NCBI GenBank assembly: GCA_922989275.2
Contig: OV277862.1
Coordinates: forward strand, 47,021,786-47,085,785
Direction of reading: 5' to 3'
Source: Gari tellinella
Lineage: Eukaryota; Mollusca; Bivalvia; Cardiida; Psammobiidae
Length of the DNA stretch: 64,000 bases
The position numbers and the translations under genes are program-made. Under the pieces are notes generated by a model. It worked only from the letters and a program-made list of their open reading frames with translations, made no database searches and was not told where the DNA came from. Below are positions 1 through 64,000 of the stretch, one piece after another; within the stretch, counting starts at the first letter, position 1, and each line of letters opens with the position of its first letter.

Positions 1-2797
1 ATTAAGTATACGCGTTTAAGTAGTGTGTTGTCATTCATTTTAAGAATTCTGTCCCAATATTTAAATAAGTTAATTTTTCTTATTATCTGTAAGGGGTATC
101 TACCCAACTCGCCATAAAGACCTATTATGTTCGTAGATTTTTTGACCCCAAGTATTCGCCTGCAGAATTTGTTATGTATGATTTCTATGTCTTTGCCTTC
201 ATAAAAACCCCAAACTTGAGAACCGTAGTTTAAGATAGGTGTGACTAAGGAATCGAATAGCCTACATTTCTCAGAAATTGATATATCTATTTGGTTAAAG
301 ATGCAGAATAGGTTGTGCATGGCATATGATGCATGTTGCGATATGGATTTTTGTGTTCTGTTCCAAGAGCCATTTTTATAGAAGTGTATGCCCAGATATT
401 TAAAAGATGTTACATTTTCTTATATTGTGTTGTTTATTCCATATTTGAATTGGAAGCTTGTCGGTCTACCTTTCTCAAAAATCATGATTTTGGTTTTTAG
501 CTGTATTTATTTTAAGTCCCCATGTGGTAGAGTATGTGTAAATATCATTTAACATGCTTTGTAAACTTATTGGAGATGAACTGAATACTACGGCGTCGTC
601 TGCGTATAAAACCAGAAAGAGTTTAAATTCGTTGATAGTGAAAATGTCATCTATGTCTGTATTGATGTTTTCTTCTAAGTCATTGATGTAGAACATGAAA
701 AGTATCGAGGAGCTGGGATCCCCCTGTTTTAAGCCTATATTTGAGCTGAAGCTCTCTGATACATTGTTTTTTAATCTTACACATGATTTAACTACTGAGT
801 ACATTGATTTTAGGACTGTTGTAAACTTTGTGCTAACTTGTTCCTTAAGTAATTTGTTCCATAACATTGATCTGTTAATTTTATCATAAGCCTTTTCAAA
901 GTCTAAAAACGCACAGTATAGTTTTTTCCCTGAGTTTAGAACTTTTGTTATTACCGCGTGTAGAATAAACAAGCAGTCTACAGTTGATTTGTTTTTCTGA
1001 AAGCCAAATTGATTTTCTGTGATTTTGTCGTGTTTTTCTGACCATTTTATTAACCTGTTAAGCATTATCTGTGAGAATATTTTTGCCATTATGTTTATAA
1101 GTGTTATTCCGCGGTAATTTTTTGCGTCGTCGGTGTTTCCACTTTTATGTATAGGTGTAATTATCCACTCTTCCCATGCCTTAGGGTATGTTGAATCTGA
1201 AAATATTTTATTGTACAGTTTAAGCAGAAACGGGGAGATAATTTCATAAGTAGTTTTAAAAATTTCTGACGGTAGCTGATCTGGGCCTGGACATTTTCCT
1301 GCTTTTTGTGAGAATATTGCTTGTTTAATTTCGTGTTCTGTTATTTCACAGTCTAAATCGTGGTCTACAATGTGTGTTTCTTCTGTGTCGTTTGTCTGTG
1401 TGGGTGTCACGTTTTCATAGATAGACTCAAAATGATGTTTTAAGTCTCCGATATTCAGGTTTGGGTCTGTACTCGGTTTCTTTTTGTAAAGATTTTTAAG
1501 ATTTTTCCAGAAAGATTTGCTATTTGTTTTTGCCATTTTACTTATTCGAATACCTTCTTTTCTTTTGTACTTTTGTTTTGCTTTGCGTTTTAAATTATTG
1601 TAGTTAGTGCGTGCCGCAACGAAGTTCCTTCTATTTATATCATTTTTGCTTTTAACGAATATGTTTCTGGCCTTTTTAAACTCTTTTTTCCCAATTTTAC
1701 ATTCTTCGTTGTACCATGCTTTGCTAGTTTTATGTAAATTTTGGGCGTTGTTGTCATCAAATGTTTTTCCAAATATCTCATACATGAATGAGGTAAACGT
1801 GTTTACTGTTGTGTCAATATCAACTTGAGACATGTCATTGGTCATTTGGCCTAATATGTCATGTTATCAGGAATAGATGTGCACGTGACTCTTCCCATAC
1901 GACCTTACTATGGAATTTACTATCCGTAGTATTTGTAGTAAATGTGTCACGTGGTTGAGTTTCCCGCTGTTTTGTGTGTAGTGAAAGTAGGACTAGTGCG
2001 TGATCGGAAAATTCATTGAAGTTGAGTATTTCAAAGTTTGATATTATTTCTACATTTTCGTAATCAAATAGTATATAGTCTACGACTGATAAACCTTGTG
2101 CTGAACAAAAAGTGTATTCACCAGTTTTATCATCGCATAAACGCCCGTTTGCGATGACAAACCCAGTTGCTTTACACATTTCGATGAGTTTACGGCCATA
2201 TATATCAAGCACGGGGTCTTTGCTTTCGCGTGGAGGGATGAATGGTTTATTATTATTTTGATCGTCTACTAGGTACGGGTCAACTTCTAACCAATCAGAG
2301 CATTTTGCTGTGCGACTGTTAAGGTCACCACTGATAAATATTTTGCCAAGATGTTTGTATTTCTCTATTCCTGTTTCAATTGATTCAAAAAAGTCTATTT
2401 CTTCTTGTTGCAATACTTTGGATCCTTTTGGTTTTACATATGCATGACAAAAATATACATCTTCATTGTGTTTGAAAATATTACCAGTTAATTTTACCCA
2501 CATAATTCCACAGTTTTGTTTCTCAATAATATGGATGTTATTCTTGAAGCAATTTCTATAGTATAACGCTATACCGCCGCTATATCTACCTTTTTGGTAT
2601 TACTTGATTTGTTTCCGAATATAAGTTCTTTAGAAAATCCATCTATATCTAAATTTGAGTAGTCACTGTCTTTAAGCCAAGTTTCAGAGAGGAAAATAAT
2701 GTCAAAGTTGTTTATATACTCTAAAAACTCTATGTCTGCTAATTTTCGAGCAAGTCCATTAACGTTCCATGAAAGAACTCTTAACTTCTCCTGACAT
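1..2797 (-). pseudogene. LINE ORF2: AP endonuclease + reverse transcriptase, frameshifted
   Basis: The endonuclease region starts with SWNVNGL and LSETWL (about 2700-2760) and ends with the SDH motif in EFSDHALVLLSL. The reverse transcriptase (1845-475) shows NYRGITLIN, ENQFGFQKNKST, AFLDFEKAYD, LKQGDP and the catalytic YADD (LYADDAVVF). Beyond 475 the thumb/C-terminal region continues in another frame with KYLGIHF and RRILGVKKST-like matches. I see lesions near 2590 (frameshift after SSNTKK, before RYSGGIALYY), one extra T near 1858 between the endonuclease and RT halves, a frameshift near 483 and a stop near 424. The nearest ATG is at 2797, two bases after the ORF1 stop, but in a different frame from SWNVNGL. 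That implies one more indel or unusual reinitiation. The protein would make nicks and copy element RNA at the target (target-primed reverse transcription). Confidence 0.92.
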
Positions 2798-2799
2798 CC

Positions 2800-3941
2800 C
2801 TAATCTATGTTGATTGGTTCCTGTGGCTGCTGAGCATACTCCTGTCCGTTTATGAACAGTTTGTCACGTATGAGTTTGACGTTGTTTCCGTTGGCTTTTT
2901 CACGTTGCATGATTGGGTAGAGTTGTTTTCGTGTGTCTCTAATTTGTTTGGGCCATTGGATCCCGATTCCAAGGTTCTCTCTTTTGAGTGTGTCTGAGAA
3001 GTCATAAGATGTTTTCCTAACCTTTTCCCTGTCGCTGTGATAGCGAAATTTGGTCACTATTGGCCGCGGTTTTCGTTGATCTTTTGGTCCTATTCTGTGT
3101 GTTCTGTCTAGTATAAAATTTGTTGATTCTGGAAGATTTAGGTGTTTTTCACATATGTTTTTAACGAGGTCTTCACAGTTTTCGTCAGTTGTTTCTGGTA
3201 TTCCGTAGAACAGAAGGTTGTCTCTCATGGATCTTGCTTCAAGGTCTGTGATTTTGTCGTTCAATGTGGAGTTTGGGTTTTCTAAGCTTTTAGTGTTTTT
3301 ATTCATCGTCTTGCATAACTCTTTCAAAGATTTAATTTCTGTTTTTGCTGTGGCTAGTTCCTTTGTGCATATATCGTTCTCATCGCTCATGAATGCGTAG
3401 GCTTTTTCAACTTGGACGACCCTGGTGTCCATATCGGTGACCTTGACCTCTAGATCTGTGACCTTCATGTTAATTGAATTGACTGTTTTTTCAATACTTT
3501 CAATTTTGCTAATGGAACTTTTTAAATAGTTTTTACATCTTCAATTAGCTGTGATGCCCATGGCGGGGGAGGTTGGTTCCACTGGGTTTGAAGTTGTTGA
3601 GGTGAAAACTGGGGGTTCCCCGATGGTGTCTGGAAGTTGCTCGGGATAAAATTTTGACCATGATTGAAAGGTATAGGTGTCCCTGGGTTCTGGGCTTGTG
3701 AATTATTAAATACACTTTGCTGAGTATAGCTCATAACTGGGGCGGTTACTTGATAGTCACTGGAGGAACAGGCACTATTAGAGTTCTTGTCTTTTGGTTT
3801 GTTTACATTTACTCCACCCGTTTGTAAACCGGTTTGACCGCTAACCTCAGTGTCATTCAATGGTGAACTTGCTGCACGCTTACCTTTCTTCTTTTTTCTG
3901 GGTTGCATAGCATTTTTATTATTAGACTTTGGTTGTGACAT
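2800..3941 (-). pseudogene. LINE ORF1: nucleic-acid-binding protein, one frameshift
   Basis: The N-terminal part (3941-3522) is low complexity: a basic patch PRKKKKGKRA, then a Gln/Pro/Asn-rich stretch to QWNQPPPPWASQLIEDVK. The C-terminal part (3468-2800) has a coiled-coil-like segment (heptads around VTDLEVKVTDMDTRV). It is followed by an RRM-like fold typical of LINE ORF1 proteins (RDNLLFYGIPE, LDRTHRIGP, RPIVTKFRYHSDREKVR). Reading through the gap shows the two parts are one ORF of about 380 codons interrupted by a single-base indel near 3528: the other frame runs on as YLKSSISKIESIEKTVNSIN into the coiled coil. The expected role is binding element RNA in a ribonucleoprotein. Confidence 0.85.
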
Positions 3942-4194
3942 GTAGGTATGATACTTAGACGTTGTTCGGTGTTGAATTCGGTGAACAGAAATCGTTGTTA
4001 GTCTTCATTTTCGAAATGTTTCGAGAGCCGATTTTTTATTGCTCCATCACTCAAAGGGCGACAATCAAATTGTCATACAGTAATTGTTTTTACACCAAAA
4101 TGTCTAACCATATTCAGAATGCTTGAAATTCCAAAATATGTCATGTAGTTAAACAGAATGCGCATTACAGTCAAAATGACCATTGACCTTTCTA

Positions 4195-4410
4195 TACAGT
4201 GGAGAAGCTGTTATTCTTTCCCGTTTAAACGCAAACGTACGCAAACGCAAAACACTAAAACGTAGAAAAATACAACTTTTTGACAATTCTGATAATGCAT
4301 CTTTATCTTGGTGGCAAACAGTTTGGAGCCTGATCAGACGCCGGGTTACCCGGCGTCTGATCTGGCTCCAAACGCGTTTATTGGGAAAGAATAACGTTTT
4401 CTCCACTGTA
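4195..4410. mobile_element. Family A MITE
   Basis: Starts TACAGTGGAGAA and ends TTCTCCACTGTA, giving TIRs of about 25 bp (through the TTATTCTTTCCC block) and TA at both ends, as for Tc1/mariner-type targets. The centre (about 4311-4375) is a palindrome built on CAAACAGTTTGG, GATCAGACGCCG and their complements. The right arm of the palindrome has lost its last block, so CTCCAAACGCG runs straight into the right terminus. No coding capacity; open frames here are repeat translations. Confidence 0.85.
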
Positions 4411-5080
4411 GAAGACCAAGACGAAGACGCAGTCTGCTCTTCTGTCAGTCTGCTTTGCTCTCAAATTACCAAAATTGAGCAATTGTCTAACATAATCTGT
4501 CGTAATCGTAACATATACAACGAAGAAATACGTGGTAATTGTGAGGCAATGCTGCTTACAAACCTGTGAAATGTGTGGAAACAAGTCGAGTTTGAATTCA
4601 AGCTTGTTTATATTCAAATAACGACGAAGATACTCGGTAAAAGCTTATTAGCACATCCTATATACACCCGTCGATGATGTCATAGCTAATTGTGGTGAGA
4701 TCTATGAGCACTTTCAATCAAAGAGAGACAACTGCTCAATAGATGTGCAAGTAAACAGCATGTTTTGTCCGCTAGACGCACCCCCCCCCCCCCTCCCACA
4801 CCCTATCGATCACATGACTTTCGGAGAATACTTCAGAAATGAAGTCATGGTTAATTTGCCGATAATTTTCTGTCTTTCTTTTCTTAAGAACAATTTTTTG
4901 AAAAACCCCGCCAAATATTTGCTGTCCGAGTTCGAAAGATTAATTCGCGAATGAAAATTGCATATGTCACGCCTCCTATGCGAAACTTATCCACAAGTAC
5001 CGCCTCCTTCAGCAATTGCATCTGTACGAATTTAACGACACATTTCCAACGGAATTGAATGGGGCGAATGTATATTCATG
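4411..5080. other. No recognisable gene
   Basis: AT-rich sequence with a poly-C run near 4781-4793. I see no long ORF, splice-linked exon or known repeat terminus. Confidence 0.5.
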
Positions 5081-5138
5081 TACAGTGGAGAAAACGTTAT
5101 TCTTTCCCAATAAACGCGTTTACCCTAAAACTAATATG
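5081..5138. mobile_element. Family A MITE, left end only
   Basis: TACAGTGGAGAAAACGTTAT and the following CCCAATAAACGCG match the left terminus of family A, then similarity stops at about 5138. There is no matching right end nearby, so this is a truncated copy. Confidence 0.75.
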
Positions 5139-5177
5139 GAATAGGCAAAGCCTATTAGCGAGCACTGCTAAACCACA

Positions 5178-5297
5178 GGGGACCGTCACAATAGAAGTCT
5201 GAACCCCAAAAGAAAAAAAATGTATAAACACTAGATATATAGACTTTGTATACATTTTTTTTTCTTTTGGGGTTCAGACTTCTATTGTGACGGTCCC
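5178..5297. mobile_element. Palindromic MITE (foldback)
   Basis: Two ~48-bp arms, 5178-5226 and 5248-5297, are near-perfect reverse complements. They begin GGGGACCGTCACAATAGAAG and end with its complement, with an A-rich/T-rich inner stem and a ~20-bp AT-rich loop. No second copy of this family is seen in the window. Confidence 0.8.
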
Positions 5298-5584
5298 CAG
5301 TGTGCTAAACCATCTTCAGAAAGCAAAGAATGAAGATTGTAACAAAATAGTATACCAAATAAATACGATTATGCGTAAATACACGTTTTATATATCTACT
5401 TAAGATAATAAAATTTAACAATAATTTAGCTACATGTATTATGAAATAAGCAAGTGCAGCTGTACATTTGGAGCAAATTAAGAATATGTTTGCACAAGAA
5501 TCATTCCATTAATGGTTGCTCCATTAGACTAACCTTTGAACAGAATGACACTTACCAAACCCTATTCCTACTGAATGAGGGTCA
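5298..5584. other. No recognisable feature
   Basis: AT-rich unique-looking sequence without coding or repeat signals that I can recognise. Confidence 0.4.
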
Positions 5585-5907
5585 AATTCATTTAAGAAAG
5601 GCTACGGTGGAGTTAGCCTTTTTGGTTATTTTATCAATGTTGAAACCCCATCTCAGGTCTTCTGATAGTGTCACGCGTAGGTAAGGGTTCTCCTGGACCT
5701 GCTTTAGGATTTGGTTGTCTAGGGTGTAGAAATGACTGGATCTGTTATTGACACTCATGAGGTAGCACTTCTTGGCATTGAAACGCATACCCTATGTCGA
5801 GGCCCAGGCCTTCAGCCCACTCAAGTCCCTCTGCAGCACGTCATGATCCTCCTGACTCCGGATTGTTCTGTACAGAAGGCAGTCATCTGCAAACAGCCAG
5901 ACTTGCA
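5585..5907 (-). pseudogene. CR1-like reverse transcriptase fragment
   Basis: Reading on the minus strand gives VWLFADDCLLYR (the catalytic F/YADD box C motif), then QEDHDVLQRDLSGLKAWAS. An in-frame TAG replaces the usual Trp codon, and MRFNAKKCYLMSV follows, then QVQENPYLRVTLSEDLRW and ITKKANSTVAFLK. This is the palm-thumb junction of CR1/jockey-type LINEs. It is a ~110-residue fragment with one stop, unrelated in sequence detail to the LINE at 1-4140. Confidence 0.85.
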
Positions 5908-5915
5908 ATTTAACG

Positions 5916-6464
5916 GCAGATGTTAAGTGCTTGTGTGGCGGCTGTAAAAAGTCGCCCCGTACTTCATTCTCAGTGTTGTTATACTTTCTGGTCCTTTGGA
6001 ATCATTGATTTCAGCGCATTTACAGTTGAAAGTTGAATTCCGCTTAAGCTGGTGCTAGGGGGCGTGAGCACTGTTGCATATTTAAGTATTGCTCATGAAC
6101 AGACTCAAATAAACCGAGTCTGCAATTTTCAGTATTTGCTTTGTTTTCTGTGCTTTCAAAGGATCTCCCCTTATTCAGATTATATAATTCACAACAGCAG
6201 ATGTTAAGTGCTTGTGTGGCGGCTGTAAAAAGTCGCCCCGTACTTCATTCTCAGTGTTGTTATACTTTCTGGTCCTTTGGAATCATTGATTTCAGCGCAT
6301 TTACAGTTGAAAGTTGAATTATGCTTAAGCTGGTGCTAGGGGGCGTGAGCACTGTTGCATATTTAAGTATTGCTCATGAACAGACTCAAATAAACCGAGT
6401 CTGCAATTTTCAGTATTTGCTTTGTTTTCTGTGCTTTCAAAGGATCTCCCCTTATTCAGATTAT
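5916..6464 (+). repeat. Tandem duplication of a ~268-bp LTR-like unit (period 281)
   Basis: 5916-6183 and 6197-6464 are almost identical. Each contains GCAGATGTTAAGTG at its start, a TTTAAG box, the polyadenylation-like AATAAACCGAG followed by a T-rich stretch, and ends near TTATTCAGATTAT. The first unit can be read as TG...CA (5921-6196) flanked on both sides by GCAGA, as a solo LTR with a 5-bp duplication would be. The second copy follows directly, so a simple tandem duplication is the alternative. No internal retroelement genes are seen. Confidence 0.6.
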
Positions 6465-7269
6465 TCAAGTAGGTCATTGATGTGACAGAGGCACAGGAGG
6501 AGAAATTTAAGGTGATTTGATTCAAGGATCTATCCATTGAAATAAACTGGCAGTTTGTCGTTATATTTTCTTTGGTGAGTTTGTTGTTTGTTTTATTGAG
6601 ATGATCTAAGAATTAGATGTATGTACATGTTCATACTTGTTTTTATCTTCATTCTTGTAAATTTCAAGAAATATTACTCTGAATTGAATTTATTTGAAAG
6701 CCAGAATTAATTTCAATCAGGTGTAACTAAGGATGTATGTACTTCATAGTCTACTAGCTAAGACCAAATGTGGTATTGGTCACATTTACATTGCGTTCTA
6801 GAATATGATAAAGGTGATTAAACAAGTGGAACAGTCGCAAAAACTGCCTTGAAGGTCAAATTTAACAGACTTTACTCTAATCGGTCAATAATTCTGTGAT
6901 TGTATGAATATTTTGCTTTGAAGGGAGATATAGAGAAAATTGGATACTTAAATTTGAGTTTAATGAGATACCATTTGATTTTTTCAGATTTAATGGCTCT
7001 AGAAAAGTGGATATACATTATCAAGATAGACAGTGATGTGCTTGATGGAAAAGAATCAATGTTGGCCATGCACCAGAGTGACAAAAAAAATTAATTACTC
7101 TTAATTACCTTCACTACCAGTTTGCTGCACAGATCTTATATACTTATATATATAGATATCTAATAGTTACTTCCTTTTTTGTAAACTGCATTTTGTGTCA
7201 GCGAAATAAAAATATTTATTTGCAAATTCTATTGTTTTACTTTCTCCCAATGTCAAATGAAATCTATCT
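6465..7269. other. No recognisable gene
   Basis: AT-rich sequence. A GGTGAGTTTG donor-like site follows the LTR-like copy near 6570, but I find no supporting exon. Confidence 0.4.
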
Positions 7270-7660
7270 AAAACTGGAACGTATTTTTGAGAAAAGCAGA
7301 TGTCTCCCCTATATTCCCCTATCCCGAATAATTTCAGTCAAAATCTATTTTAATAATTGATCATGTTACCTTTGACCGACTGACCTCAAATGCAACCCCA
7401 TTCATCCCCTCATCATAAGCAACCAGTGCACCAAAAAATGGACATTAGAACAAAAGTTATTGTCCGTATACCAAATGAAAATCAAAATTCTATTTTTAGT
7501 AACAGATCATGTGACCTTTGACCACAAATGTAATCCCCTGCATCCCCTTGTCATAAACAACCAGTACACCAAAAATGGACATCATTTCTCCATAAGAAAA
7601 CAAGTTATTGTCCGGAAACCAAAGCGTGACAGACAGACGGACAGGCATAAGTTTATGAGC
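7270..7660. repeat. Two-unit minisatellite remnant of a HINE-like element
   Basis: Two diverged ~165-bp units share ACCTTTGACC, a CATCCCCT(C/T) block and CCAGT(G/A)CACCAAAAA. They are followed by GACAGACAGACGGACAGGC and GCATAA. The purine-rich GACGGAC block before a short 3' end is the layout of the ACAAGAG...TAAAA elements found elsewhere in the window; no 5' end is present. Confidence 0.55.
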
Positions 7661-7689
7661 CATTTATATAATAGCATGTGTTAAAGATG

Positions 7690-8422
7690 TAAATCAAATA
7701 AGTAGTTATCTGTATAAGTAACTAAAATAAAAGATGGCCAAATATTGAACATAAAAAAGATGTCACTGGCTAAGAAGTGTACCATAAAAAAATACTTAAG
7801 GTTTTTGCCAATAATTTACCCTCACTTAGTGACTCTTGAATATTCTTTTTTGAGCCTGATTAGGGTTAACATTGTACATGAAAAGAATTCAAGTCGATGT
7901 CCATGTTAAAAAAACGTTCATTTTCTGATATGTAAATTTGACATGATAAAGAAAAAAAAGTAAAACTGCGCCGAAACAACCGAGGTCGAAACTACACAGG
8001 ACCGAAAAGATCCGGAATCTATAAATAGAACGTAAATATTTTATGAGTATATTGGTTTTGAAACAATGGTGAAAGCACGAAATAATACATTCCGTTGTTA
8101 ACGGGACAAAAAACGTACAGTTTTTATGACGGAAAGATATCTCTCATAACTAACGAGTACTTATATCGGCCACGGAACCTTTCGTTCGACTAAAGGACGA
8201 AGGCGTTCCGATCGTCCGGTGATGGAGCGCAGGTTTTATACCTCGCCACATCCGGTATCCGAATACTCTCAATTTTGGAGGTAAATAAATACGAAAGACA
8301 GCTTCCGGGTGACAGGCGAGATTGAAATGCAACACTGGTCAACTGTATTTCAAGTAAAAAGAGTAACTTGTTAAGAGTAAACGTGTAAAAGTCTTTAAAT
8401 TAGATACAGAACCAGTCCTTTA
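7690..8422. other. No recognisable gene
   Basis: Low-complexity AT-rich sequence followed by a moderately GC-rich patch around 8150-8300 with no supported exon. Confidence 0.4.
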
Positions 8423-8486
8423 AAATATTTTAGCAAGTAGATCCGCCGGAAGAAAAATATTTTAGCAAGTAGATCCACCGGAAGAA
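8423..8486. repeat. Short tandem duplication (~32 bp x 2)
   Basis: ATATTTTAGCAAGTAGATCC followed by (G/A)CCGGAAGAA occurs twice in a row. Confidence 0.8.
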
Positions 8487-8587
8487 CGGAATGTGACAGC
8501 TGAAAATCAATTCAATGTACATACAGGTAAAAAAACAAGTGAAATTAGCTTGAAAATGAACCCCCTTACCATAAATGCTTTGCTTTT

Positions 8588-8624
8588 CGCGAAACTGGCC
8601 CTTCGGGCCAGTTTCGCAAGCGTG
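8588..8624. repeat. Strong small hairpin
   Basis: CGCGAAACTGGCCC and GGGCCAGTTTCGC flank a TTC loop, a 13-14-bp perfect stem. It stands where the left end of the adjacent family A element should be. Confidence 0.8.
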
Positions 8625-8629
8625 CTCGC

Positions 8630-8818
8630 TATTATGTTCACTGCAAACAGTTTGGAGCCAGATCAGACGCCGGGTAACCCGGCGTCTGATCAGGCTCCAA
8701 ACTGTTTGCCACCAAGATAAACATGAATTATCAGAATTGTCAAAAAGTTGTATTTTTCAACGTTTTAGTGTTTTGCGTTTGCGTTTAAACGGGAAAGAAT
8801 AACAGATTCTCCACTGTA
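8630..8818. mobile_element. Family A MITE, left end replaced
   Basis: Contains the full palindromic core (about 8645-8710, CGCCGGGTAACCCGGCG at the tip). The right half to the terminal CTCCACTGTA at 8818 is intact. The left TIR is missing; the sequence enters the family only at ATTATGTTCACTGC. Confidence 0.8.
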
Positions 8819-9460
8819 TTCGGGACCCAGTCCGAAGATTTGTTATGCAAACACATATATTTTTGTTATCCATCTCGATAAGTAATCGACTCATTTCAGA
8901 CAAGATACGGCCGATCTGACTTAGTTTTATTACATAGAAATTTTAACACATTTAAGAAATTGCGCGTTTTAGACATACATTTGGGCAGTATAGTGCCTTT
9001 CAGCTAGGATTTAGTACAACAATTATTATGGTACATTTTCTTGGCTGTATAAATTGGTGAATATTTGTTTTTAGTGGAGGAATAGAATAAAGGTACTATT
9101 AAAATGCGATTCCAAAGGATCAACGACACCTTTCGTTAAAATATCATCTGCTTTAATACTGTATTTTGCTCTTAGGTTTTAAACTTGAAGGCAGAATCGA
9201 AGAACACATATTGGAATGAGTGTCTAACATTTTGAACCCTAATTGGACATCATGTCACACCAGGATCTATACTGTTTGCATTTAAGTTGACTGTACTGGT
9301 GATGGAAAGGGTTATGTGTTCCAGAGTTGCAAACATGGCGTGTTGCGTACATTACAGTGTGATTAATAATTACAAGTTAATAAACAGATGGTGCTGTTGT
9401 GCCATTATCTAATTGCTTGTTCAATGGCAATTAATAATTATCGTGCTGAAACAGTATCAA
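8819..9460. other. No recognisable gene
   Basis: No exon, repeat terminus or RNA gene recognised. Confidence 0.4.
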
Positions 9461-9461
9461 T

Positions 9462-9592
9462 TAGAAACCAGTTTGGGCCCCGATAAGATGCTTGGTAACC
9501 CTATGTCTGATCTGGAACTTAACATAACTATGTCAGATAGCAATACCGCGTCACTCGGCGTCCGACCAGGATCCAAATTGGTTGACACTCTT
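9462..9592. repeat. Decayed palindromic core of the GATCAGACGCCG type
   Basis: CCAGTTTGGGCCCCGATAAG and GGTTGACAC at the ends, with ATGTCTGATCTGG and GGCGTCCGACCAGGATCC inside, show an old rearranged core. No terminal repeats remain. Confidence 0.5.
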
Positions 9593-9809
9593 TTCAATAT
9601 TTCTTAAGTCTTAGTATTTAATGTTTAAATTTGACAGAAAGGTAGACGAAAATTAATTGATGACGTCATGGCACTAAAGGAGTAAGCAACCTGGCTCATT
9701 AGGAAAGTGTACTTTCATTCTTCTTGTACCTGTTAACCATAACTTGACATGAAGTACTCTTAAATGGAGCTTGTAATTCAACAGTCTTCATTTTCCATTT
9801 TCCAACATC

Positions 9810-10025
9810 TACAGTGGAGAAAACCTTATTCTTTACCGTTAAGACGTAAAAGAAACGCAAACGCAAAACCCTAAAATGTAGAAAATAACAGTTTTCCGAC
9901 ATTTTTCACTATCTATTTTTGTCTGAAATGCAAACAGTTTGGAGGCTGATCAGACTTTTTGTAATGCAAATAATAGTTTTAGCGTAACGCGTTTATTGGG
10001 AAAGAATAACGTTTTCTCCACTGTA
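9810..10025. mobile_element. Family A MITE with half of its core deleted
   Basis: Both TA-flanked termini are present (TACAGTGGAGAA at 9810, TTCTCCACTGTA at 10025). The central palindrome stops at GGCTGATCAGAC and jumps directly to TTTTGTAATGC, so the whole tip and the right arm are gone. Confidence 0.85.
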
Positions 10026-10185
10026 GCTACTTCTTCTAACTAATTGCCAACTTACTCTGCAATAACACATTATCACTACACTTGAAGAATGGTACAGCTG
10101 CTCAATAAGATAATTAACACTTACATGTAGGATGTTGAGCACGGCTTTGCTTACATTTGAAAACATAGACATAGACTTATTGACA

Positions 10186-10545
10186 TACAGTGGAGAATCT
10201 GTTATTCTTTCCCGTTTAAACGCAAACGTACGCAAACACAAAGCACTAAAACGTAGAAAAGTACAAGTTTTTGACATTTCTGATAATTCATCTTTATCTT
10301 GGTGGCAAATAGTTTGGAGCCTGATCAGACACCGGGTTACCCGGCGTCTGATCTGGCTCCAAACTGTTTGCAGTGAAAACAATAGTTTTAAACCGGCGTC
10401 TGATCAGGCTCCAAACTGTTTGCCACCAGGATAAACATGAATTATCAGAATTGTCCAAAAGTTGTACTTTTCTACGTTTTAATAGTGCTTTGCGTTTGCG
10501 TACGTTTGCGTTTAAACGGGAAAGAATAACAGATTCTCCACTGTA
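10186..10545. mobile_element. Composite family A MITE: two left halves fused head to head
   Basis: The left ~150 bp from TACAGTGGAGAATCTG and the right ~150 bp ending CAGATTCTCCACTGTA are reverse complements, including the CAAACGTACGCAAAC block normally found at one end only. The middle has a full core (10307-10372), a short AGTGAAAACAATAGTTTTAA piece and half of a second core (10388-10428). It therefore looks like two oppositely oriented copies joined after deletion of one end of each. Confidence 0.85.
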
Positions 10546-10709
10546 CGTATTTCAATGTTAAAATGTGTCTTGGCCGCGTTTTAACTTTGAAATACAAGTA
10601 CAAGTACGTTCGATTTAAATGAGTTATCTTGTTAGAGGTATTAAGGTTCGACTATATCGATAGTTAACTGGATCCAAGGTCAGTCACGTGGCGCAGTGGA
10701 TATCAAGTA

Positions 10710-10949
10710 AGTCTTACACTTTTAAACGCATACGAAACGCAAACGCGATGGACTGAAACGTAGAAAGTTACACCTTTTTTTTTAAATTTCTCACGATTTT
10801 TTTTAATCTTAGTGGCAAACAGTTTGGAGCCAGATCAGACGCCGGGTTACCCGTCGTCTGTTCTGGCTCCACACTGATTACAGTGGAAAAAAATAGTTTT
10901 GGCGTTAACGCGTTTATTTGGTAAGAATAACGCCTTCTCCACTGTAAGT
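10710..10949. mobile_element. Family A MITE, decayed
   Basis: The core lies at about 10814-10880 (CCGGGTTACCC tip, right arm eroded) and the right end reads CTTCTCCACTGTA. The left end is lost; AAGTCTTACACTTT occurs both before the element (10709) and right after it (10946), so an older duplication of flank is possible. Confidence 0.7.
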
Positions 10950-11129
10950 CTTACACTTTGAAACTTAACTACGCACAAACGCAATGCAATAAAATGAGAA
11001 AAACTATAGTGCTTTGAAATTGTTAAATAATAATTCTATCTTAGTGTCATCCGGTTTGGGGTTAGGTCGTAGTTTCTGCATGATAATTTAAGTGTTTATT
11101 GGGAAAGAATAACTTCTTCTCCACTTTAT
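10950..11129. mobile_element. Family A MITE, highly decayed
   Basis: CGCACAAACGCAATGC, a faint core remnant (CCGGTTTGGGGTTAGG) and GGGAAAGAATAACTTCTTCT followed by CCACTTTAT follow the order of family A. Confidence 0.55.
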
Positions 11130-11377
11130 TGTTTATCATAAACAAAATATATGAATAGTCACAAATATTGCTTGCCTGATATATATATATTAAATATATA
11201 TAATGAAGACGACGTAATTTCTTAAAATGCGTTCATATAAAAGCTATGTCTATTTCACACAATTTGAAGTTTTACTTAGACGCGGGGTTTATCAGTCTAC
11301 AAACAGTCAAACAGTTTTCGTTTGTTTCTAATTTGATTGCATTTTTGTTTGTGTTCTAAGTTCGCTTAAACTGGTGA

Positions 11378-11627
11378 TACAGTGGAGAATCTGTTATTCT
11401 TTCCCAATAAACGCGTTTACGCTAAAACTATTATTTGCAGTGCAAACAGTTTGGAGCCAGATCAGACGCCGGGTAACCCGGCGTCTGATCAGGCTGCAAA
11501 CTGTTTGCCACCAAGATAAACAAGAATTATCAGAATTGTCCAAAAGTTGTTATTTTCTACGTTTTAGTGCTTTGCGTTTGCGTACGTTTGCGTTTAAACG
11601 GGAAAGAATAACAGATTCTCCACTGTA
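11378..11627. mobile_element. Family A MITE, complete
   Basis: A 250-bp copy with TA at both ends, TIRs through TTATTCTTTCCC, and an intact core at about 11446-11511 (CGCCGGGTAACCCGGCG tip). Confidence 0.9.
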
Positions 11628-11672
11628 ATAACTTCTCTACTGTAGCTGTAGCAGCGGAAAACTGTTACATTG

Positions 11673-12059
11673 TACAGCGCTCTCTCTCTTCAACGGCCCT
11701 CCCAACAACGACTCACTGCTTACAACGACGCTTGCCGCTGTTCCCCAAACAAGAAAGTATGTCCAACCTGTTAACGTCTGCAATATCTTCTGCTTAAAAT
11801 TTTTGTCTGCTGTTTTTCTCAAAGTTACATATTGGACATTTTGTCAGAAAACTAACATAATGAAGAGTGACAAACAGCTTGAATCTAGATCAGACGCCTC
11901 GTTACGCGGCATCTGATGTAACGCAGCATCTGATCTGGATTCAAGATGTTCGCAAATGTAAGCCAAGTCTTAATTTTCCCTCCATATAACGACTCCCTCC
12001 GAACAACACACACAATCTGTGTCTCCCATTGAGAGTCATTGAAGAGAGGGAGAACTGTA
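11673..12059. mobile_element. Family E MITE (pogo/Tigger-like ends)
   Basis: Begins TACAGCGCTCTCTCTC and ends AGAGGGAGAACTGTA, TA-flanked. The interior has CAACGGCCCTCCCAACAACG and, on the right, ATAACGACTCCCTCCG. A core palindrome at 11878-11947 carries an extra partial repeat of its tip (CGGCATCTGATGTAACGCAG). The CAGTG-CTCCCT-ACAACG style of end resembles pogo/Tigger transposons; no transposase is encoded. Confidence 0.75.
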
Positions 12060-12326
12060 TTTAAAAAAAGATGCACTATGGTGTTCAAAGCATACAGTTT
12101 GGATCTGCAATAGTCGCCGGAGTAACTATACCTCTGATCAGACGACACTTCTGGGTAAAGTAAATGGTTAACACTTCCAGTTAATTGCAAAAAAATCGTT
12201 CAGTTTCTTTTAAACGGGCAAAAAATTAATGCGCTGTCCTCACTTAATTTGAATGTTGCGCCATTGCGTTCGCCAGCGATTAGTCAGCATTCTACACACT
12301 ATTGGAAATTCGCTGTGATAATTGTT

Positions 12327-12393
12327 GCAACTTTTTGGATCCAGATAAGACGCCGAGTTCCTCAGCGTCTCGCCTTGATCCACATTATTTGAT
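12327..12393. repeat. Palindromic core without recognisable termini
   Basis: GGATCCAGATAAGACGCCGA and TCGCCTTGATCCAC with a CTCAGCG tip form a worn core. A possible family A right end lies at 12205-12235 (TTTAAACGGGC) in the opposite sense. Confidence 0.55.
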
Positions 12394-12512
12394 AATCTCA
12401 TTATTTTTTTCGGAAAAGAATAGCAGATCAATCAACTCTAAGAGATGCTGCCGACCGAAATGAGCAGATGACAAAAATAAATAGCGTACTTTAGGTAAGA
12501 GTACAAATATAC

Positions 12513-12706
12513 AGTCAAACTTCGATATATCGAACTCGATAAAGTCGAACATAATTACATGTATCTGTATTTGAAAGTTACAACGTGACTGTACCACATT
12601 TTAATTAACTTCGAAATAAAGTTATGCCCGACTTAAGCGATAACAAAATAATGGAATTCAATTGTAGAAATATGGGAATCATTTGAGTTGAACGAGTTCT
12701 ACTGTA
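12513..12706. mobile_element. Family I MITE (TA / CAGTCAAACTTCGATA)
   Basis: Left end ACAGTCAAACTTCGATATAT and right end GTTGAACGAGTTCTACTGTA are imperfect inverted repeats with TA outside. GAAAGTTACAACGTGAC and TTCGAAATAAAG lie inside. Confidence 0.65.
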
Positions 12707-12710
12707 TTGC

Positions 12711-12965
12711 AGGGCTGCCATTTCTCCGGAATTTTCCTAAGTATTCGGATTTTTATCCTAGCAGATCGTAGCTTAAAACAGGCTGAAAGTAAAGCAGAAT
12801 GCGCCTTAAGGCGCATTCTGCTTTACCTTCAACCTGTTTTAAACAGTCATGTGTCTTCAGAACAAGAAAACGTCTATGGGGTAATGGTACGGTTAGTAAA
12901 ATTTCGTCTGAAAAATTGAAAGTTTGAAATCTTAGGATTTTTATTATCAACTTATGGCAGCCCTG
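12711..12965. mobile_element. TIR element AGGGCTGCCAT carrying a P2 fragment
   Basis: AGGGCTGCCAT at the left is repeated inverted as ATGGCAGCCCT at the right. Inside, 12745-12890 is the right two-thirds of a P2 element (TATCCTAGCAG, then the CTGAAAGTAAAGCAGAATGC palindrome with GCGCCTTAAGGCGC at its centre, then a GGGGTAATGG end). This is a third terminal context for the P2 core. Confidence 0.7.
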
Positions 12966-13139
12966 GCATTGACATTATTTTCATCTTTGGCTAAGATGTT
13001 TCTATAGGCCACTGGACTTGTTATTATAAATAGGACTCATTATTTATATTTTCAAGAACAATTTCCTGTATTAAACCTCAGGCATATATAGATATAGTTA
13101 TAATTATTTCCAAAGGAACGTGCTAATGCTCAAATTACT

Positions 13140-13336
13140 ACGTATATCCAATGCAAACAGTCGGGCGCCAGATCAGCCACCGAGTAACCTGGCGTCTCAT
13201 CCAGCTCACAAACTGTTTGGTATCGAGATTTTAATACATCGTTAGAAATTTCAAAAGATTGTCCTTTTTCAACATTTTATCACATTGCGTTTCGGTTGCG
13301 TTTAAACAGAAAATGATAACGTCTTCTCCATCGTAC
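13140..13336. mobile_element. Family A-like MITE, decayed
   Basis: The core at 13154-13220 is worn (CCGAGTAACCTGG tip). The right part has TTGCGTTTCGGTTGCGTTTA and ends GTCTTCTCCATCGTA. Confidence 0.6.
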
Positions 13337-13397
13337 TCTATATAAGATGAAAGAAGAATGACTATAAATGGTCTTTCCTAGCCTAAAAACAGCTCTT

Positions 13398-13611
13398 TTA
13401 ACTCTTATCATGCTGAAGTGTCATCTGCTTCAAATATATTATCTGCTAAAACTCTATAAACTAGGTTTCATATTTTTAAATAGAAGAAAACTTGAATACT
13501 AGTGACAAACAGTTTGGATCCAGATCAGACGCCGCGTTACGCGGCGTCTGATTTGGACCCAAACTGTTTGCAAATGTTAGGCAAGCCATGCTTAGCATGA
13601 CAATGGGTTAA
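13398..13611. mobile_element. P1-type TTAA MITE
   Basis: TTAACTCTTATCATG at the left and ATGACAATGGGTTAA at the right give TTAA on both ends, the piggyBac-type target. The core at 13505-13572 is a near-perfect palindrome with a GCCGCGTTACGCGGC tip. Confidence 0.7.
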
Positions 13612-13888
13612 AGTACAACGTGACATTTAATTGTCCAACAGATAGGAAATCCTTAAGGGAATATGTTACACAACTGCTTAATTACAGTTAATGACAAGAA
13701 GTTATTTCTGTTCACCCTTTTCACGCAAATTTTAACTGTCTGTCGCAGACAAAATGCAGTTCGCTAAGATATGTCGTCGGCAATCTTATGTCAAATTCAA
13801 ATTTGTGATGTTTTGATAAACGAAAAATTGGCACAACTGCCAAATATTTTGCAAAAGTCGACATGTATTGCCTAAAGCGATAAATGGG

Positions 13889-14362
13889 TTAACTCATTAC
13901 CACATACATGTACATACATCTTTTATTCTACTGAATAACATAGTAAATCTATACAGCTATGAAAATCTTCTATATTCTAGCAATTGAAAGCTTAAATCAA
14001 GCAGGCTGACAGTAAAGAAGAATGCATCTTTGTGCGCATTATTCTTCACGTGCAATTTGTTTAAGTGGTCCGGGGCCCGTTTCATAAAACTTCTTACGAC
14101 AAATATTGTCGTAAGTCAAATCTTTAAAATGCATTTAATTTTTTATTTCTCTATCGAATCCTGTTTTGTGACACCTTTTTGGAATCGTCTTTTCAAGACG
14201 ATTCCAAAAAGATGTCACAAGACAGGGTTAGATGGAGAAATAAATACCTATTGAGAGTTTTAAAATCTGACTTAAGACAACATTTGTCGTACGAAGTTTT
14301 ATGAAACGGGTCCCAGGTATCTGTCTTCAAAATTAGAAACAGGCTATGGGGTAATAGGTTAA
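13889..14362. mobile_element. P2 TTAA MITE interrupted by a C element
   Basis: Left end TTAACTCATTACC and right end GGGGTAATAGGTTAA, with the P2 core (CAGGCTGACAGTAAAGAAG ... TTTAAGTGG) between. The element is split at GTGGTCC/AGGTATCTG by the C element at 14072-14314; removing it restores the usual P2 order (TTTAAGTGG then a CTGTCTTCAAAA block). Confidence 0.8.
14072..14314. mobile_element. C-family MITE (GGGGCCCGTTTCATAAAAC)
   Basis: Long inverted repeats: GGGGCCCGTTTCATAAAACT and ATTGTCGTAAGTC at the left pair with GACTTAAGACAACATTTGTC and GTTTTATGAAACGGGTCCC at the right. The centre is a second stem, GGAATCGTCTTTTCAAGACG. Two more copies lie at 31625-31861 and 35270-35510. Confidence 0.88.
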
Positions 14363-14467
14363 ACCCTTTCATGATGACAATTATTAAATATATTAGACAT
14401 AGAGACCTACAGATTTATCAATTGCTGATTATTGATTTATCGACCATTCGGACATTCCAGCTTTTAG

Positions 14468-14712
14468 TTAACCCTTTCACTCTCAGTGACACCAAAAAGC
14501 GCGTTTGCAAACAGTTTGGACCCTAATCAGACGCCGCGTAACGCGGCGTCTGATCAGGATCCAAACTGTTTGACACTCTATCGATATGCTTAAGTCGTAT
14601 GATATTGAATCTTACTTTGAAACGATCTTGCAAACAACAAAGTTGAAGCAGACGACAATGAAACAGTGAAGGGGTAAACATCTTACGATTAATTTGGCAG
14701 CGAAAAAGTTAA
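14468..14712. mobile_element. P1 TTAA MITE
   Basis: TTAACCCTTTCACTCTCAG at the left; TTAA at 14709 on the right. The core at 14505-14572 is a perfect palindrome around CGCCGCGTAACGCGGCG. GAAGCAGACGACAATGAAAC on the right side recurs in other P1 copies. Confidence 0.8.
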
Positions 14713-14872
14713 GAAAGCGAAATAAACAACATTAATAATTTATCGGCAAATTAACCATGAATCGCGATGATTAGAATTCTCTTGAAAGAAACCATTATTT
14801 TACAATAAACGCGTTTATGGTAAATCGCATGTCTGTTGTAAACAGTTTGGAACCATGTCAGACGTCAGGTTG

Positions 14873-15198
14873 TCTCTTTCTCTCTTCAATTCTCTCTATC
14901 CTCTCTTCTCTCTCTCAGCTCTTCTCTCTGTCTCTCTCTCTGTCACTCTCTGTCTCTCTTTGTATCTGTCTCTCTGTCTCTGTCTCTGTCTATGTCTCTC
15001 TCTCTCTCTCTGTATGTATCTCTGTCTCTCTCTCCTCTCTTCTCTCTGTCTCTCTCTGTCACTCTCTGTCTCTCTCTGTCTCTGTCTTTCTGTCTCTGTC
15101 TTTCTCTCTCTGTCTCTCTCTCTGTCTCTCTCTGTCTCTCTCTCTCTCTGTCTCTCTCTGTCTCTCTCTGTCTCTCTGTCTCTCTCTCTCTCTCTCAA
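14873..15198 (+). repeat. Long pyrimidine microsatellite (TCTCTG/TC)n
   Basis: About 325 bp of interrupted TCTC/TCTG repeats, one strand all pyrimidine apart from scattered G and A. It begins right after a family A-like fragment (CGTTTATGG, AACAGTTTGGAACC, CAGACGTCAGG at 14810-14870). Open frames across it are low-complexity artefacts. Confidence 0.95.
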
Positions 15199-15820
15199 CA
15201 GTTGGAGATATGCTATACTTTCCCCCTTTTAAACGAAATTAAGTGTAAGACAAATAACACTAGAAAATAAGATGACAATGTTTTTAAAATTCGGACGATT
15301 TAGTTTTAAATAGCGACACGATGTCTGCTTTGGTCCAAAAATTGTTTACAAGACATGGACATAAATCATTTCAGCCAAAACAGGAAGGCTAACCTCGTCT
15401 CCGAAATTAAAATTATTCATATCGCGGTAATTACAAACTAATTACGTGTAGCACGTTATATTAGGAAACTAAGTCTCAAAATTCTAGTGACATTTTGATA
15501 GAAGATATTTTGTAATTTGAACTTCGGCAGGCATTCATCGGTACTGTCACGGTGCATTTAGAACTTACTTTATTTGTTTGTGATAAACGTGTTTGTCATA
15601 AAACAGTATGTGTAAACAGTTGTGTGTCTTATTAGACGGAAGCACGGAAAACTGTAGTTTCTAATCTGCTGTCAATATTTTCAACAACACGCAAATGTCT
15701 ACAACAATACATTGCGATTGCATTAACTCGTTGCATGTTGAGTAATTTTATCGTCTGCAACAATTGTCGTCTGCTAATGTTCTAAATTTAAAATTTCAAT
15801 ATTTATTTTGTATTCAGAAT
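15199..15820. other. No recognisable gene
   Basis: AT-rich sequence; short GTCGTCTGC motifs near 15750-15775 are the kind that flank P1 cores. Confidence 0.4.
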
Positions 15821-15821
15821 G

Positions 15822-15888
15822 GCAAACAGTTTAGATCCTAATGAGAAGCCGCGATACCCGGCGTCTCATCTGGGTCGAAACTGTTTGC
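15822..15888. repeat. Palindromic core
   Basis: GGCAAACAGTTTAGATCCTA, a CCGCGATACCCGG tip and CTGGGTCGAAACTGTTTGC. Termini not clear. Confidence 0.65.
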
Positions 15889-15927
15889 ACTTATGATTAT
15901 AATTGTATTTGATCGAAAGCTTGGCTG

Positions 15928-15990
15928 ACCAATCAAATCCTTCAGCACGATCTCAGACTCAACTCAAACATTTTATAACCTTGAGTCCTG
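15928..15990. repeat. Half copy of the CCAATCA palindrome family
   Basis: CCAATCAAATCCTTCAGCAC, CAGACTCAACTCAAA and TTTATAACCTTGAG match the right half of the palindrome at 26249-26427. Confidence 0.55.
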
Positions 15991-16014
15991 ATTTTGGTAT
16001 TTATTACGGGTGCC

Positions 16015-16085
16015 AGCTTAAAGCAAAATGAAATAAAGCAGAAAACCTTTCTGCTTAACTTGGCTTTCATCTTGCTTCAAGTAAT
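16015..16085. repeat. P2/P4-type palindromic core
   Basis: CTTAAAGCAAAATGAAATAA and TTCATCTTGCTTCAAG flank an AGAAAACCTTTCT tip. Confidence 0.6.
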
Positions 16086-16274
16086 ATTCTGCTCTTAACA
16101 TATAGGCCGATTTATTTCACCTGGCAAGACGGAGCTAACCTTTGGCAAAGATAATCTAATTTGCATTTGGTTTTAGGGGTGATCGGTTATAGTTCCGTAT
16201 TGAATAGTTAATTTCCGATACTATCAGCATGAAGAAATACAAAGGCGTGCAGCCATATCCACGTGAAAAGGGTG

Positions 16275-16450
16275 TGTAAAGTGCTCCCTCTCTACAAAAT
16301 CACCCAACGGGAGGCAAATATTGCGTGTGTTGTTCGGAGGGGTTGTTATAAGGAGAGACAATTAAGACTTGGGTTACATTTGCAAACAGCTTGAAACCAG
16401 ATTCCAGGTTACGCGGCGTCTGATTTGGATTCAAGCTGTTTGTCATTCTT
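16275..16450. mobile_element. Family E MITE, partial and reversed
   Basis: GTGCTCCCTCTCTACAAAAT, TGTGTTGTTCGGAGGGG and a core at 16381-16442 (TCCAGGTTACGCGGCG). The other half is absent. Confidence 0.65.
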
Positions 16451-16980
16451 TATTATATTCCTTCTGTCAAAATGTCCTCTAATATTTCTATATATGTATA
16501 TTTGAGAAAAAACTGGCACACGACAACGGTAAATTCCGATAATAAAAGAGCGTGCTGTCGCCCCAAAAGTTGAAATTAAAAACTCCACCCTGCCAGGTCA
16601 ATAAAATCTGTCTATAGCTTGGTGTATGCGATATGTACTATTGACGATAGAGGTGTGGGTTAAACGAATCATTTGTTTCTGATATTAATATTGACAAGCA
16701 AAGAACGTTATATTAGTTGAATTATTCCCCTCTAACGTGCATCTATGATTGCTGCGGTGTATCATATTACATCTAATCTTCTATTCTGTTACTGTTGTAA
16801 TGGGGTTCACGTGTCGCAGATATTTTTGTTAAAATCAATACCAGTCTATTAACCGATATCTACTTCTTGTGATACTCAAAGCTCACCTACACTAGTCCTA
16901 AACCTCAAAGCCTAAAGCCAGTTGCCCGTTTGAATATACAGGAGGTGGGGTACAGTGGCGAAGACGAACAGAAAACGAAA
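16451..16980. other. No recognisable gene
   Basis: No coding or repeat structure recognised. Confidence 0.4.
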
Positions 16981-16981
16981 C

Positions 16982-17340
16982 TACAGTGTTCCCTCCCTAC
17001 AACGGCCCTCCCAACAAAGACACCTTCCTTACAACGACCCTTGCCGCAGTTCCTTAAACAGGACAATAATGTCTACCGCTCTTACTGCTGTAATATCGTC
17101 TCCTTAAAATTGTCGTAGGCTGTTTTTCTCAAAGTTGCATAATGGATGTTTTGACAAAAACAACTTCCTGACAAGTGACAAACGGCTTGAATCCACATCA
17201 GACGCCGCGTTACGCGGCGTCTGATCTGGATCAAGCTGTTTTAAATGTAAGCCGATTTCCCTCCCTATAACGACTCCCTCCGAACAGCACACACAACTGT
17301 TGTCTCCCAGTGGGTGTCGTTATAGAGACAAAGCGCTGTA
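16982..17340. mobile_element. Family E MITE, complete
   Basis: TACAGTGTTCCCTCCCTACA at the left and AGAGACAAAGCGCTGTA at the right. CAACGGCCCTCCCAACAAAG and its right-hand counterpart ATAACGACTCCCTCCG are present. The core at 17176-17242 is a perfect stem at the tip (GACGCCGCGTTACGCGGCGT). Confidence 0.85.
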
Positions 17341-17582
17341 CATGTATAGGACACTGCAAACTTATAAGATGCAGAACATGACCACTCTGGCTCCAAACTG
17401 TTTGAAATAAACAAAAGGTTGTTGTCGTTTTTTAATCACATACGCGTGTATTGTGAACGAAACAAAACTGTCAATTGCAAAGTTTGTACCTACATTGTAT
17501 ATCAGACGCCGGATATTTTGTCATCCAATCAGACTTAAAACTCTCTACAATCAGTATTAAAATACATACATGTATGATATCA

Positions 17583-17781
17583 CGGCCCCAAATAAGAGGG
17601 GGGGGGGAGTATTTCAAAAACTAAAATGTTTATTTCTGCATTAAACTCTATGGTGTCACTACTCATTAGAATTGTCTCTTTGATACAGTTCTAATGGGTA
17701 GTAACACTATAGAATTCGGTGCTGAAATAAGCGAGAAAACGTTTGATTTGTTCAGTTTGCTCACTCTTATCTAGAGCCCTG
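17583..17781. mobile_element. G-family MITE
   Basis: The left end (CGGCCCCAAATAAGAG) has a poly-G stretch; the right end is CTTATCTAGAGCCCTG. The centre is a palindrome, TACTCATTAGAATTGTCTCT and its complement, followed by an AATTCGGTGCTGAAATAAG block. Confidence 0.8.
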
Positions 17782-17812
17782 TATATATATTTGCAAACAA
17801 GATGGTCATAGT

Positions 17813-18062
17813 TACAGTGGAGAATCTGTTATTCTTTCCCGTTTAAACGCAAACGAAACGCAAACGCAAAGCACTAAAACGTAGAAAAGTGCAACTTCGG
17901 ACAATTCTGACAATTCATGTTTATCTTGGTGGCAAACAGTTTGGAGCTAGATCAGACGCCGGGTTACCCGGCGTCTGATCTGGCTCCAAACTGTTTGTAA
18001 ACAAAAAAATAGTTTTAGCGTAAACGAGTTTATCGGGAAAGAATAACATATTCTCCACTGTA
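17813..18062. mobile_element. Family A MITE, complete
   Basis: 250 bp, TA-flanked, both TIRs, core at 17934-17999 nearly perfect (CGCCGGGTTACCCGGCG). One of the best preserved copies. Confidence 0.9.
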
Positions 18063-18289
18063 GCCTGAACTCGCTCGCCTGAGTATACTGAATCTAATAG
18101 TGGTACCTTTGAGTCTCACCAATAATCAAAAAACCAAACACGGTGAGTATTGTTTTAAACATTCGTTTTACGATTTGTGAACTACTCTCCGGCTCTACAT
18201 TGAAAAGAATTATGCCATTGATATTTTAATTTTGATTTTACAATCTAACTATAACAATTTCATAATCTTGGTAATAATATTGAAAGAAT

Positions 18290-18455
18290 GTCCATGTTTC
18301 CATGTAACTCCATAATGTAGATCATGTTTATTGTGAATGTAGTTATTTGTCTTTCCTCGCTTTGTATAGGTACATTTATATAATTTCATGTGAAGCGCTT
18401 TTGAACGCACAGCTCATGTGTGAAAAGAGCGCTATATAAATCGGGTATAATCATA
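18290..18455 (+). mobile_element. Possible SINE/LINE 3' tail
   Basis: GTGAAGCGCTTTTGAACGC followed by AGAGCGCTATATAAATCGGG and TATAATCATAA resembles the conserved 3' tail of several invertebrate CR1/L2-type LINEs and their SINEs. No coding part is attached, so the call is tentative. Confidence 0.45.
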
Positions 18456-18473
18456 AAGTCATATTGCCACAGG

Positions 18474-18822
18474 TACAGTACTGAACCTTATTAAATTAAA
18501 TTGATAATCGCAAGCGAATTGCCATCGAATTGCCATCGACTTGCCATCGAATCGGGCGCTTCAAAAAACATATCCTACGTTTGAATATTTTAACGAGAAG
18601 TTTCCGAAGCGGTTGTGACAAAAATGGAATCGAAAAAAATAACGAAGACATATTTGCGAACATTTGTGAGATACACAATTCAAGAAAACTTACCCGAGGG
18701 TAAAGTTAGAATTTTGAATTGCCATCGAATTGCCATCGAATCGCAAGCGAATTACAAGCGAAGTGCCATCGAATTGCAAGCGAATCGCAAAAATTGTTAA
18801 TTTAATAAGGTTCAGTACTGTA
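18474..18822. mobile_element. TA-flanked palindromic element with internal minisatellite
   Basis: TACAGTACTGAACCTTATTA at the left is mirrored by TAATAAGGTTCAGTACTGTA at the right (~20-bp perfect TIR incl. TA). Just inside each TIR are short direct repeats of GAATTGCCATC and GCAAGCGAATT, so both arms are minisatellites inverted relative to each other. The middle (18560-18700) is unique and non-coding as far as I can tell. Confidence 0.85.
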
Positions 18823-19200
18823 GTGGACGCTTTCTCATAGATATACTGACACGAACCTAGTATATATTGATCAGATAAACTGAATGTATATATATTTAAT
18901 TTATTCAATCATTTTGTAATGTTATATTCTTCTTACTGCTATAAAATATGTACCGCATATGTATTTATACACTTTAGTGTTTATGGCGATAAACATGTAT
19001 AGTTGAAAAATAAAAACTGACACAGAACTGAAACTAGAACTTATAGCCATAAACAGTGTGTCAAAATGCATTCCAATTTGTAGATACTTGAGTGTTTCCA
19101 CTCGTCTTAGAGAGATTTTACTGTATCGGGGACAGATAATCGTCTTCTACTTTGTCCGGTAACGGGTAACCTTGAAATTATATAGTTAAAGCTAGGAGGC

Positions 19201-19448
19201 TACAGTGGAGAAACGTTATTCTTTCAAAATACACGCGTTTACGCTAACTCTAATATTTCAAATGCAAACTGTTTAGAAGCAGATCAGACGCCGGGAAACC
19301 GGCGTCTGATCAGGCTCAAAAGTGTTTGCCATTCAGATTCAAATGAACATTCAATATTGTTAACAGGTTATGATTTTCTATGTTTTTTGCAATGCGTTTG
19401 CGTTTCGTTTGCGTTTAAACGGGGAAAAAATAACGCTTTTTCACTGTA
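19201..19448. mobile_element. Family A MITE
   Basis: TACAGTGGAGAAACG at the left, TTTTTCACTGTA at the right, core at 19264-19327 (CCGGGAAACCGG tip). Confidence 0.85.
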
Positions 19449-19577
19449 AGTATATTCTCTTGAACATATGTTTATTGTCTCACCAATTATACTGATGCAG
19501 GAATAAATCTAGGAATATAAGGAGTGCCTAAAACCTCGTTATAAATCATGTCTTTATAGGTAGCTGTTGAAACTATA

Positions 19578-19777
19578 CAGTCACACTTCGATATCTTGAA
19601 ATCGTCAAAGTCGAACATATTTGTATTCAAATTTAAAACTTGGTTTAGCCAAGGATATGGTCGACTAAATGTATCGATGTCGAAATAATGAAATTTAACT
19701 GTAGGAATTTTCTACACTAGAAATACAGAAAACAAAGTGTTAAGCGAAGTTAAGATATCTACGTTCAACAGTATTGT
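19578..19777. mobile_element. Family I MITE, decayed
   Basis: ACAGTCACACTTCGATATCT and ATCTACGTTCAACAGTA with AAAGTCGAACATA inside. Confidence 0.55.
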
Positions 19778-19953
19778 GTGTGTTATTAGATTTAATTGCG
19801 AACCTTGGGCGAAAAAAGAGACAAATTGAAACAATGTCTAGGTTAAAATGTAGACCTAAACTTGATAGGATAATCATTTTTCACGAACATTCCGAAGGTC
19901 GTATATATGATGGTTGTAGCCAAAAAACAAATTCGAAGACGAGACCAAAATAA

Positions 19954-20068
19954 ACAAGAGGCTCATGATGGTCCTACAACGCTCATCTGGTTTCTTATGG
20001 TTACGGTCATGATGAAATTTAAATTAGGAAAAGAAGATTTGCATTAAGCTTTCATTTTAGCAACATAA
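19954..20068 (+). mobile_element. HINE-like element, 5' fragment
   Basis: ACAAGAGGCTCATGATGGTC then CAACGCTCATCTGG is a 5' end with its own subterminal motif. It is cut off by the next element, which starts at 20069; no matching 3' end (CCAGATGAGC) follows. Confidence 0.55.
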
Positions 20069-20368
20069 ACAAGACTGCGTTCAATAAACGCTTATGCCCC
20101 CGGTGGCATCCTTGACAATATATTCTGAATCTTTTCTAAGTCCAAAGTAGGTCAAGGTCAAGGTCAAAATCAAGGTTGGGTATTATTGGTGGCTAGGGAA
20201 TGGTCCAAGGCAACACTGTATAAGTATCCAAGCATTTGAATAAGCGGTGTTGATGCTAGACGAAGCGGTAAAATCTACTTAACCTGGTTACGGACGGACG
20301 GACGGATGGAAGGACGGACAGGACGATTACTATATGCTCCAGCATCTGTCGATGCCGGGGGCATAAAA
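20069..20368 (+). mobile_element. HINE-like element, short
   Basis: 5' end ACAAGACTGCGTTCAATAAA with a GCGTT/AACGC hairpin and then ATGCCCCCGG. Inside are TCAAGGTCAAGGTC and GGACGGACGGACGG blocks; the 3' end is a hairpin finishing CCGGGGGCATAAAA. The 3' strand is complementary to the 5' ATGCCCCCGG motif. Confidence 0.7.
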
Positions 20369-20570
20369 ACATCAACCGCCCACTGGCAACAATGATTTTC
20401 AAGCAAGAAAAGTTAGTTTTGTACATCTTGTAGACAGTCATTCATGGATCATTTGCGTACGGTAATTTCCAAATGGGGCCAGTGGTTTCAGAAAAGAATT
20501 GTTCACTATTAGCCATCACAGGTGAATTTTCCCCATCAACTGGTGATCATGTTTTCTGAGCTAGCAAAGG

Positions 20571-21166
20571 ACAAGGTTCACGAAGCATCCGATTTGGCCC
20601 TGTAAAAAATAATTTTTCCAAAAAAGATTTTTATCTTTATTTTCTGTTTATTTGTCAATATCTGATAATAACTCCATAACTCTAATAACTCCATAATATA
20701 CACACAAACGACCCAAGTCAAGTTTTGACAATCTTATAGTGTCTTGTAAATGAACCGAGAGGCCAAAAATGACAAAAAAGCAGTTTTTTGGTACAATTCT
20801 AGGTATAAATCCTTAAAATAAATTATGAAGGCACGCGTGCGACACTTCAAACTTTGGATATGTTACTTCAACTTACATATTTATTGTGTACTTAAAACAT
20901 CTTTGTGTCGCATTCGTGCCTTCATTGTTTATTTCTATGATTTATACCCTGAATTGTACCAAAAACCTGCCTTTTTGGCCTTTTTTGGCCTCGTGGTCCA
21001 TTTACAAGAACTATAAAGTTGTCAAAACTTGATTTTGGGTTGTGTTTTATGTATAATATGAAGTATTAATATCTGATATTGACAAATAAAGAGAAAATAT
21101 AGCTAAAACATAAATTGGAAAAAAAAGATTTTTACAGGGCCAAAACGGAGGCTTCGTGAACCTTGT
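20571..21166. mobile_element. ~600-bp palindromic DNA element
   Basis: ACAAGGTTCACGAAGC at the left is exactly mirrored by GCTTCGTGAACCTTGT at the right. The arms stay complementary inward: GGCCCTGTAAAAA, ATTTGTCAATATCTGATA, AAGTCAAGTTTTGACA, AATGAACC and GGCACG(A/C) blocks all recur inverted, down to a centre near 20880. No ORF. Only one copy in the window. Confidence 0.85.
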
Positions 21167-21690
21167 AAGAAATTTGGCGGAATGTAACCCATATATTATT
21201 TATGTAAAATTACTTTCAATATAGATCAGTAGTTTCTGAGAAGTTTTTATAAGGTTTTCACTATACATGTACATATTTATAAAAAAAACAACACACTTGC
21301 CCAATCCACTAACGATCATGCGTTTCAATCTAGGAAAATTATTTTTAGAACTCTGATAGATCTGGCTCAGAATTGTATGCAATCGATCATTGTTTTGTAT
21401 CTTTATAGGGAAAGATAAACCCTTTCATGATCAACTTATTCGGGATATTTTTACCCCCTCACCACTTTATTTTCGTCTGTTTCAGTATTGTGGTCTGCAA
21501 GACACGTTTCAAAGTTAGATTGAAGTTTATATGACTTAAAAATATTACCTTTAAAAATGTGCTACATTTCCAATTGACTATGTCAACCTGAACATTGTAA
21601 TATTGTTATATTTTTTACAATTCCTGTTTTATTACATTTCCGGTTGCTATACAAGTATGTCAGCCGCAATTGTAATGTCAACAGGTTTTG
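21167..21690. other. No recognisable gene
   Basis: AT-rich; TAAACCCTTTCATGATCAAC at 21417 resembles a P-type TTAA end but no partner was found. Confidence 0.4.
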
Positions 21691-21912
21691 TTCGACGTTA
21701 TATGGTTTGGTCAGTACTACAAATACCTGGATGGATAAAGGATATATTCAGTTCTGTTCTGTTCAGTAAAACCCATTGAAAAACCCTTGAGTGTGAGTAT
21801 GTCAGGGCCTCTATAGAACATTTGAGATTGCTGACATTGGCTGAGCACGTGTTTCTCATGCTTTACAGTTACTTTCACGCCTAGTGAAAACATTGGGGGA
21901 TGAATCAATGAA
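21690..21912. repeat. Copy of the CACGCCTAGTGAAAAC repeat (family J)
   Basis: Shares AGTATGTCAGGGCCTCTATA, GTTACTTTCACGCC and ATGAACTGGGGTTATGTCTT with the inverted pair at 24531-25440. A TTCTGTTCTGTTCAG microsatellite lies inside. Confidence 0.6.
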
Positions 21913-21924
21913 TGAACTGGGGTT

Positions 21925-22022
21925 ATGTCTTTAAGAGATCGACTTATCGAAATTCAACTTATGAAATACTGGTACGATCGATTTAACCGAGTTCGAAGTA
22001 TCGAGTTTCGATTATATATATA
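21925..22022. mobile_element. Family I MITE, right part
   Basis: GAGATCGACTTATCGAAATT, CGATCGATTTAACCGAGTTC and GTATCGAGTTTCGATTATA match the right half of the copy at 31356-31552. Confidence 0.6.
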
Positions 22023-22490
22023 TTTTAAATGCATGAAAGAGTACATGCACTACAACAGGAGAGTAATTACATTTCTCATTACAATGGAAAATCTTATAAT
22101 ATGTTTGCGTGTTTTAGTAATAGGGATTTAAATAGTAAACAGACACGGTGTGATTCACCTCAAACATGCTACATTTGTACTGTTGGAATCGTTTTATATA
22201 ATACAAATAGATTGGATCAAGTTGACACATACCGTTATTCGGTTAATCGGCATCTGATCTGAATTTAAGCTGTTTGATATTCTGAACATATTCTCCATCG
22301 GAAATGGCGTATAGATATTAACTAGATCTATGATCCCTGTGCAGACAAATTTTGCAAACCTCCAAAATGGTTAAAAGACAGAATTAAATTTTGTCTACGT
22401 CACAGTTATATTGTTCGATAATTGATGGCAAGCACGTGTCTAACATGTGAGCTTAAACCTTAAGATTGCTACAGAACATAATGGTCATCT

Positions 22491-22742
22491 TTAACCCATT
22501 ATCCCCTGGAACTTCTAATGGAAAATTCCAGTTTGCAATAAAAGCTGGTCCATTTTAGACTATTGAGGGTTGTTTTATTGTAATAATTTGCAAAATGCCA
22601 AACAGTGAAGTCTCTGATCAGAGGGCTCCTGCAGGAGCCCTCTGATCAGAGACTTCACTGTTTGCATAGGACAAGCGTACCATTCACAGGTACACATTTG
22701 GTAAAAGACGCATATATGCGTCACTAGGGCTCAATGAGTTAA
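22491..22742. mobile_element. P3 TTAA MITE, complete
   Basis: 252 bp with TTAA at both ends (TTAACCCATTATCCCC ... GGGCTCAATGAGTTAA). The core AACAGTGAAGTCTCTGATCA ... GGGCTCCTGCAGGAGCCC is a perfect palindrome, with both arms carrying the same AAGTCTCTG variant. Confidence 0.88.
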
Positions 22743-22845
22743 AACAAGTGTTGTCTACATCAATCTAAAATGTTGATTTTCTACAATATATTATAAAATA
22801 CAATCAGAATATTAAATAAGTTTGTTTCCAGATGAGACGTCAACT

Positions 22846-23095
22846 TACAGTGGAGAAAACGTTATTCTTTCCCAATAAATGCGTTTACCCTAAAAATATT
22901 ATGTTCACTGCAAACAGTTTAGAGCCAGATCAGACGCCGGGTAACCCGGCGTCTGATCAGGCTCCAAACTGTTTGCCACCAAGATAAAGATGAATTATCA
23001 GAATTGTCAAAAAGTTGTATTTTTCTACGTTGTAGTGTTTTGCGTTTGCATACGTTTGCATTCAAACGGGAAAGAATAACAGATTCTCCAATGTA
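22846..23095. mobile_element. Family A MITE, complete
   Basis: Exactly 250 bp with TA at each end; right terminus CTCCAATGTA has one change. The core at 22911-22977 has a CGCCGGGTAACCCGGCG tip. Confidence 0.88.
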
Positions 23096-23144
23096 ATAGA
23101 GAGGTTTACTGTATTAGCAAACGGGAGCTCTCTGTTTAAGGCCT

Positions 23145-23276
23145 ACAAACTGTTTGCCACCAAGATAAAGATGAATTATCAGAATTGTCAAAAAGTTGTA
23201 TTTTTCTACGTTTTAGTGTTTTGCGTTTGCGTACGTTTGCGTTTAAACGGGAAAGAATAACAGATTCTCCACTGTA
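23145..23276. mobile_element. Family A MITE, right half only
   Basis: CAAACTGTTTGCCACCAAGA to CTCCACTGTA duplicates the right half of the neighbour with very few differences. The short linker (23096-23144) contains AGAGAGGTTTACTGTA, a P4 right end. Confidence 0.8.
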
Positions 23277-23494
23277 TAACCTGTCTGCAAAAGTTACAGG
23301 TTACTGCCCGCAGCGTGCAGACTGTAGAGGATTGAATGCACTCCTTCGTAAGAGTACTTCGCCAGATTGATCCCAATCCGCGTTGTACTTTGAATTTTCA
23401 TTATATCCTCGGAAAATATCAACTTATTACTGTAATGGTTTCTAATTAAAAGCTATTTGCTTAAGGTGCATTGGGTTTATGGAAAGAAAGTATG

Positions 23495-23600
23495 CAAACT
23501 TCGATATCTGGAATCAAGTTAAAATCGAACATAATACCGGTAATTAACCTAACCTCAAAGTTAAATCGTGACTAAAGCACTTTTAACTTTAAGATATAGA
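23495..23600. mobile_element. Family I MITE, fragment
   Basis: GCAAACTTCGATATCTGGAA and AAAATCGAACATAATACC only. Confidence 0.45.
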
Positions 23601-23871
23601 TATTTTCGACTTTTAAAGCAACTCCCAACCAAATGGTGTACATGTAATTAAAATGCTCAAATAAAAGCAAATGCGAAGCATTATCGTGCATCTGGCATAA
23701 AAAATATGATCAAGCTAAAAGCATCCTCAAGAAAAGCCGCCAGTTTTTAGATAAAATCCATCGCCGCCCCATCACTAAAAAGTGAAGTACATGTAGTTTA
23801 AATCGATCGCCGAGAAATGAATAGCCCGCTGAGCTCATAGGCATTCGGCCCGTAGGCTATGACACTACCCC

Positions 23872-24462
23872 CAGCTGCTACCCCCTCCACCACCACCAAA
23901 CGTGGATAAAATACCCTAAAATCTATCCATACATTCAATAATCATCATAAAAGAACATTTCCTGAAGTTTCATGAAATGTTTAAAAAATTAATTTTTTTT
24001 GCTAATTTTTAAGTAAAATAGATCTAGAGTCTAGTACTATTTTACTTATAAAATAATTATGGGCGCAAATGCACTTGTTAATCGCTGAATGACGAACAAG
24101 TCCAAAATTTCAGGTGGACGAATAATGGCGCACACGGTCCCAATCGAACTTTTTATTTCTTCACTTGTGCTCGTGTCTTGCTTGGGCTGTGAGCTAATTT
24201 TCTTTGAACATAACTGTTAAATGTAAATAATAAGCCATCATTTGTCAAAATCGGCCCAAAAATGAAAAGGTTGGGAAGTTGATGGCTCTGAATTCACATC
24301 CACCTATTCGTTGTATACATACATGATACGAAAAAACACCTTTTTTTAAAAACTTCTTGAAACTTCTTGAAACATTTGTGAAGGATGTTTGTTGAACATA
24401 TGGATGTGTTTTGACTCATTTTGAAATATTTATGGGGGTAGTAGCTGGGGGGGGGGGGGGGG
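23872..24462. mobile_element. Inverted-terminal element CCCCCAGCTGCTACCCCC
   Basis: CTACCCCCAGCTGCTACCCC at the left pairs with GGGGGTAGTAGCTGGGGGG at the right. A small stem AAGTAAAATAG...TATTTTACTT lies near 24010-24050, and TGAAACTTCTTGAAACATTT on the right mirrors TGAAGTTTCATGAAATGTTT on the left. No ORF. Confidence 0.6.
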
Positions 24463-24530
24463 GTCATAGTTTACGCGCCGAAAACCTGTGGCCGAGCTCA
24501 ATCGGTTCAGCGGTGTACCTTAAAGACATT

Positions 24531-25440
24531 TCCTCAGTACTTTGATGGACTACCCCTCCCCCAATTGTTCTCGATAAGCGTGAAAGTAACTGTGAAGCAG
24601 GAGCAAAGTGTGCCCAGCCACTGTCACCAATCTCAAGTTGTCTAGAGAGGCCCTGCATACTCACACTCAATAGGATTTTCAATGGCTTATACTAATCAAA
24701 CTATTAATTATATAGTGCGGGCCTCACGTGAGACGCTTCAATAGTTCACAGTAATGCAGGTATACATGAAAATCATGCTTTTCGCAAGAGAACTGCCTGT
24801 ATAGGATTATCACCGAAAGCAGGTCAGGAAACGTCTTTAAAGACATTTCCTCAGTCCTTTGAAGCACTCCTCCTCATTGTTCTCATCAGGTGTGAAAGTA
24901 ACTGTAAAAGCATTGGACTTGTGCGCAAAATTTTATCTTGTCGACAGATGCCCTGACAAACTCATACTCAAGGGGGGTGGGGGAGGGGTTTCAAACCAAA
25001 TCATCAAATATAAGAGGTGGGCGTCACATGAGACGATTTACTGTGTGTAGGCATAGACAATAATACAGTAAGAGCTCGTGCAGCACAAGATTTTAACTGG
25101 ATAGGTGTAATAACGGAAAGATTTTAAAGACATTTCCTGACCTACTTTCGGTGATATCACCTATCCAGGCATTCCCCCATGAAATACTCATGGGTCTTGT
25201 GCACATGCCAAAAGCATAGAACCACTGAAGCGTCTCATGTGAGGCCCGACTTTTATATTTAATAGTTTGGCTAGATAAAATCATTGACAAACCTCTAGCG
25301 TATGAGTTTGTATGGGCCTCACCAGGTAAACTAAGATTGGTGAAGATTATGCTGCATGCTTTTCCAGTTACTTTCACGCCTATCGAGAACTATGTGGGGA
25401 GGGGGTAGTCCATCAATGGACTGAGGAAATGTCTCTAAGT
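24531..25440. repeat. Inverted pair of family J repeats
   Basis: AAGACATTTCCTCAGT at 24523 and 24840 and its complement ACTGAGGAAATGTCT at 25420 bracket shared blocks: GTGAAAGTAACTGT / TTACTTTCACGCC, GGGCCTCACGTGAGACG / CGTCTCATGTGAGGCCC. The arrangement is roughly two direct copies and one or two inverted copies. Function unknown. Confidence 0.6.
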
Positions 25441-25549
25441 TTCATTTCTGTTGCCGCATGGTTCGAATCACACCAGAGCTAAAAATACATATAGAACCAC
25501 GGGTAATTTGAACTCAAACGAGTTCGAGACATCGAGGCTCGACTGTACT

Positions 25550-26072
25550 ACTGTAACAGTATTCCCTTTCTACAAAAACACCCAATGGGAGACAACGATT
25601 GTGTGTTGTTCGGAGGGGAGTTGTTATAGGGAGAGACATTGGCTAACATATGTAAACAGCTGATATCCAGGTCAGATGCGTGTAAATTTTAATATTGCAG
25701 CGGTGAAAATGTTAGATATAACTGTCTTGTTTTGGGAACAGCGACATTATTGTGTTTTTAGGGAATCGTTGTTGGGAGGAAGAACTATAGCTTGTAGTCA
25801 GATCAAACGCTGAGTTACCATTGTAAAGATTCAAGATGCATGTTGCCAAGACCTTGTATTTGTAATTTACTACTTGGACTATGTAGATCCTGATCTGCTG
25901 TTTTTCTCAAAGTTATAAGCATATGTAGCAGCGGCCTGTTTCGCGGTGTTTGATCTCGATTCAAGCTGTTTGCAAATGTAAGCCAAGTCTAAATGTTGCC
26001 TCCCTATAACAATACCCTCCAAACAACTTTTTGTCTCTCATTGGGTGTTGTTGCGTGAGGGAGCACTGTACC
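25550..26072. mobile_element. Family E MITE, rearranged
   Basis: The left part reads CTGTAACAGTATTCCCTTTC and TGTGTTGTTCGGAGGGG; the right part reads GCCTCCCTATAACAATACCC and ends GTGAGGGAGCACTGTA. The core is broken (GCTGATATCCAGGTCAGATG at 25660, GCGGTGTTTGATCTCGATTC at 25945), with ~250 bp of other sequence between. Confidence 0.6.
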
Positions 26073-26252
26073 ATCCAATACGGCTGTCTGAACCTCACAG
26101 CGTGGGCATATGTACTGTAGATCAGGTCTGGGTGATCCCTTAATTCCACTGTATTTCTGGTGGATTCGCCTTGAGCAGTTTGTGCAGGCGATAGAATTTC
26201 CGACCATTCCGCTGAGGCACACTGCACAAGGGATTTTTGCCACAGGCACCAA
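26073..26252 (-). pseudogene. Zinc-finger (PHD-like) fragment of a LINE ORF2
   Basis: The minus strand reads PCAVCLSGMVGNSIACTNC, then RRIHQKYSGIKG and YICPRCEVQTAV. This CxxC-CxxC-H-CxxC pattern with IQCTxCxxWxHxxCSGIKG-like spacing is the small finger found between endonuclease and RT regions in some invertebrate non-LTR retrotransposons. About 60 codons survive, cut on one side by family E sequence. Confidence 0.65.
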
Positions 26253-26427
26253 GTTTATAAAGCTTTTGAGTTGAGGCTGAAGTCATTCTCAAGGATTTGA
26301 TTGGTCAGATTTGAGCCTAGGCTCAAATCTGACCAATCAAATGCTTTAGAATGACTAGGTTCACATCTGACCAATCAAATGCTTGAGAACGACTTCAGCC
26401 TCAAACCAAAAGCTTTATAACCTTGGG
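26249..26427. mobile_element. CCAATCA-rich palindrome
   Basis: CCAAGTTTATAAAGCTTTTG at the left mirrors CAAAAGCTTTATAACCTTGG at the right. GATTTGATTGGTCAGATTTG pairs with two CCAATCAAATGC copies; the tip is GAGCCTAGGCTC. The element holds three ATTGG/CCAAT boxes. A half copy is at 15928. Confidence 0.75.
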
Positions 26428-26700
26428 GAGCGAGACGAGGTTTGGACAAGACCTCATTACCTTGGCTTTGCTCATGTTGGCTGTGAGTCCTTTCTTTTCC
26501 ATTACTGACTTGCAGGTTAACTCGTTGAACCCTAGCCACCCATATATGGGTCATTTGCAAACAGTGTACATGTGAGAAATACACTTGTCCTATGCAAACA
26601 GTGTAGACCCTGATCAGAGGGCTCCTTAAGGAGCCCTCTGATCAGGGTCTACACTGTTTGTCATTTTGACATATATTGTAAATACCAACCCTTAAAAGTA

Positions 26701-27833
26701 AACAAGAGGGCCATGGCCCACAAGTCGCTCACCTGAGAACATTGTACCTAAGCTGACTGGGCAAGACAATATTGTGATATATATAGGTTTTAAGGGTTTT
26801 CCTATATAAGTCTATATAAAACTGATAAGCACCAGGGCGGGGCCAAATTTGATCAAGGGGTCATAATTTGAACAATCTTGGTAGAACCATAAGGCAAAGC
26901 TACAGGTCAAATATCAATGATCTCGGCGTTACAGTTTGCAGAGAAGAAGATTTTTATAGGTTTTCCTATGAAAAACTAATAAGCCTGAGGGTGGATCTTT
27001 TTTTGGCCGGGGTCAAAATTTGAACAATGTTGGTAGAGGATTACAAGGCAAAGCTATGTGACAACTATTAAAGAACTGGGCCTTATAGTTTCAGAGAAGA
27101 TTGTTAAAGGTTTTCCTATATAAGTCTATGTTAAACTGATAAGAACCTGAGCGGGGCCAATTTTGACCTGGGGGTCATAATTTGAACAATCTAGGTAGAG
27201 GACCATAAGGCAAAGCTACATGTAAAATATTAATGATTTAGGCCTTACAGTTTCAGTGAAGAAGATTTTTATAGATTTTCCTATATAAGTCCTATATAAG
27301 TCTATGTAAAACTGATAAGCCCCAGGGCGGGGCCAATTTTGACCCAGGGTCATTATTTGAACAATCTAGGTAGAGGACCATAGGGCAAACCTACATGTCA
27401 AATATTAATGATTTATGTCATACAGTTTCAGAGAAGAAGATTTTCAAAGGTTTTCCTAAGAATAACTGATAAGCCCAAAGGCGGGGCCATTTTTGGCCCC
27501 AGGGTCAAAATTTGAACAATCTTGGTTGAAGATCGTTAGATTATGATACATACCAAATATCAAACGTCTGGGCTTTTTGGTTTCTGAGAAGAAGATTTTT
27601 AAAGATTTTCTTATGCATTAAAAGTTGTCTACACGGTCATGTTAGAAAATCTGGTCCCAAAGCAAGGGGAATAACTCTAGCTACAAACCTTGAACAAGAG
27701 TTCCTTCCCCCTTGTCACTGATGCTTCTGACAAAGTTTGGTTGAAATCGGGAAAGTGGTGTCTGAGGAGATGTTGTTTGAAAATGTGGACGGACGACGGA
27801 CAAAGAGCGGTCACAATAGCTCAGGTGAGCTAA
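26701..27833 (+). mobile_element. HINE-like element 1 with tandem repeats
   Basis: 5' end AACAAGAGGGCCATGGCCC (hairpin GGGCC/GGCCC) then GCTCACCTGAG. The middle has about six ~165-bp tandem units (GTTTTCCTATATAAGTCTAT, CTGATAAGCCC, GGGCGGGGCCA, AATTTGAACAATCTTGGTAG, CAGTTTCAGAGAAGAAGA). The 3' part has GGACGGACGACGGAC and ends AGCTCAGGTGAGCTAA. Layout (5' subterminal motif, central tandem repeats, 3' hairpin) is that of non-autonomous Helentron-type elements (HINEs); this class assignment is inference. Confidence 0.8.
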
Positions 27834-29410
27834 CAAGAGGGCCATGACCCACAAGTCGCTCACCTGAGAACATTGTATCTAAGCTGACTGGGCAAGACAA
27901 TATTGTGATATATATAGCTATAAAAAGATTTTAAAGGATTTCCTATATAAGTCTATATAAAACTGATAAGCCCCGGGGCGGGCCAAATATGATCAAGGGG
28001 TCATAATTTGAACAATCTTGGTAGAGGACCATAAGGCAAAGCTACATGTCAAATATAAATGATCTGGGCAGTATACAGTTTCAGAGAAGAAGAATTTTAG
28101 AGGTTTTCCTTTGAAAAACTAATAAGCCCAAGGGCGGGGCCATTTTTGGCCCGGGGTCATAATTTTACCAATCTTGGTAGAGGACCATAAGCTGAAGCTA
28201 TGTGTCAAATAATAAAGATCTGGGCCTTACAGTTTCAGAGAAGTAGATTTTTGAAGGTTTTCCTATATTAAGTCTATGTAAAACTGATAAGCCCCGGGAT
28301 GGGACCATTTTTGGCCCAGGGGTCATAATTTGAACAATCTTGGTAGAGAACCATAAGGCAAATCTATATGTAAAATTTTAAAGATCTGGGCCTTATAGTT
28401 TCAGAGAAGAAGATTTTTAAAGGTTTTCCTATATAAGCCTATGTAAAACTGATAAGCCCCAGGGCGGGGCCAATTTTGACCCAGGGGTAAAAATTTGAAC
28501 AGTCTTGGTAGAGGACTATAACACAAAGCTACATGTCAAATATAAATGATCTGGGCCTTACGGTTTCAGAGAAGAAGATTTTTAAAGGTTTTCCCATGAA
28601 AAGATGATAAGCCCGAGGGCGGGGCCATTTTTGGCCCAGGAGTCATAATTTGAACAATCTTGGTAGAGAACCATAAGGCAAAGCTATATGTAAAATTTTA
28701 AAGATCTGGGCCTTACAGTTTCAGAGTCTAAGATTTTTAAAGGTTTTCCTATACAAGTCTATGTAAAACTGATAAGCCCCGGGGTGGGGCCAAATTTGAC
28801 CCAGGGGTCATAATTTGAACAATCTTGGTAGAGGACCATAACACAAAGCTACATGTCAAATATTAATGATCTAGGCCAAACAGTTTCAGAGAAGAAGATT
28901 TTCAAAGGTTTTCCTAAGAACAAGAGGGCCATGGCCCTAAATTCGCTCACCTGAGGACATTGAAGTTTGTACCTAAGTTGACTGGGCAAGACAACATTTT
29001 AATATAACTATAAATGGAGTTATCTTCCAGACAAGAAAACATGACAAAAGTGAATTTTGTTGCCAAGCTTATGACCCTTATCCATGACACATCCTCTTAT
29101 CAAGCTATTTTTATTTCCAATAAATGATAATTATTTCACTAGCGTCAGCAGAACTGGAATTATTTTCCTGTCAATAAAATATGACAAAGGGGAAAAACTA
29201 AATATTGCTGCCCTTGTGCATGGCATTTTCTCTCATCAGTTTCTTTCCATACATAAAATGTCATTACAATAGCATCAGTAGAACTGAAGTTGTCTTCTTG
29301 ACAAGAAAATATCACAAAGGGAAATAACTCAAAAAACAATGATGTCAGAGTTATGGCCTTTGCAAATGGCACTTCCTCTCATCAGGCTCTTTCCAAATAG
29401 GCAATTTCAT

Positions 29411-29818
29411 TTTACCCATTACCCCATAGCATGTTTCTAGTTTTGAAAATAGGTGGCCACCTAAAGCAGGTTGAAAGTAAAGCAGAATGTGTCTTAACCC
29501 TTAGCCTGCCACTCACGACTATAGCTTTATATGCAAACAGCTTGGATCCGGATTAGACGCCGAGTAACTCGGCGTCTCATCCGGATCCAAGCTGTTTGAC
29601 ACTCAGACAACATTTTCAGCAATTTTGAGCAACTTTGAAACTTGAAGCAGACGAGAAATATAGCAGACGACAATTTATTTGGCGGGCTAAGGGTTAATGC
29701 ACACTTTGCTTTACTTTCGCATCTTACATTTTCATGACTGTTTAAAGTGGAATTATTTTCTTAAGTAGAGGAATAAATCAAAGGCCTAAAAATGCACATT
29801 TATGGGATAATGGGTTAA
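29411..29818. mobile_element. P2 TTAA MITE with P1b inside
   Basis: TTTACCCATTACCCCATAGC at the left and ATGGGATAATGGGTTAA at the right. Its core, AAAGCAGGTTGAAAGTAAAG ... TTTGCTTTACTTTCG, is opened at its central TTAA by the P1b element. Confidence 0.88.
29494..29697. mobile_element. P1b TTAA MITE at the dyad of a P2 core
   Basis: TTAACCCTTAGCCTGCCACT to GGCGGGCTAAGGGTTAA, 204 bp including both TTAA copies. The core at 29531-29600 is a palindrome, GGATCCGGATTAGACGCCGA with CTCGGCGTCTCATCCGGATC. It is followed by GAAGCAGACGAG and GCAGACGACAATTTATT. The flanks GCAGAATGTGTC and TGCACACTTTGC are the two sides of the P2 tip. Confidence 0.9.
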
Positions 29819-30205
29819 CAAACGTCAGTATATGGGGGGAAAGGGTTGAATCCTGGACAAGAAAAAATGAAAAGACATACAGATAACTCTGACAAAACCA
29901 ATATTAAACACATGTATAAATATGGCATAAGACATAATTACATAACTGTCAGTGGATCACTTCCAGATCCTGTTTCTCTAAGTATGAAGCAGACTGAACC
30001 ATATCTAAACTTTAGCAGACAACATGTTCAGCTGATCATGACCAGTTCTGTGATACCCCCTACCAGTTGCATAATATTTGACCTCAGTGGCTGTAGCTCT
30101 GGGGCTTACCCTTACCAGACTGAAATGATGTCTGCTTAAAACCTACTGTATGTGAAAAGTGTACAAAAAAACAATTTAGAAAATGTTAAGTTGGTAAATG
30201 AGTGG

Positions 30206-30276
30206 CAAATAGGTTGGATCCAGATTAGATGTAGCATTATGATTATGTTGCATCTGATCTGGATCCAAAATGTTTG
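30206..30276. repeat. Palindromic core in element 3
   Basis: GGCAAATAGGTTGGATCCAG ... GTTGCATCTGATCTGGATCC with a GTAGCATTATGATTATG tip; AT-shifted variant of the P1 core. Confidence 0.65.
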
Positions 30277-31355
30277 CAAATATTGGCTATTTGCCCTATA
30301 TTAAGAGTAACTCAGGTAAAATACAGTTCTGCTTTTGCTTCATCAAAAATACTGTGAAACCTGCCTAGAGCAGCACTTAAACTGCGCAGGGTGGCGTCAA
30401 GTGTGACCCTAGGGATTTCATTTTAACAAACTATAGAGGGATCGACCAGGAGATTCTACTGTAAAAATATCAAAGCTTAGGGCCTAGTAGTTTTTAGCAA
30501 GAAGATTTTTAAAGTTTTTTGCTTTTTTGCTTTTTCAAGCAGAGTTTTTGCTTTTTCTCTTTCATTTGAACAACTTCTGTAGAGAAGCATCCAAGGAACA
30601 TCATGAGCAGTTTGAATCCGCCCTACAATCCCCGGGTTCAGAGGAGATGTCGTTTGAAGTAAAAGTGAACGGACAGACGGACAGACGTACTACGGACGGT
30701 GAGCGGTCACAATAGCTCACCTTGAGCCTTTGGCTCAGGTGAGCTAAAAACTGATAAGCCCCAGGGCGGGGCCATTTTTGGCCCATGGGTCAAAATTTAA
30801 ACAATGTTGATAGAAGATCATTAGGTTATGATACATACCAAATATCAAAGGTCTGGGCCCTTTGGTTTCTGAGAATAAGATTTTTAAAGATTTTCTTATG
30901 CATTAAAAGTTGTCTATACGATCATGTTAGAAAATCTAGTCCCACAGCAAGGGGAATAACTCTAGCCAAAACTTTGAACAAGATTTCGTTCCCCCTTGTC
31001 ACTTAAGGTTCTGATAAAGTTTGGTTGAAATCGGGTCAGTGGTTTCAGAGGAGATGTTGTTTGAAAATGTGAACGGACGACGGACGCCAGACGGAATGGG
31101 ATCACAATAGCTCACCTAAGGCTCAGGTGAGCTAAAAATGGACTAGACTAAATCGAAAGTTAAAATTGTCCATTTTAGGTTTCAGGGAGGAAAGGGTTAA
31201 ATAGTATGGTAGGTAAACAAATACAACAGGTGGAATCTAGTTTAAGTTTAATGATCTGCCCAAATGTGTATATACAATGAGAGCACTTTAAATTTAGTAT
31301 GACAATGACAAAGCATGTACATGTATTATGAGGCATTGAAAGAAGTAGGAATTAG

Positions 31356-31552
31356 TCAAAACTCGATAATTCGAACTCACGTTAGTTCGAACATACACAT
31401 ATTTCAAAGTTAAAACGTGGCCTAGCCACGTTTTAACTTTACACTACGGATATGTTCGACTTAAGCGAGATCGACTTATCAAATATCAAGTTATGAATAA
31501 CTGGTAGGATCGATTTAAGCGAGTTGGAAGTATCGAGTTTCGACTGTATAAT
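31356..31552. mobile_element. Family I MITE
   Basis: Left AAACTCGATAATTCGAACTC and right GAGTTGGAAGTATCGAGTTT plus CGACTGTA. The centre is a perfect stem, AAAGTTAAAACGTGGCCTAG with CCACGTTTTAACTTT. Confidence 0.75.
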
Positions 31553-31604
31553 TGATCATTGTCTGCATGAACATCAACCTATTCACTGGCTTGTTCCCCT
31601 GTTT

Positions 31605-31910
31605 GCAAACAGTTTAGATCCTGTGGTCCGTTTCATAAAACTTTGTACGACCAAAAACGGTCGTAAGTCAAAACTTTAAAATACATAAAATTTCTGATTT
31701 CTCTATCTAATCTGGTCTTGTGACATCTCTTTGGAATCGTCTTTTCAAGACAATTCCAAAGAGATGTCAAAAGACAGGATTAGATGAAGAAATATAATAA
31801 TTGAGACTTTTATAATCTGACTTACAACATTTGTCTTACAAAGTTTTATGAAACGGGCCCCAGCCCCTGATCAGATTCTGCGTCTGATAGGGATCCAACC
31901 TGTTTGAAAC
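31605..31910. repeat. P1-type core split by a C element
   Basis: GCAAACAGTTTAGATCCTG at 31605 and CCTGATCAGATTCTGCGTCT ... CCAACCTGTTTG at 31865 are the two parts of one core. The C element at 31625-31861 lies between them. Confidence 0.8.
31625..31861. mobile_element. C-family MITE
   Basis: GGTCCGTTTCATAAAACTTT at the left, AAAGTTTTATGAAACGGGCC at the right, central stem GGAATCGTCTTTTCAAGAC. Confidence 0.85.
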
Positions 31911-32154
31911 TCATTTCAGTATTAGAAATAAAAGCAGACAGCAGTTGTTCAAGGCAGATAACATCACACCAAAGAAGGGTTACAGCATTAACTGCTAGTA
32001 TTTGAAATAATATCCTGACATGTACATGTAGTAATTACAGCTCTCTATTACAACCACTTAAAAGAACGTTCATTGATTGTATCAAAGACAGGTGACAGTT
32101 CAAAGTACAATGAAACGAAAACAAATCTTTCCTTTCACCTTGCTTTAACCCTTT

Positions 32155-32395
32155 CCTCCCTGAAACTTTAAATTGAAAATTCCAGTTTCCATTTTAGTCT
32201 AGTCCATTTCTGACTTTTAATGGTTGTTTTTGTCAACGTTTGGCATTATGACAAACAGTGAAGACCCTGATCAGAGGGCTCCTTTCGGAGCCCTCTGATC
32301 TGGGTCATCACTGTTTGCACAGGACAAGTGTACTATATACATGTACACTGTTTAAAAAAGACGCCTATAAGCGGGACTAGGGTTCAAAGGGTTAA
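32155..32395. mobile_element. P3 TTAA MITE, complete
   Basis: TTAACCCTTTCCTCCCTGAA to CTAGGGTTCAAAGGGTTAA. The core's tip is GGGCTCCTTTCGGAGCCC and outer arms are CAAACAGTGAAGACCCTGAT and ATCTGGGTCATCACTGTTTG. Confidence 0.88.
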
Positions 32396-32405
32396 ACAGC
32401 CACAT

Positions 32406-32462
32406 GCCTTAGTCATCTAATAATACAATTTAGTGGTCATAATAGAAGGGTTTTACTGTATA
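32406..32462. mobile_element. P4 right-end fragment
   Basis: AATTTAGTGGTCATAATAGA followed by AGGGTTTTACTGTA matches the right end of P4 elements. Confidence 0.65.
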
Positions 32463-32516
32463 TTTATATTTCATTATCTTGAATAAGCTAGCTGTGATTC
32501 ACATGATCATGCAGTC

Positions 32517-32730
32517 TTAACCCTTAGCCCGCCAAATAAATTGTCGTCTGCTATATTTCTCGTCTGCTTCAAGTTTCAAAGTGCTTCTAAGTTGCTCAAA
32601 ATTGCTGAAAATGTTGTCCGAGTGTCAAGCAGCTTGGATCCGGATGAGACGCCGAGTTACTCGGCGTCTCATCCGGATCCAAGCTGTTTGCATATGGAGC
32701 TATAGTCGTGAGTGGCAGGCTAAGGGTTAA
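32517..32730. mobile_element. P1b TTAA MITE, complete
   Basis: TTAACCCTTAGCCCGCC to GGCTAAGGGTTAA, opposite in orientation to the copy at 29494. The core at 32623-32692 is a perfect palindrome carrying GCTTGGATCCGGATGAGACG on one arm and the exact complement on the other. Confidence 0.9.
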
Positions 32731-32786
32731 TAGTTGAATAAAGATATATATAAGATTTGATTTCACATCCTAGCAGACTGTAGTTA

Positions 32787-32958
32787 ACCCATTACCCCAT
32801 AAATACACCTTTTTATGTCATTAATTTATTCCTCCATTGAAGAAAATAGTTTCATTTTATAGAGTTAAGGATATGAATTATAAGAAATATTTTCTTTATC
32901 CTAGATGGTAGCTTAAAGCAGGTTGAAAGTAAAGTACAATTCGCCTTAAGATTAGGGT
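32787..32958. mobile_element. P2 MITE, truncated
   Basis: TTAACCCATTACCCCATAAA and GGTAGCTTAAAGCAGGTTGA to CGCCTTAAG. At the dyad it runs into TTAGGGTTTGCACTGTTTGC, a P3 fragment, so a deletion or template switch joined two families. Confidence 0.75.
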
Positions 32959-33164
32959 TTGCACTGTTTGCAATTTTGCAACACATTGCAGAACTAATCC
33001 TAAATAGCAATATCGGACTTTATTATATACCTACCAATGCTCTGCACGAAATATTTCTGTATTTTATCGAACAAATACACCTTGACGGATTGAAAATTCC
33101 GTATTACCCATGTACCTTGTGTAATGGGAAAAGAACGTTTACTGTGTAGTCGGAAGTTCGGAAC

Positions 33165-33372
33165 TACAGTAAAACCTCTCTATTACGACCACTAAATTAT
33201 GTTAAGTATTAGGGTGTTTACGGTAGGTGACCGCTTAAAGCAAGGTGACAGTGAAACAGAAAGCTCCTTTAGGAGCTTTCTGTTTCACTGTCACCTTGCT
33301 TTAAGATTTCACCTCTCTATTATTTAATCAATTAGCATTCGTTTTAGTGGTCGTAATAGCGAGTATTTACTT
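33165..33372. mobile_element. P4 MITE (TA / CAGTAAAACCTCTC)
   Basis: TACAGTAAAACCTCTCTATT at the left with ACGACCACTAAATT, and TTTAGTGGTCGTAATAGCGA at the right. The centre (33233-33305) is a perfect palindrome: CTTAAAGCAAGGTGACAGTG ... AGCTCCTTTAGGAGCT. The ends resemble pogo/Tigger elements, while the core resembles that of the TTAA family P2. Confidence 0.8.
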
Positions 33373-33487
33373 TCACGCGCCATTCCCCGAAGTGTTACGT
33401 ATGGGAAATCCCGTTTATTTATAGTAACGCTCGAAACATTTCTATCGTTTTTCATTTTATTTTTATTATAAGAGGTATATAATAAAA

Positions 33488-33646
33488 GGAACATTACTAT
33501 ACTTTGCATATCTTATGTACTGGATCACTCTTGTTGTGTGTGTAAAGGCTATATCCAACTCGACCTTCGGTCTCGTTGGATATAGCCTTTACACACACAA
33601 CTCGAGTGATCCGGTGCATAAGATATGCAAAGTATAGTAATATTCC
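33488..33646. repeat. Near-perfect 159-bp hairpin
   Basis: Arms 33488-33564 and 33569-33646 are complementary with about four mismatches, closed by CCTTCGG. Internal blocks: ACTATACTTTGCATATCTTA, TGTGTGTGTAAAGGCTATAT. Probably a foldback MITE; alternatively a small hairpin RNA template. Confidence 0.88.
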
Positions 33647-34360
33647 GTTTAGACTTAATTCAGAACTGGACAAATCCATTCAAAAACCAAGGGTTGAAAA
33701 TTTCCAATTGGTCATTCTTCTAGGCAGATAAAAGAAAAATTGAGAAATTCGATTAATTGTGATTGATTGGTTATGATTTTATGTCCCTTTTTACAGTATT
33801 TCAGCCGTATCATGACTTCCAGGTTAAGACTCCAAAGTGCTTTTTATATATGTAGTTCAAGCTCAAATAGACAACTGGGTAGAACCACTAATATTCTGTA
33901 AGTCAGCTGGAAGGCTTCCCGACATAAAAATTCCAAAGAGCCCAGGTCAGGATTCCAACTTCAGAGTTGAGAATCTAAGTGGTTTTAAGTCTCAGTGACT
34001 ACAACCATTTTGCAAAATAGACCTATTTCAGATACGGCAATATGACCACATTTCTGCCCAAGATAGGTCCAAAGATATACTTATTTATTCCATAATATCA
34101 ACAAATCATTGACCCCTAGAAACACTTAACTGTATTAGTAAGCTGACTCTTTATCTTTATAATAAAACAATGTAACATAATTATGATACTTTTCGAAACA
34201 TGAACTGATACAATTACATGCTGTTCTATAGAATAAGTCTGTTTTGTCTTTGGAGATAACCCATAATTGAATAAACTTTAAACCACTACACAGTAATCCC
34301 CTTAATTGTAACCATTCAAAATGAAGATTAATCCATAGCTTCATTTAAGAAAGATAAGAG
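33647..34360. other. No recognisable gene
   Basis: AT-rich, no recognised exon or repeat end. Confidence 0.4.
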
Positions 34361-34361
34361 C

Positions 34362-34436
34362 TTAAAGCAAGATGAAAGTAAAGCTGAAAGTTCCTAGGAA
34401 CTTTCTCCTTAACTTTCATCTTGCTTTATGCTTCTA
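34362..34436. repeat. P4-type palindromic core
   Basis: GAGCTTAAAGCAAGATGAAA ... TTTCATCTTGCTTTATGCTTC with GTTCCTAGGAAC tip; no TIRs seen. Confidence 0.7.
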
Positions 34437-34448
34437 CATGTATCTGCT

Positions 34449-34699
34449 TTAACTCTTTGAACCCTAGTCCCGCATATAGGCGTGCTTTTCAAACAGTGTA
34501 CATGTTAATAGTACACTTGTCCTATGCAAACAGTGAAGACCCTGATCAGAGGGCTCCGAAAGGAGCCCTCTGATCAGGTTCTTCACTGTTTGTCACAATG
34601 CCAAACATTGACAAAAACAACCCTTAAAAGTCAGAAATGGACTAGACTAAAATGGAAACTGGAATTGTCCAATTAAAGTTTCAGGGAGGAAAGAGTTAA
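34449..34699. mobile_element. P3 TTAA MITE, complete
   Basis: TTAACTCTTTGAACCCTAG to GGGAGGAAAGAGTTAA, 251 bp. The core tip is GGGCTCCGAAAGGAGCCC. This intact copy is the reference for the interrupted one at 26517. Confidence 0.9.
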
Positions 34700-34927
34700 A
34701 ACCGAAAACTAAATAATATCCTATTGTGATCAAAATAGCGGGGGTTGACTGTATATTATTAATATCACATTCACTTGGAAATTAATCACACCCATGAGAG
34801 TTCCTATATAAAGAGCTATCAAGCATCAGGAAATGATAATCCACAAATGCATCATCAGAAACTTGTTTTAATCAAAATATTTCTCCATTACAAAGCCCTA
34901 CTTAACTAATTCATCCCTGAATATTTT

Positions 34928-35156
34928 TAGCCCATTACCCCACATATATGCCTTTTTACGCCTTTAATTTATTCCTCCATGAAAGGAAATATTTTATACA
35001 GTCATGAATATGTATTAAAAGAAATAGTTTCTATATCCTAGCAGATAATAGCTTAAAGCAGGCTAAAAGTAAAGCACATTCTGTTTGACTTTCAACCTGC
35101 TTTAAGTAATTAACTGTCTTTAAAACTAGAAATAGGCTATGGGGTAATGGGTCAAA
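34928..35156. mobile_element. P2 MITE
   Basis: AGCCCATTACCCCACATATA to GGGGTAATGGGTCAA; both TTAA ends mutated. The core is short (GTAAAGCACATTCTGTTTGAC), having lost much of its tip. Confidence 0.78.
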
Positions 35157-35545
35157 GACAATTCCAGTTCAGTCTAGTCCATTTATGACTATTTCTGAAG
35201 AAAGCATGTTTCTTATGTAAATAGAGTAGACACAGATTAGAGGGTTCATATAGGAGTCATCTGATCAGGGGCCTGTTTCATAAAACTTCTTACAACAAAT
35301 GTTGTCGTAAGTCAAAACTTTAAAATACATTCAATTTGTGATTTCTCTATCTAATCCTGTCTTGTGACATCTTTTTGGAATCGTCTTTTCAAGACGATTC
35401 CAAAAAGATGTCACAAGACAGGATTAGATGGAGAAAAAAATAATAATTGATACTTTTATAATCTGACTTACGACAACATTTGTCATAAGAAGTTTTATGA
35501 AACGGGCCCCAGGGTCTGTACTGTTTGTCATCAACTCATTCATCC
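35157..35545. mobile_element. P3 MITE, decayed, split by a C element
   Basis: AATTCCAGTTCAGTCTAGTC, the left arm (GTAGACACAGATTAGAGGGT), the C element, then AGGGTCTGTACTGTTTGTC. Breakpoint is in CTGATCAGGG/AGGGTCT. Confidence 0.75.
35270..35510. mobile_element. C-family MITE, complete
   Basis: GGCCTGTTTCATAAAACTTC ... AGTTTTATGAAACGGGCCCC. The inner stem TTTTGGAATCGTCTTTTCAA with its complement extends to GACATCTTTTTGG, a very stable palindrome. Confidence 0.88.
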
Positions 35546-36041
35546 CTGACACCTTTGATGGACAATTCCAATTTCAAAATAAGTCTCGACCAATTTGGAC
35601 AACTTTGGGTTGATTTTAACAATATATTTCATAATGACAAACAGTGTATACCCTGATCAGAGGGCTCCTTAACCCTTTCACTCTTAATGACGCTTTGAAG
35701 TGCGTTTGCAAACAGTTTGGATGCTGATCAGACTCCACGTCACGCGGCTTCTGATCATGACCCAAACTGTTTGACGCTCTTATCCGTGTTTATTAGGTCA
35801 TACAACCTTAAATCTAACTTTGAAAGGTGCCTTGCAGACAACACTAATGAAGCAGACGAAAATAAAGCAGTGTAGGGGTAAAAAGAAATCCCAAATAATT
35901 TGAGCATGAAAGGGTTAAGGAGCCCTCTGATCAGGGTCTAAGAAGCCCTCTGATCAGGGTCTACACTGTTTGCATTGGACAAATGTAATCCTCACAGGGT
36001 ACACTGTTTGTAAATGATGTCGCTAGGGCTTAATGTGTTAA
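35522..36041. mobile_element. P3 MITE with P1 inserted at its dyad
   Basis: AACTCATTCATCCCTGACAC and the left arm to GGGCTCC; after the P1 element come GGAGCCCTCTGATCAGGGTC, a duplicated partial arm (AAGAAGCCCTCTGATCAGGG), and GCTAGGGCTTAATGTGTTAA. Confidence 0.85.
35669..35918. mobile_element. P1 TTAA MITE, complete
   Basis: TTAACCCTTTCACTCTTAAT to AGCATGAAAGGGTTAA, 250 bp. It sits exactly between GGGCTCC and GGAGCCC, i.e. at the centre of the P3 palindrome. The core at 35708-35771 is somewhat worn. Confidence 0.9.
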
Positions 36042-36163
36042 GCAACGTACTGCAAAATATTACCTTAAATAGTCTTTAAAGGATTGGAATTTTTTTAACC
36101 TGCAGCGAGTTGGGTTTTTTCTTTCACTTAAAGGCAAATGATGGCAAGACATTTTCAGAGGGG

Positions 36164-36345
36164 AACAAGGTCTTTATGGAACACAATGCCCCCTGATGTG
36201 ACCGTAGCCTCTAATTGACTTTGACCTTTGTCTGACATGACCAAACTTATTCTGATTTCAATCGGCTTCTTGATTGGAGTATGCATGCCTAATATAAATT
36301 CTCAATCACATGAAGTTCCAAAGTATGGCCAAGGTTAAATCTATG

Positions 36346-36381
<36 letters not shown>

Positions 36382-36416
36382 ATATCTGTCTATGTAATGT
36401 GGTGGCATAAAAATAG
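36164..36416 (+). mobile_element. HINE-like element, short and worn
   Basis: GAACAAGGTCTTTATGGAAC then ATGCCCCCTGATG at the 5' side; an (ACAG)n run at 36343-36381; 3' end GTGGTGGCATAAAAA. The 3' GGCAT still complements the 5' ATGCC. Confidence 0.6.
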
Positions 36417-36575
36417 CACTACATGTATGATATTGAGTTTCATCCTTCCATTCACAACCAAACGTGGACACCTATATTCAATACAAGAAACAGGCTATGG
36501 GGGAAAATGTTAAACAATTGTCACCTGCTTTTATTTCTCAAATTTAAATTTAAGATAATTTGACTGATTGATATA

Positions 36576-36645
36576 CAAGTTGTCAAACAGTTTAGATCCT
36601 GATAAGACGCTGCGTAAAGCCATTAGAATCCAAACTATCTGAAAA
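36576..36645. repeat. Decayed palindromic core
   Basis: GTCAAACAGTTTAGATCCTG and AGAATCCAAACTATCTG with GACGCTGCGTAAAG between. Confidence 0.6.
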
Positions 36646-36884
36646 TAACCATTGCACACAGGGTAAGGAAGTGAAGGTTGTAAAGCACTTCATATTAAAT
36701 TTTACAAACTCTAGAAACAAACAATGAAGCACTTAGTAGTTTCATCAAAAGTTTCAGAAATACAACTTTCAAGTTTTTTTTCTTTCGGATCACAAATTCT
36801 GTATGTAAATTGGTGTACAATACAATCTAAGTTACTACACTGTAAATCCAGCTTACAGCCACCCAAATAAAATAAATGTACAGT

Positions 36885-36970
36885 CTAATATGGCACTTTA
36901 ATGCAGGACAAAAATAACGAAGGCAGCTCCTATAGAAGCTATCTGCATAACTTTGTCTTGCATTAAAAAA
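36885..36970. repeat. P4-type palindromic core variant
   Basis: TTAATGCAGGACAAAAATAA ... ACTTTGTCTTGCATTAAA with GCAGCTCCTATAGAAGCT tip. Confidence 0.65.
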
Positions 36971-37038
36971 TACTTGGAAATGTGTCTCTTCTGAAATACT
37001 TTTGAGTGGAGATTGTACTCGGTTTTACTTTACATGTC

Positions 37039-37267
37039 TAGTAAAACCTTTCTACTACGACCACAAAATTGCGATAGTTCTTAGGTGTTCATGACATATG
37101 ACTGCTTAAGGCAAGGTGATAATAAAACAGAAAGCTACTGTCACCTTGCTTTAAGCTATCGCTTGTATTTTATAGAACAGAACAGAACAGATGTTTTGTT
37201 CTGTTCTGTAGTTTATACAATCAATTAGTATTAATTTTAGTGATTGTAATAGAGAGGTTTTACTGTA
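37039..37267. mobile_element. P4 MITE with an AGAAC-repeat insertion
   Basis: AGTAAAACCTTTCTACTACG at the left, TAGAGAGGTTTTACTGTA at the right, and a shortened core (GCTACTGTCACCTTGCTTTA). At 37172-37212 a small palindromic tract AGAACAGAACAGAACAG ... TTCTGTTCTGT interrupts it. Confidence 0.78.
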
Positions 37268-37269
37268 TA

Positions 37270-37756
37270 TGGAAATTGATTATGCAGGATTATTCTTCAC
37301 TTTGGCCCTTTTTAAATCTCCATGCTTTTTCCCTTTGATTTCCACACTTACACACATTGTTACAAACATTGTTACATTGCATCTCATTGCGCTTGGTCTC
37401 TGGTAGAAATCTATGTAAGTTGCTTCTTTCAGTCTGGTCATCAAGGCCAGTAACTCAGTTCATTAACACTGTACAGTCTGATGATAATTGTCTCCCTTCT
37501 CACATTAGATGATTCTAATTCCCTGCTCCAGATTACGTCATACTGAAAAATGACATGCACAATTTATGTCAACATTCTAATTAATTTTATCTTTGATCAA
37601 TTTCAGATAAATAAAGAAACTAGAAATGTAGTTGTAAAACACAGTATTAAATTTTGTAAAACATTGATGAACGCAACATGCTTAATGATAAATGCTAACA
37701 CAATTTTACAGCACTACCTCTGTTTAACATACCAGTAAGAGACATAAATTTTATCT
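37270..37756. other. No recognisable gene
   Basis: No EIF6-like terminal exon or other gene could be recognised here, although the last EIF6 exon must lie somewhere left of 38464. Confidence 0.4.
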
Positions 37757-37835
37757 TCTAAAGCAAGATACTCCTTAATGAAGGACAAAATACAGAAAGC
37801 CCCTTTAGAAGCTTTACTTTCATGCTACAGCTGTC
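37757..37835. repeat. P4-type core fragment
   Basis: AAAGCAAGATACTCC and GAAAGCCCCTTTAGAAGCTT followed by TACTTTCATGC. Confidence 0.5.
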
Positions 37836-37874
37836 CTCTGTCTGAGACTAATCTGGACTGTCGCTCTAAGCAGA

Positions 37875-38231
37875 TACAGTGCTCCCTAGATCTACAACGG
37901 CCCTCCCAACAACAACTCCCTCCTTACAATGACCCTTGCCATAGTTCCCCAAACAAGACATTTATGCCCAACTTTTTCATGCCTGCAATGCCATCTGCTT
38001 TCTTTTTTCAAAGAAACATATAAGTTGACATTCTGATAGAATAAATATAATGACCAGTGACAAACAGCTCGATTCCGAATCAGACGACGCATTACACGGC
38101 ATCTGATCTGGATTCAAGCTGTTCACAAATGTAAGCAAAGTCTTAATTTTCCCTCTCTATAACGTCTCCCTCCGAACAACACACATAATCTGTGTCTCCC
38201 ATTTGGTGTCATTGTAGAGAGGGAGCACTGA
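37875..38231. mobile_element. Family E MITE, complete
   Basis: TACAGTGCTCCCTAGATCTA at the left, TAGAGAGGGAGCACTG at the right. CAACGGCCCTCCCAACAACA and ATAACGTCTCCCTCCG are inside. The core at 38060-38125 is worn (GACGACGCATTACACGG). Confidence 0.85.
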
Positions 38232-38463
38232 AGTTCTAAACTTTGTCTTTACACTGCTTGCACTGCCACAAAGCCGAGTCTTTATAACAATTCTATTTCT
38301 AGTTTACATTCAATGTTTTATTGCTTTTACTGACTAAACAAATTCAAATTAAAACATATTTTTGACAGTAAAAGTCTAGCTGATAGTTTTTAAAGCAGAA
38401 AGCTCCTAAATGGTGTTTAAGTTAATTTTCCCATCATTTTGCATAAATATCATTGTTACATAC

Positions 38464-38645
38464 CTATCTATGAGAGAGGCTTTCATGTCAGTAGCTATAG
38501 TGCTGGGTGTGGAATCTCCCAGTTTGAACACACTCTCTATTACTGACAGTTCTGTACTGGTTGTATCCATACCACAGAAACCTATCCAATCATTGACTAC
38601 CATACCCCCTCCTATCACATCACTGCCTCTGTTTACTGTTCCTGC
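38464..38645 (-). CDS. EIF6: EIF6 exon (C-terminal part)
   Basis: The 3' splice site GGTTACAG precedes GCAGGAACAGTAAAC; the exon encodes [40 protein letters not shown] and [20 protein letters not shown], then two bases (AG) before GTATGT. This is the last structural repeat of the pentein fold of eIF6, with the family-invariant GMVVNDW and [15 protein letters not shown]. eIF6 binds the 60S ribosomal subunit at uL14, blocks joining to 40S and is needed for 60S maturation; release depends on SBDS/EFL1 (family knowledge). The remaining codon and short tail are in an exon I could not find. A truncated HINE-like 5' end starts only ~11 bp upstream of this exon. Confidence 0.96.
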
Positions 38646-38655
38646 CTGTAACCAG

Positions 38656-38738
38656 ATAAAAACAAGATGTGTTTGTGAAACACTATGGCCCCCAAAATAT
38701 CAAATATTTGACCTTTTGACCACTGTGAACTTGACCTT
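38656..38738 (+). mobile_element. HINE-like 5' fragment beside an EIF6 splice site
   Basis: ACAAGATGTGTTTGTGAAAC with a GTGTTTGTGAAACAC hairpin, then ATGGCCCCC and a TGACCTTTTGACCACTGTGA tract. In the sense of EIF6 (minus strand) it forms the end of the intron just before the terminal GGTTACAG. Confidence 0.65.
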
Positions 38739-38930
38739 TAACCCAGCATGTTTCTAGCTTTGAACATAATTATGTGACCACTTAAAGCAGATAGAAAGTA
38801 AAGCAGAATGTATAGAAACTGTTTCTTATGGTGCATTTTCTTTGACTGCATAGTGAAATGATTTTCTTCATCGGAGGCATAAATTAAAGGCGCAACATCT
38901 ATGGAATACTGGATTAAACACATTTAGATA
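38735..38930. mobile_element. P2 MITE, worn
   Basis: TTTAACCCAGCATGTTTCTA, CTTAAAGCAGATAGAAAGTA and ATGGAATACTGGATTAAAC; the right arm of the core is largely lost. Confidence 0.65.
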
Positions 38931-39039
38931 CAAGTAGTATGAAGTTTTGACTGTAGAGGAGAGGGTTATAGCATCATCTATCATATTATCAATGACTCTC
39001 CTTTTGAATAGTATTAGTGGGGGCTGTCATATCAGGTGC

Positions 39040-39218
39040 TAGGGGAGTAAGCGGAACAAATCCAACAGTTTCTCACTTGCTTCAGCACCAAATTCTCTGG
39101 TGTGACTATTCATTAGAATCGTCTCGAAGAGACGATTCTAAAGAGTAGTGACACCATAGGGTTTAATGCAGAAATAAAGATTTTAATTTCTGAAATACTC
39201 CCCTTATCTGGAGCCCTG
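39040..39218. mobile_element. G-family MITE
   Basis: TACTCATTAGAAT..., precisely ATTCATTAGAATCGTCTCGA and its complement TTCTAAAGAGTAGTGACACC, form the centre. The right end is CTTATCTGGAGCCCTG at 39218, 24 bp from the EIF6 exon at 39242; left end worn. Confidence 0.8.
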
Positions 39219-39241
39219 CCATATATGATAAAGTTACTCAC

Positions 39242-39307
39242 CACTAGAGGTACTTGCAATAAAGAAGACAACTCGTCTAATTCCTGAACGGATGTTTTAG
39301 GGTGTAC
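39242..39307 (-). CDS. EIF6: EIF6 exon
   Basis: 66 bp between ATATTTTCAG and GTGAGTAAC, phase 0 on both sides, encoding VHPKTSVQELDELSSLLQVP then LV. It matches the HPKTSxxxxDELSSLLQVPLVAG segment of eIF6 and joins GGL of the previous exon to AGTVNRGS of the next one. Confidence 0.96.
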
Positions 39308-39392
39308 CTGAAAATATAAAATGTTTAATACTCTACCTGTGTAACTTATAAATCATTGTACATGTACAGCGTCGGATCATAATATTACGTAC

Positions 39393-41940
39393 ACAAGAGT
39401 TGTCAGAGAGACAACAAAGCTCGCCACCGGCACCTTTAGAAATTTAAAAGCACACTCAAGGTCACAAAGGTCAACCTTTTTGCCTGCATAGAAAGGTCTT
39501 GTCCATATACACTGGCAAATCAAATATGAAAATAACACCTCAAGGGACATAGGAATTATAAGCATTTTTGAAACCTAAACGCAGATTTCAAAACCTAAAA
39601 CCTTTCGCGATTTTAGTTCAAGGTCAAGGACACTTGGCTAATTTTTTTGCATGCATGGAAAGGTCGTGTTCATATACACATGCATGCCAAATATGAAAGA
39701 AATATCGCAATGGATATATGAGTTAAAGAAATTTTGAGAAACATAAAAGCAGACTTTGAAACCTAAACGCGGGTCCTAAGTTCAAGGTCAAGGTCAGAGG
39801 ACTCAAACATTTTGCATGCAAGGAAAGATGTTGTCCATATACACATGCAAACTGAATATGAAAGGAATATTTCAATGGACATAGGAGTAATAAAGATTTT
39901 GAGAAACCAAAACACAGATTTCGAAAACTAAACATGGGCCCTAAGTTCAAAGTCAAGGTCACAGGGGTCTAAATTTTGCTGTGCCTGGAAAGGTCTTGTC
40001 CATATACACACATAAACCAACTATGAAAGCAATACCTCAAGGGACATAGAAGTTAAAGGCATTTTTCAAAACCTAAACACAGGACCTAAGTTCAAGGTCA
40101 AGGTCACAAGGGTCCAAATTAATATGTGCATGGAAAGGTCTTGTCCATATACACACACATACCAACTATGAAAGCAATACCTCAAAGGATATAGAAGTTA
40201 AATGCATTTTTCGAAACCTAAACGCAGATTTCGAAACCTAAACACAGGCTCTTAGTTCAAGGTCAAGGGGTCTAAATGTTTCTGTGCATCAAAAGGTCAT
40301 GTCCATATACACATACATACCAACTATGAAAGCAATACCTCAAAGGACATAGAAGTTAAAGGCATTTTTCTAAACCTAAACACAGATTTCGAAACCTAAA
40401 CACAGCCCTAAGTTCAAGGTCAAGGTCACAGGGGTCTAAATTTTTCTGTGCATGTAAAGGTCTTGTCCATATACACATACATACCGACTATGAAAGCAAT
40501 ACCTCAAGGGACATAGACGTAAAAGGCATTTTTTGAAACCTAAACGCAGATTTCGAAACCTAAACGCAGGCCCTAAGTTCAAGGTCAAGGTCACAGGGGT
40601 CTAAATTTTTCTGAGCATGGAAAGGTCTTGTCTACATACACACACATACCGACTATGGAAGCAATACCTTAAAGGATATAGAAGTTAAAGGCATTTTTCA
40701 AAACCTAAACGCAGATTTCGAAACCTAAACACAGGCCATAAGTTCAAGGTCACAGGGGTCTAAATTTTGCTGTGCATGGAAAGGTCTTGTCCATATACAC
40801 ATACATACCAACTATGAAAGCAATACCTCAAAGGACATAGAAGTTAAAGGCATTTTTTCTAAACTTAAACAGATCTCGAAACCTAAACGCAGGCCCTAAG
40901 TTCAAGTTCAAGGTCACAGGGGTCAAACATTTTCTGTGCATGGAAAGGTCTTGTCCATATACACACACATACCAACTATTGAAGCAATACCTCAAGGGAC
41001 ATAGAAGTTAAAGGCATTTTTCGAAACCTAAACGCGGATTTCGAAACCTAAACGTAGGCCCTAAGTTCAAGGTCAAGGTCACAGGGGTCTAAATTTTTCT
41101 GAGCATGGAAAGATCTTGTCTATATACACACACGTACCGACTATGGAAGCAATACCTTAATGGATATAGAAGTTAAAGGCATTTTTCAAAACCTTAACGC
41201 AGATTTTGAAACCTAAACGCAGGCTCTAAGTTCAAGGTCACAGGGGTCTAAATTTTTCTGTGCATGGAAAGGTCTTGTCCATATACACACACATACCAAC
41301 TATTGAAGCAATACCTCAAGGGACATAGAAGTTAAAGGCATTTTTCGAAACCTAAACGCGGATTTCGAAACCTAAACGTAGGCCCTAAGTTCAAGGTCAA
41401 GGTCGTCTAAATTTTTCTGAGCATGGAAAGGTCTTGTCTATATACACACACGTACCGACTATGGAAGCAATACCTTAATGGATATAGAAGTTAAAGGCAT
41501 TTTTCAAAACCTTAACGCAGATTTTGAAACCTAAACGCAGGCTCTAAGTTCAAGGTCACAGGGGTCTAAATTTTTCTGTGCATGGAAAGGTCTTGTCCAT
41601 ATACACACACATACCAACTATGGAAGCAATACCTCAAGGGACATAGAAGTTTAAAGGCATTTTTCGAAACCTAAACACAGATTTCGAAACCTAAACGCAG
41701 GCCCTAAGTTCATGGTCAAGGTCACAGGGGTCAAAATTTTTCTGTGCATGGAAAGGTCTTGTCCATATACACACACATACCAACTATGAAAGCAATACCT
41801 CAAGGGACATATAGAAGTTATAGACATTTTCTTAAAATTGTTTACTCTGTTCACGACGACGCCGACAACAACGACGCCGACGACTACACCGGGGGTATTG
41901 CAATAGCTCGTCATGTACTACGTACAGGCGAGCTAAAAAT
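39393..41940 (+). mobile_element. HINE-like element with ~165-bp tandem repeat array
   Basis: 5' end ACAAGAGTTGTC AGAGA GACAAC (hairpin GTTGTC/GACAAC) then GCTCGCC. The array from about 39590 to 41830 has roughly 13-14 units. They contain TTCAAGGTCAAGGTCACAGG, GGAAAGGTCTTGTCCATATA, ACTATGAAAGCAATACCTCA, GACATAGAAGTTAAAGGCAT and CGAAACCTAAACGCAG, some units shorter by a CGAAACCTAAACGCAG copy. The 3' part is GACGACGCCGACAACAACGA then GTACTACGTACAGGCGAGCT and AAAAA. The 3' GGCGAGC complements 5' GCTCGCC. It occupies most of the intron between two EIF6 exons. Confidence 0.88.
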
Positions 41941-42336
41941 GAAGGGCATCAAAACACAGCATGAGTATAATAACAACCCTTCTATTCAATTTATTTAACA
42001 GAAGCTGAAGACAGACATAGTCCAATATTCCTAGCAATTTGAGCACCTTTTTGTAACTGTTTACGATGATTTTTTTAACCGAGACGGTTAAACACCTAAG
42101 TTGACGGCTAAATTTAGCAGATAAATATTTACGTCACAAAATTTATGTGACGTCAGACAGAATAATGTAAGCAAAAAAAAAACAATATCCTATAGTCTTT
42201 TATATAAAATGCAATTGTGTTTAAACAGCTGTTTACATCGCGATACGGCTGAACATCGTTTATAGAAGCCATTTTTGTATGTAATATTATGATCTGACGT
42301 TGTAGTTTGACAAAGAACGCTTCATTCTTTACATGT

Positions 42337-42600
42337 TTAATCCATAGCCTGTTTCTAATTTTGAAGACAGGTGACCTTTTTAAGCAGGTTGAAGGTAAAG
42401 CACAATAACCCGTAAGGAGTATTCGGCTTTACTTTCAGCCTGTTTTAAGCTACCATCTGCTAGAATATAGAAAATATTTCTTACGATACATATTCATCAC
42501 TCCCTTTGTAGTCAACAATCTTTTGTTGTGTACCTCCATTTTGTAAGAGTGACAGGTTAAGATCTCGTTTTACTGTATGCGTGGCTAGGGTTCATAGGGT
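42337..42600. mobile_element. P2 MITE, partial
   Basis: TTAATCCATAGCCTGTTTCT, the core CAGGTTGAAGGTAAAGCACA ... GGCTTTACTTTCAGCCTG, then GGTTCATAGGGTTAA at the right, which is a P3-like end. Confidence 0.65.
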
Positions 42601-42613
42601 TAAGGTTTATAAC

Positions 42614-42867
42614 TTAACCCTTTACCTAATAGCCTATTTCTAGTATTGAAGATAGGTGACTTCTTAAAGCAGGTTGAAAGTAAAAGCAGAACGCGCCTTA
42701 AGGCACATTCTGCTTTACTTTCCTCCTGCTGTAAGCTACCATCTGCTATAACATAGAAATTTTTTCTTATAGTACATATTCATTAATGTATAAATTGGAA
42801 CATTTTTCTTCAGTGAAGGAATAAATTGAAGGCATAAAAAGAGGTATTTATGGGGGGAAAGGGTTAA
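42614..42867. mobile_element. P2 TTAA MITE, complete
   Basis: TTAACCCTTTACCTAATAGC to GGGGGGAAAGGGTTAA, 254 bp; core tip ACGCGCCTTAAGGCACATT with TTAA at the dyad. Confidence 0.88.
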
Positions 42868-43185
42868 ATGACAGCCGTTGGTTCAGACACACTAACCTAG
42901 TGACGCAATCAAGACAGTCTGCGCCATACAGATTGAGGGAAGACGAGGGCCTGGGTGACCCAAGATGACATGGAAGGCATTAGCAAAGAGAGATAGACGA
43001 GAATGGAAACTTTCTGAAGTCGACCCTTGTGATAGGGATGTATGGAGATCCAATGTGAGATCTGCTATGCGTGCAGTTAGCCAGCTGCCTGGAAGAGACC
43101 CATCAATGTGGACGGCACTTCCGCTCCTGCAGGTTAATATAAATACCGATGATGATGATGATAAAGGGGAAACAAAGTGACCTAC

Positions 43186-43296
43186 CAGTCCTCCCTGGTT
43201 ACTGATGGCACAGTAACTTCCGACCAATACATTGTCGGCCAACGTCTGTCTGAATACTTCTACTTTTAATACATCTGCTATCAGTTCTTCGGTTTC
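43186..43296 (-). CDS. EIF6: EIF6 exon
   Basis: 111 bp (37 codons), phase 0 at both ends: CTTTTTCAG, then [37 protein letters not shown], then GTAGGT. It matches the highly conserved [20 protein letters not shown] and VLVGSYCxxSNQGGLVHP region of eIF6. The preceding intron's last 25 bp separate it from a G-family MITE (43322-43513). Purifying constraint is evident: no lesion within a region otherwise full of decayed repeats. Confidence 0.97.
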
Positions 43297-43321
43297 CTGA
43301 AAAAGATTAGACAAGATAAAC

Positions 43322-43513
43322 CAGAGCCCCAGATAAGGGGAGTATTTCAAAAACTAAAATCTTAATTCTGCATTAAATCCTATGGTGTTACTACTCATTA
43401 GAATCGTCTCTTTGAGACGATTCTAATGAGTAGTTACACCAAAGGATTTGGTGCTGAAATGAGGGAGAAAATGTTGAATTTGTTCGGAAAACTCCCTCTT
43501 ATCTGGAGCCCTG
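43322..43513. mobile_element. G-family MITE, complete
   Basis: CAGAGCCCCAGATAAGGGGA at the left and CTTATCTGGAGCCCTG at the right (about 20-bp TIR). TAAAC occurs immediately outside both ends, a possible 5-bp target duplication. Central stem CTCATTAGAATCGTCTCTTT with its complement; perfect. Confidence 0.88.
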
Positions 43514-43619
43514 TAAACATTCAGAGCTGCAAAACATGGTTGACTGTCATCATGCTATATTTCAGAGCTCTAGATAAGGGGGCTAAACCGGTTATAATTT
43601 ATTTCAACAAGAGCTGTCC

Positions 43620-43871
43620 TTAACCCTTTCCCCCATAGAAGCGACTTTTAGCGTATTTATTTTATTCATCCGCTGAAGAAAATAGTTCCAGTTTATAACC
43701 TCATGAACAATTACCATTACAAATATTTTATATAGTCTAGCAGATTTTAGCTTAAAGCAGGCTGAAAGTAAAGCAGAATGTGCCTTAAGGCACATTCTGC
43801 TTTACTTTCAACCTGCTTTAAGTGGCCACCTGTCTTCAAAACTAGAAACAGGCTATCAGGTAAAGGGTTAA
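43620..43871. mobile_element. P2 TTAA MITE in the hairpin loop of a HINE-like 5' end
   Basis: TTAACCCTTTCCCCCATAG to CTATCAGGTAAAGGGTTAA, 252 bp. Perfect core (GTGCCTTAAGGCAC tip). It sits at the TTAA of GCTGTCCTTAAGACAGC. Confidence 0.9.
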
Positions 43872-44439
43872 GACAGCAAGCTCGACTGTCTGCTCCTTTT
43901 ATTTGTGCTAAAAGCAGTTATGGAATAAAAACAGAAGTTGTAGTGATGTATGCTTTAACTTAAGTGAGGGGCATTTTCTAGGTTGATCAAAAACCTTAAC
44001 GTGGATGTCTAAGTTCAAAAGGGGAGATAATTCATACAAAATAACATCAAGAATTATGCGCATCTAGTGTAGGACAAGTAAAATGTTTGAGGTGAAGTGA
44101 TTATTGAATAAAAATATGAGTTGTAGTGATATATGCCTTAAGTGAAGGGCATTTTCTAGGTTGATCAAAAATCTTAACGTGGATGTCCAAGTCCAAAAGG
44201 GGAGATAATCCACCCAAAATACCATCTAGAATTATCCACCTCTAGTCTTGGGCAAGTAAGATGTTTGAGGTTAAGCGATTAGTGAATTTAGAATAACATT
44301 AATTGCAGTGATATATGCTTTAAGAGGATGGCATTTTCTAGGTTGATCAAAAATCTTAACATGGATGTCTAAGCAGGGTTCACCCTGGACATTTTTTTTC
44401 TTGCCCCAGCTCTTTCGCCAAATGAGAAAAGTTTGCGCC

Positions 44440-46110
44440 AAAATTGAAATATTGGAGCCATTTTTGGAGCCGGTTGGAAAATGTCAAACAAATTTATAGA
44501 TTTTTATCAATGAATTATTCTGCTTAGGAATGCTAGATTCATTTTTGATATTCCACTCCTAATAGTTTTCAACTTTTGTTTACTTGAACAAATGCTTAAC
44601 ATTTCATTATAGTCTACTTTAATCTACACTGGTACCTTATTATCCTTATGTAATTGTTTAAGTTTACAAAAGGGTGATTGGGTCTAGTATTCTGGAACCT
44701 CAATGGGACCAGTGTGCTACAGAAATGGAATTAGTTAACAACTTAACATCCATTTAAAATGTGCCTTTTTATGGTGTGTCATATTTCCTTTTTCTTTACT
44801 TTTCTTAAAATCTTAATTAATGATAAGTCCTTGCTGGTACTTGACACATACATTTTTTTTTTTTTACTAGACTTCTATAATAGATTTTTTTTGTTAATAG
44901 ATCTAGATGTATCATGTGTCAAGTACCTGTGGCTCTTAGCCCCTCTTAATATTTATTATGAAAAGTGTACAAATTTACTATTACAAATTCATAATAAATG
45001 TAAAATCCTTTGGACCTTAACCCTAATCAGTTACCTTAAAAAGTCACACTGAAGCTAAGATAAAGTTATTCTTACGTTTATTGGGTTCTTATGATTCATA
45101 ACAAATTTATTTATTTTCAGTAGAAATGATCTCATAATTATTGATGTTATCTTTTAAGGTTTTAGGCGGGTAACGCCTATAGAAACGAATCCGCAAAAAC
45201 TATACACCATTTTATTCAGTATCCAATTCTACATCATTTTCCAGAGTTAAAAGAATTTTCACCTCATATAACTGAAATTATGGATATTTTTGTCTTGTTA
45301 CCCTACTTTTCAAAAAACGTCCTGAAATGACTACCCCTCTTTTTTCTTTCCGAGGATAAAAAATTACAAATATTAATAAAAAGATCAAAATTTATTCATG
45401 CATTTATACCTAAGACATTGTTGTATACAAATACAAGCAGAACATATTTCGGAAAAAATAATTTATGAGTCAATTTTTTCTCAAATTTTTTTTTTACGTT
45501 TTAGCAAAACTGAGATTTTTACAAAAATTAGGCAGGGGCATTCATACTGACTACACTTAAAATTATCTACCATGTCTCTAGAACAAAATAAAAAAAAAGT
45601 AGGAGGGTTGACCTCATGTAACTTGAGAAAAATGAAATTGTGTTTGAGAGGGGTCAACATTTGTGGGAAAGTAAAATCAAGGAAAATTGAAGTTTTTTGA
45701 TAAAACATGCACTGTCATTTGCAAATAGTTGTGGAATCCACAAAGAATTGTCAATTTATAGCTATTGTCTGTTTTACAAATTATGTTCAGCAAGAAAAAC
45801 AATATTCTCCAGCAAAAAAATGTGAAAAATACAGTCAATCTTGTATAAAGCAACCACCTTACGAATAAGTGTGCATACCTCTTCATTATGACACTAGACT
45901 AATTAACTCTGGGTAGAAATAGTGAAGAAAACTCCTACTGAAGCATTCTGAATTAGTTTTATCCTGCATTAAACAGACAGCTCCATACCAGACAAAATAT
46001 GGGTACTCACTAGAGTGATCGCCTAATACTAGATTGAGTAAAAGATGACAATGATTACCAAGTTTCATAATAAACGGCTGGTATGTTGCAACCCAATAAT
46101 TGCAAGAGAT
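44440..46110. other. No recognisable gene
   Basis: Very AT-rich interior of the large insertion. A TCAAGTACCTG/CTTGACACATACA inverted pair near 44845-44930 is the only structure noted. Confidence 0.45.
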
Positions 46111-46112
46111 AT

Positions 46113-46372
46113 TTAACCCTTTACTCGGGGGGGACATAGCTTATTTTAAGTAATGAAGAGACATGGTTGCATAAAACAGGCTGAAATTAAAGCAGGATTC
46201 ATTCTGCTTTACTTCCAGTCTGCTTAAACTATGTACAGTCTGCTTAGATAAAGGATTTTTATTATAAATGCATATTCATGACTGAACAAAATTAAACTAC
46301 CGGTATTTACTTTCAAGAGTGAAGGAATAAATTAAATGTGTTAACATGAGTATCAATGGAGTAAAGGGTTGA
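46113..46372. mobile_element. P2 TTAA MITE
   Basis: TTAACCCTTTACTCGG to GGAGTAAAGGGTTGA. Core AACAGGCTGAAATTAAAGCA ... TCTGCTTTACTTCCAGTCTG, tip shortened to GGATTCATTC. Confidence 0.85.
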
Positions 46373-46526
46373 TTTAGGAAAACATGTTTAGCATGTACCA
46401 CAGGTTTGATTTACAGTCAGACCTGTATTAAAAAGGCAGTCTGTTCCCTTACCGTTGTTGTGGTTCTAGGGCTTATTTGTCATAGGGAATGTTTTCAGTT
46501 TATTAGACCGAGATGATCCCCTCTGC

Positions 46527-46769
46527 TACAGTGGAGAAAACGTTATTCTTTCCTGTTTACACGCTAACGTAAAACACTAAAATGCAGATAAGGACAATTT
46601 TTTGACAATTCTGACTTTTCATTGTTATCTTAGTGGCAAACAGTTAGGAGCCTGATCAGACGCCGTGTTTACCCGGCGTCTCAGATCAGGCTCCAAACTG
46701 TTTGCACTGGAAATAGTACTTTTAGCGTAAAAGCGTTTACTGGGAAAGAACAGCGTTTTCTCCACTGTA
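46527..46769. mobile_element. Family A MITE
   Basis: TACAGTGGAGAAAACG to CGTTTTCTCCACTGTA. The core tip has extra bases (GCCGTGTTTACCCGGC and CTCAGATCAGG). Confidence 0.88.
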
Positions 46770-46877
46770 AGAGCTAAAAAGGAAGACGGTTTGGTGGTTT
46801 TAATCCAAACAGGCTGCTTTGGAACAAATGAGATAAGCCGAAATTATCTTCCTATGCACTCAGGGTTTGATTTCTCA

Positions 46878-48266
46878 CAGGGCCCCGACACGATTGCTTT
46901 TTGAGAAAAAAACCGTCAGAAGTATATCGATTTTTTTCTCTAACAAGAGCGTGTCCCAGTTACACGAATGCCCCCGATGATACAGGGAGGGGATTCCAGA
47001 CTATCAAATGTAAAATGTACGAGTTAGAGAGCAGAAACTGTCATGGCGCGCCATAAAAGCGCCATTTTGAGGAATTCAAGGGCCGTTACTCCAAAGAGCC
47101 TAGCATAAATTGGCGCCGCTGGTTATCCAACTTGGTCTCCATTTTATGTCAACAAACATTTTCAGAAAGTTTGGTGAAGATCAGATGAAAAGCAATGTGT
47201 TTGTGAAACACAAATGCCCCCAGCCAGCGTCATGTTCTGTAATGTAATGCTTATTTGCAAAAGTAGGTCAAAAGTCATGGTCGCATGGTAAATGAAACAT
47301 TGGCATGGTTGAACAAGTCTTAACACAAGAAACATTCAATGTACATGTACATACAAAGTATGGAAGCTCTAGGCCTACTGGTTCAAATGTTATAGGCATA
47401 TAAAGATTTATACAAAAGCCGGTCAAAGATCAAGGTCACAAGGGCAAAAGCGTAGGTATGGTTGGAAAGGTCTTGACACAAGAAATATATAAACAAAATA
47501 TGAAAGCCGTAGGCCTACTGGGGCAAATGTTATAGCCATTTAAAGATTTTAACAAAAGTAGGTCAAATGTCAAGGTCAAAATGTCAAAAAGTTTTGTATG
47601 GTTGGAAAGGTCTCGCCACAGGGAAGACACCTGCCAAGTATAAAAGGCCCAGGTGCAAAAATGCAAAAGTTATAGCCAAGGTTAAGGTTTTTGGTTAAAG
47701 TTTGATTAAATAGGTCAAAGGTCAAGGTCACATGGTCAAATATGTTGGTATGGTTGGAAAGGTCTTGACAAAAGAAATATACATACAAAATATGAAAGCC
47801 CTGGGCCTACTGGTGCAAATGTTATAGCCATTTAAAGATTTTTACAAAAGTAGGTCAAATGTCAAGGTCAAGGTCACAAGGTCAAAAAGGTTTGTATGGA
47901 TGGAAAGGTCTTGATACAGGGAAGACACATGCCAAGTATAAAAGGTCCAGGTACAAAAATGCAAGAGTTATAGCCAAGGTTAAGGTTTTTGGCACAGACA
48001 GACGGACTGACGGACGTGCCACCGAATTGGGTTAGAGGGCCTTTTCTTTTGTTATTTTCTTTTGTTCGAATAACGGGCCACGGCCCCTTAGTGTATTGTT
48101 ACGGAATGAACTCCATTGTCTTCTTTTGTTATGTTTACCGTTATCTGGCCCTCTAACCCACTTTAGTGGCGCGGACGGACGGACGAACCAACAGACATGA
48201 CAAAAACAATATGCCCCCGAATCGTAGATTCTGGGGGCATAAAAATAGCAATCGTGTCGGGGCCCG
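46878..48266. mobile_element. TIR element GGGCCCCGACACGATTGCT, interrupted by a HINE-like element
   Basis: CAGGGCCCCGACACGATTGC at the left is mirrored at 48247-48266 (GCAATCGTGTCGGGGCCC). Only ~60 bp (with ATATCGATTTTTTTCTC) belong to it; the rest is the inserted element at 46943-48246. Confidence 0.8.
46943..48246 (+). mobile_element. HINE-like element with ~130-165-bp repeats
   Basis: 5' ACAAGAGCGTGTCCCAGTTA CACG (GTGT/ACAC hairpin) then ATGCCCCCGATG. A second 5'-like block GTGTTTGTGAAACAC / AATGCCCCC is at 47198. About five units carry GGAAAGGTCTTGACA, TATGAAAGCCCTGGGCCTAC, GGTCAAATGTCAAGGTCAAG and TTATAGCCATTTAAAG. GACGGACTGACGGACG and GGACGGACGGACG precede the 3' hairpin ATGCCCCC ... 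GGGGGCATAAAA. Local CTCTAACCCAATTC / TAACCCACTTTAG pieces suggest an internal foldback at 48025-48160. Confidence 0.78.
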
Positions 48267-48534
48267 TGTGCGCAGTCAAGCATTACCCATCTAAAACCTT
48301 AACATTTATAAATTTAAAAACATCTTCACTGCCTTTGAAAACATCTTAACTGCCAAAGTATGTTCCCCCATGGAGAAATTACAGATTTCTTCATGGTTCC
48401 CCCTAAGGAACCTCACGTAAACCCTTTGATCTAAAGAAGCTGTGTTCATTTCAATGTGTCAATCAAGACTCAGTGACGTCATTGAAGGCTACTCGCGGAC
48501 ATTTGAGACTTTTAGAATATGGGCACACATGTAA

Positions 48535-49895
48535 ACAAGAGGGCCTGAAGGCCCTGATATCGCTCACCATTTGTAATGAAGCCTGGTAGCTTTACCTTTG
48601 AATTTCACCCGTTTTATTCTAAATCCATTCAAGTTTGTCGACCTACTGTAGTATAGTAGAGTACATCAAAGGCAGATAACTAAAGCCTAAACAATACCGA
48701 AATGAAGCCTTTTTCTAGCATTTCAAAGTATATCAAGGGCAGGTAAATATTGCCACAATGATTACATTTCAACAATAATTGCACTCCTTCCAGAACATAT
48801 AGCTACATCCTTTTTGTACAAGTATAATCAAAATCCATTGAAAACTGTAGTTGCAAGAGTGTAAACGATGTAAAATATGGCATTTTCAGCAATTCAAAGG
48901 TAGATATCTCTTAATCTATTTGTCAGATTCCAACCATAATCACCCTTTTTCGAACTCTTATGGTCATATACCATCTGGGCAAGTTTGAGAGAGTTTGGAT
49001 AAATATTGTGGCCTCTAGAGCTTAAACACTGTTAAATATATCATTTTCAGCAATTCAAAGGTAGATAACTTTTGACCTATTGATCCGATTACAACCATAA
49101 TTGAACTCGTCGGAAGTCTTATGGTAGTTTACAATCTGAGTAAGTTTGAGAAAGATTAGATAAAATTTGTGACCTCTAGAGTGTAAACATTGTTAAATAT
49201 GGCATTTTCAGCAATTCAAAGGTACATAACTCTGGACCTATAAGTCTGATTTCAACAATAATCGAACTCATTTTAACTCTTATAGTCATATACAATCTGA
49301 GCAGGTTTGAGATAGATTGGATAAAAATTGTGGCCTCTAGAGTGTAAACACTGTTAAATATGGCATTTTCAGCAATTTAAAGGTAAATAACTCTTGATCA
49401 ATTTGTCCGATTTCAACTAAAATCAAACTCATCCGAACTCTTATGGTCATATACAATCTGGGCAAGTTTTAGAAAGATTGGATAAATACTGTGGCCTTTA
49501 GAGTGTAAACACCGTTAAATATGGCATTTTCAGCAATTCAAAGGTAGATAACTCTTGATCTTTTTGTCCGCTTTCAACCAAAATCAAACTCATCCGAACT
49601 CTTATGGTCATATACAATCTGGGCAAGTTTTAGAAAGATTGGATAAATACTGTGGCCTCTAGAGTGTAAACACTGTTAAATATGGCATTTTCAGCAGTTC
49701 AAAGGTAGATAACTCATGACCTATTGGTCCAATTTCAACCATAATCGAACTCATCCGAACTCTTATGGCAATATACCATCTGAGCAAGTTTGAGAAAGAT
49801 TGGATAAATATTGTGGCCTCTAGAGAATAAACACTAAAATTGTTGACGACGAACGACGCACGACGGACATTCAAGGATTGCAAAAGCTCGTCCTA
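48535..49895 (+). mobile_element. HINE-like element, ~7 units, 3' end lost
   Basis: 5' ACAAGAGGGCCTGAAGGCCC (hairpin GGGCC/GGCCC) then CGCTCACC. About seven ~155-bp units from 48800 contain TGTGGCCTCTAGAGTGTAAA, AATATGGCATTTTCAGCAAT, CAAAGGTAGATAACTC, CGAACTCTTATGGTCATATA and GGGCAAGTTTGAGAAAGATT. The 3' side has GACGACGAACGACGCACGAC then AAAGCTCGTCC; a GGTGAGC 3' stem is not present. Confidence 0.78.
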
Positions 49896-50504
49896 CTGTG
49901 GATTGAATTAATTAAAGTAGAAAAAATACATTGGAGGATAAAGGATTTTTCTTAGGTGAGTGATAAATTTAATCTTTTGTTTACTCTACACAATTTGAAA
50001 TTGATTGGAAAAACTGAACTTTAGAAGCATGACCAACTACAGTGATAGGCGCAGCGGTCTAGCCATAAATCAGTGACACATTTTGTGTAAACAATGCTAA
50101 CTGCTTGATTCCCATATTGCATAACACAGCACTACCCGTGACATAACACAGGCAGGGTCACCAGATTTCAAACTCGAGTGATCATAATTAGTCTGGTTAT
50201 CCACTACAAGGTTGATTTCCGCCATCAAATCTAGGTAAATTAACAAAAGAACATTCTATTCTTCGGCTCTATTTGCGAAAAATCTCTGCGCCAGTTACTT
50301 TCGCCAGATGAAAATTTCTTGAGCCAAATTAAAATTTCTTGCGCAAATGGCGCCGTTTGCGATAGGCAGCGGGAACCCGGTCTAAGTCTAAAAGGGGAGA
50401 TAATTCATACAAAATACCAACTAGAATTATCCGCCTCTAGTCTGGGGCAAGTAAGATGTTTGAGGTAAAGCGGTTATTGAATAAAAACATTAGTTGAAGT
50501 GATA

Positions 50505-51837
50505 CCGTATAGAGGGTTTTTTCTGCGGGGTTTAATTTTCGCTTATTTCGCGGTGAATATCAAATCCGCGAAATTTGAACCCACGGGAAGTGCTCAAAAT
50601 TGAAGCCATCACCATCAATAATACATGTCAATCATGTTGCAAGAGGGAATCGAACGCATATCTGCTTCGTATGCTATTTTCTGTATATCTACTTTTTTCC
50701 CTTTGTTCCTGCATAATCACTATGACAAAGCCAACATTAAAACGAATAGCACTCTTGAAAACTATTTTTTTTTCGATTACCTTATATTGTGACCGTAGCA
50801 TAAATCCTATTTCTAATTCGCTAGCTAGACAAAAACAAATGAGTAACAAGGGACGTCACTCTACAAGCACGTCAGAGACATGAGCACATTCTGTCTTCAT
50901 ACCATAGTTTACTTTCAACGCCTTTACTGCTGCGATGTTTAAACAACTATCGTCAGCTTTCATTGCTCAAATATGATTTGTTGGTATTTTGACTAAGGAA
51001 ATATTATAATGAGTGTCAAACAGTTTTGATCGTGATCAGACGCCGCGTTAACTGTTTGCAAATGACGTACTTTGTACTTGGAGTATACGGGTAAAAAAAA
51101 TCAGTTGATAAATGTTTGTGAAACCATGTCCAGAACACATATCAAACTGTTTGTAAGTGAACTCCCAGTAGCGGAAGTTATTATGTTGTGTGTAATTTTA
51201 AATGCCGTGTAATGTAATACACAGTGGACAAGACTTTATTCTTTACAAATAAACGTGTATAGCTAGGACACAGCAAACAGTAAGAACTTTGATCAGACGT
51301 CGGATTACAAAAAGCGTTTGAGACAGTTTATTTTTTTCTTAGTAACATGATATCTAATTTTGCTCAAAGTTCTCATCATTAGCGAGTTATTAAACAAAGC
51401 AAGTATGAATGTTGCCATTATCAGTTTGGGGCAAACAATCGGCTGGACGAAAGACCACATATAAGGACTCTTCACCGTAAAGGTGGGAAAGTGGCAGTTT
51501 GTTGTTGGGGTGACGCGACTAGATTGTCAGCTAAATAAACAAAAGCAATTTGGGGATGATTGCCAGCAATTTAGAGTGTCAATGTTACGCAATGTTTATT
51601 ACATGCCAATTAACCCACAGCACCGACAGCGCTGAGATCGTGAATACCGTAAGTCTTCCATGGTTCGACGCATCGTGCCTTCATTTGTTATACCGGATTA
51701 CTGAACGATTAAAAACATGTTACTATATTAAAATTTCATTTCTAATTTTTGAAAATGCGCGAAATTAACACCCGAGACTTTTCTGAATTCTATGAAAGCG
51801 CGAAATTTTAACCCCGCAGAAAAAACCTTCTATACGG
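50505..51837. mobile_element. TA-flanked 1.3-kb DNA element, non-autonomous
   Basis: CCGTATAGAGGGTTTTTTCT and GCGGGGTTTAATTTTCGC at the left are mirrored by GCGAAATTTTAACCCCGC and AGAAAAAACCTTCTATACGG at the right (TIR about 38 bp with few mismatches), with TA on both sides. Excising it rejoins GAAGTGA and TTTGCTTTAAGAGGATGG, the normal tandem-unit order. No transposase; the interior has a worn core (51015-51060) and a family A left-end remnant at 51222. Confidence 0.85.
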
Positions 51838-52254
51838 TATTTGCTTTAAGAGGATGGCATTTTCTAGGTTGATCAAAAATCTTAATGTGGATGTCCAAGT
51901 CCAAAAGGGGAGATAATTCACCCAAAATACCATCTAGAATTATCCGCCTCTAGTCTGGGGCAAGTAAGATGTTTGAGGTAAAGCTATTATTAAATAAAAA
52001 CATTAGTTGAAGTGATTTTTGCTTTAAGAGGATGGCATTTTCTAGGTTGATAAAAAACCTTAACATGGATGTCCAAGTTCAAAAGAGGAAGATAATTCAC
52101 CCCAAATACCATCTAGAATTGTCCTCCTTGATGATTGAGGGCACGTAAGATATGTATGGTAAAATTAAAATGCAACATAAGTGATATATACTTTAAGAGG
52201 ATGTCATTTTCTAGGTTGATAAAAAACCTTAACATGCAACGCCGACGGTGACTG

Positions 52255-52400
52255 TAATAGATAAAAACTAAAATCTTTATTTCTGCATTAAACCGAATTT
52301 ATAATTGAAATCCTCTCTTCGAGAACCACATCACATTTAAACTGAATCCAAAACTATTTGCAAAGATTACCATGATTTTGCAGTTAGAATATAAAGGGTC
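52255..52400. mobile_element. G-family remnant
   Basis: AAAAACTAAAATCTTTATTT then CTGCATTAAACC and GAAATCCTCTCTTCGAGA are the left interior of a G element; the rest is lost. Confidence 0.55.
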
Positions 52401-52427
52401 TTAAAAGACTACATTAGCTTGACCAAC

Positions 52428-52603
52428 CTTGTCGAGATCAGGATGCACAAGGGCTACATAGTCATTACAAGCTATCACATTGCCAAGGGCAGATAACCTC
52501 TCTTGGACTCTCTCCACTTTTACACTGTCAGGTAAGGAGTTTCTGATGTGTTGCAGTTCTTGATCTGTTGTTCCAGTCTGTACAAGAAGTCCATTTTTGT
52601 TTC
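52428..52603 (-). CDS. EIF6: EIF6 exon
   Basis: Begins after TTTTTTTCTATAG with GA (completing a Gly codon from the upstream exon) and runs [58 protein letters not shown], then GTTGGT. The [23 protein letters not shown] and [22 protein letters not shown] blocks are diagnostic of eIF6. The GTTGGT donor is weaker than a consensus GTAAGT/GTGAGT but fits the phase-0 junction with ETEELIAD. Confidence 0.97.
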
Positions 52604-52654
52604 CTATAGAAAAAAAGCGTTCATGTACACATACATTACTCGAGTCCATACTTG

Positions 52655-53050
52655 AGTCCATGGCCGGTTTCTAGTTTTGAAGACGGTTGACTGTTTAACC
52701 CTTTCCCACATATCATATCTCTAGTACTGAATATAGGTGTCCTCTTAAAGCAGGTTGAAAGTAAAGCAGAATGCGCTTTAAGCGCATTCTGCTTCACTTT
52801 CAGCCTGCTTTAAGCTATCATCTGCTAGAATATAGAAAATATTTTGTATTATACATATTTATGAATGTATAAATTGGAACTATTTTCTTCAGGGCAAGAA
52901 TAAACTGAATGCGCTAAAAGGCGCTTCTATGGGGGAAAGGGTTAAGCAGGTTGAAAGTATAAGTACTGTAAAGTAGAATGAGCGGTATTACACATTCTGC
53001 TTTTATTTCAGCCTACTTCAAGTTACCATCTGCTTATGTGTATTGGGGTA
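52655..53050. mobile_element. P2 MITE interrupted by a second P2
   Basis: Left piece GGCCGGTTTCTAGTTTTGAA and GACGGTTGACTG; right piece from 52946, GCAGGTTGAAAGTATAAGTA then TTTTATTTCAGCCTACTTCA. Together they are one older P2 copy opened at the TTAA just before its core. Confidence 0.8.
52695..52945. mobile_element. P2 TTAA MITE, complete, nested in P2
   Basis: TTAACCCTTTCCCACATATC to GGGGGAAAGGGTTAA, 251 bp. Perfect core with GCGCTTTAAGCGC tip. Confidence 0.9.
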
Positions 53051-54068
53051 TTTACCTAATTAAAATTATGGAATAAGCAAGTGTTTTTCACAATAAAAAG
53101 CAAAGAAATGTAGCAAAATTGAAGCAAAGAAATGTTTGAATACCTATCAGATTATGAATATAAATTACCCAAATAAGAATATAGCCAATACCCAATAAAA
53201 ATTGCAAATACCAAATTCTGCAAAAATAGGTATCAAGGAGTAAATACCCAATTGCACCAAAACCGTATCTGTAACCCCGATATAGACGATTCTATTTTCG
53301 ATAATTAGACGGCCGCCATTATGAGTCACGTGACCTAGCCGCCATTAATACGCTGCTGCTCGGAGAGTGTTAATACATATATAGTGACACAATGACTAGT
53401 AATATATCATTTCTTTCGAAATTAAGTTCGCTTGAGACACCGAAATTTCTGTTTCTTTGGTTAGAGACAAGAATTAGAGTTATTTTATGTCGACTGATAT
53501 AATAAGAGTTTTGATTAAATTGATCATCTACAAAACAATGATCTTGCCGCCTCCATCCTTTTTCCTATGAAATGAAAACGACTGACCGCTATGGTTAAAA
53601 ATAATCAATTTCATAGCCCTTTTACCGATATTGTCGTAGATCTAGTTCTTTATTCAACATCTCCGAAATATAGAATTAAAATAATGTCTTTTAGTTCGGT
53701 ATTTCTGACTGAGCTCAAAAACTGTTGTTTGTAAAGTACACATTCGGTTCAAAATTATTTCTCATTAATAAAGCGGTAGCCATAAATGTCATAAATTCAG
53801 GTCAATGTTGGCTCGTTGACAAAAGTTACATCACTGTGCATGTAGGTCATTTAATTACCAACAGATGTGCAATATTTCCGTTTGATAGGTTTATCCTTCG
53901 AGCAGGCCGGGTAGATTGCGTAAGACACCCGCTGTTATATTACCCACTAGTAAAACACCGACATAATCATATCCCATTGATCATAGATAAGACCCATATA
54001 GATTTGTTGGTTAAAAGTAAAGAACTGATATATTTTTAAAGAAGATATCACATAGGATTTCAATTTAA
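53051..54068. other. No recognisable gene
   Basis: A GCCGCCATTATG / GCCGCCATTAAT pair and a CACGTG lie at 53310-53350. No exon could be supported in this intron sequence. Confidence 0.4.
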
Positions 54069-54069
54069 T

Positions 54070-54140
54070 TTGAACACAGTTTGGATCCAGATCAGACTCA
54101 GTTAACATGGGCGTCTGATCTGGTTAAATACTGAGCTTGA
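54070..54140. repeat. Decayed palindromic core
   Basis: ACAGTTTGGATCCAGATCAG and GGGCGTCTGATCTGG; right arm lost after GGTTAAATACTGAG. Confidence 0.65.
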
Positions 54141-54291
54141 CACTTGTATAAGTGTTGCTTTCCTATTCACCGTTAGAGTGTTAATCGCCACATGAGTAAC
54201 ACGTGCAGTGTGATTCCAGATCAATCGGATGCAAAATATTTTTTTAAATGTTTATGATAATTATGACAAGCCAAAAGAGTGCTGTTTGGCG

Positions 54292-54376
54292 ATCTGGATC
54301 CACAATGCTGGAGATTGATATACAAGTGGCGATTCGCCACTTGTATATCATTCGCCAGCATTGTGGATCCAGATCA
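54292..54376. repeat. Perfect-arm hairpin
   Basis: GATCTGGATCCACAATGCTG and its complement, plus GATATACAAGTGGCGA / TCGCCACTTGTATATC around the tip; one short asymmetric bulge. Confidence 0.85.
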
Positions 54377-54427
54377 AAAACCTGATCAAGTTATTTAGCA
54401 TATGATCTGAATCTTGTGTCTCAGAAA

Positions 54428-54445
54428 GCCCCCCCCCCCCCCCTT
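54428..54445. repeat. Poly-C run
   Basis: About 18 consecutive C. Length is likely unstable or affected by assembly. Confidence 0.9.
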
Positions 54446-54494
54446 GCCACATCGAGAATAGTTGGTGCACATCTGTGCCTAATTAAGGAATTAA

Positions 54495-54742
54495 AGATTT
54501 CGCACGACCCCTATCAAGTTTGTAAGCCAACTTCGAAATAAAACTAGTCCATTTTTGCCTTTTAGTGTTGATTTTAAACAATATATTCGAAAATGACAAA
54601 TAATGTTGATCCTGATCAGAGTGCTCCTTAAGGAGCCCTCAAATCAGGATCCTCACTGTTTAACATTGGACAAGTGTAATCCTAACAGGTACAGTGTTTA
54701 TAAATGACGACTATACTCGTCGCTAGGGCTGAAAAAGTTAAC
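54495..54742. mobile_element. P3 MITE, worn
   Basis: TGATCCTGATCAGAGTGCTC ... GGAGCCCTCAAATCAGGATC and the right part GCTAGGGCTGAAAAAGTTAA. Confidence 0.78.
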
Positions 54743-54905
54743 TAGGTAATAACTAAAAATATACATGTATCCCTAAAGAGTTGTCAATATGTGATGCTAG
54801 AGGGAGATTACATATAACCGCTTTTGAATAAAAGTTGTCCTCTGTGTTCACGTGGCTTACAAATTTGTTATAATACCCATATAGGTTTCATCGTAATACC
54901 TAGTT

Positions 54906-54934
54906 GCCCCCCCCCCCCCCCCCCCCCCCCCCCG
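54906..54934. repeat. Poly-C run
   Basis: Nearly 30 consecutive C, the longest homopolymer in the window. Confidence 0.92.
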
Positions 54935-54964
54935 TGATTATATTATAGAATATATTCTCTTGTA

Positions 54965-55214
54965 TACAGTGGAGAATCTGTTATTCTTTCCCGTTTAAAC
55001 GCAAACGTACGCAAACGCAAAACACTAAAACGTAGAAAAGTTCAACTTTTGGACAATTCTAATAATTCATGTTTATCTTGGTGGCAAACAGTTTGGAGCC
55101 TGATCAGACGCCGGGTTACCCAGCGTCTGATCTGGCTCCAAACTGTTTGTACTGCAAATAATAGTTTAAGCGTTAACGCATTTATTGGGAAAGAATAACA
55201 GTTTCTCCACTGTA
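54965..55214. mobile_element. Family A MITE, complete
   Basis: 250 bp with TA ends, TIRs, and core at 55085-55150 (CGCCGGGTTACCCAGCG). Confidence 0.9.
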
Positions 55215-55430
55215 TGTGAGTGTACATACTGAGAAAATGAAGAATACAACTTGGAAACTTGGAGAGGTAGATCTACGTATTTTAGCAAATCATATAGATC
55301 TAATTCTAATCAGTGTTTAGGTTGATGATTTCTATTGTCACCTCTAGCTTTCATTCATGTTTACATTCAATAGTAATTTTTTTGAGGTATTTTAATATTT
55401 TGCCTGTCGATCCTGATTCCACTTATTTTT

Positions 55431-55502
55431 GCAAACAGATCGGATCAAAATCAGACGCCACGTAACTCGGCGTCTGATCTGGATCCAAACTGTTTGACAC
55501 CT
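55431..55502. repeat. Palindromic core
   Basis: CAAACAGATCGGATCAAAAT and GGCGTCTGATCTGGATCCAA with a CCACGTAACTCGG tip. A GCAGACGATATATTTGAAGC stretch follows at 55561, as in P1 elements. Confidence 0.7.
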
Positions 55503-55857
55503 ATATTCAGATTTTATTCATTTTAAAAAAAGAATAAAAAACTTATTTTGATTTTTTTTCGCAGACGATATATTTGAAGCAAACGACAACTCACAATGGT
55601 GAGGCTGCTTCAATATTTTCGTACGAGTTAATAGATCTAGATTCTATATAAAATTAAAAAAGTATTCAATATATAATTAAAATTATAAAATAAGTCACCC
55701 CTGAATCTTCGAATGATCATTTTATGCCCCTGTTTGACAGTTTCTGGGGGTTTTTTTTGTTGTTGTTGCGAGGTTTTTCTTTTGTGTTATATTTTTATTC
55801 GCAAATATTGTTATCAGTGCAGACCTTGCACTATTCCTATATTCAGCTTGATTTTTG

Positions 55858-55926
55858 TTAACAAGATGAAAGCAAAGCACAATGCTTATATAAGAGCTTA
55901 AAGCTGTACTTTCATTTTGCTTTAAA
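55858..55926. repeat. P2/P4-type palindromic core
   Basis: ACAAGATGAAAGCAAAGCAC and GTACTTTCATTTTGCTTTAA with a small AAGAGCTTAAAGC tip. Confidence 0.6.
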
Positions 55927-56049
55927 AAAAAACTATGTGAAATCAAGACCATCACAAGATATCTAACAAATTGTCAAGCGTACCGGACCTTAGAACAATA
56001 GACAGAACGAGTTTCACATTCACTGCCATGCCGTCGTCTGCTTTAAACC

Positions 56050-56228
56050 TTTTCTCCATCGATAGAATCTACCAATATTTACGCATTTACGAAATATACT
56101 TTCTTTTTCACTGCAGATGATTGCTTAAAGCAGAATCCACCTTTAGGCACAGTCTGCATTACACCGAATCTGCTTTAAGTGTTAATCTGTCTTCAAAACT
56201 AGAAACAGGCTATGAGTAAAGGGTTAAA
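56050..56228. mobile_element. P2 MITE
   Basis: TTTCTCCATCGATAGAATC at the left side, TTGCTTAAAGCAGAATCCAC core, GAAACAGGCTATGAGTAAAG and GGTTAA at the right. Confidence 0.7.
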
Positions 56229-56308
56229 TTAACAACTGTCGTTTGCTTCTATATTTCTCACTTTGAAGGTTCTAGGTAAGGTTACTTAAATAGAACTTAT
56301 ATCGTTAT

Positions 56309-56380
56309 GAGTGTCAAACTGTTCGGTTCCTGATCAGAAGCCGAGTTATGCTTCTGATCAGGATTCAAACTGTTTGCAAA
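56309..56380. repeat. Palindromic core
   Basis: GTCAAACTGTTCGGTTCCTG, AAGCCGAGTTATGCTT tip, ATCAGGATTCAAACTGTTTG. The tip has changed on both arms (AAGC/GCTT) while pairing is kept. Confidence 0.7.
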
Positions 56381-56639
56381 TAACCTTTGTATAGATCTAT
56401 TCAGGGTAAAGCGGTAATGATTGACCCTTTATCGATTTTGTTCGTTGCGCAGCAGCAGCGTCTTAATGGCGGACGGAGATATTGAAGAGTAGTTATCAGG
56501 GGAGATAAATCATGCAAAACTTTTAAATAGAATCGTCTATAGAAAATACGGTACACATGGGTATTCATGATTGTATAAAGTAGAACTATTTTATTCAGTG
56601 CAGAAATAAAACATGATAGGTCTTCATTTGCATACATCA

Positions 56640-56700
56640 ATACATAGACCAAGATCAGAGAGTCTTATCAGGGTCTGCACTAATTTCAAGATGCATTTTG
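56640..56700. repeat. P3 core fragment
   Basis: GACCAAGATCAGAGAGTC and TTATCAGGGTCTGCACT only. Confidence 0.45.
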
Positions 56701-56718
56701 CTTTATATTCAGCTTGCT

Positions 56719-58174
56719 TTAACTCATTACCCCATAAAATACACCTTTTGACGCCTTTTAATTATTCCCCCCTGAAGAAAAATAGTTCTTCTTGATACAG
56801 TCATAAATTATAAAATATATAAAATATATAAAATGAGAAAAATGTTTTATATCCTAGCAGATGGTAGCTTAAAGCAGGCTGAAAGTTAAGCAGAATGCAC
56901 GCTAACACATTCTGCTCTACTCTTCACCTGCTTTAAGTTGTTACATTACTTCAAAACTACTTAAATAGTAGAGGTGTGCGGTTTAACCGGTATGTGGTAA
57001 ACCACGGTACGAAACGGTCTTGGTACGAACAATGGTTTTTTCCGAGAAGACCGTTTGTTTACTTGTAATTTTAAAGATGTTTTTAATTGAATAAAAAACG
57101 GACAAATAATAAAAATAGTATGATTTAAGATGAAACTAAAGCCTTAGCTTGATAAATACATTAAATTTTGGAAGTGTTTATCCTTGTTAGACTCGGAGGA
57201 TACGCTCATCCCGATTCAGATCTTATTCTGACGTTATCCCGGGTCATGTCAATGAACCCATTCTCAATGTGATATTGTCAACAAAAAATCCTATTCTTGT
57301 AACGTTTAATTCCTAATTAGGCTGCCTTTATTTTATACAGGCTATTTTTATCATTATAAACCGACTGTCAACTGAAATTATCATTTTAAATCATATTTGA
57401 AGTGGTTGTTTTTGACCGAGCTTCGAAGCTTGGATTGGACAATAGAGGAGATTACTTACTTTTACAACGATAACATCCGATTCACACCGAATGACGTTGC
57501 CTATGAGAAACGCTTGCTGATTGGTTATGTTGCACTACCTACAGTAAACAGCCGGACATTTGACCAATCGTATTTGTCGTACAGTTGATACATTCATTGT
57601 TCGGAAAATAACAAACAATTGAATGACAGCCAAAGCAGACTTTTGATAGATTGACGTCGGGTTTCGCCATAAAACAAGGTTAAATAAAATTGACAACCAT
57701 TCTTTTGTTTATTTTGTTTGCGTTTTTATTTCGTTGCCATTTGTGTTCGTGCATGTGATGAAGAAAGAAACCCCCCCATGCCGATAATAAATGAAAGTGA
57801 AGTCCGGCATTATCTATAGATAGAAATAATAGAATGACAAATCCATTCATTCCCGGTGATGGGTGTTCAACGTAAATCGTTGGGTTTGATGATTTTTTAA
57901 AAGTGTATTTCAGAAACAGTTTGATAGTTACAACTGTTTGTGGGCTGTTACTCGTTGATATTTTTATTGCTTGAACGTGAACATTCAGTACCCAGCTGTA
58001 GGAGCTATGGTCATATCCCACACCCTGTCTATTTGATAGTAGGTTTAAATGGCGGTTAAACGTGGTACATACCGTGGTATTTATCTAAAAACCGTGGTAC
58101 ACCGTGTTTTTTTATTTTCCGCGGTACCCACCTCTATTAAATAGAAACTGGCTATGAGTGGGGTAATGGTTTAA
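56719..58174. mobile_element. P2 TTAA MITE split by a hAT-type element
   Basis: TTAACTCATTACCCCATAAA, core CAGGCTGAAAGTTAAGCAGA ... TCTACTCTTCACCTGC, then CTTCAAAACTAC; resumes after the insertion with AAACTGGCTATGAGTGGGGT and ends TTAA at 58171. Confidence 0.85.
56969..58136. mobile_element. Non-autonomous hAT-type element
   Basis: 1168 bp, starting TAGAGGTGTGCGGTTTAACC and ending GCGGTACCCACCTCTA, flanked on both sides by TTAAATAG (56961-56968 and 58137-58144). An exact 8-bp duplication with short TAGAGGTG-type TIRs is the hallmark of hAT transposons. Subterminal ACCACGGTAC-type motifs occur at both ends in opposite orientation. No transposase or BED/dimerisation-domain ORF is present; the open frame at 57397-57588 has no recognised similarity. 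Confidence 0.92.
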
Positions 58175-58303
58175 GCTACCATCTTCTAGAGCATAGAAGA
58201 TATTTCTTATGATACATATTCATGACTAACAACTGGTACTATTTTCTTTAGTGGAGGAATAAGCTAAATGTGTTAAGATGGGTATCTATGGAGTAAAGGT
58301 TAA
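58171..58303. mobile_element. P2 right-half fragment
   Basis: TTAAGCTACCATCTTCTAGA to GGAGTAAAGGTTAA. Confidence 0.65.
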
Positions 58304-58404
58304 ATATATTTGGGGCAAATAAAATACCTCTCATTGCATGAGGCAATGTAAATGTAAACTGTCCATTTATCAGAATGGTTTGAATCCATAAATTTGAAAA
58401 TACC

Positions 58405-58600
58405 CCAGGGAGTACTGGGGATTTTTCAAAAAAATGAAATCTTTATTTTTTGCATTAAACCCTATGGTGTTTCTACTCAATGTACTCATTGAAATCCTAT
58501 CTTCGAGACAAGTATGAGTAGCGACACCGTAGGATTTGATGCTGAAATAAGTGAGAAAAGGTTTGTTCAATTTGCTCCCTAGCTCTTATCTGGAGTTCTG
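58405..58600. mobile_element. G-family MITE
   Basis: GGGAGTACTGGGGATTTTTC, centre CTCATTGAAATCCTATCTTC with GACAAGTATGAGTAGCGACA, right end CTCTTATCTGGAGTTCTG. It ends 22 bp from the EIF6 exon at 58623. Confidence 0.8.
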
Positions 58601-58622
58601 TACTTATGATGTCACAACTTAC

Positions 58623-58708
58623 CAACACACATGGACCCTATGATTCTTGTTCCTGCTAGACCGACATGTACAACAGGTATAGTCTCTCCTAATTCACCTT
58701 CAAACACA
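58623..58708 (-). CDS. EIF6: EIF6 exon (most 5' exon found)
   Basis: 86 bp after TTGTGTTTCAG: one base T completing a codon, then [20 protein letters not shown] and RIIGSMCV, and a G before GTAAGT. It matches eIF6 YSVFEGELxxxIPVVHxxxAGxRIIGRMCVGN. Phases agree with the next exon (G|GA = Gly). The N-terminal ~36 residues, which should carry the first pentein repeat, were not found between here and the right edge. Confidence 0.95.
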
Positions 58709-58817
58709 CTGAAACACAAACAATTCAATGAAATATGGTTTGAATTTTATTTTTTTTCAGATTAATTTAGATGAACCAGGCATTAACTTCTCAGGCAATT
58801 ATCTTTTTGGGTCCAAA

Positions 58818-59090
58818 AACAGTGTTCCCTCCCTACAACGGCCCTCCCAACAATGATTCCCTCCTTACAACAACAATTGAACCTCTTCCCCCCAAAACAC
58901 TTTATGGCTTATAAATGTCACGGCTTATAAATGTCATCTGCTTAAATTTGCGGTCTGATGTTTTCTAAAGTTACATAATGGACATTTTGTCCTAAAAAGT
59001 TAGTAACGAGTGACAAATATCTTGAAATCAGATAAGACGCCGCGTTACAATGTAAGCCGATTTCCCTCCCTATAACGACAAAGCAAGTGG
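58818..59090. mobile_element. Family E MITE, worn
   Basis: ACAGTGTTCCCTCCCTACAA, CGGCCCTCCCAACAATG and TTTCCCTCCCTATAACGACA; the core is reduced to CAGATAAGACGCCGCGTTAC. Confidence 0.7.
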
Positions 59091-59261
59091 GTTTGGGAGA
59101 AGACTGAGGTGATTTGTATTAAAACAAAATAAAAAGGTTATAAATGACAATCGTTTAAACCATTAAAATGGAGTGGTATTCACCGGTTACTCGTATTACC
59201 GGATAATACCGAATAATAGGTTTTATATGATTTTAAGTATTTCATTGGCAAAAGATGACTT

Positions 59262-59334
59262 TGCAAACAGTTGTGATCCTGATGAGACGCCGCGTAACGC
59301 GGCGTCTGATCAGGATCATAACTGTTTGACACTA
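59262..59334. repeat. Palindromic core
   Basis: GCAAACAGTTGTGATCCTGA, GACGCCGCGTAACGCGGCGT tip and GATCAGGATCATAACTGTTT. Confidence 0.78.
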
Positions 59335-59435
59335 GCATCGACATTTCTTCAGTCAAAACAGCCCTAAAGCTGACTTTATAAGTATTGTAAGAGTTAGGTT
59401 TCCTTCTTTTAATTCCAAATATTTAGGATGGTATA

Positions 59436-59530
59436 TGGACGATGTGAACCACCGCCGATGTGAACCACGACGATGTGAACCGATTTTCAGGACGATGTGA
59501 ACCTCCCTATTGGACGATGTGAACCTATAT
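59436..59530. repeat. GACGATGTGAACC short tandem repeat
   Basis: Five copies of (G/C)(A/C)CGATGTGAACC at irregular spacing; a related AACAGTGTTCACATCCAAAC in the opposite sense follows at 59603. Confidence 0.75.
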
Positions 59531-59535
59531 TTTTT

Positions 59536-60075
59536 TCCAAAATAAAACAACCCAAGTCTTTTTCTTTTTTCCTTGTATTAAAAAATACTCCTTCAAAAGT
59601 GAACAGTGTTCACATCCAAACGACCTAGATCCCAACCGCCCTGGTCAAAACGGCCCAGAACAAATTCACCCAAATCATAATATGTAGTATTTTTATACAG
59701 GAGATTTTATATAAATATTGAAAAGAAAATTTTAAATTAACAAAAACAAATGAAAAAAATGCTCAGACTAAAAATTACAGATTGGCTACCCATCAAATGC
59801 ATACATGATTATAGAGTTTTAAATTGCATAACCATACTCCAATTTGGTATACTATTATGAAAGAATTAATTACATGAATCAATAAGTCTGATTGTTCATT
59901 TCATTAAGAAGGTGTGAATATAATTGCTCCTATTAGAAATATTTACAAGCATGTTTTTAACAATATTAAGTCATTAAGTCGGCACAAGCTTTTGATGTAT
60001 ATGAACGACGCACCTGGCGAAGGTTGAAGAATTTGACAGTTTGCACAAATGTGAACGGCAAAAATCTTTAAGATG
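59536..60075. other. No recognisable gene
   Basis: A CCAAACGACC, CCCAACCGCCC, CAAAACGGCCC series at 59616-59655 looks like a short degenerate repeat; otherwise nothing. Confidence 0.4.
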
Positions 60076-60282
60076 GAAGAACGCATATTTTTGGATGGAG
60101 TAAGTATGATCGTTTAATTGGATGGATAAATGTGCGAATGAAATTTGATTGGAAATTGTATCATGATCTCTGATTGAAGAACGCATATTATTGGATGAAG
60201 TTAATATGTTCATTTAATTGGATTGATAAATGTTTGAATGAAATTTGATTGGTAATTGTATTATGATCTCTGATTGGTTTTA
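60076..60282. repeat. Two tandem ~100-bp units
   Basis: GAAGAACGCATAT(T)(T/A)TTGGATG ... GATCTCTGATTG repeated with period ~100. A looser TTGTGCCGTTTAAAT/TTGTGCCGTTTTAAT repeat follows at 60390-60460. Confidence 0.78.
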
Positions 60283-60664
60283 GCAGAGATTAAATATCAT
60301 GTACATTGCTTATCTGTTTATTTGAGTGTCTTAAAACGTTACCACGATGATATTGTGTACCAAATTTCGAAAGTGATAAAATGTTTTAGTTGTGCCGTTT
60401 AAATTTAAATATATGTGATATTTGAAAGTGATAAAGGGATTATTGTGCCGTTTTAATATAAGTATAAGTGATATAAGAAAGTGATTAAGTGGTAAGTGTG
60501 CGGTTGCACAAGGTAGTGCGATTTGTGCATAGCTTGTGGTGAGGAAGTGAGGGGTAAGCAGCATGCAATTGCCTGTGACATAAGTTTGATAAGTTTTAAA
60601 TATTCATAGTAATTCCATTAGGCCCCATCTATGATATAAAAGCGCGGGAAAAGTGACACGTGCA

Positions 60665-60770
60665 AAAGCAAAGTTATAACCAACATCTATTCAATAAAAC
60701 GTTTTTGCTAAACCCTTAATTTCATTGCAAATAGTTTGATGCCAGATCAGACGCCGGGTAACCCGACGTA
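60665..60770. repeat. Direct repeat, left copy
   Basis: AGCAAAGTTATAACCAACAT to CCGGGTAACCCGACGTA. Nearly identical to 63679-63782; contains half of a palindromic core (AGTTTGATGCCAGATCAGAC). Confidence 0.88.
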
Positions 60771-60839
60771 GTAGTAGTAGTATCTTTTATTTCCTCCATT
60801 AAGGAGAGCATTTTCCATAATCAAAACAAAATATATATA

Positions 60840-61555
60840 CCACACCGTCGACTTTTTAGGCAGCTCTTTTAGAGCTACTACGATTTAGATTAGAGGCCAT
60901 TTCCGGGCGTTGATAGAGGCCACAACAAACATGGCAGAAAGGTGAGTCAAGTTTCGATTTTGCTTCAAAACAGTATTTTTTCTGCTTTTTTCTAGAAATC
61001 GGGGAATGTAGTTCCACGTAAAAATGTCCACTTGACGAATTAGTTATCATCGTATGCTCCATTATTGCGATGTGGCGCCCCAATTTCATTCGGCGCAAAC
61101 GTTACACGATCATATTCAAACCGAAAGTGGTCAAAACATCAACATTTATGTACAAAAAAGTGCAATGCACGAATTCATTCTGCATCTAACGCAGCTTTAA
61201 GATGCACACGAACACTATTGGCTGTTTGGTATACTTTATGTGAATCGGAACACGCAACATTGAATATTATGGGCTAATTTTCTAAAAGAGGTGCCTTCGA
61301 GGCTATGAGGTGCCTGATAGGAGCCGAGCAACCTACTAAGAGGAGGGTTTCTGTTGAACAAATTTAGGACTGATATTGTCAAAACTTGCTATATTTCATC
61401 GAAATCATGACCTGTCATGATTTCAAGTAAGGTTCCAAGGAATAATACGGCTTTATATATGTAATCTTATATCAAACTTTAAATGCAATGAAACGGATAT
61501 AAAGAGGTATGATTGTTAGAAAATTTAAACATGAACAATTTTCTAATTAGCAAAT
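60840..61555. repeat. Large inverted repeat, left arm
   Basis: Arm of ~715 bp mirrored at 62720-63435. The outer edge is GTCGACTTTTTAGGCAGCTC and the inner edge CATGAACAATTTTCTAATTA. The two translated frames shared by the arms differ by 2 of 80 and 1 of 70 residues, so identity is high (a young duplication). Confidence 0.92.
60931..60941 (+). CDS. Candidate first coding exon of a tiny gene
   Basis: ATGGCAGAAAG followed by GTGAGT. Spliced to 61693 it would read MAER then WVCFVVLDENACSWRRR. Seen: start codon, strong donor, frame-compatible acceptor. Not seen: any known family. The same start and donor exist inverted in the right arm. Confidence 0.25.
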
Positions 61556-62719
61556 AGATGGAAAGTATACTTTAAATATGTACTTTTTTGTACACAAGTG
61601 GGATTCAACAACTTCTCAAATATATAAATGACTAACAATCCATGAAAAAAGACATAGACACTTAGACCACTTTCATTTTCCTTTCGTTTCAGATGGGTGT
61701 GTTTCGTGGTATTAGATGAAAATGCCTGTTCCTGGCGAAGAAGAAACATAGATATGCACATCATAGACACAGCTACAACGCTCAAATCAAATATTCATAT
61801 TCTAAATCAAATATTCCACTAAGTAGTACCCCAGCAGCGAAGATTAAAAGGACAATTCAAGATATCAGAAGTGCCAGTAAATACTCACCAGATTGAAAGA
61901 GTGTTCGATTTTTGTCCCAAATATCTAAATTGATTTCAGCACAAATAACTCAAAAACAAGAAGAACGTTATTTGACAAGACTGCACATACCAACAAACAG
62001 TCACCTAACGGCGATTCCAGAGAAACAAACACTTCCAACTTGTTTAGACTGTGACACATACAGTATCTGTATTCTGAGGACTCATTTTGTGACATAGATA
62101 TGAACGATAGCTCAGATGATAGTTTTCGAACAGAATACAAAGACATTTTAAATATTGACATTTATTAAAGCTTAACAAGGCATTACGCTAATCTAAACCA
62201 CTACCTACATTCTGCATGTAAATCAGTCCGATGATGTGGGTTTGTGTATAAGGAGGAGACCTTTTCACTCTAGAATGCGGAAACTACGCCATATACTGAT
62301 TTTGAATACATGACATAGGTGATCACGCTTTCAAAAGGTACCACCTTGTTACATTGGTGGTTTAAAAATAAATGATCAACGTCTGGTATCAATAGAGGCG
62401 ATTGTCATAATAACGCGACGTCAATTTCCGATCAGATTTCCAGGTGTTTTATTTTTTAAATTTCCGAACATATTTCCGTGGTTTGTTAATTCTAAAAATA
62501 GATTTCCGGTTGTTGGTTTTTTTTTCTTCATTTTTTATTTAGATTTCCGAGATACGTGAGTCCGTGAAATTCCGTGGTTTGTTAACCTCCCAAATACAAC
62601 TCGTTGCGACAAAAGTCCCTTCCTCTTGACGTAAGCTATAATAACTATATGTAACGTTTTAAGTGCTTGCATTTTGAGCCGTGGAAGGGTTGTTGTTTCT
62701 ATTTTTTGTGTAAAAGTTT
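61556..62719. other. Spacer of the inverted repeat
   Basis: Unique ~1.16 kb between the arms; holds only the tentative exon(s) above and T-rich tracts. Confidence 0.7.
61693..61822 (+). CDS. Candidate second coding exon of a tiny gene
   Basis: Preceded by CCTTTCGTTTCAG; reads A (completing Arg), WVCFVVLDENACSWRRRNID, MHIIDTATTLKSNIHILNQI, FH, stop: 46 residues in total with exon 1. A second pyrimidine-AG acceptor (TTGATTTCAG) at 61938 opens a 53-residue frame ending at 62097. Function unknown; it may be chance. Confidence 0.25.
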
Positions 62720-63435
62720 CAATTTTGCTCATCAGAAAATTGTTCATGTTCCAATTTGATAACAATCAGACCTCTTTATATCCGTTTCATTGCATTTAAA
62801 GTTTGAATTAAGATTATATAAAGCCGTATTATTCATTGGCACCTCACTTGAAATCATGACAGGTCATGATTTCGTTGAAATATAGCAAGTTTTGACAATA
62901 TCAGTCCTAAATCTGTTCAACAGTAACCCTCCTCTTAGTAGGTTGCTCGGCTCCTATCAGGCACCTCATAGCCTCGAAGGCACCTCTTTTAGAAAATTAG
63001 CCCATAATATTCAATGTTGCGTGTTCCGATTCACATAAAGTATACCAAACAGCCAATAGTGTTCGTGTGCATCTTAAAGCTGCGTTAGATGCAGAATGAA
63101 TTCGTGCATTGCACTTTTTTGTACATAAATGTTGATGTTTTGACCACTTTCGGTTTGAAAATGATCGTGTAACGTTTGCGCCGAATGAAATTGGGGCGCC
63201 ACATCGCAATAATGGAGCATACGATGATAACTAATTCGTCAAGTGGACATTTTTACGTGGAACTACATTCCCCGATTTCTAGAAAAAAGCAGAAAAAATA
63301 CTGTTTTGAAGCAAAATCGAAACTTGACTCACCTTTCTGCCATGTTTTTTGTGGCCTCTATCAACGCCCGGAAATGGCTTCTCATCTAAATCGTAGTAGC
63401 TCTAAAAGAGCTGCCTAATAAGTCGACAGGGTGTG
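62720..63435. repeat. Large inverted repeat, right arm
   Basis: Reverse complement of 60840-61555. Differences include a CCTTGGAAC indel region near 62835 and single substitutions. Confidence 0.92.
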
Positions 63436-63471
63436 TATACACGTTACAACATGAAACGAACAGTAATGCAC

Positions 63472-63676
63472 AACAGAGCTCCAGACAAGAGGGGTTAAAT
63501 TAAGTTGTTAGACATTTATCGTTCAAAGCTGCAACAAAACGCGCGGTACGACTACTCATTAGAATCGTATCTTCGAGACGATTCCAATGAATAGTTACAC
63601 CGTAGGTCTGTTCTGTTCTGTTCTAATTTACACATAGAATTTTTAGTTTTGAAATCTCACCTTATTTGGAGCCCCG
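63472..63676. mobile_element. G-family MITE
   Basis: CAGAGCTCCAGACAAGAGGG at the left, CACCTTATTTGGAGCCCCG at the right, centre CTCATTAGAATCGTATCTTC and complement. A TCTGTTCTGTTCTGTTC microsatellite is inside. Confidence 0.82.
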
Positions 63677-63678
63677 TT

Positions 63679-63782
63679 AAAGCAAAGTTAACCAACATCT
63701 ATTCAATAAAACGTTTTTGCTAAACCCTTAATTTCATTGCAAATAGTTTGGTGCCAGATCAGACGCCTGGTAACCCGACGTA
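63679..63782. repeat. Direct repeat, right copy
   Basis: AGCAAAGTTAACCAACATCT to CCTGGTAACCCGACGTA; matches 60665-60770. Confidence 0.88.
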
Positions 63783-63914
63783 TGCTTACGTTTTAAACTT
63801 CTTGCATTTCACTGTTAAATGTTATGTAAAATAGTGTTATAAACTTGTCACCATTGCCATTTTAAAGTTGTAAACTCAATTTAATTGCGCGACATAATAT
63901 CAATTGTCACTTCA

Positions 63915-64000
63915 TTTGTCGTGCGTCGCATGTCGTGGTTTGAAGTCGGCGCACGATACGACGCATGACAATTCATCCGTCGCACAACACGACGCACGAC
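63915..64000. repeat. CGACGCACGAC-rich repeat, cut by the window edge
   Basis: TTGTCGTGCGTCGCATGTCG, GCACGATACGACGCATGACA and CACAACACGACGCACGAC form alternating direct and inverted copies of an 8-11-bp motif. Continues beyond 64000. Confidence 0.7.

Follow-up and report, generated by a model that had tools for sequence, protein, structure and literature searches.

A hairpin core carried by TTAA-type and TA-type MITEs in the bivalve Gari tellinella

A hairpin core of 65 bases lies inside mini-transposons with two different kinds of ends in the genome of Gari tellinella. Its carriers are TTAA-type MITEs (P1, P1b, P3 and others) and two TA-type families, A and E. Comparison of the sequences makes it probable that the core is an old hairpin of TTAA MITEs which TA MITEs acquired on two or more occasions, and suggests that it helps its carriers, in cis, to spread. 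The core is shared by both types, is nested in family E, is inherited together with the ends, shows covariation across its dyad, and is constrained at source level in family A.

Abundance of the core

The window, which is the whole stretch of 64,000 nucleotides that was analysed, contained 36 near-full cores by profile search, with none in the reversed sequence, and 78 matches to the core arm CAAACAGTTTGGATCCAGATCAGA at up to 6 mismatches, with none in five letter shuffles. These counts bear out the more than 30 palindrome copies reported in the initial annotation, and 28 two-armed palindromes were laid out from the window. The families are likewise as described there, with A (TA followed by CAGTGGAGAA), E (TA followed by CAGTGYTCCCTC), P1 and P1b (TTAA followed by CCC...), and P3 with a sister core.

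Core density in the window (0.56 per kb) is typical of its 1.6-Gb genome, of which another 250 kb, taken from other places, contained 138 near-full cores by profile search (0.55 per kb). The core arm has 862,576 matches genome-wide. Extrapolating from the density in the 250 kb and the window, cores would occupy around 880,000 places, and at about 0.55 per kb the core alone would make up near 3.6% of the genome, providing a large natural data set on how palindromes are kept or remade. A known RNA family was rejected, since at the gathering threshold Rfam gave 0 matches in the window; exact core patterns gave 0 matches in viral contigs and 0 in prokaryote genome contigs, and six letter strings from the core, ends and arms had no match in the papers searched.

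The sample for typing consisted of 193 cores, with end classes assigned by loose motif rules, of which the TTAA rule also accepts TTTAC, a motif that occurs inside P1 elements. Loci L001 to L008 were chosen because they bear cores; the constraint test in A omits them and the remaining counts include them, and one same core is apparently represented twice among the 193, by L003 and L004.

TTAA-type carriers

Core-bearing TTAA elements are 204–252 bp long, and the family A consensus, with a TA at each end, measures 250 bp. Both kinds of element are short, with terminal inverted repeats, target duplications and high copy number, as in MITEs, their absence of coding capacity being judged from size only. 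Like piggyBac-type MITEs, the TTAA elements have TTAA at both ends and CCC-type ends, with core-bearing copies starting CCC, CTC or similar. Unlike piggyBac-type MITEs, 35 of 47 TTAA elements found by ends alone contained a 65–72-bp palindrome, and the elements were placed by their ends, without a linked transposase. A C1 or P3 core was present in 24/47 elements with TTAA at both ends. The piggyBac transposase has 86 matches in the same genome, and the one locus opened (L040), where the element ends are unclear, had no core-arm match within 3 mismatches. Separately, a Mos1-like (mariner) fragment with inverted repeats around it was sighted by chance at L021.

Within the window, P1 MITEs were found at 14468–14712 (minus strand; core 14508–14572) and at 35669–35918 (minus; core 35709–35773), the second of them lying within a P3 core, at its TTAA apex. 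P1b copies lie at 29494–29697 (minus; core 29534–29598), where the copy interrupts a P2 palindrome at its apical TTAA, and at 32517–32730 (plus; core 32626–32690). P3 is represented at 32145–32395 (plus; sister core 32252–32317) and 34449–34699 (minus; sister core 34527–34592), and a P3-like TTAA MITE at 22491–22742 (plus; core 22599–22664). The P2 MITE (TTAA; 43620–43871, plus) carries another palindrome (CTTAAAGCAGG...). This second core had been read as a shared module in the AGGGCTGCCAT element (12711–12964, plus), where by eye the palindrome is accompanied by both of P2's own flanks, and is a nested P2. The P4 (TA) element of the same annotation was not located.

Nesting of a TTAA element in family E

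Family E MITEs were identified at 11675–12057 (plus; TA ends, with a TTAA-type arm, core 11871–11952 and a truncated second arm), 16984–17338 (plus; core 17179–17242) and 37877–38230 (plus; core 38061–38125). With the core excluded, the E long arm matched the TTAA long arm with a profile score of 52.1 (null maximum 13.7 of 100), and with a score of 46.3 (null maximum 13.5) when the 6 junction columns were also removed. In single-copy tests over 90 bp, all four E arms scored above all 800 shuffles (4.7–18.8 bits; null maximum 3.1), as did three of the four when the last 5 bases were trimmed; with a 55 bp flank, one of four E long arms exceeded the null maximum. The short arms of E and of the TTAA elements did not match (score 4.8, with 20/100 shuffles as high), and the second inner arm of E, which is truncated, was without a match.

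Family E thus has the build of a composite MITE, since the end and long arm of a TTAA element lie within its outer TA ends, and the nesting of a TTAA element explains the presence of the core. The two families had been taken to be unrelated outside the core; their sequence there is alignable, the E long arm being the TTAA element's arm.

Origin of the core in family A

Family A MITEs occur at 11378–11627 (minus; core 11443–11507), 17813–18062 (plus; core 17933–17997), 22846–23095 (minus; core 22911–22975), 46527–46769 (plus; core 46637–46704) and 54965–55214 (plus; core 55085–55149). Other copies have a short arm that is partly deleted (4195–4410, plus, TA ends; core 4315–4379) or truncated (8644–8818, minus; core 8644–8708), or have a core (9931) with one arm lost (9810–10025, plus); in the inverted A dimer at 10186–10545 (plus), one core is whole and the other a half. 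Both A and E have a TA target and CAGT-type inverted ends, which we take to be a mark of the Tc1/mariner or pogo-type superfamily.

Family A shares little with the TTAA elements beyond the core and a 6-bp junction. No significant similarity between A and TTAA arms beyond the junction was found in profile and single-copy tests, and no inner element was recognisable inside A in profile tests. Against TTAA, E and P3 arms, the A arms showed only the junction and weak signals; the A and E short arms with the junction removed gave 2/100, which we do not count as evidence. With 23 older A copies, the junction matched that of TTAA elements in register (0/200 shuffles), the match past the junction was not clear (6/200 shuffles), and matches to the P3 arm (0/200; elsewhere 0–1/100) lay out of register.

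The cores themselves are alignable along their length, with a mean identity of 80% over 110 pairs of A and TTAA (T) cores, versus 58% when shuffled, and cores intermediate between C1 and P3 exist. That the palindrome arose separately in each family, for which the different palindrome of similar size in P2 might speak, is rejected on this identity; the intermediate cores also stand against it, and we give it practically no credence.

Co-inheritance of core and ends

The core and ends are co-inherited, and have been amplified as one unit after capture. A tree of 120 cores, leaving out 73 of the 193 that were untyped or of a length outside 60–68, showed 4 changes of end label, versus a shuffled mean of 45.7, so that core and terminus trees nearly agree, full agreement being the outcome named in the initial annotation as refuting its reading. 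One variable site is G in all 47 typed A cores, 0/22 T cores, 0/10 E cores and 1/12 single-ended T cores. Genome-wide, the T junction has 19,071 exact matches with a T core and 612 with an A core, and of four places of the latter kind that were inspected, three proved to be A elements whose junction is older; the A junction with a T core has 395 exact matches.

The initial annotation had also proposed a search for core-free copies of each terminus family, and nearly all A and TTAA arms retain the core or a remnant. Of 79 A long arms that are intact where they meet the core, 75 had a core match; three of the other four start with a core remnant, and that at 10945–11054 of the window is without a recognisable one. 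For TTAA long arms the figure was 45/50, with remnants in four of the other five and the last being an E copy with a deleted core. The count covers arms that extend to the core side; a further 69 A long, 85 A short and 25 TTAA long arms stop short of it. All 40 A copies found by ends alone contain the core. E ends at L019:6139–6503 and L023:5634–5705 had no core match, and there may be E copies without the core. One module in TA and TTAA elements, as first proposed, is upheld, and we infer that it moved between end types at least twice; its ongoing exchange is rejected, given the 4 label changes among 120 cores and the subtypes that follow the ends.

Cores with no recognised end on either side made up 38 of the 193, and in six of these the profile places an A or TTAA arm next to the core. 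The remaining 32 score a mean of 35.7 bits, with means of 67.9 bits (A) and 61.9 bits (TTAA) in two-ended copies with matching arms. A low score does not reflect age alone, since 13 two-ended TTAA copies with non-matching arms also have a mean of 38.6 bits. Three of the 38 are well kept (59–69 bits): those at L024:5247 and L017:2390 adjoin arms by profile, and that at 59264 of the window is, by eye, a TTAA copy. The window cores 13506, 55432 and 56315 have TTAA-type arms by eye as well, and the first, in a TTAA-type MITE at 13398–13611 (plus; core 13506–13570), is by our reading one of the cores said to stand alone. No young copy outside other elements was seen among the 193 cores.

It had been suggested that the hairpin is self-moving and passes between MITEs as a parasite of parasites, and the presence of the same 65 bp in elements with different ends, and of almost nothing else common to family A and the other carriers, would fit this. 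We reject it as very improbable, because the three well-kept cores among the 38 have A or TTAA arms by profile or by eye, the asymmetric junctions GTG and TG travel along with the core, and both the subtype site and the core tree place core and ends together.

Stem pairing and source-level constraint

Across families, 18/31 stem pairs have changed on both sides, in 80 cells (0/500 shuffles), versus 16 cells with one-sided standard pairs. Within A, changes in core pairs were one-sided in 59 cases and both-sided in 3 (1 Watson-Crick), and the consensus retains a T-T mismatch.

In 34 of the 40 A copies, with loci picked by their core dropped, variants common to at least three copies were found at 2/65 core and 31/129 arm sites (Fisher p 9.2e-5), and those common to at least two copies at 13/65 and 55/129 sites (p 0.0023). 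Singletons occupied 37/2138 core cells and 98/4265 arm cells (p 0.14), and the combined table gave p 0.010. Private mutations are thus similar in core and arms and shared variants are scarce in the core, a source-level constraint in the amplifying A copies. The constraint was seen in A only, the P1b and P3 sets being too few to show it. Low variation in the A core may reflect few source lineages; its near-unchanged state in the copies that spread hints that the core helps them to do so.

Alternatively, the core may be a functionless passenger, distributed by nesting and chance founders, with its low variation due to few recent sources or homogenisation. Family E is indeed a nested composite, as in MER6 (PMC6887750, excerpt), and the constraint is confined to one family. 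We consider this unlikely, as it is the same A copies that vary in the arms and not in the core, stem pairing persists across families with different letters, and the core is never missing from A copies found by ends alone. It is somewhat less doubtful that fold-back copying or template switching remakes one arm at the birth of a family, so that pairing is produced rather than selected, to which the few one-sided standard pairs and the inverted A dimer lend support; however, the mainly one-sided changes and the retained T-T mismatch in A indicate that it does not act on settled copies, and it leaves the low source variation unexplained.

The capture of a TTAA hairpin remains our preferred explanation, and for the transfer into A, and any function of the core, we infer the following from sequence. 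The core would have served since long ago as the central hairpin in TTAA-inserting (piggyBac-type) MITEs, which form a large clan. It entered E with a TTAA MITE that nested in a TA element and went on to spread beneath the outer TA ends, and would have reached A through an older event of which only the hairpin and a junction of about 6 bp remain; core and ends have since amplified as a single unit. As the hairpin stays base-paired across families, and is near-fixed in amplifying A lineages while the arms drift, the core may raise the spread of its carriers in cis through a host-side step, and not through one transposase; the step might be the formation of a hairpin or cruciform, replication, or evasion of silencing. 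More tentatively, it could be a transposase-independent module that boosts any mini-transposon carrying it, kept by selection among copies and handed between TTAA and TA types. If such end-independent help is real, the core would be a cis-acting amplification element common to two types of transposon, and could help to explain how some MITEs attain hundreds of thousands of copies.

Comparison with known systems

Certain SINE families have a common highly conserved central domain, with differing heads and tails. The core resembles such domains (for the concept, see PMC6887750, excerpt) in being one central module with unrelated outer parts, conserved above its surroundings; unlike in SINEs, which are moved through RNA, both end types here belong to DNA transposons, and it is the dyad that is conserved. 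We found no shared-core modular MITE system in searches of the literature for MITE modules, palindromes and composites, the nearest being MER6/MER6A, in which the highly conserved domain of a V-SINE lies inside a TA-type MITE by nested insertion and has spread with it, in hundreds of copies per genome (PMC6887750, excerpt). In both cases the conserved domain of another mobile element is nested in a TA-type MITE, but here the donor is a TTAA MITE instead of a SINE, and the module, a hairpin, has a density of about 0.55 per kb. Kolobok was rejected as the group of the TTAA ends, as Kolobok termini are 5'-RR...YY-3' with TTAA in the text available from PMC9587614, whereas those of the core-bearing elements start with C. 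The same excerpt (PMC9587614) describes KolobokP as bivalve-rich DNA transposons of composite-like architecture, a build that the elements described here share.

Distribution and anatomy of the core

The core, a palindrome of ~65 bp within MITEs, was identified in large numbers in the 1.6-Gb genome surveyed (80 contigs), with 431,491 forward and 431,085 reverse matches to its arm at ≤2 mismatches, against 0 and 1 for a reversed-pattern control. By profile, 25 stretches of 10 kb set at round coordinates yielded 138 near-full cores, the window 36 and the reversed sequence none; extrapolation from the profile counts gives ~880,000 cores in the whole genome. The window additionally contains, amid repeat-rich DNA, an ORF for reverse transcriptase and a match to eIF-6.

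A full core, five of which were folded, comprises 31 stem pairs and a tip of 3 or 4 bases. It is polar: a GTG-type junction (the few bp of arm adjoining the core) closes one side and TG the other. Family A, a TA-target MITE, is typically arranged as TA, 120 bp, core, 65 bp, TA. By hand count, 17 of the 35 cores flanked on both sides by TTAA-like ends deviate by no more than a few bases from a 109/40 layout; in 5 of these, the end call relies on a TTTACCC motif internal to the TTAA MITE P1. By the same count, 8 have the 107-108/78 layout of P3, the TTAA MITE with a sister core to the main type, C1. Where paired, the outer TTAA ends of P1 span 245-250 bp.

We examined the ends around 193 near-full cores. 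A ends were found on both sides of 51 and one side of 16, TTAA-like (T) ends on both sides of 35 and one side of 33, and ends of the second TA family, E, on both sides of 6 and one side of 6, confirming the initial annotation in that one core is common to TA- and TTAA-target families. Some cores had mixed ends (A with T, 6; E with T, 2), and 38 cores had a recognised end on neither side, 6 of which adjoin an arm by profile, the remaining 32 averaging 35.7 bits. Of 47 TTAA elements picked by ends alone, 24 contained a C1 or P3 core; a further 11 had the other palindrome, typical of the TTAA MITE P2, and 12 had no palindrome by the rule used, several of these being ~250 bp, as is P2. Five TTAA-family cores in other opened stretches of this genome (L001:348, L017:8035, L019:2542, L025:215 and L026:9938) combine a P3-like outer stem with a C1-like tip, bridging both core types.

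Core type and element ends

Core and ends agree. A variable core site carried G in 47/47 typed A copies (17 further copies untyped), 0/22 T, 0/10 E and 1/12 single-ended T copies. A tree of 120 cores, in which 5 of 103 inner branches were well supported, needed 4 end-label changes, the least possible being 2 and the shuffled mean 45.7, which does not support ongoing exchange of the core between end types (the earlier proposal). Exact genome-wide counts gave 19,071 T junctions with a T core, 612 T junctions with an A core and 395 A junctions with a T core. Of the 612 loci, four were opened: three proved to be A elements bearing an older junction, while the fourth held a broken core with no recognisable end. 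Among the matches listed, T-junction/A-core loci clustered at 25.0-26.9 Mb of G000 C2, possibly through local amplification.

The long arm of E repeats the TTAA arm: it has a T-like TAACGCTTTCACTGCTG end and the two TCGTCTGC motifs, and leads into the core. Beyond the core, ~14-17 bp that by eye resemble the other TTAA arm precede the return of the E end. With the core excluded, the long arm scored 52.1 against the TTAA arm profile (null maximum 13.7, 100 column shuffles), so that E is best read as a TTAA MITE nested within a TA MITE. The short arm of E gave no match to the TTAA short arm (20/100 shuffles equally high). E ends without a core match within 400 bp occur at five places, L019:6139-6503, L023:5634-5705, L024:531-807 and window 25557-26068 and 58820, the last three being deleted or rearranged copies.

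For A, we found no significant sharing with TTAA arms past the junction. Older A copies finish in GAGTGG or GAGTGT, as does T, and their junction matches the TTAA arm in register (0/200 shuffles), with a weak match past 6 bp (6/200); against the E arm, the figures were 10/200 and 15/200. The P3 arm was matched at 0/200 shuffles, but out of register. A could represent an old nest whose flanks have worn away, or it could have captured the hairpin and little else. An inverted A dimer at window 10186-10545 holds one whole and one half core.

Pairing and constraint

In 25 cores picked to span families, 94.1% of cells were paired, with 18/31 pairs altered on both sides and 80 cells both-side altered, figures equalled in 0/500 shuffles. 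Kinship alone can outdo shuffles without structure, so the slid-partner control matters; in this set, pairing fell to 31-38% when the partner was slid. For 25 cores from the window, analysed earlier, the figures were 91.2% paired, with 13 pairs and 65 cells changed on both sides. Within settled A copies, core-pair changes were mostly one-sided (59, vs 3 both-sided), so that pairing is restored or selected in source copies, not in place.

The core was present in 40/40 A copies located by ends only. In the 34 A copies left once loci picked for their core were removed, private changes affected 1.7% of core cells, against 2.1% of cells in one arm and 2.8% in the other (p 0.14). Variants common to at least 3 copies occupied 2/65 core sites vs 31/129 arm sites (p 9.2e-5), and the joint table gave p 0.010. 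The same tally in 7 P1b (TTAA-type) and 10 P3 copies gave a signal neither way, the P3 'core' bounds being overly wide there.

The pairing kept across families and the sequence kept in A sources suggest a cis-acting benefit of the hairpin, independent of transposase type. In the favoured reading, the hairpin is part of an old TTAA clan, was acquired at least twice by TA elements and from then on spread with them. MER6 follows the same logic, in that a conserved domain is carried within a composite MITE (PMC6887750). A literature search of partial coverage returned no report of a hairpin common to TA and TTAA MITEs.

We identified 86 piggyBac transposase matches in the genome, 20 nearly full and open. 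The single piggyBac locus opened, L040, had no core-arm match at ≤3 mismatches; it contains a 201-bp TTAACCC element (L040:513-713) without a C1 core-arm match.

Other repeats

TTAA MITEs are placed exactly in the apex TTAA of P3 or P2 palindromes at window 35669-35918 and 29494-29697 and at L032:9165, as though the tip of the hairpin served them as a target. Window 29200-29950 and L030:7851-8500 both hold a P1b-in-P2 segment; the two share 97% identity across 568 bp and probably reflect a larger duplication. A further hairpin MITE (CCGTTTCATAAAACTT) occurs at window 14072-14314, 35268-35510 and 31606-31906, one copy lying within a C1 core. The window also contains an inverted repeat at 60841-63433 (arms 619 nt, 98% complementary, spacing 1355 nt) and tandem arrays of ~140-175 bp units at 27114-28916, 39456-41830, 47348-47976 and 48856-49835.
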